From: Hymenobacter volaticus | GTDB lineage: Bacteria > Bacteroidota > Bacteroidia > Cytophagales > Hymenobacteraceae | Length of the DNA: 64,000 bases | Assembly: GCF_022921055.1 (NCBI RefSeq) | Contig: NZ_CP095061.1 | Span: 278,001 to 342,000, forward strand | Direction: 5' to 3' | Shown here: piece after piece, positions 1-64,000 of the stretch | Layout of the letters: the number at the start of each line of letters is the position of its first letter | Position numbering within the stretch: position 1 is the first letter of the stretch | The notes under the pieces: generated by a model | Database searches by the model: none | The model's input: only the letters and a program-made list of their open reading frames with translations | What the model was told of the DNA's origin: nothing | Translations under genes and position numbers: made by a program

Positions 1-129
1 AATAGGGTGCTTACCGGTAGCAGCCAGAACTTTCCAAGGGGCGCAAAACGGGGTGACGATAGCATAGCAGCGTAAGTAAGCGTTTGAGGTTAAACAACAG
101 TAGGCTGCTAGAACTAACAGGCAGTCAGG

Positions 130-1488
130 CTATTTCAACGCAAACATGATGGGGACAGTATAGGAAACGGCGACTTTCTTTCCGTCTTGGCTTCCCGGCG
201 TCCACTTGCCAGGCAGGTTGCGCACAGCAGCTAAAGCGGCTTCATTTAGTGCTTTGGCTTCCGCCTCTAATTCTTGAGGAGCATTTACACCTTTTTTCAA
301 TTCTACAGCCTGTACGCTACCATCTTCGGCCACAATAAAACCAACGAAGGCCTTACCTTGAATTTTAGCGTCTTTGGCAGCTTCAGGATATTGTATTCCT
401 TTACCCAAATCGATCATAAGCTGCTTGAGGCCACCCGCGTATTCTGGCATTTTCTCTGCATACTGATGCACAATCGGCGGTGGCGGCGGTGCTGCTTGGG
501 TTTGTTCAACCAGAACCGGTGGTGACGGTGCTTCCTCATTATCGGAGGCGGCGGCTACCGATGCGGGCGCGGTGGAATCAGCCGCCCGCTCGCAGGCGAA
601 CGTGCAGATCAGCACGCTGCTGACTGGCAGTAGGAGCCACTGCTTCCAGCGGCGCATAGAACGAGGAGATTGTAGCATGGCAATACGGGTAAGGGTTTGA
701 GATTGAGTGAAAGATTGGGTAAGCGGCAACTGGGGATGGAGCCGGCGCAGCGTGAGGCGCGCTAGCAAGGCGGCGTAAATAGTAGGTGCCTCTGGGGTGG
801 GCATGGTCTGCAGCACCGTTGAATCGGCAATGTATTCGTGAGTTAAGTCTAGGGCCCTGGGGTAGCAATGCACGAAGGGATTAAACCAGAGTAGTGCCCG
901 TACAAGCTCTAAGAGTAGCCGTTCCTGGGTATGGCCCTGCCGCACGTGTACCAGTTCGTGTTGGAGCACTTGGCTGGCTTCGGCTAGCGTGAGGTCGGCG
1001 GTTTCATCCCAGAAAATCGACCGCCCAAAAGAACTGACGGGCAGTTTGCCGCTGCTGGAAACCAGCGTGTAGTCTTCTCGGGTGTCGTGGGGAAGGTGGT
1101 GCGTTTGCTGCCACAAGACCACTAACTGCCAGCTCAAGCGTACCAACCACACCAGTACCCCGGCGCCATACACCAGCGGCAGCCACGTCCACCAGGGAGT
1201 CGACGCGGCGCTCTGACTGCTCATAGCTACGGCCGTAAGCGTGACTGATGGCGTAAGCAGGGGCGTAGGAGTTGTGTCGATGGGGAGCCACCCGCTTAGC
1301 ACGGGTGCCGCACCTGCTAGCAGCAGCGGGAGCAGTAGCGCCAGCCAGGGCGTGAATAGCAGAAACCGGCGGTTGTAGTGGAAGTAAGACTCGCGGCGCA
1401 GGAGCTGGTAGAGCAACCAGCAGGCGCCTAAGCAAAGCGTGCTTTGCCACATCCAGTTAAGCAGGGCGGCCGTCGTTGGGTAGAGCAT
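130..1488 (-). CDS. M56 (BlaR1-like) membrane metallopeptidase with TonB-like C-terminal domain
   Basis: Membrane-bound zinc peptidase of the M56/BlaR1 family, 452 residues. N-terminal hydrophobic segments (about residues 9-31, 41-65 and 101-123) precede HELVH at 177-181 with a further acidic ligand candidate near Glu218. A fourth membrane segment lies near 283-300. A proline-rich linker (about 315-330) then leads to a TonB C-terminal-like domain (about 345-452) instead of a penicillin-binding sensor domain. The frame is open further upstream, but the ATG at 1488 is chosen because it overlaps the end of the BlaI-type repressor gene by 32 bases, the usual arrangement. By family knowledge the pair is a signal-triggered proteolytic relay: the peptidase cuts the repressor. 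The TonB-like end suggests a periplasmic interaction role rather than beta-lactam sensing, which is inference. Confidence 0.88.
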   Translation of the reverse strand: MLYPTTAALLNWMWQSTLCLGACWLLYQLLRRESYFHYNRRFLLFTPWLALLLPLLLAGAAPVLSGWLPIDTTPTPLLTPSVTLTAVAMSSQSAASTPWWTWLPLVYGAGVLVWLVRLSWQLVVLWQQTHHLPHDTREDYTLVSSSGKLPVSSFGRSIFWDETADLTLAEASQVLQHELVHVRQGHTQERLLLELVRALLWFNPFVHCYPRALDLTHEYIADSTVLQTMPTPEAPTIYAALLARLTLRRLHPQLPLTQSFTQSQTLTRIAMLQSPRSMRRWKQWLLLPVSSVLICTFACERAADSTAPASVAAASDNEEAPSPPVLVEQTQAAPPPPPIVHQYAEKMPEYAGGLKQLMIDLGKGIQYPEAAKDAKIQGKAFVGFIVAEDGSVQAVELKKGVNAPQELEAEAKALNEAALAAVRNLPGKWTPGSQDGKKVAVSYTVPIMFALK

Positions 1489-1867
1489 CGTTGTCGGGGT
1501 TAAGGTCTTGCTGCGCATGGCGGAGCAACTCTTCAAGCTGCTGGGCATTGAGGTCTTCTTCCTTGGCAAAAAAGGACACCAGTCGGCTAAACGAACCCCC
1601 AAAATGACCGCCGAGCAGCTTGCGCAACGAAAAGCGGCGGTAGTCGTCTTGCGCAACTATGGCGTAGTAACGATGCGTGCGTCCGAACGCCTCATGGCCT
1701 ACAAAGCCCTTTTGCTCTAGAATGCGGATGATGGTGGATACCGTGTTGTAGGCCGGCGGCGGAGCGGGCATTTCCGTCAGCACATCCTTCACGAAAGAAG
1801 GGCCACGCTGCCAGATCACCTGCATCACCTGTTCTTCGGCCCGGGTCAGTTCGGGGAAGGTTTGCAT
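1457..1867 (-). CDS. BlaI/MecI/CopY-type winged-helix repressor
   Basis: A 136-residue transcriptional repressor of the BlaI/MecI family. The N-terminal winged helix-turn-helix (about residues 8-75) includes the family-typical NTVSTIIRILEQKGF stretch. The C-terminal half is the dimerisation and cleavage region. It is the first gene of a two-gene operon and overlaps the downstream M56 peptidase gene. A tandem inverted repeat 29 bases upstream of its start (1896-1931) is a strong candidate for its own operator, so autoregulation is likely. The regulated targets beyond this operon are unknown. The function as a repressor is well supported by sequence; the inducing signal is not visible. Confidence 0.9.
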   Translation of the reverse strand: MQTFPELTRAEEQVMQVIWQRGPSFVKDVLTEMPAPPPAYNTVSTIIRILEQKGFVGHEAFGRTHRYYAIVAQDDYRRFSLRKLLGGHFGGSFSRLVSFFAKEEDLNAQQLEELLRHAQQDLNPDNDALPNDGRPA

Positions 1868-1895
1868 AAGCGAATCGTTAGTGAATGGAAGCTAT

Positions 1896-1931
1896 AACTA
1901 ATTATTTAGTTAAACAACTAATTCTTTAGGT
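1896..1931. promoter_or_regulatory. Tandem inverted-repeat operator of the BlaI-type repressor
   Basis: AACTAA (1896-1901), 4 bases, TTAGTT (1906-1911), 4 bases, AACTAA (1916-1921), 4 bases, then TTAGGT (1926-1931). Half-sites alternate in orientation every 10 bases, so two overlapping perfect palindromes plus a third imperfect one line up on one face of the helix. Position just upstream of the repressor start and the dyad form fit a BlaI/MecI-type operator (inference). Confidence 0.75.
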
Positions 1932-2105
1932 GAAAAAGAAAGTACTTGATAATGAAGCGCTGTGTTGTTGGCAGGTGTGCCCAGAGTAGCAGTATTCGAG
2001 TATGAATTGGTAGCGGGAGAAGAGAGTTGATTTTGTGGCAGTTTGGCGGAAATCTTTTGGGGTAGGTGGTGTTGTAGGAGTGATAGTTAACTCTAAGCCT
2101 CCACC

Positions 2106-3314
2106 GTGTTTTTAAATAGATTCAATTTCCGCCGGCTGCGCCTCACGCTGATGCTGTGGGCTGGTTTGGGCGTAGCAGCTGGTAGCAGCTGCTCGAAAGA
2201 AACGACGCCGCAGCCCGAAGCGCCAATTGCTGTTCAAACCCACTTAGTCAATAGTACCCTCATCGGGGAGTATAGCCCAAGCGTAGTAGCCAGCCGAGTA
2301 TCGGGCATCCCACTTGTTGGCGCCTTGGTTCGATACCCCATCCGGGTTTACAAGCTGACATACACCACACAAAATACCGACGGCCAACAGGTTACGGCAT
2401 CAGGTGCGCTATTAGTGCCCGTGACTACACAGGCCTTGCCACTGCTTAGTTACCAGCATGGCACCATCAGCCCTGATGGCGAAGACCGGTCACCGTCTTA
2501 CTACAGTGCCAGCAGTGAGGTGTATTCGGCAGTATCGGTGCTGGCTTCCACGGGTTACATCGTATCGGCCCCCGATTATATCGGCTACGGCGCTTCGAAG
2601 GCCCTGCCGCACCCCTACGAGCACGCCGCTTCCTTGGCATCAACCTCGTTGGATATGATGCGGGCGGCCAAGGAATTTTGTGAAAAGCAGAAAGTGGGCC
2701 TTAACAAGAAGAACTTCTTACTGGGCTACTCGGAAGGCGGGTACGCCACGATGGCGCTGCACAAACTAATCGAAGAGAAATTCCCAACTGAGTTTGCGGT
2801 TACGGCTAGTGCTCCGGGTGCGGGTGCCTACCACAAAAGCGCCTTTGCCGACTACATCTTGGGCTCCGACCAGAACCTCAGTTTCCTAAGTTCCTACGTG
2901 TGGGTGCTTGATACCTATAACCGGGTGTACAACATCAATCGGGCGCCAAGTTACTACTTCAATCAGCCTTGGGCTACGCAGCTGCAGGCCAACCCCTTCA
3001 GCGACGTGCCCGAAAAACCTAGCGAACTGTTCACGGGCACCTTCCGGACCAGCATCCTCAACAAAACGGATGCTCCCATGACCACCGCCTTCCGCGACAA
3101 CGACATCTACGACTGGAAGCCCAAAGCCCCTGTGGCTCTCTTCCACGGCACCGCCGATGACTACGTGCCGTACTTCAACTCCGAAGATGCCTACAAGGCC
3201 ATGCGTGCCCGTGGCGCTACTCAAGTGACCTTGCATCCTATCGAAGGCGGCAACCACTTCACTTCTGTTGCGCGATACACGCTGGAGGCCCTTGGATTTA
3301 TCTCGCAGTACTAA
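2106..3314 (+). CDS. Secreted alpha/beta hydrolase (secretory lipase / peptidase-like)
   Basis: An exported serine hydrolase of 402 residues. The N-terminus (hydrophobic stretch about 13-27, Cys29) looks like a lipoprotein or Sec signal, and the mature protein starts near a Cys-Ser-Lys. The alpha/beta-hydrolase triad is visible: nucleophile elbow GYSEGG with Ser209, Asp351 or Asp352 in HGTADDYVP, and His384 in GGNHF. The chosen start is a GTG; an in-frame ATG at 2151 would still leave part of the signal segment. The fold resembles secretory lipases and C-terminal domains of S9 peptidases; the substrate cannot be told. It stands alone on the plus strand and is followed by a REP-like repeat and a bidirectional terminator. 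Confidence 0.85.
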   Translation: MFLNRFNFRRLRLTLMLWAGLGVAAGSSCSKETTPQPEAPIAVQTHLVNSTLIGEYSPSVVASRVSGIPLVGALVRYPIRVYKLTYTTQNTDGQQVTASGALLVPVTTQALPLLSYQHGTISPDGEDRSPSYYSASSEVYSAVSVLASTGYIVSAPDYIGYGASKALPHPYEHAASLASTSLDMMRAAKEFCEKQKVGLNKKNFLLGYSEGGYATMALHKLIEEKFPTEFAVTASAPGAGAYHKSAFADYILGSDQNLSFLSSYVWVLDTYNRVYNINRAPSYYFNQPWATQLQANPFSDVPEKPSELFTGTFRTSILNKTDAPMTTAFRDNDIYDWKPKAPVALFHGTADDYVPYFNSEDAYKAMRARGATQVTLHPIEGGNHFTSVARYTLEALGFISQY

Positions 3315-3350
3315 GCGGAGCGACGAGTCTGCTTGATACCTACAGTCATG

Positions 3351-3436
3351 CTGAGCGGAGTCGAAGCATCTCGCGTGCTGAGGTTGTGGTACTACCTGAG
3401 TTTACCACACGAGCGAGATGCATCGACTCCGCTCAG
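3351..3436. repeat. REP-like inverted repeat (copy 1)
   Basis: Arms at 3351-3374 and 3413-3436 (24 bases each, one mismatch) beginning CTGAGCGGAGTCGA. An inner GTGGTA/TACCAC pair extends the hairpin. The same core recurs at 29057-29205, so this is a dispersed intergenic palindromic repeat rather than a simple terminator. It lies downstream of a gene end, the usual place for REP elements. Confidence 0.8.
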
Positions 3437-3510
3437 CAGGATCGTTCTTCTTGGCTGCTTGCTTGAATGGACTTCTACTTCATGCTGAGGAGCTACAAAA
3501 TTTATAATCA

Positions 3511-3564
3511 GCACAAACAGAAAGCAGCGCGAAGCTAAAGCCTCGCGCTGCTTTCTGTTTGTGC
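3511..3564. terminator. Bidirectional terminator hairpin
   Basis: Perfect 22-base inverted repeat (3511-3532 with 3543-3564) and a 10-base loop, between the plus-strand hydrolase and the minus-strand membrane protein that converge here. Confidence 0.75.
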
Positions 3565-3579
3565 AGCTAGGAGCCTACT

Positions 3580-3942
3580 TCATCTGGCCGTTGCAGATGC
3601 TGTTGGGATTACGGCCTGACGGAGCCACGTGCCAGCTAGTGCTGCCAAGCCGCCTACCAAGCCACCTATTACTGCCGTTACGAGTACTAGCAGCCAGCCT
3701 TGGCCACCGAGCGGTAGCAACTGCGCCACCCGGTGAGCCAGCAGGCCTTCGTTGCGCAGGCTTAGCCAACTGGCCATTATCAGCCAGCCCAACCCAACGC
3801 CCAAGAAACCAGCTACAAACGACCGGCCACCCGATACGCCGCGCCATGCCGCTAGCAGCAAGCACAAGGGCATTATCACCCACCAAGGCAGGAATAGCTG
3901 CGCGATGAAAGCAAGCATCAGAATCAGCAGAAAGAGCAACAT
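3580..3942 (-). CDS. Small integral membrane protein of unknown function
   Basis: A 120-residue, very hydrophobic protein with about four predicted membrane segments (roughly 2-18, 20-34, 40-60, 81-105). I do not recognise a family. The frame is open for 59 further residues upstream, but those overlap the end of the acylase gene and are not membrane-like; the ATG at 3942 starts directly with the first membrane segment. It begins 16 bases after the penicillin-acylase-family stop codon, so the two are probably co-transcribed. A convergent hairpin ends the unit. Confidence 0.65.
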   Translation of the reverse strand: MLLFLLILMLAFIAQLFLPWWVIMPLCLLLAAWRGVSGGRSFVAGFLGVGLGWLIMASWLSLRNEGLLAHRVAQLLPLGGQGWLLVLVTAVIGGLVGGLAALAGTWLRQAVIPTASATAR

Positions 3943-3958
3943 ATGGATAGATGAAAAG

Positions 3959-6424
3959 CTATTTAGATAACGTCCAGGCGGTGCGTACGCGCGGGTTTGT
4001 TTCCGAGGCACTGCGCAAAAACACCAGCTCATTGAGCTTACCAACGCGCCAAGTCTCCAGCATATCGTCGTAGGCGGCCGAGCCAGGGTTACCGCTTTGG
4101 CCACCCGGAAACACGCCATACGCTCGTACTTGCGGTCCTAGCGCCACCACCATGCGCCAGGAGGGACCGGTGCGCTCCGTCGTGGCATTCACGATGCCGG
4201 CCCCGCCACCGCAGTCCAAGTCCATGTGGCCGAAGCCAGGTATCTGGAGCATGTGCAAGATGTCGGTACTTTTCTGGTTTTTCCAGGCCCACTTGGGGCC
4301 GAGCGGGCCATACTTCCGGGTCAAGGAATCGGTGGCGAAGCGGAGGCTGCGGCGGGCAAGTTGCGGCAAGGTTTCGCGTTGCGGCGTGCGGCGGTCATCC
4401 ACCCAAGGGCTGTTTTCCTCCTGTAGGATGAGCGTGTTAGTTCGGTCACGGGCGGGGTTTCGCATTTCCAGGCCAGTGGCTTTTAACCCGAAATCATCTG
4501 CCCAGAGTCTTCGCACCAAGTTGTTGTACCACAAGTCAAACACACTGGGCGCCAGCGCATCGGCGGCATATTGGTAGTTCCACCGGCGCATTTCGGCAAG
4601 CACGCGCGCTTCTGGGGAGTTGGCTGCAACAAGCGTATCGCCATTAGTTGCGCCGGTTGCTAAGGTTAGGAGTCGGGGCAACATCAACTGGGCGTTCAGG
4701 TTGAGGTTGTCGTTTTGCAGTGTCCGCAAACTATCGGGGGTGGCCTGGGTCATCCGGGCTAGGCGCTGATTGATGCGGTGGGCTCGGTCGTAGCTGCCGT
4801 CGCCGTAGTTCCAGTTCAGGTAGTACGGGTAATCAGGGCCCGTGGAAAACTGGTTGGCCGACGACACGAAATTGCGCGCCGGATTTTTGACGTGCGGGTT
4901 CTGGGCAGCCGGAATCCAGCCTTGCCAGTCATAAGCAGCATCGGTGCCGTCGAGGATGAACTTGCCTTGGTTGCGCCACTTCAATGGGAAATGACCGTTG
5001 GGCCAAATGGCAATATCCTTAGCAGCGCTAGCAAAAATGAAGTTCTGCGCCGGCGTACCGTACGTGCTCAAGGCCGCTACATAATCTTGGTAGTTATGGG
5101 CACGGTTGAGACGGTAGAAAGTTCGGAACTCGTTGGCCGCGTCGTGGGCGGTCCAGCGCATGGCGTGGGCAATAGGCGTCTGCGACAGAAAGGGCTTTTC
5201 CGGCTTGTCGTACACGATGGGGCCGTGGTGGGTATAGAGCACCGTATCGAGCCGGTCGGGTTGTCCGCGCACCTTGATGCGCTCTACCACGCGCCGCACT
5301 GGTTTCCAGCGGCCATCGTGCCAGTACTCGCGCCGACTGCCGTCCCGGAACTTGAGTTGGTACCAGTCCATGACGTCGGCAGCCACATTGGTCACGCCCC
5401 AGGCTACCTGCTCATTGAACCCGATGATGGCGAAAGGTGTCCCTGGAATGCTTACCCCGTATACATTCACGCCGGGCGCCGCCAACTGCATTTGATACCA
5501 GATGCTGGGCAAGTTGAGTTGTAAGTGCGGGTCGTTGGCTAGCAGCGGATAGCCCGTAGCCGATTTCGCTCCGCTCACTGCAAAGTTGTTGGAGCCTAGT
5601 TCCGGGTCGGGCTCGTTTTGCGGCGTCTTCCCCGACATGGCTGCCGCGAAACCTGGTGGCGTAGCGGGTATCGGCAGCGGCTGAAAGTCCAGCGGCGTTC
5701 CAACAGGCACAATAGGGTCTTCGCGGGTCGGGTAATCAGGAAATAGGTCCTTTACTACGGCGGCCCCGTACTTGGCTAGCGCGTTGCTCATGCGCAAATC
5801 GTCGGAGCGGCCACTCAAGTCGAAGGCCATATACTTCAGAATCAGCGCGCTTTTCAGCGGCTCCCAAGGCTCGGGTGCGTAGTCGAGTAGTTTGTATTCG
5901 AAGGGCAAGGTTTTGGGGGTGAGCGTACCGATGTAGGCATTCACGCCATCGGCGTACGAGGTAAGCACAGTGCGAACTACTGGGTCGGTCATAGCCGAAT
6001 CCAGCGACTTACGGGCGCCAAACGGCAACCCCATGCGGCGAAAAAACCGGTCGGTTTCCAGGCGGGCCGGTCCTACTATTTCGGCTAGCCGGCCGGATGC
6101 TACGTGGGCAATGAAATCCATTTGCCACAGCCGGTCTTGGGCTGTGAGGTACCCTTGAGCATAATACAGGTCGTGGTCGTTCTGGGCGAAGATGTGCGGC
6201 ACCCGTTGGTCGTCGAAGCGGACTTGCACTGGTTGTTGCAAGCCTGGCAGTTGCAGCGTTTGCTGGGCGGGTAAGGCGTCGGCTGTTTCGCCGTTCTGCC
6301 AGAACCCGCGGAAAGGGCTCAAAAACTTGCCAAAGGGGGGCACGTCGCCGTGCTTGGTGTTGAGGGCCCAGGTCAGAGCAGTGGCAACAAGTAGCGCCAA
6401 CAGCGCCCGAACGTAGCGTAGCAT
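3959..6424 (-). CDS. Penicillin acylase family (S45) N-terminal nucleophile hydrolase
   Basis: A periplasmic or secreted amidase of the penicillin/AHL acylase family, 821 residues from the ATG at 6424, which starts a hydrophobic signal anchor (about 5-22). The precursor is expected to self-cleave into alpha and beta chains. The conserved beta-chain start Ser-Asn-Asn-Phe is seen in GSNNFAVSG with the nucleophile Ser near residue 278, followed by NDPHL and, later, the GVTNV motif. The length fits the family. Family members hydrolyse amides of beta-lactams, N-acyl-homoserine lactones or other acyl-amides; the substrate here is not deducible. An earlier in-frame ATG at 6481 would run into the terminator of the upstream gene and is less likely. 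Confidence 0.9.
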   Translation of the reverse strand: MLRYVRALLALLVATALTWALNTKHGDVPPFGKFLSPFRGFWQNGETADALPAQQTLQLPGLQQPVQVRFDDQRVPHIFAQNDHDLYYAQGYLTAQDRLWQMDFIAHVASGRLAEIVGPARLETDRFFRRMGLPFGARKSLDSAMTDPVVRTVLTSYADGVNAYIGTLTPKTLPFEYKLLDYAPEPWEPLKSALILKYMAFDLSGRSDDLRMSNALAKYGAAVVKDLFPDYPTREDPIVPVGTPLDFQPLPIPATPPGFAAAMSGKTPQNEPDPELGSNNFAVSGAKSATGYPLLANDPHLQLNLPSIWYQMQLAAPGVNVYGVSIPGTPFAIIGFNEQVAWGVTNVAADVMDWYQLKFRDGSRREYWHDGRWKPVRRVVERIKVRGQPDRLDTVLYTHHGPIVYDKPEKPFLSQTPIAHAMRWTAHDAANEFRTFYRLNRAHNYQDYVAALSTYGTPAQNFIFASAAKDIAIWPNGHFPLKWRNQGKFILDGTDAAYDWQGWIPAAQNPHVKNPARNFVSSANQFSTGPDYPYYLNWNYGDGSYDRAHRINQRLARMTQATPDSLRTLQNDNLNLNAQLMLPRLLTLATGATNGDTLVAANSPEARVLAEMRRWNYQYAADALAPSVFDLWYNNLVRRLWADDFGLKATGLEMRNPARDRTNTLILQEENSPWVDDRRTPQRETLPQLARRSLRFATDSLTRKYGPLGPKWAWKNQKSTDILHMLQIPGFGHMDLDCGGGAGIVNATTERTGPSWRMVVALGPQVRAYGVFPGGQSGNPGSAAYDDMLETWRVGKLNELVFLRSASETNPRVRTAWTLSK

Positions 6425-6465
6425 AGATTCAAGCAGAAGTGGTTCGTCCGCCCCACAACATCCGA

Positions 6466-6509
6466 CAAAAAAACGCGGCACGCAAACCAGCTTGGGTTGC
6501 GTGCCGCGT
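6466..6509 (-). terminator. Rho-independent terminator of the minus-strand outer-membrane protein
   Basis: 13-base perfect stem (6473-6485 with 6497-6509), followed on the minus strand by seven T residues (6466-6472). It separates the outer-membrane protein gene from the acylase gene, implying separate transcripts. Confidence 0.85.
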
Positions 6510-6529
6510 CTATTAATGACTTACTCTGC

Positions 6530-7144
6530 TTACTGACCTGTAGACGTTGTGGACAGTTTGGAAGGCAGGAAGATGGCGAAGCCGGCAGATACCACAACTT
6601 GACCGTAGTTAAAGTCTGATTCGCCGATGCCATTGCGGGTATAACCAGCCGTGACTTCTAGCGCAGCCCCGGGTGTTAAGAAATAGTTGTAGCCAAGTGC
6701 TGCACTAGCAGTTGCGTAGTGGGAAGTAGTGCTACTGCTAATAGTCTCTGAGTTTACCTGGTACTTCTGGTATTGGTTGCTCCAAGCTATACCGCCGCTC
6801 AATTGCCCAAAAAATCGGTGTGGGTTAGTGCCTGCAAAATAGTAGCGAACAGACGGTGAAAGACCATACTGTATATGGCGGCTTATATTATCTTCCGTAG
6901 CACCTTTGGGCTTGGAGTTGTTTCGCAGATAGCTTAGTTGTATTCCAGTGCCTACTAACAGGTTGTCGGCCACAAATACTCCTGCAGATGGAAGCAGTGC
7001 TGCACCTATGCTGCTTCCATTTTTGTTGTTCTGGTAGTTCACACCGCCAATGTTTACGCCTATATATTTAGCGCCCTTTTCCGTCTGGGCCATAGCAGAT
7101 GCCGATATAGCACAGGCTATACTTAGCAGTAATAACTTTTTCAT
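6530..7144 (-). CDS. Outer-membrane beta-barrel protein (porin-family domain)
   Basis: A 204-residue exported protein with a clear Sec signal (MKKLLLLSIACAISASAMAQ, cleavage after AMA-Q expected at about residue 19). The mature part alternates polar and hydrophobic residues in strands, typical of small eight-stranded barrels of the Bacteroidota porin-family type. It has no enzymatic motif. It is a single-gene unit with its own terminator. The outer-membrane location is inferred; the role is unknown. Confidence 0.7.
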   Translation of the reverse strand: MKKLLLLSIACAISASAMAQTEKGAKYIGVNIGGVNYQNNKNGSSIGAALLPSAGVFVADNLLVGTGIQLSYLRNNSKPKGATEDNISRHIQYGLSPSVRYYFAGTNPHRFFGQLSGGIAWSNQYQKYQVNSETISSSTTSHYATASAALGYNYFLTPGAALEVTAGYTRNGIGESDFNYGQVVVSAGFAIFLPSKLSTTSTGQ

Positions 7145-7212
7145 TTAATAGAAGAGATGAGAGAGTTGATTGAACCGGAGCGGCAAGCTCAACAACTGCG
7201 CCAATTCTATAT

Positions 7213-7251
7213 AGAAAAAGCCGCTAGCACTAAGTGCTAGCGGCTTTTTCT
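7213..7251. terminator. Terminator hairpin after the RlpA gene
   Basis: Near-perfect 19-base inverted repeat (7213-7231 with 7233-7251) with A-rich and T-rich ends, lying just downstream of the minus-strand RlpA-like gene. Confidence 0.8.
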
Positions 7252-7271
7252 GCGAAGTAGGGTAGGGGTTG

Positions 7272-8099
7272 CTACAGGTTCTCGCCTTGACGTACAATGC
7301 CCGTTACGCCAACCTTGACAAGGCGTTGGCAAACGGCCTTGGCTTCTGCTGGGGTGGCAAAGCGGCCAACCACCACGCGGTTCAGCGTCTTGCCATCGGC
7401 GGTGTTGGTAGCTACCGTCGTAACCAGCAGCTTCGGGTCGAGACCTTGAATGCGGTTCATCATGGCTTGGGCATTGCGGACGTCGCCGAAGGTGCCGGCC
7501 TGTACTACGTAGGTGGCAGCAGGTTCGGGAAGGATAGCTATATCGTCGGCCTCGGTAGCGCCGGTACGAATATCGGTGTGTAAGCCAGCCTCCGTGGTGA
7601 TAGATGGATCATCGGCTAACAGCGCCAAGTCGGCGGGTGCGTTAGTAGGGCCTAGGGGCGTATCGTCGGGGACTATTTCCGCCAGCACCGATACAGCCCC
7701 CTGATCTACTATACCAAGGGGGCGGGCTGCAATCTCGGAAAGGTCGAGGATGCGCTGGTGCCGAAATGGCCCCCGGTCGGAAACCCGAACTACCACCGAA
7801 GCTTGCGTTGCAGGATTGGTAACGCGCAGCTTCGTGCCGAAGGGCAAGGTCTTGTGTGCACAAGTAAACTTGTTACGGTCGAACCGCTCGCCGCTACTGG
7901 TGCGCATGCCCTGGTGGTCTCTACCGTACCAGGAGGCGCGGCCCCGAAGCACCGCGGCACGACGTGCCGCAAGGGCAGGATTCTTGTCATCTTCGAAGCC
8001 GGGACGCATGGCGTGAGCCTCCGAAACGAAAAAGGATAAAGCCGAAAAGTACAAAACCGCTAGGAAGCTCGAAGCACTCAGTCGTAAGGTCAAATTCAT
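7272..8099 (-). CDS. RlpA-like septal ring protein with SPOR domain
   Basis: A 275-residue exported protein. After the N-terminal signal segment (about 1-30) comes a double-psi beta-barrel domain of the RlpA type (about 50-140; the key stretches RGRASWYG, HKTLPFGT and VSDRGPF are visible). A linker leads to a C-terminal SPOR domain (about 198-275; starts TYVVQAGTF), which binds denuded septal peptidoglycan. By family, RlpA proteins act as lytic transglycosylases or structural septal proteins. The ATG at 8099 is preferred over 8126 because a TAnnTTTG-type promoter element (8124-8131, minus strand) overlaps the earlier start. Confidence 0.88.
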   Translation of the reverse strand: MNLTLRLSASSFLAVLYFSALSFFVSEAHAMRPGFEDDKNPALAARRAAVLRGRASWYGRDHQGMRTSSGERFDRNKFTCAHKTLPFGTKLRVTNPATQASVVVRVSDRGPFRHQRILDLSEIAARPLGIVDQGAVSVLAEIVPDDTPLGPTNAPADLALLADDPSITTEAGLHTDIRTGATEADDIAILPEPAATYVVQAGTFGDVRNAQAMMNRIQGLDPKLLVTTVATNTADGKTLNRVVVGRFATPAEAKAVCQRLVKVGVTGIVRQGENL

Positions 8100-8613
8100 C
8101 GATACGCTGTGATGTGAACAAAACAAATCTAGCAGGGTCTTTCAAACTAACACCATATCCCTTAGTTGCGCTAGCCTGCTAATGGGAGTATAATTGTGTT
8201 TTTATAATAAAACTTGCATTTAACTTATTAGATATGATGGTGGTGAATATGGCTTTGTGTTTACCTAAGCCGCATTTTGCACTATTAATAGACATTAGGA
8301 TTGCTCTCTAAGAAATGAGATTATCTGCCGGTGAAAAAAATTTGGCAAGTTGGTCGGTTTCGTGATTTCAAACTGCTTGCATAAGTCACGGAATTTTCAT
8401 AAGGATAGTAGAAGCAGTCTGCTTGCGCTAACTGAGGAGCTATGCAAAAACCGCCTGTTCTAGCTCAACCGTTAATAGGCAGTGCGAGTGGTCTGTCGAC
8501 AGGGTGGTTCTACTGGAGCAGGAGGTATCTTGAGGGGTTATAAATACTGTCCGTTCATTTGTCTTTTGCGCGGCCTTGCTAGCCTGCCAGTTCATTTCGC
8601 CGTAATTTGCTGC
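8100..8613. other. Intergenic region between divergent genes
   Basis: About 510 bases between the RlpA and DUF72 genes. It holds one minus-strand promoter element candidate (8124-8131). The 8180-8350 part is AT-rich. I see no convincing gene, RNA or long repeat; an imperfect TTTCGTGA/TCACGGAA dyad around 8356-8396 is too weak to call. Confidence 0.5.
8124..8131 (-). promoter_or_regulatory. Candidate -7 promoter element (TAGATTTG) for the RlpA gene
   Basis: Matches the Bacteroidota sigma-ABfr -7 consensus TAnnTTTG on the minus strand, 24 bases upstream of the chosen ATG. No TTTG -33 element at the usual spacing was found, so the call is tentative. Confidence 0.35.
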
Positions 8614-9525
8614 ATGGATTTTGGCCGCCTTTCCGACCTACGCTACGTAGACTTTCGCCTGCCTCCTGATCATCCCGATACAGCGGGGGTGCTAGCCCGC
8701 GCCGCGGCTACGTCTGTTGCTCCCCAGCTATTTATTGGCTGCCCCATCTGGACCAACAAGGCATGGCTGGGCTCGTATTTCCCGGCCGGTATCCGCGACG
8801 CCGATTACCTACACCACTATGCCCGGCAATTCAATAGTCTAGAACTGAACACCACCCACTACCGCATTCCGGATGCGCCCACCGTGCGCAAGTGGCGCGA
8901 TGCAGTGCCTACCGACTTCCGCTTTTGCCCTAAGCTGCCCCAGGTCATCAGCCACGACCGGGCACTCTACAATGTCGACGACTTAACTATCAGCTTTTGC
9001 CGTTCCATTCGGGAGCTGAATGAGCGGTTAGGGTGGTGCTTTTTACAACTGCCGCCCACGTTTGGCCCCGAGCACCTAAGCCGACTGGAGCGCTATCTGC
9101 TCGACTTCCCGAGTGATATACCCTTGGCCGTGGAACTGCGTCATCAAGGCTGGTACACCGATAAAGTGGCCTTTGCTGCCGTGGCGGCCATGCTCGAGGC
9201 GCTCAATAAAACGTTGGTGTTATCGGATGTGGCGGGCCGCCGCGATGTGCTGGCGATGCGCCTGACTACTCCGTCCGCTTTCATTCGCTTCAATGGTCAC
9301 GGCCTCATCAGCTCCGACTATCAGCGCGCTGATATTTGGGCGGCGCGCATTGCTCAGTGGCTACAGCAAGGCTTGCAGACAGTGTATTTCTTTGTGCACC
9401 AGAAAGACATCATGCACACGCCCCTCTGGACCCAATATTTTCTAGAGAAGCTTCACGCCTTGTCCGGTATCACGGTGCCCGCGCCCCGTATTATTCCGCA
9501 GCCAGTGCAAGGAAGCCTCTTTTAG
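8614..9525 (+). CDS. DUF72 (YecE-like) protein
   Basis: A cytosolic TIM-barrel-like protein of the DUF72/YecE family, 303 residues from the ATG at 8614. Family hallmarks seen are the glycine-rich start of the domain (FIGCPIWTNKAWLG), the NSLELNTTHYRIP stretch, the FRFCPKLPQVISHDR segment and the C-terminal VYFFVHQ. The frame is open 44 codons upstream but that part has no family similarity. The biochemical role of DUF72 is not established. It stands alone and ends in a strong shared terminator with the convergent minus-strand operon. Confidence 0.88.
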   Translation: MDFGRLSDLRYVDFRLPPDHPDTAGVLARAAATSVAPQLFIGCPIWTNKAWLGSYFPAGIRDADYLHHYARQFNSLELNTTHYRIPDAPTVRKWRDAVPTDFRFCPKLPQVISHDRALYNVDDLTISFCRSIRELNERLGWCFLQLPPTFGPEHLSRLERYLLDFPSDIPLAVELRHQGWYTDKVAFAAVAAMLEALNKTLVLSDVAGRRDVLAMRLTTPSAFIRFNGHGLISSDYQRADIWAARIAQWLQQGLQTVYFFVHQKDIMHTPLWTQYFLEKLHALSGITVPAPRIIPQPVQGSLF

Positions 9526-9580
9526 AACCAGAAAAGCCAGTTCCTCTCCTCACCGGAGGAGAACTGGCTTTTCTGGTTCT
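9524..9580. terminator. Bidirectional terminator hairpin
   Basis: Perfect 20-base arms (9524-9543 with 9561-9580); the stem overlaps the DUF72 stop codon. It lies between convergent transcripts. A related hairpin with the same GAAAAGC core lies at 31995-32048. Confidence 0.85.
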
Positions 9581-9616
9581 AAGCTAAAGTCGAAGCTGCA
9601 TTTGGCAAGCTGAAGG

Positions 9617-10360
9617 CTACCAACCTAGTGCCAAGCCGATGCGGAAGGTGCCACTGGGAGAGAAATCGTAAACTCGTGGGGCTAATCTGGTTGAAAAACC
9701 TACGTTGAAATCAACAAATCCATACTGACCTAGCCGACGCTGCAAACCATAAAAGGCAGATAAATCGGCGCGTATGAAAGGCTTGCTGAAAGTGTAGAAG
9801 TAGTAAGTGGTTTCGTGGGAGCGGCGGCCAAAGCCGTTTCCAAGGGCTACGGAGAGGTAGTTAGCCGAGAAATTGCTGGCGTTTTTGCCTTTGCGAATAC
9901 GCTGATTCAGGTTGTAGTAGTAGCGCCCAGCCAGCTGTGACCGAACGCTAAAGCCTTGGCGAAATTTCAACCCGTCAACCCGCCGGTAGCGAGTGAAGTC
10001 TGGGCTGAGTTCTGCCATTATGGATATATCGTCGCGCAGCTTTCGCTCATAAATCAGGTACAAGCCGTAGCGGTAGTAGCGCCGGCCCGTGTCGAAATTG
10101 TTGTCGGATGTGTAATTGTTGAGTCCGATTTTCCAAAGAACGCGTTCCTCTATTTGCAGGCGCGTTAGGGCACTGTACGTTTGCCCTAACGCAGTGGTGC
10201 GCGACGAATCGGGTGTGGCAACAGTTTCCTCGCTGTACCGCACGCGGGTGGTATCGGGCGCGGTTTGGGCAGCTGCTAGCCGCGGCAAGCTTATCGAAAT
10301 AAGCAAGCCAAGCAGGAGCGCACGTAGGGCGGGCAGGCTGGAAACAGAGGGTTGATTCAT
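9617..10360 (-). CDS. Outer-membrane beta-barrel-like protein, last gene of the ECF sigma operon
   Basis: A 247-residue exported protein with a Sec signal (hydrophobic about 10-28, ending AAA-Q). The mature part is rich in Tyr and Arg with alternating strands (RRYYRYGLYLIYERKL) and ends in an aromatic residue (GLALGW), typical of proteins inserted by the BAM complex. I do not recognise a named family with certainty. It starts 18 bases after the stop of the DUF4097-like gene, so it belongs to the sigma factor operon. The outer-membrane location is inferred. Confidence 0.65.
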   Translation of the reverse strand: MNQPSVSSLPALRALLLGLLISISLPRLAAAQTAPDTTRVRYSEETVATPDSSRTTALGQTYSALTRLQIEERVLWKIGLNNYTSDNNFDTGRRYYRYGLYLIYERKLRDDISIMAELSPDFTRYRRVDGLKFRQGFSVRSQLAGRYYYNLNQRIRKGKNASNFSANYLSVALGNGFGRRSHETTYYFYTFSKPFIRADLSAFYGLQRRLGQYGFVDFNVGFSTRLAPRVYDFSPSGTFRIGLALGW

Positions 10361-10378
10361 AGAGCAGCAACAGAGCAA

Positions 10379-11320
10379 TCAGCGTTGGATGAGGAGCGGT
10401 TGGGTCTGGAGCGTGATAGGAGCGTAGGAAGTATTGACGCGGATAAGCGGCAGCTTAGCATCGTTGGTGACTTGTAGGGTGTTACGACCCGTGAGCGTAC
10501 GCTTAGAAGTGTAGCTAGCCGGAATCACCAACTTGCCTTGGCTGCTGCCCAAGTTGTAATTGTACTGCGACAACTGCGGTACACCAATCGTCACTTCGGT
10601 GCGGGTTGCGTCAACAAAGGCGCTTTTCAACTCGTCGTTGGGCTCGAATACAACGCTACCGTAGGCGTTGCTAATGGCATAAGTACCCCCGGCACCCGTT
10701 AGCTGCACCGCCGACTTATCGGCGCGGCACACAAACGCGCCGTTGAAGTTGGTGCTCGTTAGCTCGGTGTAGCGAATCGTGGCTTCCAAACTGCCCCGCA
10801 AGTCTTGCAGCTTGATTTCGCCGAAGTCCTGCACCAGTGTTTGGCGGCCGGTCAAGTCAATTAGCTCGGTGCGGCCGTAGGCATTTACTATTTCCAGGGA
10901 GTTGGCGGCGGGCATCATCACGATGTACTCGGCGCGCAAGTCGCTGCGGACAGGTGGGGCATTGACGGGCACTGCGAAGTAATTGACCAGGTCGATGGTG
11001 TTGCCTTTCTTGGCTATCTGGTAGCGGACTGCAGGCAACTCCCGTTCGGCTATGGCGCGCTCGGGGTGGCGGGCGCTCAGGCGAAGTACCACCTGCACGC
11101 TCGGCTTATCCCAGCCCTGCACTTTCAAGGTGGCTTTTTCGGCTCGGATGCGAACGAGCGTACCCGTCGGGCAGGGTAGCGTCTGCTCGATGGTGCGCGT
11201 AAGCACCTGCACCTTGCGCTGTGCCTGGGCGCTGCTGAGCACCGCCAGGTAAAGCAGCATCAGCAGCAGGCCCTCGCCCCAGCGGCGCGGCTTCCCTATG
11301 TTCAAAAGCACAGCACTCAT
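10379..11320 (-). CDS. DUF4097-like exported protein in the ECF sigma operon
   Basis: A 313-residue protein with an N-terminal signal (hydrophobic about 18-32, SSAQAQ). The mature part is a repetitive beta-strand protein with short strand-turn units (for example SLEIVNAYGRTELIDLTGR), as in DUF4097/adhesin-like beta-helix proteins. The ATG at 11320 overlaps the stop of the upstream regulator gene by four bases (ATGA), implying translational coupling. The longer open frame upstream is rejected for that reason. Role: probably a surface or periplasmic protein made under control of the adjacent sigma factor; unproven. Confidence 0.72.
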   Translation of the reverse strand: MSAVLLNIGKPRRWGEGLLLMLLYLAVLSSAQAQRKVQVLTRTIEQTLPCPTGTLVRIRAEKATLKVQGWDKPSVQVVLRLSARHPERAIAERELPAVRYQIAKKGNTIDLVNYFAVPVNAPPVRSDLRAEYIVMMPAANSLEIVNAYGRTELIDLTGRQTLVQDFGEIKLQDLRGSLEATIRYTELTSTNFNGAFVCRADKSAVQLTGAGGTYAISNAYGSVVFEPNDELKSAFVDATRTEVTIGVPQLSQYNYNLGSSQGKLVIPASYTSKRTLTGRNTLQVTNDAKLPLIRVNTSYAPITLQTQPLLIQR

Positions 11321-12015
11321 GAGATTAGGAGTTGAATAAGCTCCCGGGTAACGGCCGCTTTGAGTGTAGTAACCCGCACTTGGTTGCGAACCAGCTCCGG
11401 CGTAGCGCCCAAGCGCTGCGCGGCTTTTTGCAGGCGTAGCTCCTCGGTTTCCAGTTCCGTGAGTTGCGTGCGTAATTCCTTGAACTCGCCCGACTGGCAA
11501 ACGGTGGGCAACGAGGTGCAATGCGCGTCAATAAAAGCTACTCCTTCTCGGCCCAGCGGATCGGCGGTACTCTGTACAGGCAGCGTAGCCTCAGGGCTTT
11601 CCACGGTTTCTTCGGTGTAGGTGATGGTTTCGCGGGGAGCAGCAGCGTCGTAGGAAGTAGGGAACTGCCACCACGCCAGCACCAGTACCAGAATGGCCGC
11701 GGCCACGCTAGCTACAAAGCGCAGGTGCTTGGCTGGCCACAACTGCCGAACTACGCCGGGGGTGGTTGGTGCCGAAGTGAAGGGCGTTGGTTCCGTCTGA
11801 AGCTGATCGAGGCGGCCGGCAATGGCGGCCCATACGGCATCATCGGGGGCATGCGTAGGCAGTTGGGGCAGGGTACGGTGTATGGCTTCGTCGGCCGCCA
11901 ATTGGGCTTCGATGCGGGACCAAGTGGCGGGGGCAGGCTCGTGGGTGGGCAATTCGTTCAGCGCCCGCCGCAGGTGTTGGTGCCCTTCTTCAGGCAGGTC
12001 GGGGGTCTGGTTCAT
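11317..12015 (-). CDS. Single-pass membrane protein next to ECF sigma factor (putative anti-sigma)
   Basis: A 232-residue protein with an acidic cytosolic N-terminal half (about 1-95), one membrane segment (about 99-118) and a periplasmic tail with a coiled-coil-like stretch (about 178-202). Layout and position directly after an ECF sigma gene fit an anti-sigma factor, although no zinc-binding HxxxCxxC motif is seen. Two related short motifs occur in the N-terminal part (LPTHEPAPATWSRIEAQL and LPTHAPDDAVWAAIAGRL), a small internal repeat. Start and stop both overlap their neighbours by ATGA, so the operon is translationally coupled. Confidence 0.72.
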   Translation of the reverse strand: MNQTPDLPEEGHQHLRRALNELPTHEPAPATWSRIEAQLAADEAIHRTLPQLPTHAPDDAVWAAIAGRLDQLQTEPTPFTSAPTTPGVVRQLWPAKHLRFVASVAAAILVLVLAWWQFPTSYDAAAPRETITYTEETVESPEATLPVQSTADPLGREGVAFIDAHCTSLPTVCQSGEFKELRTQLTELETEELRLQKAAQRLGATPELVRNQVRVTTLKAAVTRELIQLLIS

Positions 12016-12560
12016 AAGTACAGGTGATGAAGTTTGATTTTGAGCATCCGCTTGGCGTGAAAGAGCTGCGACTTGGTCGTGCCCTCCGATATGCCAAGCA
12101 TCTCGGCTACTTCGCGGTGCAAGTAGCCTTCCACCTCGATCAGGCAGAATACGGCGCGGTAGCCCGCGGGTAGCTCGTCGATGGCTTTTTCCAGCGCTTG
12201 GCCAGTTAGCTGGTCGTGCCAAGGCACTAGCGGCTCGGGGTGGCGCTCGGGGTCGTAGACCTCCATGCGCTGTTCGCGCCGGAGCGTTGCCAAAGCCCGC
12301 CGCACAACAATAGTTTTAATCCAGGCGCCGAGCGTGGACTGTTGCCGGAAGCTGGCCAACTGCCGAAACACATCCACGAAGGCATCCTGCAACGCATCCT
12401 GTGCCAGATCATGGTCGCCGCCGAGAATGCGCAGCGCACACGAAAACATGGCCGTCTTATAACGCTGATACAACTGATACTGCGCCTGGCGGTCTTGCGC
12501 AAGGCAGCCAGTCAGCAGTTGTTGTTCTTCAGAAGTGTTGGACGCAGGAAGCGAAGTCAC
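12012..12560 (-). CDS. ECF-type RNA polymerase sigma factor
   Basis: A sigma-70 family ECF factor, 182 residues from the GTG at 12560. Region 2 is visible around residues 20-85 (YQRYKTAMFSCALRI, then DLAQDALQDAFVDVFRQ). Region 4 helix-turn-helix is near the C-terminus (LPAGYRAVFCLIEVEGY, then EVAEMLGISEGTTKSQLFHA). An in-frame ATG at 12638 would add 26 residues without similarity. It heads a four-gene operon with a membrane regulator, a DUF4097-like protein and a beta-barrel protein, which are its likely targets or partners. The signal is unknown. Confidence 0.93.
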   Translation of the reverse strand: MTSLPASNTSEEQQLLTGCLAQDRQAQYQLYQRYKTAMFSCALRILGGDHDLAQDALQDAFVDVFRQLASFRQQSTLGAWIKTIVVRRALATLRREQRMEVYDPERHPEPLVPWHDQLTGQALEKAIDELPAGYRAVFCLIEVEGYLHREVAEMLGISEGTTKSQLFHAKRMLKIKLHHLYL

Positions 12561-12792
12561 GGAGCAGTTATTTGTCCTAAAGGGAATCCAAGCCCGGCAA
12601 AGGTTGGCGCAAGCAGAAAAAAAGCCGACGAAGCACAAGTCTGCTAGGTGGAAGACTTTCCGACGTCTGATTTTCGCTTCAAGTCAATAGCTGTGCCAGC
12701 AACGGGCAACTTGTGCAAATTGCGGGCGGGTAGAGCCGTCCGCAACCCGTCAAATCCCGTATCTTGAGCAGTCCCTCTAGTGGTAATATCCT

Positions 12793-14900
12793 ATGCGCTT
12801 TCGTTTCTCTGCCGGTTTCTTTATCTCTCTGTTTCTGATGGGGTCGGCTTCCGCCCAAAACTCCACTGCCCCCCCGAAACGCACTGCCTCTTGGTAGCAC
12901 TCGACCCGGCCCAGCGGGCAACCCAGGCGACGCTGGTGGTGGAAGGAGAGGTAACGGCCAGCCGCAGCTTCTGGGACAGCAGCCACCAGCGTATCTATAC
13001 GGCCCATCAGTTTCGCGTTTTTAGCGCGCTCAAAGGTACGGCCCCCGCTACCGTGACCGTGCTAACCGAAGGCGGTATCGTGGACCTGACCCGGCAAGAC
13101 CTTACCAATACGCTTGCCCTGCAGCCCGGCCAGCAAGGCATCCTTTTTCTGACGCCCGCCTCGTTTCCGGGTACCGAAAGCGCAGGCACTGCCTGGGCCG
13201 CCTATGGCAGTCAGCAAGGATTTATCGGGTATGATTTAAGCGACGCCACTGCCGCCGAACCATTTCGGAAATATGGCTTGATCGACGAAGATTTCTATCA
13301 GACGCTGACGGATGCCACCGGCCAAACCCGTCGCGTAGTGCAGCCCAACCCAGCACTAACTACGGCAGTGGCGCGGCAACTGGCCCCCCCGGTACTCGCC
13401 CGCGGGCAGGCCCCGGTTATCTCCAGCCTGAGCCCAACCACTATACCCGCCGGTACGGGTGCCGTGCTGACCATCACAGGCTCAGGCTTTGGGCCCGCGC
13501 GCGGTACCGGGTTCGTGGAGTTCCGCAACGCCGACAATGGCGGTAGCTCGTACGTAAAGCCCCGCGTCACCGACTACGTGAGTTGGTCGGATACTCGTAT
13601 TCAGGTGCGGGTGCCTTCTGTAAGCCAGACCAGCGGCGGTACTCGCAGTCCGGCGGGCAGTGGCCCCGTACGGGTCACCAGCAACGACCGGCTTGTTACC
13701 ACCAGCCTGACCACCGTTACCATTCCCTACGCCATTAGCAACGTGCTGGCCGCCAACGATTCCAGCCAGGTAATACGCCCCAGCCACCTCAGCCAGAACG
13801 GGCGCGGAGGCTATGCTTTTCGCTTTGAACCTGGTTTGGTGGCCAACCCCCGAGCAGTAACCGCCTTCCGAAATGCCTTGGCCACCTGGCGCTGCCAAAG
13901 CGGGGTGAACTGGGATGTAGATGCCGCCACCCGAACCGAACGGGGCGCCAAAGAAGACAGCGAGAACAGTGTCGGGTTTGATGAGGGAACAGAACTGCCC
14001 GTCAACGTATTGGGCCGCACAACCAGCTATTATCAAGGCTGCTTCCAGCCCGACGGTACCATCGCTTTTTCTGTAAAAGAAATTGACATGCAATTTGATA
14101 GCGGCACCAACTGGCAGTATGGCCCAGCAGCGGCTGGCGCAACTCAGCTGGATTTCGAGACGGTGGTTGTGCACGAGCTAGGGCACGCTCATCAGCTTTC
14201 CCACGTGATTTTGCCGCGCGCTGTGATGCACTATGCCGTAGCCCGCGGACAAACCAGCCGCGCCATTAGTACTGATGATATAACTGGTGGGCGCCTGGTG
14301 CTCCGTAGCCGTAGCTTCGTGACGCAGAGCTGCGGCCCGCTCCCCATGCTGCCTGCTCCCCTCACCAGCCTCGCGGCCACCACGGGCACCGACGGCATTG
14401 CTCTAGCCTGGACCACCCAAGACGAGTGTTTCCTGCAAAACTTTGTGGTTGAGCGTTCTGTGTCGTTTGACACCACTGCCTGGCAAACCCTGGCCACCGT
14501 CCCACGCAACGGCAACACGTACCGCTACGTCGATACCGACCCGCAGACCGGGTTACGGTACTACCGCCTGCGTCTGCGTCGGCCTAATGGTGTCTTCGAT
14601 ACGGCAGCTCCATTGGCCGCCTACGGCGACGCTGCTACGGCCGGTCGGCCTCAGCTATTTCCTAACCCAGCTGGTGCTACTGGGCTCCGCTTACAGTATC
14701 CCGCCACAGCGGCGGGGCGCCTGCGTGTTTCCATTGTTGATGCCATCGGCCGGCAACACAGTCTTATTGGGATTGATTATCAGCCAGGCCTCAACTTCTT
14801 AGCCATCCCGACAGAATCCCTGCGCCCTGGCTGGTACGTAGTCCGCTTGCGTACGCCTGAGGGCAAAGAATCCAACCTGCCGTTTCTGCGGGCTGAGTAG
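12793..14900 (+). CDS. Secreted zinc metalloprotease with IPT/TIG domain and T9SS tail; frameshift in C7 tract
   Basis: About 702 residues once one base is restored. An ATG at 12793 opens a clean signal peptide (MRFRFSAGFFISLFLMGSAS, cleavage near AQN), but its frame stops after 34 codons. The rest of the protein is in the -1 frame, and adding one C to the seven-C run at 12869-12875 joins them exactly (QNSTAPPETHCLL). Domains: N-terminal region with a SECR-like beta part; IPT/TIG domain about 205-305 (ISSLSPTTIPAG); metzincin-like protease with HELGHAHQLSH, His near 461; Fn3-like segment about 530-610; C-terminal T9SS sorting domain with FPNPAG. It is exported and probably attached to or released from the cell surface. 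Family: M10/M12-like by motif. Confidence 0.8.
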
Positions 14901-14923
14901 GAAGTAAGATGGTAACTTATCGG

Positions 14924-14983
14924 CTTAAAGAGCTTGAGGTTTTAGCGGCGCAGGTAGCACAGCAGAACTTCAAGCGCCTTAAG
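14924..14983. terminator. Possible imperfect hairpin between convergent genes
   Basis: 18-base arms (14924-14941 with 14966-14983) with three mismatches. It lies between the metalloprotease stop and the end of a minus-strand gene. A 29-codon open frame overlaps it but is not convincing as a gene. Confidence 0.35.
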
Positions 14984-14999
14984 TCGCTAGTTCACTAAG

Positions 15000-15605
15000 T
15001 CAAAGTTTCACCACAAAGGCTATAGCGTTCGGGCCAGCTTGTACGTGGCTCAGCAACGGATATAAACCGCTTTTTCCGTGTGCATGATGGGCTGCGAACA
15101 TAAGCCCATCGAAAGCGAAAAGGAAGCCTCCTTGCAGCAGCAAAGAGCGGCCGTAGCCCGTAAGGCGGTCTTGCTGACGTTGGGTGGAGCGGCTGCGGGC
15201 GCGTTCTTTCAAATAGAAGCCCGTGGCTACGTAGGCCACGTCGAGACCGGTATTGAGAAGGTAAAGGTTTTCGGTGTGTAGCTGGGCTTTTGCTGTGCTT
15301 GCTCTGTCAGTTGGCAGCGTGGTATGCCGGGCTGAAACTAGCGCCGAGCCAGCAAGTGCTAAGTTCACTACGCCCCAGCCCACGTTCATCTGATGAAAGT
15401 ATTTCTCGGGGCCGTCGGTAGCGAAAGCGCGAGCCCCGCTTATACCTACATTGCCAACGGCCCACGCGCCAAGTACCCGCATGCCGCGCTGATCGAGGAG
15501 GGTGCGCTGGGCGTTGTACTCAGGTAGCGCCGCAGGCAAGGTCTGCTGCGCTGCCGCGGGAAAGGTTAGAACGGAAAGCAGGAGCAGGCGTAGCAAGAAA
15601 GGCAT
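15000..15605 (-). CDS. Exported membrane-associated protein of unknown function
   Basis: A 201-residue protein with a Sec signal (MPFLLRLLLLSVLTFPAAAQ). The mature part has several moderately hydrophobic helices (about 95-115 and 165-190), interrupted by an Arg/Gln-rich segment (about 148-160). Small membrane proteins of this layout are common in Bacteroidota; I cannot name the family firmly. The ATG at 15605 is chosen because it starts the signal peptide; the 46 codons upstream are unlike a protein. It may share a transcript with the FabH-type synthase gene 100 bases upstream. Confidence 0.6.
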   Translation of the reverse strand: MPFLLRLLLLSVLTFPAAAQQTLPAALPEYNAQRTLLDQRGMRVLGAWAVGNVGISGARAFATDGPEKYFHQMNVGWGVVNLALAGSALVSARHTTLPTDRASTAKAQLHTENLYLLNTGLDVAYVATGFYLKERARSRSTQRQQDRLTGYGRSLLLQGGFLFAFDGLMFAAHHAHGKSGLYPLLSHVQAGPNAIAFVVKL

Positions 15606-15705
15606 AGCAGTTATTTGGGAATAAAGGCTACACCCTGAAAGCGCAGCTTCGCCGCGTTTGTTTACTGCCATGCGCGTAGCCTGAACCACTAAGTGGCGCT
15701 GAGGC

Positions 15706-16650
15706 TTACCGTTCCAACAGCATAGCGCCGTAGGAGTAGCCACCGCCGAACACTGTAATAACCACTCGGCTGCCTTGACGCAACTGGTTCCAAGTGTCGC
15801 CTAGGCCGATGGCGGCGCCGGCACAACCGGTGTTGCCGAGCTGCTCGATGTTGGATACCGCCCGCTCATCGGGCATGCCTAATTGCTTGAGCACGTTTTT
15901 GGTGATGCGTAAATTGGCTTGGTGCGGAATCAGGAACGCCACGTCGTCAACGGTGAGTTGCTGCCGCTCCAAGAGCTGCGCCGTTACGCGAGCCATGTAG
16001 GTGCAGGCGTGCGTGAATACGTCGCGGCCGTGGGGCATCACGATGCCTTTTTCCACCGGCTTCAGCGTTACTGATTCGTCGGCTTTGCCTACTACGGCGG
16101 CGCCACCGGTCACCACTTCCACCACGCGCAGGTCGTCGGGACTGAGGCGCTCTTTGCTGATGAGCAACGTAGCGGCCCCGTCGCCCCACAAGTGGCCCGC
16201 CATGGTGTCCTGCTCGTTGTTGTAGGCGGTGTTGTGCTCACTTACCACTACCACCGCCCTCGACGCTTTGCCTAGGGCAAAGTAGCCTTCTACTATTTCA
16301 ATGGCATTCAGCAGTGAAGAGCACGCCGAGGAAATGCTAACTACCGGAATTTCGTTGATACCCAAATCGCGCTGCACAGCGTGAGCAAGGGTGTAAATGG
16401 TATCGTGGGGTGTATAAGTGGCCCCCACAATCAGGTCGATGGTGGCCGCAAAGTCGGGGGCTTGCGCAAGGGCCCGGCGCGTGGCCTCGATGGCCATGGT
16501 GTTTGTGTTTTCGCCCTGACCAGCTTTGCGCCGTTCCCGAATGCCGGTGCGCTCAATGATCCACTCAGAGGCAAGACCGTTCAAACGGGTGAAATGCTCG
16601 TTGGTTACTACGTAGTCGGGCAGATAGGCTGCCACCTGATGAATATACAC
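15706..16650 (-). CDS. Beta-ketoacyl-ACP synthase III (FabH-like)
   Basis: A thiolase-fold condensing enzyme, 314 residues from a GTG at 16650. The catalytic triad is visible: Cys in SISSACSSLLNA (about residue 112), His in IPHQANLRI (about 240) and Asn in GNTGCAGAA (about 272). The start of the domain (VYIHQVAAYLPDYVV) matches the family's usual N-terminus. An ATG at 16749 would add 33 unrelated residues. By family it condenses an acyl-CoA with malonyl-ACP to start fatty acid or lipid synthesis. No other fatty acid synthesis gene is adjacent, so a specialised role (for example in a secondary lipid such as an aryl polyene or flexirubin starter) cannot be excluded. Confidence 0.92.
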   Translation of the reverse strand: MYIHQVAAYLPDYVVTNEHFTRLNGLASEWIIERTGIRERRKAGQGENTNTMAIEATRRALAQAPDFAATIDLIVGATYTPHDTIYTLAHAVQRDLGINEIPVVSISSACSSLLNAIEIVEGYFALGKASRAVVVVSEHNTAYNNEQDTMAGHLWGDGAATLLISKERLSPDDLRVVEVVTGGAAVVGKADESVTLKPVEKGIVMPHGRDVFTHACTYMARVTAQLLERQQLTVDDVAFLIPHQANLRITKNVLKQLGMPDERAVSNIEQLGNTGCAGAAIGLGDTWNQLRQGSRVVITVFGGGYSYGAMLLER

Positions 16651-16809
16651 AGAGGGAAACGGTCGGGAGTTAGGCAAAAACAGCTGCAAGGTACGAGACT
16701 CTGTCCGGACTAGTGGACCCCAAACAATGAAGCGGCCCGTACTTTGCATGGTGTTTTTGCGTTCAACGCCGAAATAGGAGGGGAGTTCCTGTACTCTCGT
16801 TACAAGATT

Positions 16810-17382
16810 ATGATGTTTCGTTTTTCTACGTTCCAACAGCGCCTGTTGCTGTTTGCTTTGCTAACCTTTGGCACTGCCTGTCCATCACTCGCTCAAAAAT
16901 ATCGTACGGCCGCAGGCTTGCGGTTTAGCTCCGGCCTCTATGGTCTCACGGTGCAGCAAAAGATTCTGCCCAAAACTACCCTCGAAGGCTTATTGCTAGC
17001 GGGTACGCGCGAGGTGACGGGTACAGTGTTGGCCGAACAGCACTTTGGCTTGCTCGGCCCAAGTCTCAACTACTACTTCGGTGCCGGAGGACACGTGGGC
17101 AACAACAAGGACACGGGTGCTTTTGGTGGCGTCGATGGTATTGCCGGATTGGAATATAAGATTGCGCTAACTCGTTTTGTTGTCGCCGCCGACTTCAAGC
17201 CAACCATTGAGTTTAACTCAAAGGATTGGGCCCGTTTTGCTACCGGCATATCGGTGCGGTACATCCTCATAAAAGAGAAGAAGACAGGGCTTTTCAATGG
17301 GTTGTTTGATGGGGACAACGACAAGAAAAAGGAGAAGCGAAAAAAGGGGGCAAACAAGGGGCGGGGCCTGTTCGACTGGTAG
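16810..17382 (+). CDS. Exported beta-barrel-like protein with lysine-rich tail
   Basis: A 190-residue protein with a Sec signal (hydrophobic about 11-24, PSLAQ). The mature part has strand-like segments (GPSLNYYFG, AGLEYKIALTRFVVAADF) as in small outer-membrane barrels. The C-terminal tail is strongly basic (about 165-187, many Lys) and ends GLFDW. Start: adjacent ATGs at 16810 and 16813; the open frame upstream lacks a signal peptide. No named family recognised. Stands alone; function unknown. Confidence 0.6.
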   Translation: MMFRFSTFQQRLLLFALLTFGTACPSLAQKYRTAAGLRFSSGLYGLTVQQKILPKTTLEGLLLAGTREVTGTVLAEQHFGLLGPSLNYYFGAGGHVGNNKDTGAFGGVDGIAGLEYKIALTRFVVAADFKPTIEFNSKDWARFATGISVRYILIKEKKTGLFNGLFDGDNDKKKEKRKKGANKGRGLFDW

Positions 17383-17672
17383 TTTTCAGCTGGTTTAGAA
17401 AAAAATATTTATTTAATTTTTCTAAGGCAATGCGCCTGAAGGGGATGTTGTGCACTAAGTGAATTCGTTGTAAAATTTTAATACATCATTAATTTATAAA
17501 GACTTGCTGGGGTAAATCAGCTATTAGGCTCGATAGTTGATTTATAACTATCACAGCTTCTATTTTATCGGCATATTGATTTATTATAAATTAGATAAAT
17601 ATTGTGCAACAAAATATTGGCTTTTTCAGTTTGTTGCCCTTGTCTGCAGTCCCACACTTTTAGCTCACCTTT

Positions 17673-19442
17673 ATGTCAACACTTTTTACTTCTTATTTAA
17701 CACGTTCCAGACTATTATTGCTGTTTATTGGACTGTTAGGGGTATGGCCAAATCTTGAAGTTCTGGCCCAGCCAACAGCCTGCACAGGCAATGATCCGGG
17801 CGGTAGCCCAGCTACCAACGGCTTGTACGCACAGTATTACCGGGGATACTTCGCCAACGACCAGACCTACTTTGCCACTACTACTGCTGGCATTACCCGG
17901 GTTGACCCTAACGTGTATTTTGGATCCACGTCGCCTTTCGGCAACCTGCTTCCCACGGCAGATGGCAGCGCTACCAACCCCGACAACTTTAGCTTGCGCC
18001 AACGGGGTAGCTTGCGCATTGCCACCACCGGTGTTTATACGTTCTACCTGACCGCTGACGACGCTGCTTACTTATGGCTCGACAACGCGGCGCTTAGCAC
18101 CAATCCTTCCCCAGGCCAAGCCACCATTGATAACGGCGGCGACCACTCGGAGCGCACCATACAAGCATCGGTTTACCTCACGGCTGGCTTGCACAACGTG
18201 CTGGTTCACTACGGCGACCTGATCAACGAAAATTCGTTGATACTGGAGTATGAAAGTGCTGCGGCTGGAATAGTACGGCAAGTAGTACCCTCAACCGAGT
18301 TCTGTACTTCCATTCAACCCGCTATTGTTCAGCCGTCAGCGCTGGCTTATGCCCCAGCTTTCCAAACAGTGCTGGTTGGCAATAGTGGTACTTCTGTGGT
18401 TCCAACGGTTACGAGCGTCAGCACTCCACAATTTGTTCTGGCTAACACGAGCAGCCTACCAAACGGCATCACCATCAATGCAACAACTGGGCAGCTCAGC
18501 TTGGCTTCCACTGTGCCGGTAGGTGTTTACGAGGCTGAGGTGGCGGTGGTTAACGCGCAAGGAGCAGCTACTTTCCGTAGTGCCTATACGTTCACTGTAG
18601 CAGCGGCAGCGCCACTGAATTGCACGGGAACTCGCCCTGATGGTGGCCCGGCCACTAGCGGCATCTTTGCCGAGTATTACGCTGGCTACTTCAACGACAA
18701 CCCTGCCTTCTTTACCACTAACACACCAAAGCTGACGCGGGTAGATACACAACTGAATTTCAGTGACGACGACCGTTGGGGCAACTTGGCTTTGACTTCC
18801 AGTGGCTCGATCGACAACCCAGACATGTACAGCGCCCGATTCCGGGGCCGCATTCTTATCCCAACGGCTGGCACGTACACGCTCTATCTGACCGCCGATG
18901 ACGGAGCCCGCCTCTGGCTCGATACCCCGGCTGTGCAAGCTACTCCCGTCAATGCGGATGCCCTGATTAATAACAGCGGTCAGCACAGTGCCTTAACCGA
19001 ATCGGCTACGGTTACGCTGGCTGCAGGCTACCACGATATTCAAATCCATTACGGCGAAGGTATTGGCAGCAACGTGCTGGTTTTAGAGTACGCCAGCACT
19101 ACGGCTAATATTGCCCGGCAAGTGGTTCCAGCTTCGGCCTACTGCTCGGCGGTTAGCCCTATACCGCAATCGGTAAAGCCAGGTCAGAAGAACTCGCATT
19201 CGCTGTCGGTTGCTCCTAACCCAAACAATGGCACTTTCAAGGTGCACATCACCCAAAGCCAGCCAGATTCTGGCAAACTTCAGATGGTGGATGTACTTGG
19301 CCGTGTTTTGTTTGAAAAGCCAGTACCTAGCGCCTTGGAACAGGAGGTGCCGATAACAACAGAATACCTGCCCGTAGGCATGTACATGTTGCGTCTGATA
19401 ACCGCTAATGGAACTGGCACGCAAAAGGTCGTGGTCGAGTAA
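17673..19442 (+). CDS. Secreted protein with two PA14 domains and T9SS sorting tail
   Basis: A 589-residue secreted protein. A signal peptide (about 1-33) precedes two clearly homologous PA14-like units (about 36-212 and 318-490). Each starts with a TGxxPxGGPATxG motif followed by (A/G)xYY.GYF and contains YTFYLTADDxAxLWLD-like cores. Between them sits an Ig/cadherin-like putative-Ig domain (about 215-310). The C-terminus (about 508-589, VAPNPNNGTFKV) is a type A T9SS sorting domain. PA14 domains bind carbohydrate or mediate adhesion. It is a single-gene unit with an AT-rich leader and a shared terminator, with no visible catalytic motif. Confidence 0.85.
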   Translation: MSTLFTSYLTRSRLLLLFIGLLGVWPNLEVLAQPTACTGNDPGGSPATNGLYAQYYRGYFANDQTYFATTTAGITRVDPNVYFGSTSPFGNLLPTADGSATNPDNFSLRQRGSLRIATTGVYTFYLTADDAAYLWLDNAALSTNPSPGQATIDNGGDHSERTIQASVYLTAGLHNVLVHYGDLINENSLILEYESAAAGIVRQVVPSTEFCTSIQPAIVQPSALAYAPAFQTVLVGNSGTSVVPTVTSVSTPQFVLANTSSLPNGITINATTGQLSLASTVPVGVYEAEVAVVNAQGAATFRSAYTFTVAAAAPLNCTGTRPDGGPATSGIFAEYYAGYFNDNPAFFTTNTPKLTRVDTQLNFSDDDRWGNLALTSSGSIDNPDMYSARFRGRILIPTAGTYTLYLTADDGARLWLDTPAVQATPVNADALINNSGQHSALTESATVTLAAGYHDIQIHYGEGIGSNVLVLEYASTTANIARQVVPASAYCSAVSPIPQSVKPGQKNSHSLSVAPNPNNGTFKVHITQSQPDSGKLQMVDVLGRVLFEKPVPSALEQEVPITTEYLPVGMYMLRLITANGTGTQKVVVE

Positions 19443-19474
19443 GAAGTTAGCTATTAGCTAGTTTCTCCTAGAAA

Positions 19475-19529
19475 AAAGAGGGGAGGTTCGGGTAGCGCAA
19501 ACCGCGTGTCCCGAGCCTCCCCTCTTTTC
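19475..19529. terminator. Bidirectional terminator hairpin
   Basis: 19-base arms (19475-19493 with 19511-19529) with one G-T wobble; A-rich start and T-rich end. Lies between the convergent PA14 and head-GIN genes. Confidence 0.85.
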
Positions 19530-19546
19530 AGCTTTATACCTACTGC

Positions 19547-20263
19547 TTATTGCTGGCGTACGCGGCCGCTACCAGCAGTAGAGCTGCTGACTTTAGCGCC
19601 GCCGGTTACATACACATTGCCGGAGCCAGCTATGCTAGCTTCCAGTGTTTCAGTGGCATTTACGCGGCAGTTCCCGGAACCACTGATGCGCACGTTGCAT
19701 CTTTCAGTGCGTAGCTTGGCGGCTTGCATACCACCCGAGCCGCTGATTCGAACAGCCTGGCGCGGTACTGAGCCACCGTTTATCATAATGTCGCCGGAGC
19801 CTGATATGGCGGTTTCCAGCTCGTCGGCTTGCACCTGGCCCAATTCCATGTGCCCGGAGCCGCTTACACTTAGGTTCAGGTCTTTGGCTTTGACGCCGTC
19901 ATCGACCTTCATTTTGCCGGAGCCGCTCACTGTCAGGGCGCTGATGGAAGGTACCGTCACATACACGGTCACGGGGCCTTTGAAGCGGTAATTAGACCAG
20001 TTCATGCCACTTTCTTGTTTGGTGCCGATGCGTAGCTTGTCGCCGCTGACGGTGGTTTCGAGATGGGCGAGGTCCTCGTTTTCGGCATCTACTACCACCT
20101 TCTGGGGGCTGCCCTGCACGAGTATCACCGTGGCCGAACCTGCCAAGGTTACCTGATTGAAGCTGGCTACCTGGCGCGTTTCGCGGGCTGCCGTGGCCAC
20201 AAAACCCGACAGCAACAGCGCGCCGGCAAAAACAGGAGATAGTAAAGAATGCATAGTCTTCAT
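19547..20263 (-). CDS. Head GIN domain protein (DUF2807)
   Basis: A 238-residue exported protein. Signal peptide about 1-25 (ending ATAA-R). The mature part has the head-GIN/DUF2807 pattern: an early VTLAGSATVILVQG strand, then seven [ST]GSG or AGSG turns spaced about 18-22 residues apart, which form a right-handed beta-helix. In Bacteroidota such proteins are periplasmic or surface-exposed, and their function is not established. It is a single-gene unit ending in a shared hairpin. Confidence 0.88.
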   Translation of the reverse strand: MKTMHSLLSPVFAGALLLSGFVATAARETRQVASFNQVTLAGSATVILVQGSPQKVVVDAENEDLAHLETTVSGDKLRIGTKQESGMNWSNYRFKGPVTVYVTVPSISALTVSGSGKMKVDDGVKAKDLNLSVSGSGHMELGQVQADELETAISGSGDIMINGGSVPRQAVRISGSGGMQAAKLRTERCNVRISGSGNCRVNATETLEASIAGSGNVYVTGGAKVSSSTAGSGRVRQQ

Positions 20264-20575
20264 GGCAAGTGGTTGTTAGAAATGGGGTATATAAATAGAA
20301 AGATGGATGCTTGTTCGTAACCGTTGCCTGGCACCGGAAACCATTGAAAATAAAACCCGAAGCACTACTGGTTGCTGCTTAATAACTGCTATTTCGGTGT
20401 TGCTGAACAACTAGCCGAACAAAGCAGCCTTTTTGCTGCGAGCAATTGAGTTTCAAGTGGTCATAAGCCCCGCCATTTTTTAGTTCAACGCCTGCGCCCT
20501 ACTCTGATGGGCATTTTTTGTGCAGCTTTAGGTATCTGATGATAGCCGAGCTTCAACTGCTTTCCCACCTTCGCC
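20264..20575. other. Intergenic region
   Basis: About 310 bases between divergent genes (head-GIN minus, NTF2-like plus). I see short A/T-rich patches and a small GCAGCCTTTTTGCTGC hairpin near 20425-20440, but no gene or clear promoter match. Confidence 0.45.
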
Positions 20576-21043
20576 ATGCACGCAAACGAACAGCTTCTGC
20601 ACCGTTTCTACCAAGCTTTTCAGCGCCGCGACCATGCGGGTATGGCCGCTTGCTACCATCCCGAAGCTACCTTCGAAGACGCTGCTTTTCAACTGCAGGG
20701 CCCCGCTATTGGCAAGATGTGGCGCATGCTCTGCGAACGGGGCAAGGATCTGCGGCTCGCCTACAACGACATTCAGGCCGACGACCAGCAGGGTAGCGCC
20801 ACTTGGGACGCGCACTACACGTTCTCCCAAACCGGCCGCCCAGTGCATAACCATATCCAAGCCAGCTTCACTTTCCAAGACGGACTCATTCGCACGCATC
20901 ACGACAAGTTTAGCTTCTGGCGCTGGTCGCGGCAGGCCCTAGGGCTCATCGGGTGGCTGCTCGGTTGGTCGGGTTGGCTGCAGAATAAGGTGCGCAGATC
21001 AGCTGCCGAAAGCCTGGCTAAATACAGGGCCAACGCTGGCTAA
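20576..21043 (+). CDS. NTF2-like (SnoaL-type) small protein
   Basis: A 155-residue cytosolic protein with the NTF2/SnoaL fold pattern: N-terminal helix NEQLLHRFYQAFQRRDHAGM, then a beta-cone (ATFEDAAFQL, GSATWDAHYTFSQTG) and a C-terminal basic helix with a tryptophan-rich segment (about 120-140). Members are isomerases, cyclases or ligand-binding proteins; no specific substrate can be told. Length fits the family. It stands alone, convergent with the PAP2-like gene. Confidence 0.8.
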   Translation: MHANEQLLHRFYQAFQRRDHAGMAACYHPEATFEDAAFQLQGPAIGKMWRMLCERGKDLRLAYNDIQADDQQGSATWDAHYTFSQTGRPVHNHIQASFTFQDGLIRTHHDKFSFWRWSRQALGLIGWLLGWSGWLQNKVRRSAAESLAKYRANAG

Positions 21044-21081
21044 TCAGCGGATAGCTGAGAACAAGTAGCCCAGACTCCTGC

Positions 21082-22422
21082 TTAGCGCTTGGCCAACTTA
21101 GGTGGTGCATCGGCCCCGTCTTGGCGGGCTCGTTTCACTACCTCAAGGCCTACTTTTTCGCCCATTTCCAGTCCCACCGTGTTGTCGATGCGGAAGTGAA
21201 TGCCGGCCTCAAAGCGCGATTCGGCGGCTTCCTTGGCTTTCTGCTGAAACAGCTTTCGGTCTTCAGGAAATAAATAACTCAGCACTGTCGCGCGGGCGTT
21301 GGAAATAGTGGCGTGGCCGGAGGGGTAGCTCGGATGGGGAGGAGTGCCGGGCAGCGTGATTGCGAAAGTGGAATCATACTGGTAAGGCCGAATACACCAA
21401 TACGTGTACTTGGCGTCCCAGCAGGCGATGCTGGCGTCGTAGGTGGCGATGCTTGTTAAGGCATACACCCGCGCCGCCCGAGGTGCATTAAGATAGAGGT
21501 TGTTTTCAAACAGCTTTCGGTCGGTTTCCTCGCCCCAATAGGTGTTGGCAGCCCAATAAAATGTGCGAAAAATAGCTTCGGGTGTGCGTTTGAATTCCTT
21601 TAATTCTTTCATGCCGGCCGCCGGGTCTGGCGGTGGGCCCGGTCGGAACTGTCGGCCCGAGGTCAAGATAAATGGCCGGCGGTTGCCCCAAGCAGCGCCC
21701 ATAGGGGTTCGTTTGTCGTGCCAGAGGCCGGCTTGCGTGGGCATAGTGCCTTTCCAGACAGTGTCGCAGCTATCCGTTTTGGCATAGGCTATGACGGCAG
21801 CGGCCACGTGCCGCCCTAGCGCCGTGCCCGCCTCTACGTCGCTCGGGTACGCCACGCCCGCTAATAGTCGTGAGCGGCCCGCATCCTCGGCTAGTTGCCG
21901 GAGCGAATCGGCTTTAGCTGGAAACAAATAGGCTAGCACTTCGGCCGCCGCGCTGGCTGCCACCGCGTGCTCCGAAGGATAGGAGGGGTTGTCGGGATTG
22001 GGCAGGTAGGCAGCTAATTGTGGGTTCTTGGTGGTCGGCCGGGGGCGCCGGTAGGCGTACTTGCTGTCCCAGGCTGCCACCGTAGCATCATAGATAGCAA
22101 CGTTGACGAGCAGCTTGGTGCGCGCTAGTGTTCCTAAGTCAGTCGTTAGGTTGTCGATAATAGCTTGCCAGCGGTAACCCGGCGCGCCCGCACTCCAGTA
22201 CCGAATCAGTTGGATATCGGCTGAGTCACGCTGCTGTGTTAAGGCCTGTAAGCGTTGTGCCTCGGCTCGGGTAGCCTTTGCCGATGGTGGCGGTGGCAGC
22301 CGGTACGCCGCCCCCGATGGAATCACCCACGTTTTCCATTCCCCCGCACCGGGTTCCTGTTGGGCAATGCCCTGCGTAGCTAGCAGCCAGCAGAACACAA
22401 AAACGAATAGCTTAGCCTTCAT
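21082..22422 (-). CDS. Duplicated PAP2/vanadium-haloperoxidase-like protein
   Basis: A 446-residue exported protein (signal about 1-20, ending GIA-Q) with two homologous PAP2-like halves. Half 1 (about 105-215): Lys121-x6-Arg128-Pro, PSEH at 149-152, and Ser184-Arg185 followed by GVAY, where Ala191 stands in the expected axial His position. Half 2 (about 325-435): Lys338-x6-Arg345-Pro, PSGH at 367-370, SRFEAGIH with His409 in place. So half 2 keeps all key residues and half 1 lacks one. Family members are acid phosphatases, lipid phosphatases or vanadate-dependent haloperoxidases. Activity is inferred from motif only. Confidence 0.82.
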   Translation of the reverse strand: MKAKLFVFVFCWLLATQGIAQQEPGAGEWKTWVIPSGAAYRLPPPPSAKATRAEAQRLQALTQQRDSADIQLIRYWSAGAPGYRWQAIIDNLTTDLGTLARTKLLVNVAIYDATVAAWDSKYAYRRPRPTTKNPQLAAYLPNPDNPSYPSEHAVAASAAAEVLAYLFPAKADSLRQLAEDAGRSRLLAGVAYPSDVEAGTALGRHVAAAVIAYAKTDSCDTVWKGTMPTQAGLWHDKRTPMGAAWGNRRPFILTSGRQFRPGPPPDPAAGMKELKEFKRTPEAIFRTFYWAANTYWGEETDRKLFENNLYLNAPRAARVYALTSIATYDASIACWDAKYTYWCIRPYQYDSTFAITLPGTPPHPSYPSGHATISNARATVLSYLFPEDRKLFQQKAKEAAESRFEAGIHFRIDNTVGLEMGEKVGLEVVKRARQDGADAPPKLAKR

Positions 22423-22520
22423 GCGTCTTAGGTGTTTGCTTTACCTGAAGGTAGCATGAGGTGGTAAGTTATTATCCGTCAGAGGCATCACATAAATATG
22501 TGATGGTGTAGGACGAAACC

Positions 22521-24290
22521 TCAATAATGCGTGTGATTAACGACGGTGCTTTTTAGATAGTCCCGGTTTTTCTTGGCGTCTTGGTTGCTGTGTTGGGCTT
22601 GGCGGCTGCCATATACTTGGAGGCGGCCCCGACTCAGGGTTATAACTTCCTCGGCGCCTTGGCCCATAAAATCAAACATGTGAAACACCGGGTCCGGGAA
22701 ATACAACTCGCCAGTACCAGCGTCATTAATGCGGAATTTGTGCCAGAATAGCTGCATAGACCCGTCGCCGCGCCAGTTGCCGCGCACGAAATCGGGGTTG
22801 CCGTTGATGGGGTTGCCGGGCCACTTCTTAAGCAGGCTGCCTTGGTTGTCGAACCAGTAGAGCTGGCTGGACAAGTACGGCTCGCCAATAGCCCGGTTGC
22901 CGTAGGTGCGCCCGCCAATAACCACCTGCGGACCAGGCACATTCTTTAGGAAATTGCCCACAGCTAGTTGCTGGCTGTGCTCGGCCGTGTTCTGCCAGAT
23001 GATCTTACCCGTCATGGCTTCGTACACAAACACACCCGTTTCGCTGTTGGCCGTCACGATGTCGAGCTTGCCATCGTTGTTTACATCGCCGAATTTGTAG
23101 CTGTCGGCGTGGTCGTGGTTGTCGGGTAGCAAGTCGAACCGGTCCCATATCTTCTGGCCGTTGCTGTCGAGTAGCAGGGTGCCCACCAACACCTCGTCGA
23201 GACCATCGGCATTTAAATCAACGGGGTAGACGTAATGGCCGAGGTTGTCTTTTTTGCGGGTTTCGGTGTGCTTCCAGAGTTGCTTGAGGTCGGGCGTGTA
23301 CGCGCAGATAGCAATGGTGCCGCCCATGTCGGTGAACACCACCACGTCGTTGGGGCCATCTTTGTGCAGCTTGCCAATGGCCAGCCGAAAGTTGTTGTAG
23401 ACGTGGGGCAGGGGCTGCGTAGGCCACAAGGTTTTGCGCTTGATTTTGCCGGTACGGCCATCGGCTATCACCAAGTACTCCTGGCCCTCCAGCTGCCGCC
23501 AGTGCACCACTTCTGCCTTGCCGTCCCGGTCGAAGTCCCATACGAGGCCGGGCGCTTCAAACTCCGAGCGCTCTTTAGTGTACTCGGTGGGTGCTTGGTA
23601 ATTCCACAGCTCCTTACCGTCGTTGTCGAAAACGTGGGCCGAGAAGTTGGGCTCCAGCACCATAAAATCGGTTTTGCCGTCGCCGGTTACATCCCCGAAT
23701 TTCACGGCATTGGAAGGCGGTATCTTGTAGTCCTTGAGCAGCTTTACGTCGTCGGGTAGCTGATAAGGTCGTACGTCGTCTTCGCGTAGGTTCGGGGTTT
23801 TGCTGAGTACCAGCAAATCAAAAGCCGGGCCGCTGTCGATGCGGGTTATCTTGAGATTGACGATACCCGGCTGCAATTCAAACGAACCCCCTGTCTGCCA
23901 ACTCAGCGGCCCCTGCCCGAAGGTAGCAGTTGTTGCCTTGTCGTTTACGGCCACCTTGAAGCCCGTGCCTTTTTGGCCCTGGCCTCGCACGTACAAGTGG
24001 TAGGTGCCCAGCTCGGTTACCGCTATCTGGGTCATCAAGTTGGTTTCCGATTTCAGTACCAGCGCCGTATTGTTGAACAGCCACGGTGCTTGCAGCGCAT
24101 CGGCATCGGCAATGGTGTTGCCCTTGGGTATCTCCTGCAAAAAATTCGACGCCGGAATCAGGATAGTAGCTGGCAGCGGTGCTGGCCGGATGGCCTGGGT
24201 GGTTTGGTGGCCGCTTGGTACTTGCTGCGCCCAAGTGGTGCTCAGGCTGAAGAGTAGACTAGGAACAAGCAGGAGAAAACTTCTTTTCAT
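22521..24290 (-). CDS. Secreted FG-GAP repeat (VCBS-like) propeller protein
   Basis: A 589-residue exported protein (signal about 1-22, TWAQ). An N-terminal beta region (about 45-165) precedes a beta-propeller of FG-GAP repeats with calcium-binding loops of the D-x-D-x-D-G type: DVTGDGKTDF, DFDRDGKAEVV, DLNADGLDEVL and DVNNDGKLDIV. The architecture resembles C-terminal domains of rhamnogalacturonan lyases and related secreted proteins, and the ending KNRDYLKSTVVNHTHY is distinctive. No catalytic residues can be assigned. It is a single gene between the PAP2 and ACT/M13 units. Confidence 0.75.
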   Translation of the reverse strand: MKRSFLLLVPSLLFSLSTTWAQQVPSGHQTTQAIRPAPLPATILIPASNFLQEIPKGNTIADADALQAPWLFNNTALVLKSETNLMTQIAVTELGTYHLYVRGQGQKGTGFKVAVNDKATTATFGQGPLSWQTGGSFELQPGIVNLKITRIDSGPAFDLLVLSKTPNLREDDVRPYQLPDDVKLLKDYKIPPSNAVKFGDVTGDGKTDFMVLEPNFSAHVFDNDGKELWNYQAPTEYTKERSEFEAPGLVWDFDRDGKAEVVHWRQLEGQEYLVIADGRTGKIKRKTLWPTQPLPHVYNNFRLAIGKLHKDGPNDVVVFTDMGGTIAICAYTPDLKQLWKHTETRKKDNLGHYVYPVDLNADGLDEVLVGTLLLDSNGQKIWDRFDLLPDNHDHADSYKFGDVNNDGKLDIVTANSETGVFVYEAMTGKIIWQNTAEHSQQLAVGNFLKNVPGPQVVIGGRTYGNRAIGEPYLSSQLYWFDNQGSLLKKWPGNPINGNPDFVRGNWRGDGSMQLFWHKFRINDAGTGELYFPDPVFHMFDFMGQGAEEVITLSRGRLQVYGSRQAQHSNQDAKKNRDYLKSTVVNHTHY

Positions 24291-24407
24291 GGCGCGAGCA
24301 GAAACCAGGGGTGGAGGTCAAGTCTATGGCATTGTGGGCAGCATGGCATCCTGTACTTCCCTGTCGACGTTTCACCATCGTTTCCTCCAAGGAAAGCGGC
24401 ATAAACT

Positions 24408-24442
24408 GAAAAGCCGCTCCCTTCGCAGGAAAGCGGCTTTTC
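24408..24442. terminator. Terminator hairpin after the M13/ACT operon
   Basis: Perfect 11-base stem (24408-24418 with 24432-24442), 13-base loop, T-rich end; immediately downstream of the minus-strand ACT gene. Confidence 0.75.
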
Positions 24443-24459
24443 TGATACTATACTGGACG

Positions 24460-24861
24460 CTATCCGCGCAGCTCGCCAAGGAGCCGCATCACTTCTTCGG
24501 CACGGCCTGCTGGCACAAACAGGTGGTCGTGGTAGTAGCCCGATAAGGGATTGACGCTAATACCATGCGCAGCGAGCAGGCCAGTGATGCGCGCCAAAAA
24601 ACCTACGGCTTCCAGACTGGAATGCACGTTGAGCGTAATCCAGCGGCAAGGATACACCGCCGCCAAACCCGCCTGTGCTGCCTCGGTGGCCAACACAATA
24701 AGTGTCAGCCCTTCTGCTTCGCGAAACGTAGCTATGGGCGTAAGCTGCAACAGCAAGTGACCCGGTGGTACCGTGCAGAACACGTATACCTCGGGGTGCA
24801 ATACGGGCTCCATGGTGCGGAGCAGCGCATCCAGGTTGGTTTCGCCGGGTGTTAGATGCAT
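24460..24861 (-). CDS. ACT-domain protein (DUF2241-like)
   Basis: A 133-residue protein with a predicted tandem ACT-like fold: N-terminal part with VYVFCTVPPG, then a C-terminal part with a clear ACT-like beta-alpha-beta core (WITLNVHSSLEAVGFLARIT, then HGISVNPLSGYYHDHLFVP). ACT domains bind amino acids and regulate enzymes. It starts 4 bases after the M13 peptidase stop, so the two are one operon. The link between amino acid sensing and a peptidase is plausible but unproven. Confidence 0.78.
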   Translation of the reverse strand: MHLTPGETNLDALLRTMEPVLHPEVYVFCTVPPGHLLLQLTPIATFREAEGLTLIVLATEAAQAGLAAVYPCRWITLNVHSSLEAVGFLARITGLLAAHGISVNPLSGYYHDHLFVPAGRAEEVMRLLGELRG

Positions 24862-24865
24862 AAGG

Positions 24866-26920
24866 CTACCAAATCGTGACGCGAGCAGAATCGGGGCGGT
24901 AGAGCTTGTCGCCAGGTTTCACGTTGAACGCCTCGTAGAAAGCAGGCACGTCGGCAAAAGGACCGTTCACACGGTAGCTGGCCGGCGAGTGCACATCCGT
25001 CAGAATGCGTTGCGCCAATACTTCGTCGCGCTGGTGGCCCTGCCAACCGAGAGCGTAACCGAGGAAGTAGCGCTGCGTGGGCGTGAGGCCGCCAATCTTT
25101 TCGCCTTTCTTGTATTGGTCGGTTTTCTTAAAAGCATCAAAGGCAATGACAATGCCGCCGAGGTCGGCAATGTTTTCGCCAGCCGTGGCTTTGCCATTGA
25201 TATGCAACGAATCCAGTACGGTGTAGCCGTTGAATTGGCGCACTATCTGGTTGACGCGCTGCTGGAAGGCGGCCCGGTCTTTCTTGCTCCACCAGTTGCG
25301 CAGGTTGCCTTTCTCATCGAACTGGCTGCCTTCGTCGTCGAAGCCGTGCGTCAGTTCGTGCCCGATGGTGGAAGCCCCGGCGTAGCCGTAGATGATGGCG
25401 TCGTCGGCGTTGGCATCCTGTAAGCCGGGAATAGCGAAGATGGCAGCCGGCAACACGATTTCGTTGTTGCTAGGGTTGTAGTAGGCATTGTAGGTCTGCG
25501 GGGTCATACCCCACTCGGTGCGGTCTACGGGCTTGCCGAGCTTGTTGAGTTCGTAGCGGTATTTCCACTGGCTGGCGCGCATCATGTTGGCCGCGTAAGA
25601 GTCGCGGTTGATTTCCAGCGTCGAGTAGTCTTTCCACTTGTCGGGGTAGCCTACTTTCGGGGTGATTTTGGTGAGCTTCACCAGCGCTTTTTGCTTGGTG
25701 GAGTTGCTCATCCAGGTCAGAGCCTGAATATGCTCGCGGAAAGCACCCACCACGTTTTCAGTGAGTTTGGCGTAGCGGGCTTTGGTTTCGGGCGAGAAAT
25801 ACTCTTTCACGAACAACTGGCCTAAAGCTTCGCCCATGGCGTCTTCCTCTTCGTCGAGCACGCGCTTCCAGCGGGCGCGCTGCTCCTTGCGGCCTTGCAG
25901 CACGGTGCCATAGAAGCGGAAGTTTTCGTTGTCGATGGGCTTGCTGAGGTAAGTGGCATAGGTGTGCAGTAGTTGCCACTGCAGATATGCTTTCCAATCT
26001 TCGATGGGCGTAGTGCGCAACAGGCGGCCCGCTTCGCGGTAAAACTCTGGCTGCCCGACAATAACTGAATCCACTTTGCCCAGCTCCATCTGGGCGAGCC
26101 ACGCCTTCCAGTCGAGGCCGGGCGTGAGCTTGTTGAGGTCGGCTACGGCCATCTTGTTGTAGTTGGCATACGGGTCGCGCAGGGCTTCGAGCTTACGCGA
26201 CGAGCCGGCTAGGGCGGTTTCCAACTTCACAATCTGGGCACTGTGGCGCTGGGCGGTAGCAGCATCTTCGCCCATCAGTTCCAGCATTTTGGCTACGTGC
26301 CCGCCATACTCCTTGCGGATGTTAGCCGTGCGTTTGTCTTTGTTGAAGTAGTAGTCGCGGTTTGGCAAGCCCAAACCTGCCTGGTACAAGTACAGCGCCA
26401 TCTTCTCGCTGTTCTTGTTGTCCTGCGACACAAAGGGGCCGATCAGGGCATTCACGTTCAGCGGAATCAGGCGGGCAATGGCGGCTTGTACATCGGCGGG
26501 GGTGCGCAGGGCAGCCAGGCGGTCTAGCTCTGGCTTGAGCGGTGCAATGCCTTGTTTGTCAGCTGTTACCGAGTCCATGCCCGTGGCCCAGAAGTCGCCG
26601 ATTTTCTGTTGGGTGGTACCTGCAGCGGCTTTGGCTTTGGCGGCTTCCTCGTTGAGCGCCCGCAGCCGGGCATACACCTCACCTTGCACTTCTTGGCCGA
26701 TGCTCCAGCTACTTTCCGAAGCCGGAATCGGGTGCTTCTTCAGCCAAGTGCCATTGGCGTACTTGAAAAAGTCGTCGCCGGGGCGCACGGTGGTGTCGAG
26801 GTTGGCTTGAATCAGGTCCGGTTGGTTGGAGCCGGATTTGGTGCCCGATTGGCAGCCGGCCAAAGCAAGCAAGAGCGCCGGCGCGGCCAGCAGCCAAGGA
26901 CGCAGAGAAGGAGTGTTCAT
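24866..26920 (-). CDS. M13 family (neprilysin-like) metallopeptidase lipoprotein
   Basis: A 684-residue zinc endopeptidase. A lipoprotein signal (about 1-22; lipobox ALAGC) suggests anchoring in a membrane facing the periplasm or outside. The M13 signatures are present: HELTH at about 521-525 within TIGHELTHGFDDEGSQFD, and ENIADLGG at about 582-589 with the third zinc ligand Glu. Length fits bacterial PepO/neprilysin homologues. It heads an operon with an ACT-domain gene. Family members cleave peptides of up to about 40 residues after binding in a closed cavity. Confidence 0.94.
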   Translation of the reverse strand: MNTPSLRPWLLAAPALLLALAGCQSGTKSGSNQPDLIQANLDTTVRPGDDFFKYANGTWLKKHPIPASESSWSIGQEVQGEVYARLRALNEEAAKAKAAAGTTQQKIGDFWATGMDSVTADKQGIAPLKPELDRLAALRTPADVQAAIARLIPLNVNALIGPFVSQDNKNSEKMALYLYQAGLGLPNRDYYFNKDKRTANIRKEYGGHVAKMLELMGEDAATAQRHSAQIVKLETALAGSSRKLEALRDPYANYNKMAVADLNKLTPGLDWKAWLAQMELGKVDSVIVGQPEFYREAGRLLRTTPIEDWKAYLQWQLLHTYATYLSKPIDNENFRFYGTVLQGRKEQRARWKRVLDEEEDAMGEALGQLFVKEYFSPETKARYAKLTENVVGAFREHIQALTWMSNSTKQKALVKLTKITPKVGYPDKWKDYSTLEINRDSYAANMMRASQWKYRYELNKLGKPVDRTEWGMTPQTYNAYYNPSNNEIVLPAAIFAIPGLQDANADDAIIYGYAGASTIGHELTHGFDDEGSQFDEKGNLRNWWSKKDRAAFQQRVNQIVRQFNGYTVLDSLHINGKATAGENIADLGGIVIAFDAFKKTDQYKKGEKIGGLTPTQRYFLGYALGWQGHQRDEVLAQRILTDVHSPASYRVNGPFADVPAFYEAFNVKPGDKLYRPDSARVTIW

Positions 26921-26936
26921 AGAATCGGAATTGAAT

Positions 26937-26944
26937 CAAACATA
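26937..26944 (-). promoter_or_regulatory. Candidate -7 promoter element (TATGTTTG) for the M13 operon
   Basis: Matches TAnnTTTG on the minus strand, 16 bases upstream of the ATG. No -33 TTTG at normal spacing is seen, so tentative. Confidence 0.4.
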
Positions 26945-27084
26945 CCCGTAACCTAACAGGTCTTTGGCAGACCAGCTAGGTTTTCGCTGAGTCACCAAGA
27001 CCAGGACCGTATAAGCTAGGTAGTTCAGGTGAATCAGCCACAAAACGCTAACAGGTACAGAAAACACCCGTTAGGTTGCATACT

Positions 27085-27516
27085 ATGTCGCTCAAACTGC
27101 TCTTACTTCTCAATTTCGGGCTGGCAGCCTACCTCACGGGCCTTATCTGGACGGTGCAAGTGGTGCATTATCCCAGCTTCGCGCAGGTTGCTCCCGAAAA
27201 ATTCGTGGCCTTTCATCAGCAGCATTCCAGCCGCATCAGCTGGGTGGTAATGGCGCCCATGGTGCTGGAACTAGGGTTAGCTGTGTGGCTGGCGTGGCAG
27301 GGGCGTGCGTTGGGAGCGGCGGTGTGGTGGGGGCTGGCCTTGGCACTGCTAATTTGGGCGGCTACCTTCTTTATATCCGTGCCGTTCCACAATCGCCTCG
27401 CCCACGGCTACGACTACGTGGCCATCGACGGGCTGGTGCGCACCAACTGGGTCCGCACTCTGGCCTGGACCACCCGTGCCGGATTACTGGGCTGGTTGCT
27501 CTGGAAGCATTTATAA
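27085..27516 (+). CDS. Small four-helix membrane protein
   Basis: A 143-residue integral membrane protein with about four hydrophobic helices (about 3-25, 50-68, 75-98, 122-140). Conserved-looking polar residues inside (HYPSF about 26-30, HSSRISW about 47-53, VPFHNRLAHGYDY) suggest a quinone- or heme-adjacent or transporter fold. I do not recognise a named family with confidence. The ATG at 27085 is chosen over the TTG three codons upstream. Single gene. Confidence 0.6.
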   Translation: MSLKLLLLLNFGLAAYLTGLIWTVQVVHYPSFAQVAPEKFVAFHQQHSSRISWVVMAPMVLELGLAVWLAWQGRALGAAVWWGLALALLIWAATFFISVPFHNRLAHGYDYVAIDGLVRTNWVRTLAWTTRAGLLGWLLWKHL

Positions 27517-27591
27517 GCTCAACCTAACTCACTGAAGCCGAATAGCGTAAGGGCAAGACGTTTTACATCACCCTATTCAAGCGCCTTCATC

Positions 27592-28332
27592 ATGAAACAA
27601 CCTAAGCAATCATCTTCAGCCGGCCGCGATTCTGTCAACGCTAGCCAGCAGCCCTCGGGTAAAGCCTCGAAAAACACCGGCGCCACTAATTTTGTCGATC
27701 AAGCCAAACAGTGGCTCAACAAAGGAAGCATGGGCGACATGATTAGCCAGATTGAAGTACCTAAATCTGTTAAGGAGGCTGGTACTGGCGCCCTATCGAA
27801 AGTCAACAAGCTCAGCACCACGCAGAAAGTAGTGGGCGGAGCGCTACTAGCAGCGGGCGTCGGCTACTTAGCTGTGCGCAACCGCAAGCCCAAATCCACG
27901 GGGCAAGCTGCCACGTTGCACGAGTTGTTGCTGTTCGTCAACGACCGGATTGAAGGCTACCAGCGCGCCGTAGACGAAAGCCAGGACACGCAGCTACAAG
28001 GCTATTACAAGCAGCTTGTAAGTCAAAGCCAGAAGTTCGCTACCAAACTCAACACGTTTTTGCGCCAGCAGGATGGCACCGAAGAAAGTAGTACCACTGC
28101 AAAAGGCAAACTCTACCGGGCTTGGATGGACACGAAAGCAGCCGTAACGGGCGCCGACGAAAAAGCCATTCTTGGTTCCAATATCTACGGCGAGGAATGG
28201 GCCATCAAAGCCTACGAAGAAGCTCTGAGTGACAACACCCTGACCGGTCCCCTGCGCCAGGAGGTAGAACGCCAGTATGCTCAGTCGCAGAAAACGTACA
28301 AAGAATTGCAGAAGATGGACGGCAAGCTGTAA
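27592..28332 (+). CDS. PA2169-type four-helix-bundle (DUF2383-like) protein
   Basis: A 246-residue protein. The N-terminal third is Ser/Lys-rich and likely flexible. A short hydrophobic segment (about 82-96) carries GGALLAAGVGYLA. The C-terminal half (about 105-246) is a ferritin-like helical bundle with the DUF2383/PA2169 pattern (LLLFVNDRIEGYQRAVDES, SNIYGEEWAIKAYEEAL). It has a stress-protein look (related to CsbD/YciF-type proteins), but the function is not known. The N-terminal tail plus a membrane-like segment is unusual for the family. Ends in its own hairpin. Confidence 0.78.
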   Translation: MKQPKQSSSAGRDSVNASQQPSGKASKNTGATNFVDQAKQWLNKGSMGDMISQIEVPKSVKEAGTGALSKVNKLSTTQKVVGGALLAAGVGYLAVRNRKPKSTGQAATLHELLLFVNDRIEGYQRAVDESQDTQLQGYYKQLVSQSQKFATKLNTFLRQQDGTEESSTTAKGKLYRAWMDTKAAVTGADEKAILGSNIYGEEWAIKAYEEALSDNTLTGPLRQEVERQYAQSQKTYKELQKMDGKL

Positions 28333-28357
28333 AGCAACCAACCTTCGTGCACGTATA

Positions 28358-28406
28358 GCCTCGTCGGGACTGACACCTAATTGTCGGGCTCCTGACGGGG
28401 CTTTTT
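28358..28406 (+). terminator. Rho-independent terminator
   Basis: 12-base stem with wobble pairs (28358-28369 with 28390-28401) followed by TTTTT; just downstream of the DUF2383-like gene. Confidence 0.75.
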
Positions 28407-28547
28407 GTTGCGCAAGTAGAGCAGTTACATTTCGGCTCCTACATTATTGAATTGCCAAGTGGCGGCTTGCAGGGCCTGAGTGCAGTCTCAACTGTGCTTG
28501 GTGTTCTATTATCTTCCGTTCTTGCGCACCTATACCCGCACCCTAGA

Positions 28548-28955
28548 ATGCTACCTCCCGCCACCGATTTTCTGCCCGAATTAGAGTTTCAAACCAGCCG
28601 TAGCAGCGGGCCTGGCGGTCAAAACGTGAACAAAGTGGAGTCGCGCGTGGAGTTGCGCTTCCGTCTGGCTGCCTCCGAGTTGCTTTCTGACGAGCAGAAA
28701 CAAACGCTCCAACAAAAGCTGGCCTCAAAACTCACGGCGGAAGGAGAGTTACTGGTAGTGGCTCAGGAAGACCGGAGCCAGTTGCGCAACCGTGAAATTG
28801 CGCTACGCAAGTTCCACGATATGCTCACCAAAGCGCTGCACAAACCCAAGCCCCGCAAAGCCACCAAACCAAGCAAAGGCGCGGTCCGCCAGCGCCTGGA
28901 ATCCAAAAAGAAGCACGGCGAGAAAAAAGCCAACCGCGGCAAGTTGAATTTCTAG
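28548..28955 (+). CDS. arfB: Peptidyl-tRNA hydrolase / alternative release factor ArfB-like
   Basis: A 135-residue class I release-factor-like protein. The GGQ motif is visible in RSSGPGGQNVNKVESRVELR (about residues 19-38), and the C-terminal tail is rich in Lys and Arg, as required for entry into the empty mRNA channel of stalled ribosomes. By family it hydrolyses peptidyl-tRNA on non-stop ribosomes. The ATG at 28548 gives the family's usual start. An earlier in-frame ATG (28452) adds an unrelated hydrophobic stretch. Confidence 0.92.
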   Translation: MLPPATDFLPELEFQTSRSSGPGGQNVNKVESRVELRFRLAASELLSDEQKQTLQQKLASKLTAEGELLVVAQEDRSQLRNREIALRKFHDMLTKALHKPKPRKATKPSKGAVRQRLESKKKHGEKKANRGKLNF

Positions 28956-29056
28956 CTTATCTGCCTGCCGCTGCCAAAGTATCCATTCTATTGAGCACAG
29001 TATTAAGGAGTTGAAACCTATGGTGTGCTCACCGACATTATCAGCACAATCAGAAC

Positions 29057-29205
29057 GTCATGCTGAGCGCAGTCGAAGCATCTCGCTGGCGTGGTAAACC
29101 TTATTGCCGATTCAACGACGCGAGCGAGATGCTTCGGCAAGCTCAGCATGACCGTTACTACGCCTGCGTCAGCACGCGAGATGCTTCGACTGCGCTCAGC
29201 ATGAC
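29057..29205. repeat. REP-like triple-arm repeat (copy 2)
   Basis: Three arms: 29057-29086, 29124-29152 and 29176-29205. The first and third are exact 30-base inverted copies of each other (core GAGCGCAGTCGAAGCATC). The middle one is similar with one variant segment. The core matches the repeat at 3351-3436. It occupies most of the gap between the arfB-like gene and the next minus-strand gene. Confidence 0.85.
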
Positions 29206-29294
29206 TGTTACTTTGGTAAAGGCAGCGGCGGTAGTACAGCTGTACATTAATACAACCAACTATTTAACTATCAACGCTTAGCTAGCAACACATG

Positions 29295-30035
29295 CTAGTT
29301 CAAGTCTAGTCCGAATAGTACTCCAAACCACGGTTTGCGTTGATAAATCCAGTTAGGTCCATCGGGGCCCAGTAACTGGTCGGCCCCGATGGCCAGCCCA
29401 AGGTTGAAGATGCGAGCATCGTAGATAGCCGCTGCTCCAACATGGACCACGAAGCCTTCATACTCCGCTACTTTGGTTTGCTGGTTGGTGACGTCGGGAT
29501 TGATAATAGTGGAGCCCAGGCCCGTGAACAAGCCGTAGCCGAGCCCTACCGTCCGGATTTGTGGTTGCTGCTGGCCGTTCAGCAAGAGTCGGCTATTGAC
29601 GTGGTAGAAATCGAGGCGGCGACCGAAGTACAAAGCAGCGTTGAAGTTGGTATTGAGCTGCACCGGTACCGGTCCCTGCGGCGGACGCGCTTTGAAAGGA
29701 ATCGTAAACACGTCGAGGTCGAACTTGCGGTCCAGCAGAATGACGTGCTGCCCCCGGTGCAAAGGATAGGTAAAGCGACGCGGCTTGCCGTTTGGCGGTT
29801 CCATGAGGAACTCCAAAGAGTCGTGTTTTTGCTCTACATACACAGTTCCTTCCCTGCCGATGGTGGCAGCCAGAGCCGGGTCGTTGGTGCGGAAGAACTG
29901 GTAATTGCCGGGCTCCAAGTTGGGTAAGCGCCCTACAGCCGCGCAGCCACCCAGCAGATTACCAACTAGTGCTAGCTCCGCTAGCCGCAGCCATCGGTTT
30001 ACAAGGTACCGACCAGAAAAAAAGAAAAGCAGCAT
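29295..30035 (-). CDS. Lipoprotein of unknown function
   Basis: A 246-residue protein with a lipoprotein-type signal (LLGGC near residues 27-31). The mature part has alternating strands (GFVVHVGAAAIYD, FNLGLAIGADQLLG) and ends in a short hydrophobic strand (FGVLFGLDLN), so it may be an outer-membrane-associated protein. No family recognised. It starts 30 bases after the corA stop codon and could be co-transcribed with it. Confidence 0.62.
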   Translation of the reverse strand: MLLFFFSGRYLVNRWLRLAELALVGNLLGGCAAVGRLPNLEPGNYQFFRTNDPALAATIGREGTVYVEQKHDSLEFLMEPPNGKPRRFTYPLHRGQHVILLDRKFDLDVFTIPFKARPPQGPVPVQLNTNFNAALYFGRRLDFYHVNSRLLLNGQQQPQIRTVGLGYGLFTGLGSTIINPDVTNQQTKVAEYEGFVVHVGAAAIYDARIFNLGLAIGADQLLGPDGPNWIYQRKPWFGVLFGLDLN

Positions 30036-30065
30036 GCCAGAACGTTGAAGGCGACAAACGTAACG

Positions 30066-30982
30066 TTAGATCCAGCCTTTGCGCTTGAACCACACATAAA
30101 TACCGACGGATATCACCACCATACTGATCATGGCTATCGGGTAGCCAAGCCGCCAGGTTAGCTCAGGCATATGCTGAAAGTTCATGCCGTATATGCCCGC
30201 AATAAAGGTGAGCGGCAGGAAAAAGGCGGAAAACACCGTCAGTACCCGCATGGCCTCGTTGGTGCGCTGCGACGATAACGAGAGGTACAAGTTCATGAGG
30301 TTGGTAGCACCGGCATCAAGCTGCTGATACAAGGTTTCCACTTTCACTTGCAAGTCCTGCGTGTCTTGGAGCAGCGTGCTGTCGGTGGTGTTGGCTGCTG
30401 TTTGGCGCCGAAGCATAAGCAGGATGTCGCGGGTTAGCAGGAGTAATTGCTTGGCTGCCGAAGCTTTGCGCTTTAGGAAGTACAAGCCTTGCAGCGCATT
30501 AGGTACTTCCTGCTTCAGAAATATCTCGGCCTCGTAGTCGTCCAGCTCTTTGGTGAGGGCCATGGCGGGTTGCACGTAGCTGTTAAGCGCATAGCGCACA
30601 ATATGAATGGCCACTTCCACAGGCGAATCGCACTCTTCGCCGGGGCACGGGCTACGTTTTTGAGGGTGCTTAGCACCGGATGAGGCCGCCGGTGTACTGT
30701 AATCAAGTACTTGGAGGTGTAGAAGATAGCAATCTTGGTGCTTAACTCCTGAATGGTATCGGCCTGGTTGTTTTCGGGCATGCTAAACACCCGCAGAATA
30801 ACGAAGTTCAAGCCGTTATTGGCCTCGAACTTCGGTAAGTGAGTAGGCTCCAGACAGTCGCGTACCAAAGAATCGGGGAGGTCGTACTGTTCGGCCACGG
30901 CTTTTAGCTCGGCCGCGGTTGGGCTGGTGATGTCGAGCCAAGCGAAGTCGGCTTCTTGCCGCGTCAGGAGGTCTTCAGTCAT
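30066..30982 (-). CDS. corA: CorA-type magnesium transporter, single-base frameshift
   Basis: About 305 residues when one base is restored. The N-terminal cytosolic domain runs from the ATG at 30982 (TEDLLTRQEADFAWLDI). The C-terminal part, in the other frame, holds the two membrane segments and the signature YGMN (about residues 265-268) just after the first one. In the G4 run (plus strand 30642-30645) one additional base joins the two frames to read ...RAPGEECDSPVEVAIHIV. By family it forms a pentameric Mg2+ or Co2+ channel in the inner membrane. As written, the gene would be truncated before both membrane helices; an assembly error is the likelier reading. Confidence 0.85.
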
Positions 30983-31349
30983 ATACAAAACACAGTCGGC
31001 GCACAGCGTTGCGTTGGTTTTGGCCGGCTTGCTGCTTCTACATACGGCTCGGGACCGCTCAAGAGTTAACCGTGAGGGCAAAGCAGGACTTTGACTTCCG
31101 TCAGCACCGCTGCGTTTGGCAGATTAGTTTACTTCGCCAGGGTCTGTAAAATCCTACACGCTTACTGGATGTTGTTGAAGGCTTGCTAATGAGTCTCAAG
31201 CGTTGAGCTTGGGCAGCAAGATGCAAGCTCGACCTTTAACCTTCTGTATATGTTGACGTTATGATTGGTGTTTAGGTGCACTTGCTTTTCTACAGTCACT
31301 GAAAGAAGGTGTCCGACAAGCTTCTCTTACTCCTTTCAACAGCACGCAT
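30983..31349. other. Intergenic region
   Basis: About 370 bases between corA (minus) and the DUF4142 gene (plus). It is mixed GC with a few T-rich runs. The open frame upstream of the corA start (to 31081) looks like non-coding overhang. No clear repeat or RNA seen. Confidence 0.45.
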
Positions 31350-31955
31350 ATGCACAAATTACACGAAACCATTCTACGTCGAAATTTTCTGTCGAATTCA
31401 GTGAAAGGCACTCTGGCGCTCGGCGTCGGAATGTCCACCCTGGCTTCGTTGCTCCAATCCTTTACTTTCTCGGAAGACGAAAATTCGGGCCTGCTCCTGC
31501 AGGGCGCGGGCTCTATCACCACCGAAGCACAGTTTCGGGCCGCCATTGCTGGGCCCGTCAACACCTCGATGCTGAGCAGCCAACTGGCCACTACGCAAGC
31601 CACTAATCAGTATGCCAAGCAGTTTGCTGGCTTCGAGCTAGAAGAAACCAAAGGCATGCTGAGCATCCTCAAAGACATGGGCACCACGCCTCCGCCGCCA
31701 GATGCAAAAGCGCAAGCCATGATGACGCAAATGAAGTCGGCCACCGGCGCAGCCTTCGACAAAGCCTACATCACGGCGCAACTTCAGACTCACCAGTTGC
31801 TGCAAACTCTCACCCAGGGTTACCTCGCCAGCCCTGCCCCCGCCAAAAGTAATATGATGGAGATGCACGGCCGCCACATTGCCACGCTGGCCCTGGCTAC
31901 CATCAAAGAACACGTGGCCATCACGCAGCGCCTGTCTACGGTGCTAGGAGGCTAG
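31350..31955 (+). CDS. DUF4142 protein with twin-arginine-like N-terminus
   Basis: A 201-residue exported protein. The N-terminus (ETILRRNFLSNSVKGTLALGVG) has RRNF, resembling a twin-arginine signal. A ferritin-like helical DUF4142 region follows (about 80-201; KQFAGFELEETKGM, then KAYITAQLQTHQLL, ending EHVAITQRLSTVL). DUF4142 proteins are periplasmic helical bundles of uncertain role. Length fits. It ends in a strong hairpin. Confidence 0.8.
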   Translation: MHKLHETILRRNFLSNSVKGTLALGVGMSTLASLLQSFTFSEDENSGLLLQGAGSITTEAQFRAAIAGPVNTSMLSSQLATTQATNQYAKQFAGFELEETKGMLSILKDMGTTPPPPDAKAQAMMTQMKSATGAAFDKAYITAQLQTHQLLQTLTQGYLASPAPAKSNMMEMHGRHIATLALATIKEHVAITQRLSTVLGG

Positions 31956-31994
31956 CTGCCCTTCGTCAAAAAGTAGAGAATTAGCTAGAGTTCT

Positions 31995-32048
31995 AAACCA
32001 GAAAAGCTAGTTTCCCTCAGATGATTAGGGAACTAGCTTTTCTAGTTT
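31995..32048. terminator. Bidirectional terminator hairpin
   Basis: About 22-base stem with one mismatch and one bulge (31995-32017 with 32027-32048) and a small loop. It shares the GAAAAGC core with the hairpin at 9524-9580. Lies between the convergent DUF4142 and mgtE genes. Confidence 0.8.
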
Positions 32049-32111
32049 TATCTACCGTTAGAAACTTTCGTTTCAGAACAGACGCAATTAAAGAGGAAAG
32101 ATGGATTTCAC

Positions 32112-33497
32112 CTACAACAGCGTGCCGCTTAGCACCATGGTAGCCACCGAGAAGTAGATGATTAATCCTGTTACGTCCACGAGCGTGGCGACGAAAGGAG
32201 CAGAGGCCGTAGCTGGGTCGAGGCCTAAGCGCTTGAGCAGCATAGGCAGCATGGCACCCGCCAACGCGCCCCACAGCACGATGCCCAACAGCGAAAAGCC
32301 TACCGTTATGGCAATCAGTCGCCAGTATTGGCCGAAATAACCCGGGTCGACGACGGTGGCCCACAGCACGATGCGCAACGAGCCCACAACGCCTAGAATA
32401 ACGCCCAGCAGCAAGCCCGATTGAATTTCGCGCCGCAACACTAGCCACCAGTCGCTGAGCGTGAATTCGCCAAGACTCATGGCCCGGATAATGAGCGAAG
32501 TAGCTTGTGAGCCAGCATTGCCGCCCGCCGAAATAATAAGCGGGATAAACAAACCAAGCACAGCAGCCTTCTGCAGGTCATCTTCGAAATGGTGCATGGC
32601 CGAAGTGGTCAGCATCTCGCCGACCAGCAGAATAACAAGCCAGCCCGCGCGCTTCTTGACCATGCTCCAGATAGAGGTAGCCAAGTAAGGCTCGTCGAGA
32701 GCCTCTGAACCGCCCAGCTTCTGAATGTCCTCGGTGTCTTCCTCTTCTCGGATATCCAGAATGTCGTCAATGGTAACAATGCCGAACAGCACCCCTTCAT
32801 CGTTCACGACGGGCAAGGCCACCCGGTCGTTGCGCCGAAACACGTCGATGGCCTCCTCTTGGTCTTGCATAGCTCTGAGCGACACGTAGCGGTGGTCCAT
32901 CAGGTCGCGCACCAGCTTTTGTGGATCGGCCAGCAGAAACTCCCGAATGCGGATGTCGTCAATGAGTACCCCCCGGTTATTGGTTACGTACAGCACGCTC
33001 AGCGTCTCCGACTGGCCGCCGTGGCGCCGAATGTAGTCGAGCACCTGCTGCACGGTCCAGTTCTCACGGATGGCAATGTAGTCGGGGGTCATCAACCGGC
33101 CCACCGAGTACTCGGGGTAGCCGAGCAGTTCCAGCGTCACCTTGCGCTCCGGCTCCGACAGCGTCTGAATCAGTTCCTTCACGAAATCATCGGGCAGGAA
33201 CTCCAGCAGCGCCGTCCGGTCATCGGGCGACATTTCGTTGAGGATGTTGGTGATTTTCTCTTGCGTCAGATTGGTCAAGAAGTGTTTTTGCACTTCCAGG
33301 TCCAGATACTCAAATACCTGAGTGGCCAAACTGAGGGGCAACAGTCGAAAAATAATCAGCTGTTCCCGTTCTTCTTCTTCCTCAATCAACTCCACCAGCT
33401 CGGCCGGCTCGTAATGTTTGAGGAGCTCTTTGAGTTTAAAAAACTCGCCCTCCTGAATCAGGGACGTGATGTGTTCGGTGGTCGGGTGCTGATTCAT
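32112..33497 (-). CDS. mgtE: MgtE-type magnesium transporter
   Basis: A 461-residue inner-membrane Mg2+ channel. The N-terminal acidic helical domain (about 1-130), two CBS domains (about 135-260; RLMTPDYIAI, then ALPVVNDEGVLFGIVTIDD) and five membrane helices (about 285-461) are all in place. The GGNAGSQ motif in the first transmembrane hairpin is the family signature. Length and order match the family. Mg2+ binding to the N and CBS domains closes the pore. It is monocistronic and convergent with the DUF4142 gene. Confidence 0.95.
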   Translation of the reverse strand: MNQHPTTEHITSLIQEGEFFKLKELLKHYEPAELVELIEEEEEREQLIIFRLLPLSLATQVFEYLDLEVQKHFLTNLTQEKITNILNEMSPDDRTALLEFLPDDFVKELIQTLSEPERKVTLELLGYPEYSVGRLMTPDYIAIRENWTVQQVLDYIRRHGGQSETLSVLYVTNNRGVLIDDIRIREFLLADPQKLVRDLMDHRYVSLRAMQDQEEAIDVFRRNDRVALPVVNDEGVLFGIVTIDDILDIREEEDTEDIQKLGGSEALDEPYLATSIWSMVKKRAGWLVILLVGEMLTTSAMHHFEDDLQKAAVLGLFIPLIISAGGNAGSQATSLIIRAMSLGEFTLSDWWLVLRREIQSGLLLGVILGVVGSLRIVLWATVVDPGYFGQYWRLIAITVGFSLLGIVLWGALAGAMLPMLLKRLGLDPATASAPFVATLVDVTGLIIYFSVATMVLSGTLL

Positions 33498-34025
33498 GAA
33501 TGATAGAAGGGCAGTGTCTCGCTAGGCAGATAGGATTAGTGACCAAATGGCGCGCAAAAATAGCCGGATTCCGCGGCTCAACAGCACTGTATCAGAAAAA
33601 TAGTGGTAGTACGCGAAGCCACCGCTTAACGCACAAGCAAAGCAACTTCTTGCACCGTAGGGCTTCTAGAACAGCATCCATCCTCCTCCATTGTTCCCCA
33701 CCTAAGTCAGCCATAGCGTCGAAAGCTGCCATCGGGCAGACTTGTAGTTTTCGACGCTCACACTATCCGGCAGCAAGCAGCAAGAGTGATGAAAACAGCA
33801 GCTAGTTTCTCTCGTGACGAAACCATGTTACGAGTTGCCTGCAAGCCACCATGCTCATACACGAAGCGTAGACTCCGACTTTCAACGGATTTGTTGACCT
33901 GGATAGTTTCAGCTTTATCAGGCTGATAGAAAGCGGCGGAGTTATTAATTCGTTACGAGGTAATTCGCTTTCCAGCCAAAATTTCGGGCGGCCCGTACAT
34001 TTGATCCGTCCTCCCCGTGCTGCCC
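33498..34025. other. Intergenic region before the cyanophycinase-like gene
   Basis: About 530 bases with several open frames on both strands, but none with a signal, family pattern or plausible composition. A TAnnTTTG promoter element candidate lies at 33996-34003. No RNA gene or repeat is evident. Confidence 0.45.
33996..34003 (+). promoter_or_regulatory. Candidate -7 promoter element (TACATTTG) for the cyanophycinase-like gene
   Basis: Exact TAnnTTTG match 22 bases upstream of the ATG. No -33 TTTG at usual spacing is seen. Confidence 0.4.
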
Positions 34026-34850
34026 ATGCCCCAATCGACGCCTGCTGCTCTGCCACTCGGCACACTCGTTGCCCTCGGTGGTGGCGACGATGATGCCCTG
34101 CTCGCGCTGCTCTGCGACATGCTGCCTTCTCTCGATACGCCAATTGAGATTCTAACTACGGCCTCGCAGGACCATGCCCGAACGGCCGCGGCCTACGAAA
34201 AAGCGTTTCGGGAGCTTGGCTGTACTGCGGCTCGCCACTTGCCCGTCAACGAGCGGCACCCCGCCGATGCACCCTCCACCTTGCGCCGTCTTGCCCGCGC
34301 TGGCTTAGTGTTCTTCACCGGCGGCGACCAAGAGCGCATCACCGATTTCATTCGCGGTACCGAGTTTTTGAACCAGTTGAAGCACCGCTTCTGCACCGAG
34401 CCCACCTTTATTGTGGCCGGTACCAGTGCCGGCGCCGCCGCGTTGCCCGACCATATGCTCGTGGAAGGATACGGTTGGCGAGCCTTGCGCAAAGGCGGCA
34501 TCCAGACCGTGCGTGGCCTTGGACTCTTACCAAACTTGTTCATCGATCAGCATTTTGTGGAGCGGGGGCGGTTTGGGCGCCTCATGCATGCCCTGCTGAC
34601 CCATCCGCTTTGCTTAGGTTTGGGCTTGTCGGAGGAGACGGGCATCATTGTCCGTGGGGGTACGGTGGCCGAAGTATTTGGCGATGGAGTAGTGATGACG
34701 ATTGATGCCCGCCACTTGCGTGGCAACAACGTCGGGCGGGCCGGTCGAGGCGAGCCAGTGAGCGGACAAGACTTGCGCGTGCACATGCTGGTGGCTGGCC
34801 AGCAACTCGATCTGCGCACCCGGCAGGTTACCAACAACGTGCAAGACTGA
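34026..34850 (+). CDS. Cyanophycinase-like S51 serine peptidase
   Basis: A 274-residue protein of the S51 family. The nucleophile motif GTSAGAA (Ser near residue 136) and the surrounding FFTGGDQERI and LPDHMLVEGYG stretches are typical of cyanophycinase (CphB). The ATG at 34026 is preferred; GTG at 34017 is also possible. By family it releases beta-Asp-Arg dipeptides from cyanophycin. No cyanophycin synthetase lies in this window, so scavenging of external polymer or another beta-aspartyl peptide is equally possible. Confidence 0.85.
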   Translation: MPQSTPAALPLGTLVALGGGDDDALLALLCDMLPSLDTPIEILTTASQDHARTAAAYEKAFRELGCTAARHLPVNERHPADAPSTLRRLARAGLVFFTGGDQERITDFIRGTEFLNQLKHRFCTEPTFIVAGTSAGAAALPDHMLVEGYGWRALRKGGIQTVRGLGLLPNLFIDQHFVERGRFGRLMHALLTHPLCLGLGLSEETGIIVRGGTVAEVFGDGVVMTIDARHLRGNNVGRAGRGEPVSGQDLRVHMLVAGQQLDLRTRQVTNNVQD

Positions 34851-35098
34851 ACAATTGGCAAGAAGTCGGCGACAATTTTTGAAGTAGTGCTAATATTGTC
34901 AATAAATAGCCTGCTGATGGCCTGGTGCTTGCTTGTTGAACTTGTGAACTAGTCAGGCCGAGATTTCTGTGGGGCGCTCAGTGTGTTTTTATTCCTATAA
35001 ACCCCATCCTAAAATTGTTAGGCAAGCCTACTATCCCTGATTTTTTTCTCCTACATTTAAAGCCATAACCCCAAATCCTCACCCACATTCCTTTTTGT

Positions 35099-36346
35099 AT
35101 GAACTTCAAATTTTTACTTCTCGCAGGGGGGACGCTGCTCTCAAGCACGGCGGCTTCGGCGGGCGGCTACCAAGTAACGCTAGCCGGGCAGAAAAATAAC
35201 GGTATGGGCGGCGTTGGTGTGGGCTTGTCCCTCGACCAGGCCGCTATGTTCTACAACCCTGGTGCCTTGGCTATGGTGAAGGATAGAGGTGTGCAGCTTG
35301 GCGTGAATGCCACGCTGGCACGCAATGCCTTCGTAGCCGAAGGCGGAAGCCAGCAGCGCCAACTTCGCAACAGCACCGTAACGCCTTTCAACTTATACGC
35401 AGGTTTTGGACCCGCTGAAGGTAAATTCCGGGCGGGCATTGCCGTTTATACGCCTTTTGGTAGCAAACTCCAGTACGCCAATGGGTGGGAAGGCCGCACT
35501 TCCCTGACTGATATTACGCTGGAGTCGATTTATGTTCAGCCAACGTTCAGCTACGCCATTACCGACCAATTGAGCATCGGGGCGGGCCTGATGATTTTGG
35601 CGTATGGTTCTGTAAACCTGCAGCGCGACATTCCACTGCCCGATTCTTTCGGCCACATCGAGTTGGATGGCAAAGCTGAAAACAAGGTGGGCTACAACGC
35701 TGGTATCTTTTTCAAGCCTTCCGATAAGTTGAGCGTCGGTATTAGCTACCGCTCCAAGATTGATGCGCAAGTAAAGGACGGCGACGTAACCTTTACTAAT
35801 GTGTCGCCGAGCTTCGCCTCGCGCTTCGAAGCCACCAAATTTGGTGCTACGCTGCCCCTGCCTGCTACTACCAGCATCGGTATCGGCATAATGCCCAATG
35901 AGAACCTGACCATCGGGTTGGATGCCAACTTTGTGGAGTGGAGCAAGTACCGAGTGTTACGCTTCGACTTCGACAAGCAAGTGAACGGGAATACCTTTAG
36001 TGAGTCGAAGCGCTTCTACCAAGATGCCCTTACCTTCCGCGTAGGTGGGCAATACAAACTCACTAGCGGCCTGACCGTGCGCGCCGGCGGTTCCTACGAC
36101 ATGACCCCGGTGAAGGATGGCTATGTAACGCCCGAAACCCCCGACAATGACCGCATCAGCGGTACTCTGGGCGCTTCGTACTCGTTCGGCAAATTTGGAG
36201 TGGACCTGTCAAGCCAATTCGTTTCCATTCAGAAGCGTACGCAAACTCAGCAGGATTTGCTCAACAACGGTACCACTGACCGGATTGCCGGTACTTACAA
36301 AACTAATATTGTGATTCCGGGCCTGGGCCTGAACTACAACTTCTAA
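35099..36346 (+). CDS. FadL/OmpP1-type outer-membrane transport protein
   Basis: A 415-residue outer-membrane barrel of the FadL family (long-chain fatty acid or hydrocarbon porin). Signal about 1-20 (TAASAGG). The family's N-terminal hatch pattern is present: GGYQVTLAGQKNNGMGGVGVG, then ALAMVKDRG. The C-terminus ends in an aromatic strand (LGLNYNF). By family it passes hydrophobic molecules. The next gene, an SGNH-type lipoprotein, starts 21 bases downstream; together they suggest uptake plus hydrolysis of a lipid-like substrate. Confidence 0.88.
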   Translation: MNFKFLLLAGGTLLSSTAASAGGYQVTLAGQKNNGMGGVGVGLSLDQAAMFYNPGALAMVKDRGVQLGVNATLARNAFVAEGGSQQRQLRNSTVTPFNLYAGFGPAEGKFRAGIAVYTPFGSKLQYANGWEGRTSLTDITLESIYVQPTFSYAITDQLSIGAGLMILAYGSVNLQRDIPLPDSFGHIELDGKAENKVGYNAGIFFKPSDKLSVGISYRSKIDAQVKDGDVTFTNVSPSFASRFEATKFGATLPLPATTSIGIGIMPNENLTIGLDANFVEWSKYRVLRFDFDKQVNGNTFSESKRFYQDALTFRVGGQYKLTSGLTVRAGGSYDMTPVKDGYVTPETPDNDRISGTLGASYSFGKFGVDLSSQFVSIQKRTQTQQDLLNNGTTDRIAGTYKTNIVIPGLGLNYNF

Positions 36347-36367
36347 TTGCGCCTAGCTTCCCACCAC

Positions 36368-37816
36368 ATGACTACTTCTCTATTTCGTAAGTGCGCCCCG
36401 GTTGTGGCGCTGATGGGTTTGGGTCTTACCGCCTGCCAACCCGACCTGGAAGACGACTTCACGCCTAGCGCCGGCACCGCTGATTTCTCCCGCTACATTG
36501 CCGTTGGCAACTCTCTCACGGCTGGCTACTCCGATGGAGGCTTGTACCTGGAAGGACAATTAAGCTCTTATCCTAACTTACTAGCTGGCCAGTTTCGGGC
36601 AGCTGGTGGCGGCGACTTTGTGCAACCGCTGTTTCAAACTGGGCAAGAAAATGGCTCGGGCTATCTGCGTCTGACGGGCATTGTCAACGGCTCTCCTGTT
36701 ACGGCTCCTGTAACTACCAATTTAGCTTTGCGGGCGGGCGCTACAGCTGCTCGCCCACTGTACACGAAGTATACCGAGCCAGTGAATAACTTGGCTGTGC
36801 CTAATATCCGCCTTTCGGATATTGAAACCGCGGGATTTGGCAACACGCAAACATCACCGTCAAATGCTCTTACGTTCAACTCGTATTTTGAACGTATTAC
36901 CCCCGATGGCAACAACCAAACGTATCTGGCCCGGGTAGCGGCTTCCAATCCTACCTTCTTCACCAACTGGCTTGGCAATAACGATGTGCTTGGTTTTGCT
37001 ACAGCAGGCGGAGCAGCAAACTCTCTGACGCCTACCGCAACCTTTACGGACAAAAACAACAAGGTTATTGATGCCTTGACGGCAAACGGGGCAAAAGGAT
37101 TGGTAGCAACTATTCCTAATGTAACCAACATTCCCTTTTTCACGACAGTTGGCCCTGCATTCAAAACAACATTGACAGCAGCCAACGTACCTGGTTTAGT
37201 AATTCAAACGGGTGCTGCACTAGGCGGACCAGCTTCGGGTAACCGGAAGCAGATTACTACTGCCGACATTCGTGATGCTAGTGGTAATGGCAGGCAGTTG
37301 TTTACACTCATCTCTTCTCCATTCCTGACCTTACTCAACCAGCGTTCAGGACGAGCTTGGCGTTATGTGTACAGCCAGAGTGGTCAGCCGGCTGCTGGTT
37401 TTCCGTTGTTTTTAGCTGCCTATGGTATCGACACTACTGCTACGTTCGGCACTAGTGCAGGCAATCCAATACCTAGCTTGTTTGTGCTTGATGACGTAGA
37501 ACAGGGGCAGGTACTAACGGCTACCACAGCTTTCAACGCTGCTATCACGGCTAAAGCCAACGAGAAAGGACTCGCTATTTTCGACGCTAATACGTTCTTT
37601 ACTCGTGTTGCGGCATCAGGAATTGTTACGAATGGTGTTACCAACAATGCTAATTTCATTACTGGCAATCTGTTCTCGCTCGATGGGGTGCATCCTACAC
37701 CTCGGGGCTACGCCATTGTGGCCAATGAGATGATTAGTGCCATCAACGCCAAATACGGTTCTAATATCTCGCAAGTGAATCCGAACGACTACCGCGGGGT
37801 TAAATTTCCTCAGTAA
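36368..37816 (+). CDS. SGNH/GDSL hydrolase-like lipoprotein
   Basis: A 482-residue lipoprotein (lipobox LTAC, Cys near residue 23). SGNH blocks: block I VGNSLTAG with Ser near 49; block III-like LGNND; block V LDGVHPTPRGY with Asp and His near 448 and 451. This fits esterase/lipase families with the catalytic Ser-Asp-His. Gene order with the FadL-type porin is common in Bacteroidota and suggests a shared substrate. The ATG at 36368 sets a normal lipoprotein signal. Ends in a hairpin at 37834-37868. Confidence 0.85.
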   Translation: MTTSLFRKCAPVVALMGLGLTACQPDLEDDFTPSAGTADFSRYIAVGNSLTAGYSDGGLYLEGQLSSYPNLLAGQFRAAGGGDFVQPLFQTGQENGSGYLRLTGIVNGSPVTAPVTTNLALRAGATAARPLYTKYTEPVNNLAVPNIRLSDIETAGFGNTQTSPSNALTFNSYFERITPDGNNQTYLARVAASNPTFFTNWLGNNDVLGFATAGGAANSLTPTATFTDKNNKVIDALTANGAKGLVATIPNVTNIPFFTTVGPAFKTTLTAANVPGLVIQTGAALGGPASGNRKQITTADIRDASGNGRQLFTLISSPFLTLLNQRSGRAWRYVYSQSGQPAAGFPLFLAAYGIDTTATFGTSAGNPIPSLFVLDDVEQGQVLTATTAFNAAITAKANEKGLAIFDANTFFTRVAASGIVTNGVTNNANFITGNLFSLDGVHPTPRGYAIVANEMISAINAKYGSNISQVNPNDYRGVKFPQ

Positions 37817-37833
37817 TAGACTTCAACAAAACT

Positions 37834-37868
37834 AAAAGCCTGCCTCCAACTATTGGAGGCGGGCTTTT
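37834..37868. terminator. Bidirectional terminator hairpin
   Basis: 16-base arms with one mismatch (37834-37849 with 37853-37868), T-rich end (37865-37870). Between the SGNH gene and the convergent YpdA-like gene. Confidence 0.85.
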
Positions 37869-37887
37869 TTGTGGGCAACTGCTCTAG

Positions 37888-38898
37888 CTACGACTGCGGC
37901 GTGAGTTGCACCGGCTGCAAGACTTCGGGTAGCGCGGGTGCTGGCTGACCGGCCAGGTGCGCGGCTATGACCTGGGCGTGGTAGCGGCCATTCTCAATAA
38001 ACCAACGGCTGGTGTTAAGGCCGCCGCACACAGTGCCTGCCAGGTACACGCCGGGGAGATTGGTTTCTAGGGTCTCAGCGTCGTGGGTAGGAGTTTGGGC
38101 GGCATCTAGCTCACAGGTAATGCCAAGAGCAGCCAGGAAGCTGAAGTCGGGGTGGTAGCCGGTGAGGGCATATACGTAGGAGGCCGGAATAGTAAGCGGG
38201 CCTTCGGGCGTATCAATCTTCACGATATCGGTTAGAATACGCTCGATGGTAGCATTGAAGTGCACTTTGATACGACCTTCCTTGATGCGGTTCAGCAAAT
38301 CAGGTCGAATCCAGTACTTGACGGAGTTGCTGATTTCAGCGCCCCGCACGATCATCGTCACGCGGGCGCCGGCCCGTAGCAACTGCAATGCCGCCTTCGC
38401 CGACGAATTCTTGGCGCCTATTACCACTACATCTTGATGCGCGTGGGCATATGGCTCCTTGTAGTAGTGGCTAACGTGGGGAAGGTCTTCGCCGGGTACG
38501 TTGAGGTAGTTGGGTACGTCGTAGAAGCCAGTGGCTACAATAACATAGCGGCAATTGATGCGCTCCTTCTCCGTCACTACTTCGTAGTTGCCGGGCTCGC
38601 CTTCCAATCCTGTTACTCGTTCGTAGAGGCGCAGGTTCAGGTTCTCGGTCTGAGCCACGCGGCGGTAATAGTCGATGCCGTCTTCACGCAGCGGCTTATA
38701 GCTGCTGACCGGGAACGGGTGACCTCCTATTTCCAGCAATTCAGGCGTCGAGAAGAATTCCATGTTGGTGGGGTAGCCGATAATAGAATTCACCAGCGCG
38801 CCCTTATCAACCACAACGGCTGTAAGCCCACACCGCTGCACTTCCAGCGCGCAAGCCAAGCCTACTGGGCCAGCCCCAATTACAACTACATCAACCAT
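37888..38898 (-). CDS. YpdA/Bdr-like FAD/NAD(P)H-dependent reductase
   Basis: A 336-residue flavoprotein. N-terminal FAD-binding motif GAGPVGLACALE (about 8-19) and a second nucleotide-binding region (IGAKNSSAKAAL, about 160-172) are visible. The overall layout matches the YpdA family of bacillithiol-disulfide reductases, which lack the thioredoxin-reductase CxxC and use a single cysteine. The ATG at 38898 gives the family-like start MVDVVVIGAG. It stands alone and shares a hairpin with the convergent SGNH gene. It implies bacillithiol use, which is inference. Confidence 0.85.
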   Translation of the reverse strand: MVDVVVIGAGPVGLACALEVQRCGLTAVVVDKGALVNSIIGYPTNMEFFSTPELLEIGGHPFPVSSYKPLREDGIDYYRRVAQTENLNLRLYERVTGLEGEPGNYEVVTEKERINCRYVIVATGFYDVPNYLNVPGEDLPHVSHYYKEPYAHAHQDVVVIGAKNSSAKAALQLLRAGARVTMIVRGAEISNSVKYWIRPDLLNRIKEGRIKVHFNATIERILTDIVKIDTPEGPLTIPASYVYALTGYHPDFSFLAALGITCELDAAQTPTHDAETLETNLPGVYLAGTVCGGLNTSRWFIENGRYHAQVIAAHLAGQPAPALPEVLQPVQLTPQS

Positions 38899-39105
38899 AT
38901 AAACCTTGAGTAAGCAAGTCCAGCTGTTGGACTGCATCTTTTAAAATAAAGCCAGTCTTACGCAAATAAGTCCAAGCGCGGAGCATAGCCGCCAAACACC
39001 CCTAGAGTATTACGGCTTACTAGCTAGTTAGTAGTAAACAAGCAAAGTCCACCCGTGGGTTTCGCGGATAAGTGCGAACTTGCCTCTTAGTTTGATTTCA
39101 AGACT

Positions 39106-40017
39106 ATGCGCACTTGCGACTTATGCGGGCATACGGCGTTTCGGCCGCGCCCTTTCTATTATACGTTGGAGGGGCAGCGCTTGCAGGGCATGCAATGCCA
39201 AAATTGTGAGTTGGTGTTTCTGGACCCCCAGCCAACGCCGGCCCAGCTAGAGCGGCTCTACGGCAAAGAGTACTTCACCGAGCGCCCCAACTACGATCGC
39301 ACGGCCCAGGACCGCAAGTTCATTGAAGAAGGTGCCACGCTCGATCTGAGCCAGCCCCGCGCCGATAAGTTCACCGATTATATGATGCGTAACTACCCTG
39401 GCCGCCGCTTCCGGTATCTGGAGGTAGGGTGCGGACCGGGCTACACGCTCAAAAGCCTGCAAAGCTTAGGGTGGGAAACGCACGGACTCGAAATATCAGC
39501 CCACGCCGCTGATTTTGCTCGCCGTGAGCTAGGCTTGCCTGTCGTGACGGGCAACATCGAAACCACCGAAGATTTCCACGAAAACCAGTTCGACCTAGCA
39601 TATCTCGGCGACGTGCTAGAGCATTTGCTGTCACCGTCGGCCGCCGTGGCCAAGTTTGGGCGCATTCTGGCGCCGGGTGGATTGCTGGTATTGGCGTTGC
39701 CAAGCGTGCTCAATCTGCCAAGTATGCGGGCTGGCTTCGCCCTCTATAGTGCGCTAGGCCGGCAGCGCCGTATGGATTTGCCACCTTATCACCTCTACGA
39801 ATTCACGCCCACCACTATCCGCAAGCTGCTAGCCAAGCATAAGTTCGAGGTCGTTGATTTGCTGAATCCCGTCAAGAAGCCTCAGCAAATCCGGCTGGGC
39901 GGCAATCCGGTGGAGCAAGCGGGCAAACTGCTCGGGCAGTATCCCACTTATTGGCTCAACCAACTTACTGGCCGTTTCGGTGACCGGATGTTTGTGGTGG
40001 CCAAGAATGGAAAATAG
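39106..40017 (+). CDS. SAM-dependent methyltransferase with N-terminal zinc ribbon
   Basis: A 303-residue cytosolic protein. Four cysteines in two CxxC pairs (Cys4/Cys7 and Cys31/Cys34) form a probable zinc ribbon. The class I methyltransferase core follows with motif I EVGCGPG (about 106-112), then DLAYLGDVLEHL (about 163-174). A substrate can not be assigned; proteins of this build often methylate small metabolites or sugars. Single gene. Confidence 0.88.
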   Translation: MRTCDLCGHTAFRPRPFYYTLEGQRLQGMQCQNCELVFLDPQPTPAQLERLYGKEYFTERPNYDRTAQDRKFIEEGATLDLSQPRADKFTDYMMRNYPGRRFRYLEVGCGPGYTLKSLQSLGWETHGLEISAHAADFARRELGLPVVTGNIETTEDFHENQFDLAYLGDVLEHLLSPSAAVAKFGRILAPGGLLVLALPSVLNLPSMRAGFALYSALGRQRRMDLPPYHLYEFTPTTIRKLLAKHKFEVVDLLNPVKKPQQIRLGGNPVEQAGKLLGQYPTYWLNQLTGRFGDRMFVVAKNGK

Positions 40018-40393
40018 CTTTTGTCATTCTATGCTTGAAGAAGTAATAGTAAGCCACTAAGTGCATTTAGTAACTGAAAAAGCGCGCTTTTTCCGGTGGC
40101 TTAACATCTTCTTTTATGAGTGTTACTGAAATACTTTAAAGTATAATTATATTTATCAATAGAAGAGCATGCCTGTTTTCCCTGTTTTTTATTAATTGCA
40201 TTAATTAGCTGATTTATAACAATTTATATAAATAAAAGTAGTGGACATTTAGTTGAAAAGTTAATTTATAAATTGGATAGAACAAGCTTATTCTAATATA
40301 AGCTACCTTTGTTGTAGCAACTCTATTATGGAAGTTTGACATCGAAAACCTCCACCTTAGCAGTGTATTCATTATTTACATTATTACTCTATT
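40018..40393. other. AT-rich intergenic region
   Basis: About 375 bases, strongly AT-rich from about 40130 to 40300. Contains a TACCTTTG promoter element candidate (40304-40311). No gene, repeat or RNA recognised. Confidence 0.5.
40304..40311 (+). promoter_or_regulatory. Candidate -7 promoter element (TACCTTTG) for the small lipoprotein gene
   Basis: TAnnTTTG match 82 bases upstream of the GTG start within a very AT-rich leader. No -33 TTTG at the usual distance. Confidence 0.4.
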
Positions 40394-40846
40394 GTGAAAC
40401 AACTATTGCCATGTATCTCGCTGGCTTTGGCCAGCGCTTTGGGTTCCTGCACCAACGATAAAAAGGAAGAACCATCTCCTCAAATCGATTCACAACTTCT
40501 GACCTCTAACACCTGGAAACTGACTGCCGAGACACAAACTGTGGGTAATGCAGAACCAGTTGCTAAGTATTCTACATCTGATGTCGGCGCAAACGACAAC
40601 ACCTTGAAGTTCTTGGCAGACTACAGCCTTAGAATGGATGAAGGTGCCACAAAGGATAGCCACATCAGCTTACAGACCGTCTCGGGAAAATGGAAGTTGA
40701 GCGGCAAAACGCTCACCATAGTTGTGGCACCATTCACTCGGCAGTGTGTCATCCAAGAGCTTACTGCTACTAAGTTAATAGTGAGAGTTGACGAAACACT
40801 AGACGGGGACCAGAGAGTAACTCGGTATATGTATGAAGCACAGTAA
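40394..40846 (+). CDS. Lipocalin-like lipoprotein
   Basis: A 150-residue lipoprotein (signal about 1-18, lipobox LGSC). The mature domain has the lipocalin-like/DUF-type pattern of small Bacteroidota lipoproteins: SNTWKLTAET at the start, TLKFLADYSLRM, GKWKLSGKTLTI, and a final strand. Start codon is a GTG. No ligand can be assigned. It is a single gene with an AT-rich leader and a shared terminator. Confidence 0.78.
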   Translation: MKQLLPCISLALASALGSCTNDKKEEPSPQIDSQLLTSNTWKLTAETQTVGNAEPVAKYSTSDVGANDNTLKFLADYSLRMDEGATKDSHISLQTVSGKWKLSGKTLTIVVAPFTRQCVIQELTATKLIVRVDETLDGDQRVTRYMYEAQ

Positions 40847-40855
40847 ATAAACTTT

Positions 40856-40900
40856 ATCAAAAAAAGGCGGCGCGTACTATACGCGCCGCCTCTTTTTGAT
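40856..40900. terminator. Bidirectional terminator hairpin
   Basis: Stem of 11 GC-rich pairs (40866-40876 with 40880-40890) flanked by an A run and a T run extending the stem; between the lipoprotein gene and polA. Confidence 0.9.
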
Positions 40901-40933
40901 GTATACCATAGGGCTCTATGTGCTGCTCCTCTA

Positions 40934-43827
40934 TTAGTGCGCTTGGAGCCAGTTGCTGCCGGTGCCAACTTCCACTTCCAGCGGCACGCCGTGGGGGAGG
41001 AGCAAGGCAGTAGTCATCAACTCTTTCACTTTGGGCGTGATGTAGTCGATTTCCTCCTTCACGGCGTCGAAGACAAGTTCGTCGTGCACCTGTAGTATCA
41101 TGCGGGTAGCCAGTTTCTCATCACGCAACCAGTTGTGGATGTTGATCATGGCCTTCTTGATGATGTCGGCGGCGGTGCCTTGGATGGGGGCGTTGATGGC
41201 GTTGCGCTCGGTGTAACCGCGCAAGGTGGCATTGCGCGAGTTGATGTCGCGCAGGTAGCGGCGGCGACCTAGCAAGGTAGTAGCATATTCCAACTCACGC
41301 GCCCTGTTGATGCTTTCATCCATGAACTTCTTTACCGCGCTAAATTCCTCGAAATACGTTTCGATGATTTCGGTGGCTTCCTTGCGTGAAATGCCGATGC
41401 GCTGGGCCAATCCGAACGACGATATTCCGTAGATGATGCCGAAGTTGACGGTTTTGGCTTTGCGGCGCATTTCGCCATCTACTTGATCGAGAGGCACATG
41501 AAACACCTTGCTGGCCGTGCTGGTGTGAATGTCCTGGCCTAATCGGAAGGCTTCAATCATGGTTTTGTCGCCCGAAAAATCAGCCATGATGCGCAGTTCT
41601 ACTTGGGAATAGTCGGCGGCAAGGAGCACGTGGTTTTCGTCGCGGGGCACGAAGGCCTTGCGGATTTCGCGGCCTTTCTCGGTACGAATCGGGATGTTTT
41701 GGAGGTTGGGGTTGGTGCTGCTGAGGCGGCCGGTAGCGGTTACGGCTTGGTTGAAGCTGGTGTGTACCCGGCCATCCAACTCACATACCAGTTGGGGCAA
41801 GGCCTCTACATAAGTGGAGCGCAGCTTCGTGAGCTGGCGGTGCTCCAAAATGAGGCCGGCTACGGGGTTGTCGGCAGCTAGTACGCTCAGGATTTCCTCG
41901 CCGGTGGCATATTGACCGGTTTTGGTTTTCTTGATCTTGCCGCCGCCCAAGCCTAGTTTATCGAACAGGATTTCGCCGAGCTGCTTCGGGGAGCCAATAT
42001 TGAACTCCTGGCCTGCTGCCGTGAAAATCTGCTGTTCTATCTCTTGAATGTAGCCCTGTAGCTCTGCCGAGTATTCGCCCATGGCGCCGGAGTCAATCTT
42101 CACGCCTTCGTATTCGATGGCCGACAGCACCGGTACCAGCGGATTTTCCACTTCGTTGAGCAAGTCCAGCAGTCCTACTTCCTTCAGCATTGGCTCGAAC
42201 ACGTGCTTGAGCTGCAAGGTTACATCGGCGTCTTCGCAGGCATAGTCTGATACTTCGGCCGGCGGGAGGTCAGCCATGGTTTTCTGGTTTTTGCCTTTGT
42301 TGCCGATGAGCGAGGTAATGGCTACCGGTGTATAGTGCAGGTAGGTTTCGGCCAGCACATCCATGTTGTGGCGCATGTCGGGCTCCAACAGGTAGTGCGC
42401 CAGCATGGTATCGAAGAGTGGCCCCTGAATTTCAACACCGTAGTGCCGCAAAATAGTTAAGTCGTACTTGATGTTTTGACCGATCTTGAGAATGCCGGAA
42501 GCGTCGAAAAACGGCCGGAATTCATCCACCAACGCCTGCGCGGCTACGTGGTCGTCGTGCGGTACGGGCACGTAGTACGCTTCACCCGCCAACCAGCAGA
42601 ACGAGAGACCCACAAGCCGAGCCGTCATCGTATCGAGTCCGGTGGTTTCGGTATCAAAACTGACTTCGGTTTGCTGAAGCAAAAAGCCGAGCAGTGACTG
42701 GCGCAGTTCGGGCGTGTCGATGAGGTGGTACTGGTGGGGTACATCGGCGAGCATGAGGCGCGGACCAACGGGGGCGCCAAAGCTGCCGGTTTCGCCTTCC
42801 TCGGCCCCAATGGCTACAGCCGCATCGGAACTGCTACCAAACAAACTAGCTTGGCCGGCTGGCACTTTCGGCCGCCGCGAGCTTGACCGTGGATTGGTAC
42901 GGTCGGTTGCGGTTGCTGAGCCGGCCGCCGCCTTTTCACCACCGTCTAGAATACGCGCGGCTAATTGCCGGAATTCCAGCTCATCGAACAGACTGCGAAG
43001 CTGCGTTTCATCGGGTTTGTCAAGCACTAGCTTGTCGGCCTCGAAGTCGATGGGAACATTGACGTGGATGGTGGCCAATTCCTTGCTCATCAAGCCTTGC
43101 TCGGCAAAGTTGCGCACGTTTTCTTGCTGCTTGCCCTTTAGCTGATCGGAATTGGCAATCAAATTCTCAACGGAGCCGAACTGCTGAATCAGGCTTTTGG
43201 CGGTCTTTTCGCCAATACCCGGAATACCGGGAATGTTGTCGGAGGCGTCGCCTTGTAGCCCAGAATATCAATCACCTGCTCGACGCGCTCAATCTCGAAG
43301 CGCTGGAGCACGTGGGCTACATCAAGCACTTCGGCGGCATTGCCCATAAAGGCTGGGCGGTAAATTTTGATTTTCTCGGTTACGAGCTGGCAATAGTCTT
43401 TATCGGGCGTCATCATGAACACCTCGAAGCCCTGCGCCTCGGCGCGTTGCGCAAGGGTACCTATCACGTCGTCGGCTTCAAAGCCATCTACTACTAGAAT
43501 AGGGATGTGGAAGGCTTGAATGATTTTCTTGATGTACGGAATGGCTGTGCCAATATCCTCGGGCATAGCTTGGCGCTGGGCCTTATAGTCAGCAAAGCTC
43601 TCGTGGCGAAACGTCTTTTTCTGCGCATCGAAGGCTACGCCAATGTGGGTTGGCTTTTCCTTTTGCAGTACCTCCACCAAAGTGTTGGTGAAGCCCAGAA
43701 TAGCACCGGTATTAAGGCCCTTGGAATTGACGCGCGGATTCTTGCTAAACGCAAAATGAGCGCGGTAAATCAGGGCAAAAGCGTCGAGTAGGAAAAGCTT
43801 TTTGGCGGGTTGAGAAGAGTCAGTCAT
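40934..43827 (-). CDS. polA: DNA polymerase I, single-base frameshift
   Basis: About 964 residues when one base is restored. The N-terminal FEN-like 5' nuclease (from MTDSSQ; DAFALIYRAHFAF, VVDGFEADDVIG) is in one frame and the remainder in the next. Adding one base in the run at plus-strand 43259-43261 joins them as ...DILGLQGDASDNIPGIPG. The 3'-5' exonuclease domain keeps the DxE motif (FDTETTGLD), so proofreading looks intact. The polymerase signatures are present (DYSQVELRIMA, KTVNFGIIYG, QVHDELVF). As written the gene would be broken inside an important domain, and because polA is rarely dispensable an assembly error is more likely than decay. Confidence 0.92.
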
Positions 43828-43969
43828 AGGAGGGCGAAGGTAAGAAACAGCTACTGCTACCTAGCACAGGAATACGGTTAGCTTTACTTGTCTATACTTC
43901 TAAGCACAACAAATTGCCGTGGGAAAACATTGGTAAGCATAGCTTTATTCATAGCAGCAACTAAGCCCG

Positions 43970-44113
43970 ATGTGCAGCAAACAAACATTCAAACAGTGGG
44001 TCCGACAGCTGCCGCAGCCTGACGGGGGACTGCTAGGAGAAGGCTATACGGAGGTAAACGGCAGCCTGGCTGTGGGGTTGACTTGCCTTGGTGCTGCTGA
44101 CATGCTAGCCTAG
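43970..44113 (+). CDS. Possible small protein (47 residues)
   Basis: An ATG-started frame encoding 47 residues (MCSKQTFKQWVRQLPQPDGG, then a Gly-rich middle and GAADMLA end). The composition is protein-like: few rare residues, and a cysteine-tryptophan-rich start. There is no signal peptide or known family. It lies on the plus strand between polA and the MG2/plug gene, divergent from polA, with no visible strong ribosome-binding site. It may be a real small gene or a chance frame; evidence is weak. Confidence 0.35.
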   Translation: MCSKQTFKQWVRQLPQPDGGLLGEGYTEVNGSLAVGLTCLGAADMLA

Positions 44114-44147
44114 GCTATTCATCGATAGGTTCTTGGTTTTCATAAGA

Positions 44148-44188
44148 ACTAGCAAGGGCCTCCAGTCTTGCTTGAGGCCCTTGCTAGT
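44148..44188 (-). terminator. Terminator hairpin of the TonB/DUF4249/MG2 operon
   Basis: Perfect 15-base stem (44148-44162 with 44174-44188), 11-base loop; just downstream of the last gene of the minus-strand operon. Confidence 0.8.
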
Positions 44189-44213
44189 ATACTTGCTGAG
44201 AGTAGCTCTAAGG

Positions 44214-46651
44214 CTATAACCCCTGCTTCACTTCAAACGTGAAACTGGTGCTACCCGCCGCTCCTTTGGGGGAAAGGCCCTGCACCACGACCATATACCG
44301 TCCGGCTTGGTCGCCGGTGAAGAACTCTAGCTTGCTAAGGTCAGTGCTGCTAGACGTAATGGCTGGGTTCCAGTACAGCAGGTTCCGCATGTCGGGCAGG
44401 CGGCTTTGCTTTTGCTCGGGTGTATCGTAGCGGGGCGAGTAGAACTCCCGCTGGCTTTGCACGCCTTCGTACTGCTGTACCAGTACGCGCGGACTGAGGG
44501 AAATCCCTCTAAATCACCTTTGTAGGTAGTGAAGCTCACGATTCCGCTGTAGAGGGACATCCCCTGAAAGTAGTGACTGTCAACTACTTCTAGCTTCCGG
44601 ATTTTTAGCGGGTCCATGGCCATCATCTTATTGATGTTGAAAATCGGTACCCCGTCTAGCAACACCAATGGGTTTTCGTTGAATACAGTCTTGTTGACTT
44701 TATCAGTCACCAAAAAATGAAAGCCGTCTTTCCTGATCCTGACTATCACGCCTGGTACGTATTCCCGCATTACCTCTTCCAGTACCTTGAAACGGGTATA
44801 CTTGTCTAGAAAGTAGATTTCGTCGGGCTTCCCGTAAAAAGCCATGCTATCGGCAGGTGGTATGCTGTAGCGGCTCTCGTACTTTTTTGAGTAGATAGCT
44901 TGTACCTGCGTTTGGAAGTGCCGCTTGGTGTAATCCTGTTGGAAGCGCGTGAGCGGAATGAAGGGCGTTGTGAGCGTGGTAGCGTACTGCGGAGAAAAAG
45001 GGTTCAGGATTTCGATACGGTGGGTACTGTCTTGTTGCGGATCAATCTGAACCACAATCTCTTTTGGTCGATCAAAGTCGTTTATCTCGAACTGCACCAG
45101 TCCATCATCGTTGCTTTCGTCATTGGTGAGCCTGGTGATGCGGCTAGGGCTTGCTAGGTAGGCTATAGCGCCCTTCACGGGGCGGTTGGTGCCAGCTTGT
45201 GTGATCCGCCCCTGAATTACGTGCCCATGCAGCTCAGGCGAGTAAGGGAAGGTAGCTAGGGTTGGGGCAAGGGCATCTTCCCACCGAAACCGGCTCCACC
45301 CTTGGGTCAGCATCAGGTTATCGGCGGCTTCTGCAGTTTCGGGGCTGGCATCGGTGAAGTAATATTCGGGGTGCTCGATCTGGCCTTTCAGATCTGACGT
45401 CAGCCATAAGTAACTATTGATGTCAGCCGTGGGAGTGGTCGTGAGCGAGTCGAGGCGAAACACCGCCATCGAGAGGTTGGCAGCTGTACGCTGCGCATCT
45501 TGCGTGGCGGTGGCTAGCTCAACCGCTACTTTGTCGCGGAGCGTGTATTGGTTTTTATCAGGCCGCGCCGTAATGGAAAGCTTTTTCTTAGGCTGCTGGA
45601 AGTACAGCCGCTCGCACAAAGGTTTCTGCTGCGCATCGAACAAGGTGAAATGCGAAATTCCGTCTAACAACTGACCCTTGTCAATACTGAAAGCAGCCTG
45701 CCCGTTCACCAATTGTCCTTGGGCTGCCGCCGCAACTTTTTGGCGCGAATGAGCCAGTAAGAAAACAGCACCCGACTGCGAAGTTGAATTCACGGTCAAG
45801 GTCAGGGGGCCAGTGCCGCTGTTTTCTAAGAGCATCACATAGCCTTGCTCGAACACGCGCGGCAGGCTGTGCCGGATAACCTGCTTGCCTACTGTGATAA
45901 GGGCAGTGTAGGAAACGCCTGGTTGTGGGGTGAGCGTGAAGCTTCCCATTCCATAACGCAGCGTCTTGAATGTAGCTACCACGGCGCCGCTCTGGTTGAG
46001 CAGCTTGCCTTGGGCAGTCACGCCGGTGCCTGTTTTGGCGGTAACCTTGAAGGCTACTTTGCTGCTAAGACCTTGCACTAGGTTTCCACCTTCAGGGAAA
46101 AACTGCACATCGTAGGCTGCTGAGTCCTTTGCTGCCGCCGAGCCAGACGCCACCAACGGGTTGATGACCGTAACCGTGTTTTGGAAGTAGTACTCCGGCC
46201 CGAAGTTTTTCATCCAGTTGGTATACGCCCTTACAGTGTAAGTGCCAGAAGGTAAGGATGACGAGAGGAGGAAAGAACCTTGGCCCGTTGCCTGCTTCAG
46301 CGAAACCTTAGCTTGCGCTACCGGTCGTTTCTCTTTGTCGAGTACCTCAACATAGGCTACCGTGCTTAGCGGCAAAGGCCGCGAATACGTGCCCTCAACG
46401 GCGTATATCTTAAACCACATCATCTCCCCGCTCAGGTACAGTGGCCGGTCGAGGTGGAGGAAGAGCTTCTCGGGCAACGCAGCCTGCTGATAACGGCTGA
46501 ATTTGCTTGCTAAACCATCGGAGGTGTCTCCTTGACTATATGCCGTTCCGGTTGTGGCTAGTACTAGCCCCAGCAACCTAATATAGGTGCACATTCCTAT
46601 CCTAGTCCGACCTTTAAATACACTCATCTTACTGTAGCACATGCGTTTCAA
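44214..46651 (-). CDS. MG2-like / TonB-plug-like exported protein, single-base frameshift
   Basis: About 812 residues when one base is restored, starting at the ATG at 46651 or a nearer one at 46594 that opens a cleaner signal (YIRLLGLVLATTGTAYSQ). Near the N-terminus is an MG2-like domain with LHLDRPLYLSGEMMWFK (about 60-80). Towards the C-terminus is a TonB-receptor plug-like segment (ENPLVLLDGVPIFNINKM) without a following barrel. One added base in the three-C run at plus-strand 44505-44507 restores the frame so that ...YKGDLEGISLSPRVLVQQYE continues to the stop at 44214. It lies 7 bases after a DUF4249 gene and ends the operon. Role unknown. Confidence 0.75.
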
Positions 46652-46658
46652 TGGAGTA

Positions 46659-47848
46659 CTAGGGCCAGAAGCTTGGCTTTACTGACGTGCCACGAGTGCG
46701 GCAATCAATACAATCTCGGGACTTGGCAAGGTAGCCTACCACGAAGCCATTATCGTATACTGGCTCAATAGGCAAATAATTAGGTCCACCAAAATTTCCC
46801 AACAGTATTTGAGCGACAGGCGGTGGCGGGACGGGTTTGAAAAGAAAAACAGTATCTGGAGGCAAACAGCTTTCGTATCCAGTTTGAACAAACCAATTTC
46901 GAGGTAGCTCCGACCGACGGATAAAAATGCGCTTTTCTGCTACAGAATGCACTCCCACAAACCCGAGCGCCAACTCCGTCTCGTCATCGAGGCAGTGCAC
47001 ATTGCCAGTAAGTTGCGCCGGCAGTGGATCGAATAGCGTACCAATGTTTTCGGTGTTCTTTCTGAGTAGCTCCCAATACATATATTCGTCAGCAGTTTGG
47101 GCATACTGCTTCACTAGAATGCTATAGGTTGTGTTGAGTTGGGAGGCAGTAGTAGTAAGCGAGTGAATCAAGAAGTTTGAAACAATGTCCTGGCTCAAGC
47201 GAGTCGTATTGCTTATTTTGATATCTGCGGATTTCGCGCTAACCCAACAAATTCTGGAATACGGAACAGTAATATCTTGTATCCGACTGTTCTTATACTC
47301 TATGCTAGGAGTATAAGGTGGCGTTATTTCCCAAGTCTCATCGTATTCCCACCGATAATATTGAGTGGCGTTTGTGTCGTCGTGGCTGTTAACATAAATA
47401 TTTAAACCAGTATTAACTGCTTGCCAAGTAACCTTGTCAATTGGTGGAGTGGTTTTGGCCGTTGAAAAATCGGATACGTATTCTTTACCTGTTGCCGTAT
47501 TTATGTGAAGTCGATATCTTTTAGCAGGATTAAGAACTAAATTATTTGAAGTATAAGTGCCTTGACTAGTTTCTCGTAGTGCATTGCGTACCCCGTTTTC
47601 TTCTTCTATATAGAGGGTCGCCTTGATTTCTTTAGGTGGTGTTGTAGAGGCGCTGATATCATAAGTGCGCGACAAGTTTATTGTAGTTATGCCGTTGCTA
47701 TTAATAAATCCATCTACCACTAAATACTTGGCATTAGAAGTAATAGCCTCGGGTATATAACGGTCGACACAGTTAGATAACAGAAATGTTAACCCCCGGC
47801 TACTATAGTTTTAATAAAGCTAAGTAGTGTATATGTGTGAGTTTTCAA
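46659..47848 (-). CDS. DUF4249 lipoprotein A, probable 5' frameshift
   Basis: 396 residues when one base is restored. The core from VVDGFINSNGITTINLSRTYD to the end is intact. The lipoprotein signal is only seen if one base is added in the five-C run at plus-strand 47793-47797: TLLSFIKTIVAGG then LTFLLSNC, with the lipid-Cys near residue 27 and start at a TTG (47848). This restoration gives exactly the same length as the paralogue, which supports it. The C-terminus carries RDCIDCRTRGTSVKPSFWP, identical to the paralogue. DUF4249 proteins sit beside TonB receptors in Bacteroidota; function unknown. Confidence 0.72.
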
Positions 47849-48032
47849 GTTCAGTGATGCTAGTTGATGAAATTGAATGCAATAACAGTGGTAGTTTTTT
47901 TCAAAATTAGTATATGATCTAAGTTTTCGAATTGTAGCTAGTTTGAGAATTGTAATGCAATAGCCAGTTAAATCTTTTCACGTAAAAAAGTTGAATAGTT
48001 AAGAACTATGCTACTTAATTAAACCTTAAAAA

Positions 48033-49222
48033 TTAAGGCCAAAAGCTTGGCTTAACGGAAGTGCCGCGGGTGCGACAGTCTATACAGTCTCGAGATTTAG
48101 CTGTATAGCCTAACAGTTTAAGTTCTGGACTGAGATACTTATCGATGGGCAAGTAATTGGATCCGCCGAAAGCTGCTTGTAATATTTCCGCAGGGCTTGG
48201 GGGAGGAATTATACCACGAGGGTATAAGAAAACGGTGTCTACCGGTACACAACTTTCGTATCCCGTGAGCACATTTATGTTAGCAGGTAATTCTTGGCGA
48301 CTAATGAAAATTCGTTTTTGCTCAAGAGAATGTACTCCGATATAACCTAGTGCAAGCTCTTGCTCGTCGTTTAGACAACGAATGTTGCCGGTTAACTGTG
48401 CGGGAAGCGGATCAAACAGTGTCCCAATATTCTCTGTGTTCTTCCTCAACAGTTCCCAATACTGATATTCCTCTTGTGAGAGAGCGTGCTGTTGCACCAA
48501 AATGCTGTATCGGCTTCGTAAACGCTCCGAGTTGGCAGGTAAGCTTTGTATGCGAAAGTCGGCTACTACATCCCGATTTAGTGCTGTTGTCCGGCTTATT
48601 TGTACTTGAGAGGAACGTTGATTGCCCCAGCAAACAACTGGGTAAGGCACCACGATATCACGAATATTTCTGTTGACGTACTCATATACAGGCCGATAAA
48701 TAGGTAGAATCTCCCACGTCTCTTCATATTCCCACCGATAGTACTGCGTTGAGTTAGTATCGTCGTGGCTGTTGACGAAGATGTTCAGCCCGGCGTTTTG
48801 GACTCGCCAGTTTACATTATCGATAGGTGGAGTATTCTTAGCTTGGGTATAGTTGGAAGCATAGTCTTTGCCATTGCTGGTGAGAATATGCAGGCGGTAG
48901 TTCCGGGCAGTGTTGAGCGTGAGTGCGGCCGAAGTATAGGTGCCTTTAACTGTACTCTCCGATAAGGGGTAGCGTGTGCCGCCTTCTTCTTCGATGTAAA
49001 CCGTCGCCTTGGTTTCGATAGGGGCGCCGACTTTGAGCTTACATCATAGGTGCGCGAAAGATTGAGAGAGGTGATGCCCTTGCTGTTTATGAAGCCGTCA
49101 ACTACTAGAAAATTTTTGCCAGCGCTGATAACATCGGGCATATAGGGGTCGACGCAACTCGGTAGCAGGAGCACCAAGCACCACAGCAATGCCGCCCGAA
49201 TAGCAGAAGGAATTGAGCGCAT
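48033..49222 (-). CDS. DUF4249 lipoprotein B, single-base frameshift
   Basis: 396 residues when one base is restored. The N-terminal frame starts at 49222 with a lipoprotein signal (LLWCLVLLLPSC) and reads VVDGFINSKGITSLNLSRTYD. It then shifts at the three-T run at plus-strand 49032-49034; adding one base gives ...DVSSKVGAPIETKATVYIEE, and the frame stays open to the stop at 48033. Strongly similar to paralogue A, including NTENIGTLFDPLPAQLTGN and the C-terminal RDCIDCRTRGTSVKPSFWP. The start touches the receptor's stop, so translation is coupled to the TonB receptor gene. Function unknown; lipid-anchored partner of the receptor is inferred. Confidence 0.78.
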
Positions 49223-52000
49223 TTAGAATTTAAAATTGTAAGTGATGGTCGGGATAGGCTGACCGAAAATGGAAAGCTTATAGCCTTTGATCTGCCCATT
49301 TTCTGATTTGAAATACACGGAATAGGGGTTCCGGCGCCCTGTTAAGTTGTAAACACCAAGCGTCCAGGAGCTGTGAGCAAGTTTCTTCACCTTATGGCTG
49401 CCTTCAATGTTTAAGGCAAAATCGGCGCGGTAATAATCGGGCACTCGGTAGGCGTTGCGGTCCGAATAATATACCCGCAGTGAATTGGCCACGTAGTATT
49501 TTGCCAGCGGCAGCGTGATAGGTCGGCCGGTGCTGTAGGTGAAGTTCAGCGAGCTGCTGAAGCGCCGACTGAAACGGTAGTTGCCGATCATGGTGAAATC
49601 GTGCGGCTTATCGAAGTTGCTGGGGTAATAGTTGCCCCCGTTAACCATGTCGGATGTGGTGCCCGAGTTCACCCGGACCAAGGAGCGGGAATAGGTATAG
49701 CTCACCCACCCGTTTATTTTGCCAGTCAGCTTCTTCACCATCACTTCCACACCATAGGCCTTGCCTAGGGCGTTTACAATGTCCGTTTCGATGTGGTGAT
49801 TTAGGATAAGCGTAGCGCCGCTCTTATAGTCCACAAAGTCGCTCAGCCATTTGTAGTAGGTCTCCACGGATGTCTCGATGGTGTTGGACTTGAAGTTGCG
49901 GTAATAGCCCACCGATACTTGGTCGCCGACTTGCGGGCGGATGTTCGCGTCGCTGAGTTTCCAGATATCAGCCGGCGATACCGAAGCCGTATTGGAAAGC
50001 TGGTGGATGTACTGGCGCGTGCGGTTGTAGCTCAGCTTCACCGACGAGTTGTCGGATAATGAGTACCGCGCCGACAACCGATACTCGGGGCCGTGGTAAG
50101 TGGCGAGTACTTTGCCAGAGCTATAGTTGACGGTATCGACAATGGAACTCTCCGTGCGGGACTGCCCCGGCGCATATTGATACACATCGCGCGGGCCTAG
50201 CGCATTGAAGAGCGAGTAGCGTAGACCGATGGAAATAGAAAGCCGTTGGGTAAGATCAATTCGGTCGGAGGCGTAAAAGGCGCTTTCCAGCGCCCGTTCT
50301 CGCGCCAACACATCGGTTGCAATCAGAGAACTGTCGCCGTTGGGAGTCAAGCTGCCGGGAGAGATGTTGTAGAGCAACGAACTGACGCCGAAGTCTATGG
50401 TGTGTTTAGAATTCGGGAAATAGCTGAAATCAACTTGGGCGTTGGTTTGGTTGATGCCATACTTGAGGCTGGAGGCATTAACCGCGTTTTCCACGCTAGT
50501 GATGTCGTAGCCGTAGTGGCTATAGGCCCCCGTCACTACACTGTAGAGCTTGTTGTTGAAGTTGTGCTGCCACTTTACGCTGGCATTTTGGTTAATGTAC
50601 TGGTACGACGTATCGCTGGCCAGTCGAAACTTGTCAGCACTGAGGTAGCCAGTAGCATACACCGAATTTTTTTCATTTAGCTGATAGTTGACGTGGGCGC
50701 TGATATCGTAGAAAGAAGCAGAACTCTGCCGGAATGAGCTATTTGATAGTCGGCGCAGAATCCAGTCGGAGTAGCTGGTGCGGCCACTGATAATGAACGC
50801 GCTTTTATCCTTCACGATGGGCCCTTCCAGCGTGAGACGACTGGTAAGCGGGCCAATTCCACCCGAGCCCGAGAACTTCTTTTTGTTGCCCTCCCGGGTT
50901 TTAATTTCCAGCACTGAAGACAAACGCCCGCCGTACTTCGCCGGAATAGCGCTTTTGTACAGCTCCACTGTTTGCAGAATGTCGGGGTTGAAGGCCGAGA
51001 AAAAGCCGAACAAGTGCGAAGGGTTGTAGATGGTGGTGCCGTTGAACAAAATCAGGTTTTGGTCGGTGGCGCCGCCGCGCACGTTCAGGCCCGTGTTGCC
51101 TTCGCCCACCGATTTCACACCCGGCAACGTGAGCACCACCCGCAGAATGTCGGTTTCGCCGAAGGCGGTGGGCACTTGGCGCATGGTCTTGATGTCGAGC
51201 TTTTCGAGGCCCATTTGCATGCCCGAAACGTTCTTATCCTTCTCGGCTTCAATCACCACCTCTTTCAGCGGGGTGATGTCTTCTTCCACTTCTATTTCCA
51301 GCTTGGCATTCCCGCGCAGAATCACTTGGCGCTTGGTGTTCTTGATGCCAATGCCTCTGATTTTCACGTCATAGCGCCCTACGGGAAGGGTGAGGGAGTA
51401 GTACCCAAATTGGTCGGTGCTGGTGCCAACGGCCGGGTTGTCGGTGTAGATAGTGGCCCCGATAGTAGGCTCCCCCGATTTTAAATCCCGGATATGCCCG
51501 GCCAGGGTGGCTTTGCTGCCCGCCGCGCCACCCGAGCCTAGCTCATATACCTTGAACTCCGCCTCCCGCACATAGCGTGACCGAACCGCAGCGCTCGGAC
51601 GAGCATCGTTCTGGCTGGTCCGCGCCGAAGCCGCCACTGTTTCCGTGGCTTCTGGCCGAAAGAAATCTTCCGATAAATTAGATTCGATAGTAGCGCCCGA
51701 GGTAATGAAAACACGATTTTCATCGTCGATGGCGAAACGAAAAGGCGTGTTCTGAAGAGCCTGCTCTAGTACAGTGCGTATAGGTTGCTCTTGTACCTGT
51801 AGCGTAACATAAAGGCTATCGACAGCCGCGGGATCGAAGTAGAAACGAAAAGCAGTTTGCTGCTCTAGTTGTGTTGCAAATTGCTCGAACAACAGATGAT
51901 TGAAATTACCGCTGACCTTTTTTTCGGTTGGCTGTTGGCCGTAGGCTGTGAGACTTGTTAGGGTAAGTAGAAAAAAGAATAGGCCGTAAAGGTGTCTCAT
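49223..52000 (-). CDS. TonB-dependent receptor with STN domain
   Basis: A 925-residue outer-membrane receptor. Signal about 1-22 (TAYGQ). Next comes an STN (secretin/TonB short N-terminal) domain (about 28-110), as in FecA-type transducers. A carboxypeptidase-like regulatory domain follows (about 160-245), then the plug (about 265-385; IKTMRQVPTAFGETDILRVV) and a 22-strand barrel ending YNFKF. The STN domain usually signals to an anti-sigma factor, although no sigma/anti-sigma pair is adjacent. It heads the operon with two DUF4249 lipoproteins and the MG2/plug protein. Confidence 0.93.
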   Translation of the reverse strand: MRHLYGLFFFLLTLTSLTAYGQQPTEKKVSGNFNHLLFEQFATQLEQQTAFRFYFDPAAVDSLYVTLQVQEQPIRTVLEQALQNTPFRFAIDDENRVFITSGATIESNLSEDFFRPEATETVAASARTSQNDARPSAAVRSRYVREAEFKVYELGSGGAAGSKATLAGHIRDLKSGEPTIGATIYTDNPAVGTSTDQFGYYSLTLPVGRYDVKIRGIGIKNTKRQVILRGNAKLEIEVEEDITPLKEVVIEAEKDKNVSGMQMGLEKLDIKTMRQVPTAFGETDILRVVLTLPGVKSVGEGNTGLNVRGGATDQNLILFNGTTIYNPSHLFGFFSAFNPDILQTVELYKSAIPAKYGGRLSSVLEIKTREGNKKKFSGSGGIGPLTSRLTLEGPIVKDKSAFIISGRTSYSDWILRRLSNSSFRQSSASFYDISAHVNYQLNEKNSVYATGYLSADKFRLASDTSYQYINQNASVKWQHNFNNKLYSVVTGAYSHYGYDITSVENAVNASSLKYGINQTNAQVDFSYFPNSKHTIDFGVSSLLYNISPGSLTPNGDSSLIATDVLARERALESAFYASDRIDLTQRLSISIGLRYSLFNALGPRDVYQYAPGQSRTESSIVDTVNYSSGKVLATYHGPEYRLSARYSLSDNSSVKLSYNRTRQYIHQLSNTASVSPADIWKLSDANIRPQVGDQVSVGYYRNFKSNTIETSVETYYKWLSDFVDYKSGATLILNHHIETDIVNALGKAYGVEVMVKKLTGKINGWVSYTYSRSLVRVNSGTTSDMVNGGNYYPSNFDKPHDFTMIGNYRFSRRFSSSLNFTYSTGRPITLPLAKYYVANSLRVYYSDRNAYRVPDYYRADFALNIEGSHKVKKLAHSSWTLGVYNLTGRRNPYSVYFKSENGQIKGYKLSIFGQPIPTITYNFKF

Positions 52001-52052
52001 GTAAAGCTTTAACTAATTCGAAAGAGAATAACCCGGTACACTAGTAAGAAAA

Positions 52053-52802
52053 TTATTTCGCTGCCAAACTCCTGTAGTATTCTACCAACTGAATTATAGA
52101 AGATTCGCGGCTAGCTTTCTTGAATTTTAATTTTTTGGAGCTGCTGAATTTTTTCAATTCCTCATTCCGGTCATACAGTATCTTCAGCACCGAATTCTTT
52201 TTGTTGACGGTGTGATAAACGTTATCTTTTTTGAGAAATAATTTATCGGTTACTACAAATTCCGCGTTTATATTACGGTTTTCTATTTTCTCTAGCATTT
52301 GTTTGGAGCGATTTGCCAGTAGCTCTACTTTGCCATCAACTAACACTTCGTAAAATCCAGTATTGAAAACTTTGCTCGACAAACTATCGACCACTATGCG
52401 TTTAAAGTGGTGTCCGGCAAGCGTAAAATAATTGACTCGTTCGTTGATGAGCCGTAAATAAAGCGGAGTAGTAGGATGCAGCAACACAATCTGCTGAAGC
52501 ACTACATCATAAGTGAATTGCAAACCAGTAAAATACTGATTGTTGTAATAGATGCTTCCGTCTTGCTTTTCGGGGACTCCAAAAAACTGGTGCCCGGTAT
52601 TTTTGAAATAGCGTTTGGAATAGTCTACGTACTCTGGGCCATTGAATAGATGCGCATGAACAGGATAGATGGCGCTGTATTGCTTTTCAAACTGAGCTGC
52701 TGCAACCGTTACGAGCGTTGTGTCTTCAGGAGAGGATTGCGCAACGGTGTATCGGCCAAACAGCAGTAGAAATAGAAAAAAGAAAGTAACGGTTGCTTTC
52801 AT
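52053..52802 (-). CDS. Exported protein of unknown function
   Basis: A 249-residue protein with a Sec signal (hydrophobic about 3-16, ending YTVAQ). The mature part is Lys- and Tyr-rich with a charged tail (about 215-232). Strand-like elements (FTYDVVLQQIVLL, FYEVLVDGKVELL) suggest a beta-rich fold. No named family recognised. It lies just upstream of the TonB receptor gene (52 bases), same strand, and so may belong to the same transcript as an accessory protein. The ATG at 52802 opens the signal better than 52811. Confidence 0.6.
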   Translation of the reverse strand: MKATVTFFFLFLLLFGRYTVAQSSPEDTTLVTVAAAQFEKQYSAIYPVHAHLFNGPEYVDYSKRYFKNTGHQFFGVPEKQDGSIYYNNQYFTGLQFTYDVVLQQIVLLHPTTPLYLRLINERVNYFTLAGHHFKRIVVDSLSSKVFNTGFYEVLVDGKVELLANRSKQMLEKIENRNINAEFVVTDKLFLKKDNVYHTVNKKNSVLKILYDRNEELKKFSSSKKLKFKKASRESSIIQLVEYYRSLAAK

Positions 52803-53009
52803 TGAGAGCAATAAAGGAGTGCTAAGACCGCAGAGGCAGACAACTGCGAGTAAAAGGATAAGTGAGGAAGCTTAAATCACTAGCCTCAACCAGCAGTGCT
52901 TGTTGAGGTGCCTGCTAAATATAAGCATAGCTATCAGTAATATGACTGATCAGAGAAATTAGTGGTAGAAATACCGATAAAAGCATGCATGCTACTATTC
53001 CACGGATAA

Positions 53010-53041
53010 TTGCCTGGTATCATAGTAGGGCAGTAGCTTTG
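53010..53041 (+). promoter_or_regulatory. Bacteroidota-type promoter (TTG-N21-TAGCTTTG) for the DUF1684 gene
   Basis: TTG at 53010-53012, a 21-base spacer, then TAGCTTTG at 53034-53041. Both elements and the spacing fit the sigma-ABfr consensus (TTTG-19 to 21-TAnnTTTG). It would place the transcript start near 53049, about 30 bases before the ATG. Confidence 0.6.
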
Positions 53042-53078
53042 CTGAACTATTGCCAAACGGCAACATGAATTCTTTCCT

Positions 53079-53720
53079 ATGCAGCGCTTTATCTATCTGT
53101 TTCTAGTATGCATCACGGCACTCTCTACTACGGGGCGGGCCCAGACTGTAGCATCGGTAGTTTTGCCTTCAAAAGAAGAGCATACCAAACAGGTGGCAAC
53201 GTTTCAAGCGGAGCTGAACGCCGAATATAAAGACCCTGCCCGCTCACCGCTGCCGGCACCGACGCGGAGCAGTTTCGCTGGCTTACCTTTCTTTCCTGTC
53301 AATTACGCAGCTTGCGTGGTCACCCAATTTGTGCGCGATTCTTCGCAGGCTCCGTTTGAAATGCAGACGAGCAATGGCCGCAAGCCGCTATACCGCAAGT
53401 ACGGCGAAGTGCATTTCCGCTACAACGGCCGGCCGCAGCACCTAACGGTTTACCAAAGCCTGGACTTGCTACGCACCAAGGACTACCAAGACTACCTCAT
53501 GGTGCCCTTCACCGACCAAACCAACGGACACACCAGCTACGGGGGTGGCCGCTACATCGACCTGCGCATGGGGCAAATCAAAAACGACCAACTGGTGCTT
53601 GATTTCAATTGCGCCTACAATCCGTTTTGCGCCTACAGTTCGGCTTATTCTTGCCCCATACCGCCCGCCGAAAATCGCCTGCAAGTAGCTATTGAGGCAG
53701 GCGTAAAGAGTGACCATTAA
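53079..53720 (+). CDS. DUF1684 exported protein
   Basis: A 213-residue protein. A signal peptide (about 1-20, GRAQ) precedes a DUF1684 domain with its typical C-terminal signature CAYNPFCAYSSAYSCPIPP followed by ENRLQVAIEAG. The function of DUF1684 is not established; the conserved cysteines and prolines look structural. It has its own promoter-like element and ends in a long hairpin shared with the convergent GDPD gene. Confidence 0.85.
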   Translation: MQRFIYLFLVCITALSTTGRAQTVASVVLPSKEEHTKQVATFQAELNAEYKDPARSPLPAPTRSSFAGLPFFPVNYAACVVTQFVRDSSQAPFEMQTSNGRKPLYRKYGEVHFRYNGRPQHLTVYQSLDLLRTKDYQDYLMVPFTDQTNGHTSYGGGRYIDLRMGQIKNDQLVLDFNCAYNPFCAYSSAYSCPIPPAENRLQVAIEAGVKSDH

Positions 53721-53735
53721 CAAACAGCAGATTAG

Positions 53736-53811
53736 TAAGCACGAAGGGCGTCGTGCGTAGTAACGGAGGGTATATTCTCCATCTAACTACGTACGACGCC
53801 CAGCGTGCTTA
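53736..53811. terminator. Convergent-gene hairpin
   Basis: Outer arms TAAGCACG (53736-53743) and CGTGCTTA (53804-53811) and an inner GGGCGTCGT/ACGACGCCC pair; between the DUF1684 gene and the GDPD gene. Confidence 0.75.
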
Positions 53812-53824
53812 TTGACTGTTTACT

Positions 53825-54712
53825 CTAAGGTTTCGGCAGCGTAGCGAATAGGTCGGGATAATCGGTGATGATGCCGTCTACTTGTAACTGCGTGAGGCGC
53901 TGTATGCCATCGGCGTCGTTTACCGTCCAAGGGATAATCTGGAGGCCTTCTTTATGGCAAGCTTGTACCAGGTCGGCATTTACGAGTTGAAAATGGGGGC
54001 TGTAGATGGTAGGCCGGAAGCTAAGGCGCTTCAGGTTAGCAGCCAGCCCTTGCGTGTTCATGACCAACAAAGCGGTGTGCAGCGTCGGGTCGGCTTGGTG
54101 CACCAACTCTAGCGTGCGCGGGTCGAACGATTGGATGGTGACGCGGCTGGCTATACCCTTGGCTTTAATTACGGCTAGCAGCAATTTCACAAACTCGGCG
54201 GGTGCTGGATGCAGCTTGTTGTCGCCTTCCGGGGTGGTTTTGGTCTCGATATTGTAGCGCGGGGCAGGTAGCTTTTTCAAGCGGGCATATGCCTCTGCCG
54301 AGTCGATGACTTCGGCTAGCAGCGGCTTGTAGGTGCGTAGCTTTTGCTGCCTTGGAAACTTGGAGTTGCCTTGACTACCTACGTCGTAGCGGCGGATTTC
54401 GGCATAGGGGAGGGCGTAGAGGCGGTGTTTCTGCTCGTCGGCTTTCTTGATCGGTTGCCCGTCGGGGGCTAGCACAAAGTCGGCGTTCATGTAAGGGTCA
54501 TGCGAGAGAAGCAGTTGCTTGTCTTGGCTCACTAGCACGTCCATCTCCAGGGTAGTCATGCCGAGGTCTTGCGCTTTGCGCATGGCCGGGATGGTGTTTT
54601 CGGGCATAAGGCCGCGGCCGCCGCGGTGGCCCTGCCGGTCGAACGTGGTGGTTTGGGCGGTGGCGAAGTAGGAAGTGAGCAGCGCCAATAGGGGAAGCAG
54701 AGGCTTTATCAT
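53825..54712 (-). CDS. Glycerophosphodiester phosphodiesterase (GDPD)
   Basis: A 295-residue exported TIM-barrel enzyme (signal about 1-18, ending TAQ). The catalytic motif HRGGRGLMPENT (about 24-35), the metal-ligand pair in LEMDVLVSQD and the LLLSHDP motif are present. It hydrolyses glycerophosphodiesters to glycerol-3-phosphate and an alcohol. It is the last gene of a run SusC, SusD, calcineurin-like phosphoesterase, GDPD, so it probably works on phosphodiester substrates brought in by the SusCD pair. A 16-base hairpin (54756-54837) separates it from the phosphoesterase, so it may have its own transcript. Confidence 0.93.
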   Translation of the reverse strand: MIKPLLPLLALLTSYFATAQTTTFDRQGHRGGRGLMPENTIPAMRKAQDLGMTTLEMDVLVSQDKQLLLSHDPYMNADFVLAPDGQPIKKADEQKHRLYALPYAEIRRYDVGSQGNSKFPRQQKLRTYKPLLAEVIDSAEAYARLKKLPAPRYNIETKTTPEGDNKLHPAPAEFVKLLLAVIKAKGIASRVTIQSFDPRTLELVHQADPTLHTALLVMNTQGLAANLKRLSFRPTIYSPHFQLVNADLVQACHKEGLQIIPWTVNDADGIQRLTQLQVDGIITDYPDLFATLPKP

Positions 54713-54755
54713 AGCAAAAGAAAGGTAGCAGATAGGAACCGGAGTACTATTAAGA

Positions 54756-54837
54756 ACGCGCCGCTTTGCGTCGCGCCGTGCACGAGTCTGAACCAGGCGG
54801 CCCAACACCAGCAACAGCGTCACGCAAAGCGGCGCGT
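54756..54837. terminator. Inverted repeat between the phosphoesterase and GDPD genes
   Basis: Perfect 16-base arms (54756-54771 with 54822-54837) with a 50-base loop; could end the SusCD-phosphoesterase transcript or be processed. Confidence 0.6.
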
Positions 54838-54858
54838 CTTTACTCCCACACGCAGTCG

Positions 54859-56361
54859 TTACGCCGACAGCGTATCGGTGTAGACTTGCCCGAACCGGTC
54901 GGTGACTTCGACGCGGATTTCTTTGGCCTGCGCCGATACGTTGGCCACGAATAGGTGGTCGGTTAGCGTGGGATCCACAAATTTGTGCTTGGCGGGTAGA
55001 TTTGGCCCCCCGTGCAGCCGCACCGACAGCGGGTCGAAGCCGGTGTGTTGTTGCATCTCGCCCCGGCGGGTTCCGTCTTCAAACCAAGCTACTTTCCAGC
55101 TTGGGTCCCAGTTCCAAACGTTCACCACCAAGTCGTCGGGGCGGTCGGGCAGGCTGCCTTTGGGATAGATGCGGAATTGGTGGTTGCGCTCCTGCCCAAT
55201 GGCTTTGTAGTACCACTTCACCTCGCCGCCGCGCACCTCGTACACACCGTAGCCGCCGGGCGTACCGTCGGTGCAGATGGGGCCGGTCCACCACGCGCCG
55301 CACACGGTGCCGTGCACGTGCTCCACCACGTTTTCTTCGGTCAATAGCACTTCGTTGAAGTGCGTGTGACCTGACATGATGTGCGCTTTGTAGGGCTTCA
55401 GTAACCTGTACAGCTCTTTGCGGTTAGACACCACGCCGCCCATCGGCTCTTCTTTGTCTTTGTTGCGCACATGCTGCTTGGTGTACGGCGGAATATGCAA
55501 GCTCACCACCACAGTGGTGCCCGGTTTTACGTGCGCCAAGTCTTGCTCCAACCACGCTAGTTGCCGCTCGGTCAGGTAGCCGATGTATTTCTTAGCTGAC
55601 CCGATGAAGAACACATCATCGAGTACCACATAGTGAATCTCGCCCCGGTTGAAGGAATAGTAGGTGGGACCGAACAGCTTCTTGAAGGTGTCGGAAGAGT
55701 GGTCGTCGGTGCGGGCCGTAATATCCATGTCGTGGTTGCCGATAACTTGGAAGAACGGAATACCGGTGCTGGCCACGCCCTGCTGGTAATCGTCGAACAG
55801 CTCGAAATGGTCCCACACCAAGTCGCCGCAGCCGATGCCGTGAAATAGCGTGCCCGCGCTGTAGCTGGCTAGCAGCTTTTGGGTATCGGGCACGGCAGTG
55901 GCTTTAAACTCGGCGGCATCGGCCTTGGATATCATCTGCGGGTCGGCCCACACTATGAAGTTGTGCTGCGTATCATCTTGGGCGAGTTTGCGCAACTCGA
56001 AGTCGGCTTTGAAACGGCCCTTCACTGGCTCCTTCTGGCGGTAAAAGCGAGCTATGCTCTTCTCCTGCGGAAACTCGTAGCCGCGCGGCACCGATATGTA
56101 CACGAAGTCGGTGGCGCCGCTGCTTTCCAACGTGTACTGGCCTTTGGCATCTGTGAGCGTGACGTTGATACCGTCCGTAACGGCTACGCCGGCTATACCT
56201 TGGCCTTGAGCGTGGACTTTACCGCTGAGGGTAGCTACTGCTACCTCTTTGTTGGTGGTAGCTGCTTCCTTGGGTCGCGCCAAGCCTAGGTTTGCGTCTA
56301 AGGTCACGCCTAAGCCCGCCAAACCGATTGATTTCAAGAAAGTTCTGCGTTGTTGCGACAT
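54859..56361 (-). CDS. Calcineurin-like metallophosphoesterase with TAT-like signal
   Basis: A 500-residue exported phosphoesterase. N-terminal QQRRTFLKSIGLAGLG is a twin-arginine-like signal. An N-terminal beta-sandwich (about 45-140) precedes the metallophosphoesterase core with WADPQM, GCGDLVWD, GNHDMD, SLHIPPY and GHTHFNE, so all metal-ligand blocks are present. A C-terminal beta domain (about 390-500) follows. By family it cleaves phosphomono- or diesters. It lies 50 bases downstream of the SusD gene on the same strand, so it belongs to the SusCD locus. Confidence 0.92.
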   Translation of the reverse strand: MSQQRRTFLKSIGLAGLGVTLDANLGLARPKEAATTNKEVAVATLSGKVHAQGQGIAGVAVTDGINVTLTDAKGQYTLESSGATDFVYISVPRGYEFPQEKSIARFYRQKEPVKGRFKADFELRKLAQDDTQHNFIVWADPQMISKADAAEFKATAVPDTQKLLASYSAGTLFHGIGCGDLVWDHFELFDDYQQGVASTGIPFFQVIGNHDMDITARTDDHSSDTFKKLFGPTYYSFNRGEIHYVVLDDVFFIGSAKKYIGYLTERQLAWLEQDLAHVKPGTTVVVSLHIPPYTKQHVRNKDKEEPMGGVVSNRKELYRLLKPYKAHIMSGHTHFNEVLLTEENVVEHVHGTVCGAWWTGPICTDGTPGGYGVYEVRGGEVKWYYKAIGQERNHQFRIYPKGSLPDRPDDLVVNVWNWDPSWKVAWFEDGTRRGEMQQHTGFDPLSVRLHGGPNLPAKHKFVDPTLTDHLFVANVSAQAKEIRVEVTDRFGQVYTDTLSA

Positions 56362-56411
56362 CGTATGCGGGTTAAATCAACAGGAAGTATGACGGCTCTT
56401 GGTGGGGCGGG

Positions 56412-57857
56412 CTATTTTTCCCACCACACTTTGGTGTTTACGTCGTCGGCACCCATCACCTCCACGGCGGCGCGGTAGTTGTCGCCGTTGTTGGTTTGCA
56501 CGATGAGCGGGTACTTGAAGCGCGTCGGCATGATGCCGTTGTTCTGCAAATCCTGGCCGCGCGGCAGCACCGGAAAGCCTGTGCGGCGGTACTCAAACCA
56601 CTGCTGGTAGTCGTTGAAAAATAGTGCGTAGTACTTTTGCAGCATGATGCGCTCCAGCGTGCCGTTGTAGGCCACGGCGGGGTTCTGGAAGTAGGTGGCG
56701 GGCACCACGGCGCCCCACTGCTCGATTGCGGCCTTCACGCCTCGCTCGTAGTGGGTGCGGGCGTCGGCGGAGGTGTAGCCTCGCTGCGCCGCTTCGGCCT
56801 TAATGAACTCCACCTCGGCATAGCTCATCAGCACCGACGGCATAGGAGCCTCCGTTTTAGCCGTGACCAGCGCAATATTGAAGTTGGAAGGCTGATACTG
56901 GAACTGCGCATCACTGCCGCCATAAGCACTCGGAATGCCCTTGTAGCCGATGTTGCTGCGGCCGTCCTTGGTTTTGGCTTGGGTATTAAATTTAGCTAGG
57001 CGTGGGTCGTTCCACGTGTTTAGGTTATCGATGAAAAATTCCGCCGCTGCTCGGCTCGTAGTAAAGTCGATGGCCCGGCCCCAAGGCGACACGTTAGGTG
57101 CCACCCCTGTAATTTTGAAAATGGCCGATTCACTGTTTTGCGTGAACACCGGGTACTTGGTCGGGTCGTTGATCATGGCGGCCAAGCGGGTAGCGGTATT
57201 CATTTCGGGCCGCTTCGAGAGGCGTAGCAATAGCCGCATCCGTAGCGAGTTGCAGAACCGGCGCCAGCTAGCCACATTATTGTCGTAGAGAAGGTCGGAG
57301 CCGTAGCTCATGGTCCGGGTGGTGCTGAACAGGCCATTGGCAACGTCCAAATTGTCGAGCAACTGGTTGTAAACCTGCTGCTGCGTATCGAACTTTGGGT
57401 ACAGCACTCCTGCCTCACCTTGGCTGGCTTCCGTCATGGGCACGTCGCCGAAGCAGTCGGTCAGGTTGGCGTAAACCCACGCGTTGAGCGTCATGGCTAC
57501 GGCCTCGTAGTTGGGGTCTTGGGCGGCTACGGCCGCGGTGCGCATCTCCCGAATGTTGGCTAGCCAGCGGTAATAGGTTGTCCAAGTAGAATTGCCGGCG
57601 CTCTCGCTCACCAAGTAGCGGTGCACCCCGCCCGACACGCTCGGATAAGGCAGCGCCACCTGCATAATATCGAAAGTGAAGGCATCGGCTCGGCTGGTAT
57701 TGAAAGCCGCCAGCTCGTACACCGTAGGGTTAAGTAGTGTGCCGGGGCTGATTGTCTCGATGCGGTTGGGGTCGGTATTCAGTTCCTCGAACCCATCGGT
57801 GCACGAAACCAAACTGCCGCCACAAGTCAGCAGCAGGAGAGCTATGTATTTTTTCAT
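56412..57857 (-). CDS. SusD/RagB-type nutrient-binding lipoprotein
   Basis: A 481-residue outer-membrane lipoprotein (lipobox LVSC, Cys near residue 19). SusD family features: GFEELNTDPNRIE near the start, TPR-like helical repeats and the family C-terminus (YPLIVQTNNGDNYRAAVEVMG). It forms a lid over its SusC barrel and binds substrate. It starts 88 bases after the SusC stop, same strand. The downstream phosphoesterase and GDPD suggest a phosphodiester-containing substrate. Confidence 0.95.
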   Translation of the reverse strand: MKKYIALLLLTCGGSLVSCTDGFEELNTDPNRIETISPGTLLNPTVYELAAFNTSRADAFTFDIMQVALPYPSVSGGVHRYLVSESAGNSTWTTYYRWLANIREMRTAAVAAQDPNYEAVAMTLNAWVYANLTDCFGDVPMTEASQGEAGVLYPKFDTQQQVYNQLLDNLDVANGLFSTTRTMSYGSDLLYDNNVASWRRFCNSLRMRLLLRLSKRPEMNTATRLAAMINDPTKYPVFTQNSESAIFKITGVAPNVSPWGRAIDFTTSRAAAEFFIDNLNTWNDPRLAKFNTQAKTKDGRSNIGYKGIPSAYGGSDAQFQYQPSNFNIALVTAKTEAPMPSVLMSYAEVEFIKAEAAQRGYTSADARTHYERGVKAAIEQWGAVVPATYFQNPAVAYNGTLERIMLQKYYALFFNDYQQWFEYRRTGFPVLPRGQDLQNNGIMPTRFKYPLIVQTNNGDNYRAAVEVMGADDVNTKVWWEK

Positions 57858-57945
57858 TGGAAAGTCGGATGCAGGAATGGTTAGCCGAAAGCTGTGTTAG
57901 CGCTAGATTTCAGCTCTCCTTTTTTCAAGGAAGGGAGCTAGCATT

Positions 57946-60900
57946 CTAGAATTGCAGCGTGATATTCACGCCCATGGTGCGGGTGGAAGGAAGCTGGCCG
58001 ATTTCCACGCCGGGCAGGATGGTGCCGCCGTTGAGGGCCGCCGTTTCCGGATCGAACATGGGAAACTTGGTCCACATGGCTAGGTCGCGGCCGTAGAGGC
58101 CGATGGTAGCCCCGGTCAGTGCCTTGGTGCGGGCTAGCAGCGCGGCGGGCAGGTTGAACTCAATGCGGGCTTCACGCAGCTTCAGGTAGGAAGCATCAAA
58201 CGAGTTGCTCTCGATGTTGGCGCGGCGGTAGTACTCGGCATAGAAATCGGCTGGGAGGACTTTCGTCTCGTTTGGCGAGTAGGTACCGTCAGCATTTAGT
58301 ACCACCCCGTCGCCGATAATAAAGCCTTCTTCGCGGCCTGGCAACGTGGATTTTAGCTTGCCCTGCTCGCTCATCTTGTGGTGGGTTTGCGAGTAGATAA
58401 TGCCGCCGTATTGGCCATCAAACAGCACGCTCAACCGGAAATTCTTGTACGACACCTCGTTCAGGAAACCACCTTTCCAGTTGGCGTAGGCCCGCCCGAT
58501 GTACTTGATATTGGCGGGCTGCACGGGTAGGCCATTTTTGTTGTAGATGATTTTGCCGTCGGGCGAGTAATCGAAGCCGTAGCCCCAAATGTCGCCGGTA
58601 GTGCCGCCTACAGTAGCCAAGATGGTGGCCGTGCCGCCCGCCCCAATCACCTGCTGGTCTTCGATGCCGCCGGCCAAGCTTAACACCTTATTGCGGTTGC
58701 GCGACCATGTAATGGTGTTTCTCCACTTGAAGGCGTTGTTGTCGACGGGCCGCGTGTTGAGCACCACTTCCACACCCCGGTTGCGCACGGCACCTGCATT
58801 AAGCAGCGCGCGGCTATAGCCCGTGGTGGGGTCGATGGGCACTTCCAGAATCTGATTCTTCGTGGTGTTCTGGTACACCGTCAGGTCGGCGCCAAAGCGG
58901 CCCTGGAACATCAGGTATTCCAGCCCCGCTTCGTAGCTGACGGTTTGCTCGGGTTTCAAGTTTTTATTGTAGAGCGTGGTAGCTACCGAGCCCGCTCCCG
59001 CAAAGTCGCTGCGGTTGTAGTACTTGTTGTTGCCGTACGGGTCAGTATCGTTGCCTACTTTCGCGGCCGACAGCCGAAGCTTTGCCAGCGAAATAGAAGC
59101 CGGCATGGGTAGCAACTCGTTTAGGATGAGGCTGGTGCTAACCGAGGGGTACGAAAACGGCAGGTTTTCCACCGGCAACGAACTCGACCAATCGTTGCGG
59201 CCAGTCAAGTCCACGAAGATCTTGTCGTCGTAGGAGAAGGTAGCCAGGGCGTAGTTGCTGTTGATGTCTTTCTCGTAGGTGCTCAGGCCAAGCAACGGGC
59301 TGCTCAGGCCGTTGGCCAGCTTGTACACGCCCGGAATTACCAAGTCGCGCACCGAGGCGTCGGTGCTGCGGTTGCGGCGGCGCATGGCATTGCCACCCAC
59401 CGAAGCGCGCACGTCGAAGTGCGTATTAAACTGTTGGTGGTAGGTCAGCAAGAAGTCGGTGTTGACTTCGTAGTTGCTGATATCTTGCTGCTTATAGTAG
59501 CCTTTCTGGAAGTTGGCCGTGCTGTAGGGCCGGCGCATCTCGCGCCGCTCCTGCGTCATGGCCAGGCCCGAGCGCACCAGCAAGCTTAAGTTTTTCGTGA
59601 AATCATACGTCGCCGAGATGTTGCCCACGGTGGTGCGCGTAGTCGACGAGTTAATCATCTCGTGGGCAATCAAATACGGATTGTCGATAAACGAGCTGAA
59701 CGGATGCACCTGGTCAATCTGGTCCAAGCCGTTTTTCCAGATGGTGCGGTACGCGTCGAGCGGTACGTTGGGGTTCTGGAAGATCATGAAGTACGACAAC
59801 GACTGGTTGTTGTAGCCGGTAGCCGGCAGATTGTCGCTCGTGCGGTTGGTGAAGTTCACTTTGCCCGCCAGTTTCAGCTTCGAGGCCACGGTGTGGTTCA
59901 CGCTCAGCGCCCCCGTTATCCGCTCGTAGCCGGTATTAGGCATGATCCACTCGTTTTTCGAGTGCGTAATGGATGCCCGCGCCGAACTGGTTTCGTTGCC
60001 CCCTTCCAGTGACACGCTATTAGTGAACGTGGAGCCGGTTTTGTAGAAGCCCTTGATGTTGTCTTTGTAGGGCACCCACGGCAACCGTTCCGCTGATTGT
60101 GCCTGCGTAGCGGGGTCGTACTGGTAATACATCTGCCCGTTGAACTTCGGCCCGAAGGCGCTGCTGGTACCGCCCGTACTAGCCCCGTCGGCGGAAGCAC
60201 CATAAGAGTAGTACATTTCGCCGGCTGCATTGAGTGCGCGGCCCGTACCCTGGCCGTACTCGTACTGATAGTCAGGCCACTTTAGTACCGTATTGATGCT
60301 AGAGTTGCTGTTCACCGTTACGCCCAAGCCTTTCTTCTTGCGCGCCCCGGCTTTGGTGGTAATAATAAGCGCTCCATTGGCGGCGCGGCTGCCGTAGAGG
60401 GCCGTAGCACTGGCACCTTTCAGCACCGTGATGCTGGCAATATCGTCGGGGTTGATGTCGGCAATGCCGTTGCCGAAGTCTACGGGCACGTCGTTGCCGG
60501 AGCCGGCCCCATAGGCACCGCTCCCACTGGGTAGAGAACTGGTTAGGCCGCTGTTCATGGGCACGCCGTCGAGCACGACCAGAGCGTTGTTACCGTTGGG
60601 ATTCAGGGAGTTGTCGCCTCGCAAGGAAATGCGCGTGGAGTTGACCGGTCCCGAGCCCGTAGAAACTAAGTTTAGCCCCGCTACCTTACCCGATAGGGCC
60701 TGCGCGAAGTTGTTGGGCCGCGCTTCTACCAGTGCTTCTCCGCTTACCGTTTGGGTGGCATAGCCGAGGGCCTTTTGCTCGCGTTTGATACCAAGAGCTG
60801 TTACTACTACTTCGTTAAGCTGCTTGGCGTCGGGGGCCAGCCGAAGATTGAGCTTGGTTTTACCTTCTACCGGTACTTCCTGCGTGAGGTACCCGATAAA

Positions 60901-61140
60901 GGTTACCAGCAGCACCGCATTGGGTGCGGCACTAACTGTGTAGGCTCCCTGCGCATCAGTGGACGCGCCTACGGTCGTACCCTTCACTACTACCGTAGCG
61001 CCGGGTAGCGGCAGGCCTTGATCATCAGTTACAATGCCGGAAACTGATTGGGATTGTGCGAAGGCAGCACTGCTTAAAAAAAGCATAGGAATACCTGCGG
61101 CACAGAGCTTGTTAGCTCGGGCTAAGTAACTGTAAAGCAT
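57946..61140 (-). CDS. SusC/RagA-type TonB-linked outer-membrane transporter
   Basis: A 1064-residue TonB-dependent transporter. Signal about 1-28. A carboxypeptidase-like regulatory domain (about 32-110; SGIVTDDQGLPLPGATVVVKG) is followed by a plug (about 125-235; GLNLVSTGSGPVNSTRISLRG, then DGVPMNSG) and a large beta-barrel ending GVNITLQF. This is the standard SusC architecture. It heads the SusC-SusD-phosphoesterase-GDPD locus. A TAnnTTTG element (61166-61173) lies just upstream. Confidence 0.95.
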   Translation of the reverse strand: MLYSYLARANKLCAAGIPMLFLSSAAFAQSQSVSGIVTDDQGLPLPGATVVVKGTTVGASTDAQGAYTVSAAPNAVLLVTFIGYLTQEVPVEGKTKLNLRLAPDAKQLNEVVVTALGIKREQKALGYATQTVSGEALVEARPNNFAQALSGKVAGLNLVSTGSGPVNSTRISLRGDNSLNPNGNNALVVLDGVPMNSGLTSSLPSGSGAYGAGSGNDVPVDFGNGIADINPDDIASITVLKGASATALYGSRAANGALIITTKAGARKKKGLGVTVNSNSSINTVLKWPDYQYEYGQGTGRALNAAGEMYYSYGASADGASTGGTSSAFGPKFNGQMYYQYDPATQAQSAERLPWVPYKDNIKGFYKTGSTFTNSVSLEGGNETSSARASITHSKNEWIMPNTGYERITGALSVNHTVASKLKLAGKVNFTNRTSDNLPATGYNNQSLSYFMIFQNPNVPLDAYRTIWKNGLDQIDQVHPFSSFIDNPYLIAHEMINSSTTRTTVGNISATYDFTKNLSLLVRSGLAMTQERREMRRPYSTANFQKGYYKQQDISNYEVNTDFLLTYHQQFNTHFDVRASVGGNAMRRRNRSTDASVRDLVIPGVYKLANGLSSPLLGLSTYEKDINSNYALATFSYDDKIFVDLTGRNDWSSSLPVENLPFSYPSVSTSLILNELLPMPASISLAKLRLSAAKVGNDTDPYGNNKYYNRSDFAGAGSVATTLYNKNLKPEQTVSYEAGLEYLMFQGRFGADLTVYQNTTKNQILEVPIDPTTGYSRALLNAGAVRNRGVEVVLNTRPVDNNAFKWRNTITWSRNRNKVLSLAGGIEDQQVIGAGGTATILATVGGTTGDIWGYGFDYSPDGKIIYNKNGLPVQPANIKYIGRAYANWKGGFLNEVSYKNFRLSVLFDGQYGGIIYSQTHHKMSEQGKLKSTLPGREEGFIIGDGVVLNADGTYSPNETKVLPADFYAEYYRRANIESNSFDASYLKLREARIEFNLPAALLARTKALTGATIGLYGRDLAMWTKFPMFDPETAALNGGTILPGVEIGQLPSTRTMGVNITLQF

Positions 61141-61517
61141 GCTTTTGGAGGGTTGTTTTCAACCGCAAAACTACCCGCATCCTATTACCGGAATGTTACT
61201 CTAAGAATATGAAATTATAAGCTGCTAAATAAAATTATAGAATATCACCAAGATATAATAACCCTGAAATACGGCCGTATACTGTAGTAAAGCTTAAGTT
61301 TCATAATTTTGATTTTCAATAACTTATGTCTGAATACAGGCAGGTATTATGCCATATTGCAATCTACTTATCGGGACTATGGATTACCATACTGTTAACT
61401 AGTTGCTAAGTTTAGTTGCTGACCAACACTGGTTGCTTGGGTTGCTCCAAAGCTTCTCTAACCGTATCAAATCTACCTGTCGCCAACGCAGCCCCTCGGG
61501 GGCCGTACAGCATCTGC
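61141..61517. other. Intergenic region between divergent genes
   Basis: About 375 bases, AT-rich in the middle (61190-61330). Holds a candidate SusC promoter element (61166-61173, minus strand). No repeat or RNA recognised. Confidence 0.45.
61166..61173 (-). promoter_or_regulatory. Candidate -7 promoter element (TAGTTTTG) for the SusC operon
   Basis: TAnnTTTG match on the minus strand, 25 bases upstream of the SusC ATG. No -33 TTTG at the usual distance, so tentative. Confidence 0.35.
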
Positions 61518-62120
61518 ATGCGCTATATCTCTCTCGACCTCGAAACCTCCGGCGGCTGGCCCCAACGTCATCAGATTCTGGAACTGGCTGCAGTGGTAGA
61601 AGACACCAAGCATCTGTTGCCGCTGCCGGAATTGCCTGCCTTCCGGCGCATAGTACGCCACTCTGAGTATGTAGGCACCGCCGGCGCCCTGGCTCTCAAT
61701 GCCCGGCTACTACAAGAGTTGGCCAACAAAGAACCGAACCCCGAACTCTGCACCCCCGACGAGCTAGTGCCTCAATTACGCGAGTTTCTGCTAGAACACA
61801 ATTTCAAGCCCGACAAAAATGACTGCGTAAATGTGACTATGGCCGGCAAAAACATTGCCTCCTTCGACCTCGGCTTTTTGCGCGAATTACCGGGCTACGG
61901 CACCCTAATTCGGGCTGAACCCGCCATGCTGGACCCGGCAGTTTTCTACCTCAACTGGCGCAAAGACTCGCGCCTGCCGACCATGCAAATCTGTAAGGCC
62001 CGCGCTGGTTTCGAAGATGACACCGTGGCTCACGAAGCCTTGGCCGATGCCCTCGACGTGGTGCAACTGCTACGCCCATTTTATGAAATGCCGTTCTATA
62101 AGAGCACTACTTCCCAATAA
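61518..62120 (+). CDS. DEDDh 3'-5' exonuclease (exonuclease/oligoribonuclease-like)
   Basis: A 200-residue nuclease. The ExoI motif LDLETSG gives Asp7 and Glu9; the ExoIII-like motif HEALADALDV gives His172 and Asp177, as in DEDDh exonucleases. An intermediate Asp in GKNIASFDLGFL fits the ExoII motif. Length fits small standalone proofreading exonucleases or oligoribonucleases. The ATG at 61518 opens the domain directly; the frame upstream is unrelated. Single gene ending in an unusually long palindrome. Confidence 0.88.
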   Translation: MRYISLDLETSGGWPQRHQILELAAVVEDTKHLLPLPELPAFRRIVRHSEYVGTAGALALNARLLQELANKEPNPELCTPDELVPQLREFLLEHNFKPDKNDCVNVTMAGKNIASFDLGFLRELPGYGTLIRAEPAMLDPAVFYLNWRKDSRLPTMQICKARAGFEDDTVAHEALADALDVVQLLRPFYEMPFYKSTTSQ

Positions 62121-62142
62121 CACTTCCAATAGGAACTTGATG

Positions 62143-62188
62143 AACAATAAAAAGGCCCGCTGAGTACTCAGCGGGCCTTTTTATTGTT
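62143..62188. terminator. Perfect 46-base palindromic terminator
   Basis: The halves 62143-62165 and 62166-62188 are exact reverse complements with no loop, ending in a T-rich tract (62178-62188). It terminates the plus-strand exonuclease and can act for the minus-strand TPM gene as well. Confidence 0.9.
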
Positions 62189-62236
62189 AGCGGGCGGCTT
62201 GCATAGCAAGTGGCAGTGATTAGGCGCGTTGGCTAC

Positions 62237-63064
62237 TTACCAGTCGCCGCTGGCGCCGCCGCCGCCGGAGCTGCCTCCGCCGAAACCGCCGAAGCCGCCG
62301 CCGCCACCTCCTCCAAAGCCACCGCCGCCCCCAAATACGCCGCGGCCACCCGAGAAGTCACCGAAGATGATAGGTGGTACCATCATGCCGCCGCCGAAAC
62401 CACCGCGGCCACCTCGGCCGCCACCTCCCCCACGTGAGCGGAGTAGCATAAATAGAATCAGCGCGCCGATTATCACCCAGAAGGTCCAGCCCGAGCCGCT
62501 ATCGTCGTTGCTGCGTTGGCGGGTACGGGTGGTTTGGTCGGCTTTGTATTCGCCTTTGGCCAGCGCAATAAGCTGGTCGGTGGCTCGGTCGAGTCCTTGG
62601 TAATATTGCTCTTCGCGGAAGGCCGGAACTATCGTGTTGGAAATGATGCGCTTGGCCAACGCGTCGGGGATGGCCCCTTCGAGCCCGTAACCGGTTTGGA
62701 TGCGTGCTTTTTGCTCTTGGCGAGCAATGAGCAGCAGTACTCCATTATTGTTGCCCTTTTGTCCAATACCCCAGGTTTCGTAAAGCTTCTGAGCATAATC
62801 GGCAATTTCGTTGTCGCCGAGCGTGGGTATGGTCACGATGGCAATCTGCGAGGAAGTGGAGTCGTTGTAATTAACGAGCTTCTGTTCCAGCGCCGCCACT
62901 TCGTCGGGCTGCATCATGCCCGCCAAGTCGTTAACGAGGCGTGGAGGTGAAGGGCGCGGAGGTACATCCTGCGCCAGGGCCCCCAACTGCACAGCCAGCA
63001 GCAAAAGCGCTAGCAGCAGCGGCCGGAACCACGCCCGATACAAAACAGGGAGAGGCTGCATCAT
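62237..63064 (-). CDS. TPM-domain membrane protein with glycine-rich tail
   Basis: A 275-residue protein: signal about 1-32 (ALAQD), a TPM domain (about 40-165; VNDLAGMMQPDEVAALEQKL, then NGVLLLIARQE, then YGLEGAIPDA), one membrane helix (about 193-207) and a long Gly-rich tail (about 210-275) ending SGDW. TPM proteins act in photosystem repair or in membrane protein quality control; the bacterial role is open. It overlaps the next TPM gene by 4 bases (ATGA). Part of a LemA-TPM-TPM cluster. Confidence 0.85.
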   Translation of the reverse strand: MMQPLPVLYRAWFRPLLLALLLLAVQLGALAQDVPPRPSPPRLVNDLAGMMQPDEVAALEQKLVNYNDSTSSQIAIVTIPTLGDNEIADYAQKLYETWGIGQKGNNNGVLLLIARQEQKARIQTGYGLEGAIPDALAKRIISNTIVPAFREEQYYQGLDRATDQLIALAKGEYKADQTTRTRQRSNDDSGSGWTFWVIIGALILFMLLRSRGGGGGRGGRGGFGGGMMVPPIIFGDFSGGRGVFGGGGGFGGGGGGGFGGFGGGSSGGGGASGDW

Positions 63065-63522
63065 ACGCGGGGGGACTGCGGCGGACCGCCGCCAAATGAA
63101 ATGGAATCGTCGAGTTCGTTTTTGTCGGTCACGGAATTGTAAGGGAAATAACGTTTCAATTGCTCGCCTACCATCCGAATGCCATGCTCAAGCCCCGCCG
63201 CATATTTTTCAGTGCGAAACTGACTCAATACGGTTTCCTTGGTGGTTTCCCAGAAATCGTCGGGCACCGCCGAGTTGATACCGGCGTCGCCAATGACGGC
63301 GAACTGACGGCTTTTCCAGGCCAGGTAAAACAGTACCCCATTGCGTTGGGCGGTGCGGTGCATGTTCAACTCTGCAAATACCTGAGCGGCCCGATCAAGA
63401 GGCTCCGGCGTTGGGCAGGTATCTTCTAAATGCACCCGGATTTCACCGGAAGTCGTGACTTCAGCCTGCTGAATAGCAGCAACCAAAGCGGCTTCCTGCT
63501 CGGGAGTGAGAGGGTTGGTCAT
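63061..63522 (-). CDS. TPM-domain protein without membrane anchor
   Basis: A 153-residue TPM-like protein: TPEQEAALVAAIQQAEVTTSGEIRVHLED (given here only as positions about 5-33), a middle domain with NGVLFYLAWKSRQFAVIGD and a C-terminal helix. No signal peptide. The ATG at 63522 starts the domain; the frame upstream is unrelated. Coupled by ATGA overlap to the anchored TPM gene, and preceded by the LemA gene, a conserved arrangement in many bacteria. Confidence 0.8.
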   Translation of the reverse strand: MTNPLTPEQEAALVAAIQQAEVTTSGEIRVHLEDTCPTPEPLDRAAQVFAELNMHRTAQRNGVLFYLAWKSRQFAVIGDAGINSAVPDDFWETTKETVLSQFRTEKYAAGLEHGIRMVGEQLKRYFPYNSVTDKNELDDSISFGGGPPQSPRV

Positions 63523-63757
63523 AGGTGTGGGGATTAGGACTTGGGGTGGGATAGAAAAACGTAGGGACGGAGGGGCGCCAACATATCTTGGCAGAACAGC
63601 GAAGGTATCGGTTACGCGAAGGCAGCGGGAGAACAACTCCAGCTCCGTTCAGCACGACAAACACCACTACCACGAAGCCGAAGAAACACTTGCGGGCGCC
63701 ACATCAAGCAAAACGTATCTTCTGCCTATGTACATTCCCAAGTCCTAACCAACCAGA

Positions 63758-64000
63758 TTAAAACTGAACCGTTGGGGCTTTCTGCGAAGCTGGATCAGCC
63801 TCGAAATACGGTTTCTCGGCAAAGCCGAACATGCCGGCAAATAGGTTGTTTGGAAACGACTTCACAAAGCCGTTATAGTCGTTGGTGACGGTATTGAACT
63901 TGTTGCGTTCCACGTTGATGCGGTTCTCGGTGCCTTCTATCTGCGCTTGCAACTCCTGGAAGTTGGCGTTGGCTTTGAGCTCCGGATAATTTTCCGACAC
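63758..64000 (-). CDS. lemA: LemA family protein, 3' part only (start outside window)
   Basis: The C-terminal 80 residues of a LemA-type protein, cut by the window end. The coiled helical region (ELKANANFQELQAQIEGTEN) and the conserved NDYNGFVKSFPNNLFAGM stretch are typical. LemA proteins are membrane-anchored helical proteins of uncertain function that commonly precede TPM genes. The distance to the next gene is 235 bases, so coupling is loose. Confidence 0.9.
   Translation of the reverse strand: MSENYPELKANANFQELQAQIEGTENRINVERNKFNTVTNDYNGFVKSFPNNLFAGMFGFAEKPYFEADPASQKAPTVQF

Follow-up and report, generated by a model that had tools for sequence, protein, structure and literature searches.

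Frame breaks at short G/C homopolymers in the Hymenobacter volaticus assembly are best explained by length-dependent under-calling

Six genes within a single stretch of the Hymenobacter volaticus genome change reading frame partway, which raises the question whether the cell has lost these genes or the assembly has lost bases. The window, i.e., the whole stretch of 64,000 nucleotides analysed, corresponds to C1:278001-342000; the genome totals 7,126,218 bases and is divided into 10 contigs, of which the nine others (C2-C10, 101 to 330 kb each) possibly represent plasmids or secondary replicons. Hymenobacter species are environmental bacteria, and the best matches of the window's DNA polymerase I gene (polA) among named genomes are to species of this genus, at ≤90 % identity.

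A first-pass annotation had assigned one frameshift to each of the six genes. All six breaks were borne out, and the phase at each corresponds to one missing base. In case of the secreted metalloprotease (Matrixin and TIG domains according to Pfam; 12793..14900, + strand), comparison with nine relatives places the frame change at a C7 run (12869..12875), where the frames of the signal peptide (judged by eye) and the body meet; both share one frame in all nine relatives examined (24 congeners match). The corA gene (30066..31081, - strand) is represented by two overlapping ORFs (30515-31081 and 30066-30620; Pfam, census). All four relatives used in the census described below cross its break in one frame, and DNA alignment with relatives locates the gap at a G/C run of four bases (30642..30645), which is five bases long in three of the four relatives and four bases long with a different neighbouring base in the other. 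The polA gene (40934..43827, - strand), the sole DNA_pol_A match of the genome, likewise consists of two ORFs, and alignment with relatives' DNA places the gap at a G/C run of three (43259..43261) that three congeners (G002, G009, G013) cross in one frame. The polA open frame comprises 972-1062 aa in 23 of 24 congeners and 777 aa here. In the remaining congener (G008:C54:223094-224236, L024) it measures only 734 aa, and this polA may also be broken or misassembled.

Four of the six run positions originally given could be kept, whereas in two genes alignment with relatives moved the affected run by 7-13 bases. The MG2-domain gene (44217..46651, - strand; Pfam score of the domain slightly below the curated cut-off) carries its last ~99 residues in another frame, as seen against two census relatives and six named Hymenobacter loci; the frame change falls on a G/C run of three at 44498..44500 rather than at 44505-44507. 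DUF4249 gene B (48033..49222, - strand; Pfam, relatives) is split after ~65 residues, as seen against one census relative and eight named loci, and the affected run (49021..49024, previously 49032-49034) is a G/C run of four and not, as had been proposed, a T/A run. For corA, polA and DUF4249 B, the flanking ORFs match adjoining parts of one family or relative protein.

The least direct case is DUF4249 gene A (46659..47797, - strand; provisional start codon), for which a frame change at a G/C run of five (47793..47797) is suggested because signal peptide and body lie in separate frames. A signal-peptide-like stretch upstream runs on in a different frame, and the body frame offers no ATG, GTG or TTG ahead of the Cys that we take by eye to be the lipobox Cys of a lipoprotein signal. 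Since the N-termini of the relatives diverge and their alignment to the body frame begins only at residue 15 or later, this site is partly inferred, and the gene was left out of the census. The neighbours of polA (44217-52000, - strand) comprise a TonB-receptor-like gene, the two DUF4249 genes and the MG2 gene; this gene order is kept in relatives, with one DUF4249 gene in L091 and L092 and two in L101.

A hidden Markov model (HMM) based on codon statistics reported 11 frameshift events in the window, four of which fit corA, polA, MG2 and DUF4249 B. The peptidase and DUF4249 A escaped this method, which was replaced by the homology-based census. On inspection of flanking ORFs with Pfam, the events at 1471, 15714, 24872 and 63063 have two complete or different domains, one on each side, and those at 3968 and 12033 have a complete domain on just one side; at 11332 no Pfam family was found on either side. 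Three arrangements in the window may be mentioned in their own right: an M56 peptidase of the BlaR1 type with a TonB C-terminal domain, located beside a penicillinase-repressor-family gene (130-1867, - strand); an HMM-flagged pair of overlapping ORFs behind a sigma-70-family gene (10379-12222, - strand), for which the Pfam scan yielded no family match; and an adjacent pair of TPM-domain genes (62237-63636, - strand), overlapping by 4 bases and with the domain nearly complete in each, which look like neighbouring genes rather than one broken gene.

In the census, ORFs of at least 100 aa from four congeners (G002, G006, G009, G013) were compared by tblastn with 662 kb of the genome, including 20 kb counted twice, and collinear pieces in different frames were scored. 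A first version (18 places here; 1, 4, 3 and 0 in the controls) contained an antisense artefact at polA. A strand filter removed this artefact together with one low-identity place of the own genome (two relatives) and one control place, and sequence was added. Since one piece (L048) lies inside the stretch 4290001-4490000, two duplicate rows were dropped (30 to 28 places; 20 to 19 with at least two relatives). The own genome thus shows 28 distinct break places in ~308 kb of aligned DNA, 19 of them backed by at least two relatives, as compared to nine in 982 kb for the four control congeners (G009, 1; G013, 3; G006, 5; G002, 0), of which one is backed by at least two. Per 100 kb of aligned coding DNA, this amounts to 6 to 9 breaks here vs 0.1 to 0.9 in the pooled congeners; the own count is slightly favoured, as the own genome was compared with four congeners and each control with three. 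Within the sampled regions, places fall both around the window and in the stretch 4 Mb off. The sampled share of the genome is small, and the census mainly covers these two regions; the ten scattered 20-kb pieces (one inside the distant stretch) otherwise gave almost no alignment. On the smaller contigs, one place supported by one relative was found on C10; the initial 20 kb of C2-C10, one piece per contig, gave a total of 3.7 kb aligned. About 44 of the 64 kb of the window were aligned, so that further breaks are possible in the remainder. The effect is assembly-wide and extends beyond the six genes.

The direction of the breaks is uniform. The missing-base phase applies to 25 of the 28 census places, and a one-base gain was not clearly resolved at any of them: one of the three other places contains two single-base gaps in C runs, one rests on a weak alignment, and the third is supported by one relative only, with further codon indels. 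The sequence context was determined at those 25 of the 28 places where identity reached at least 58 % on each side of the break (the other three had been excluded beforehand), by aligning the own DNA to that of the relatives and reading the run that touches the gap. As null, 150 single bases were removed at random from own coding DNA, and these losses were handled identically. The gap touches a G/C run of at least three bases in 23 of the 25 places vs 11 of the 150 simulated losses, and an A/T run of at least three in none of the 25 vs 12 of the 150. Homopolymers of at least three bases are hence touched by 23/25 breaks, in every case G/C, vs 23/150 simulated losses (11 G/C, 12 A/T). The recorded run length is 3 to 5 bases in 22 of the 25 places. 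One of the two off-run places (rec, -; 59 kb further, at 85675) had its gap set at TT by the aligner; codons compared by eye with relatives suggest a nearby GGG run, and the place was still scored as a miss. The other (nb, -; 96060) is supported by one relative.

The frequency of loss depends on the length of the run. Relative to all runs counted in the aligned coding DNA (293 kb), and assuming that the touching run is the shortened one, G/C runs were shortened in 0/4,791 cases at an original length of 3, 10/945 at 4, 10/199 at 5, 3/20 at 6, 0/3 at 7 and 1/1 at 8. The shortened share thus rises from ~1 % to 5 % and 15 % for lengths 4, 5 and 6; above 6, the counts are too small for a rate. No gap was assigned to any of the 1,883 A/T runs of at least four bases, and one was assigned to a run of two T. 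Read on the + strand, the gaps fall at G in 13, at C in 12 and at A in one of 26, i.e., without strand bias. The overall homopolymer-length spectrum displays no clear deficit vs relatives; at these rates little is expected, but the spectrum gives no independent support to under-calling.

Taken together, length-dependent under-calling of G/C homopolymers very probably explains the breaks (probability about 97 %). The breaks would be base-calling or consensus errors of the assembly, in which G or C runs are recorded one base short throughout the genome with a chance that rises with run length, and the actual genes of the cell would be intact. The systematic homopolymer under-calling proposed in the first-pass annotation is upheld by the uniform direction and by the homopolymer excess over the simulated null; it has to be corrected in that G/C but not A/T runs are affected, and across the assembly. 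The dependence of the losses on run length and base would fit a weakness of the base caller, and they probably stem from sequencing with poor resolution of G/C homopolymers combined with too little polishing.

Such errors are familiar from other assemblies. According to the Kastor study (PMC12007338), false homopolymer deletions, at runs of two to eight and mostly of four to five bases, dominate the indels of one nanopore assembly, and a second report (PMC9262707) relates homopolymer indels in nanopore assemblies to frameshift errors, fewer with R10.4 than with R9.4.1. The present genome resembles the assemblies of these two sources, as described there, in its genome-spread false single-base homopolymer deletions that split conserved genes and inflate the number of pseudogenes. 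It shares the symptom of assemblies that NCBI describes as having 'many frameshifted proteins', which PMC10228379 cites among cases of problematic sequencing or assembly; a literature search for Hymenobacter together with 'frameshifted proteins' returned a match that names another genus as example. In contrast to one nanopore assembly in the Kastor study, for which the pertinent passage (PMC12007338) reports A/T runs to be affected about twice as often as G/C runs, only G/C runs, mostly of 3 to 5 recorded bases, are affected here. This A/T preference counts against the under-calling reading, and a search of the literature for a platform with G/C-specific losses produced no paper settling the platform.

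True decay, in which the strain, perhaps a mutator by way of a truly broken mutS, has lost bases and turned genes into pseudogenes, is very unlikely. In its favour, mutS itself is split in two frames (C1:4680577-4682960), unlike mutL, which is open, and short runs commonly undergo one-base changes when mismatch repair is deficient. However, a mutator is expected to produce one-base gains as well as changes in A/T runs, and neither a clearly resolved gain nor an affected A/T run of at least three bases was encountered. The identity of the broken genes is high on both flanks (for rpoC, 100 % and 99 % to relatives), and the pieces flanking the breaks remain well conserved, which gives no sign of decay.

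The identity of the broken genes also argues against decay. The relatives' intact proteins for 20 broken places were searched against NCBIfam; scores above the curated cut-off were obtained for rpoC, recA, pyrH, polA, an HrpB helicase, a cyanophycinase, the domains of an NAD(P)H-hydrate dehydratase/epimerase and an L-piperidine-6-carboxylate dehydrogenase. Several others scored below the cut-off only, among them CorA, a TldD-like protein and anhydro-N-acetylmuramic acid kinase, and for three broken places the relatives' proteins had no NCBIfam match. Two partial matches in two frames were recorded for each of rpoC (C1:4439486-4440522), recA (C1:4314570-4315357; one census relative) and pyrH (C1:4454040-4454815), and a search of the genome for second copies of rpoC, recA, pyrH, polA and mutS found none. 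It is well established that rpoC and pyrH are each required for growth, and the expectation for pseudogenes, that the gene is dispensable or accompanied by an intact second copy, does not hold for these two. The joint splitting of recA and polA points in the same direction: an excerpt of PMC9789031 states that recA polA double mutants of Escherichia coli are inviable. Since the same source also describes the construction of recA polA cells that are viable under some conditions, this pair is weaker evidence than rpoC. The preference for under-calling over decay already expressed for the window is hence sustained by the rate that climbs with run length and by single-copy essential genes broken 4 Mb away.

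Programmed or tolerated frameshifting, by which slippage of the ribosome or RNA polymerase at the short runs would yield full-length protein, is hardly credible. A one-base backward slip at each run would indeed restore the frame, and slippage during transcription is a known phenomenon at long A runs of certain reduced genomes. The census relatives, however, read the same places in one frame, so that the site is not common to the orthologues; the recorded runs are short (3 to 5 bases at 22 of the 25 places), with no wider common motif visible by eye; and the affected genes have no common function. That the DNA truly contains the short G/C runs and genome-wide slippage rescues hundreds of genes, including rpoC, has a practically negligible probability.

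With under-calling of G/C homopolymers as the preferred reading, no gene loss should be inferred from the six genes of the window, because the same error would also split indispensable ones. The artefact is ordinary in kind and not a real biological feature, and the significance of the finding is practical only, namely that of a warning. Counts of genes, lists of pseudogenes and gene losses claimed on the basis of this assembly are unsafe. Extrapolating the 6 to 9 breaks per 100 kb of aligned coding DNA to the full 7.1 Mb would give several hundred affected genes, provided that the unsampled remainder behaves likewise. Since this genome is described as the only one for its species, comparative studies can take up such false losses.
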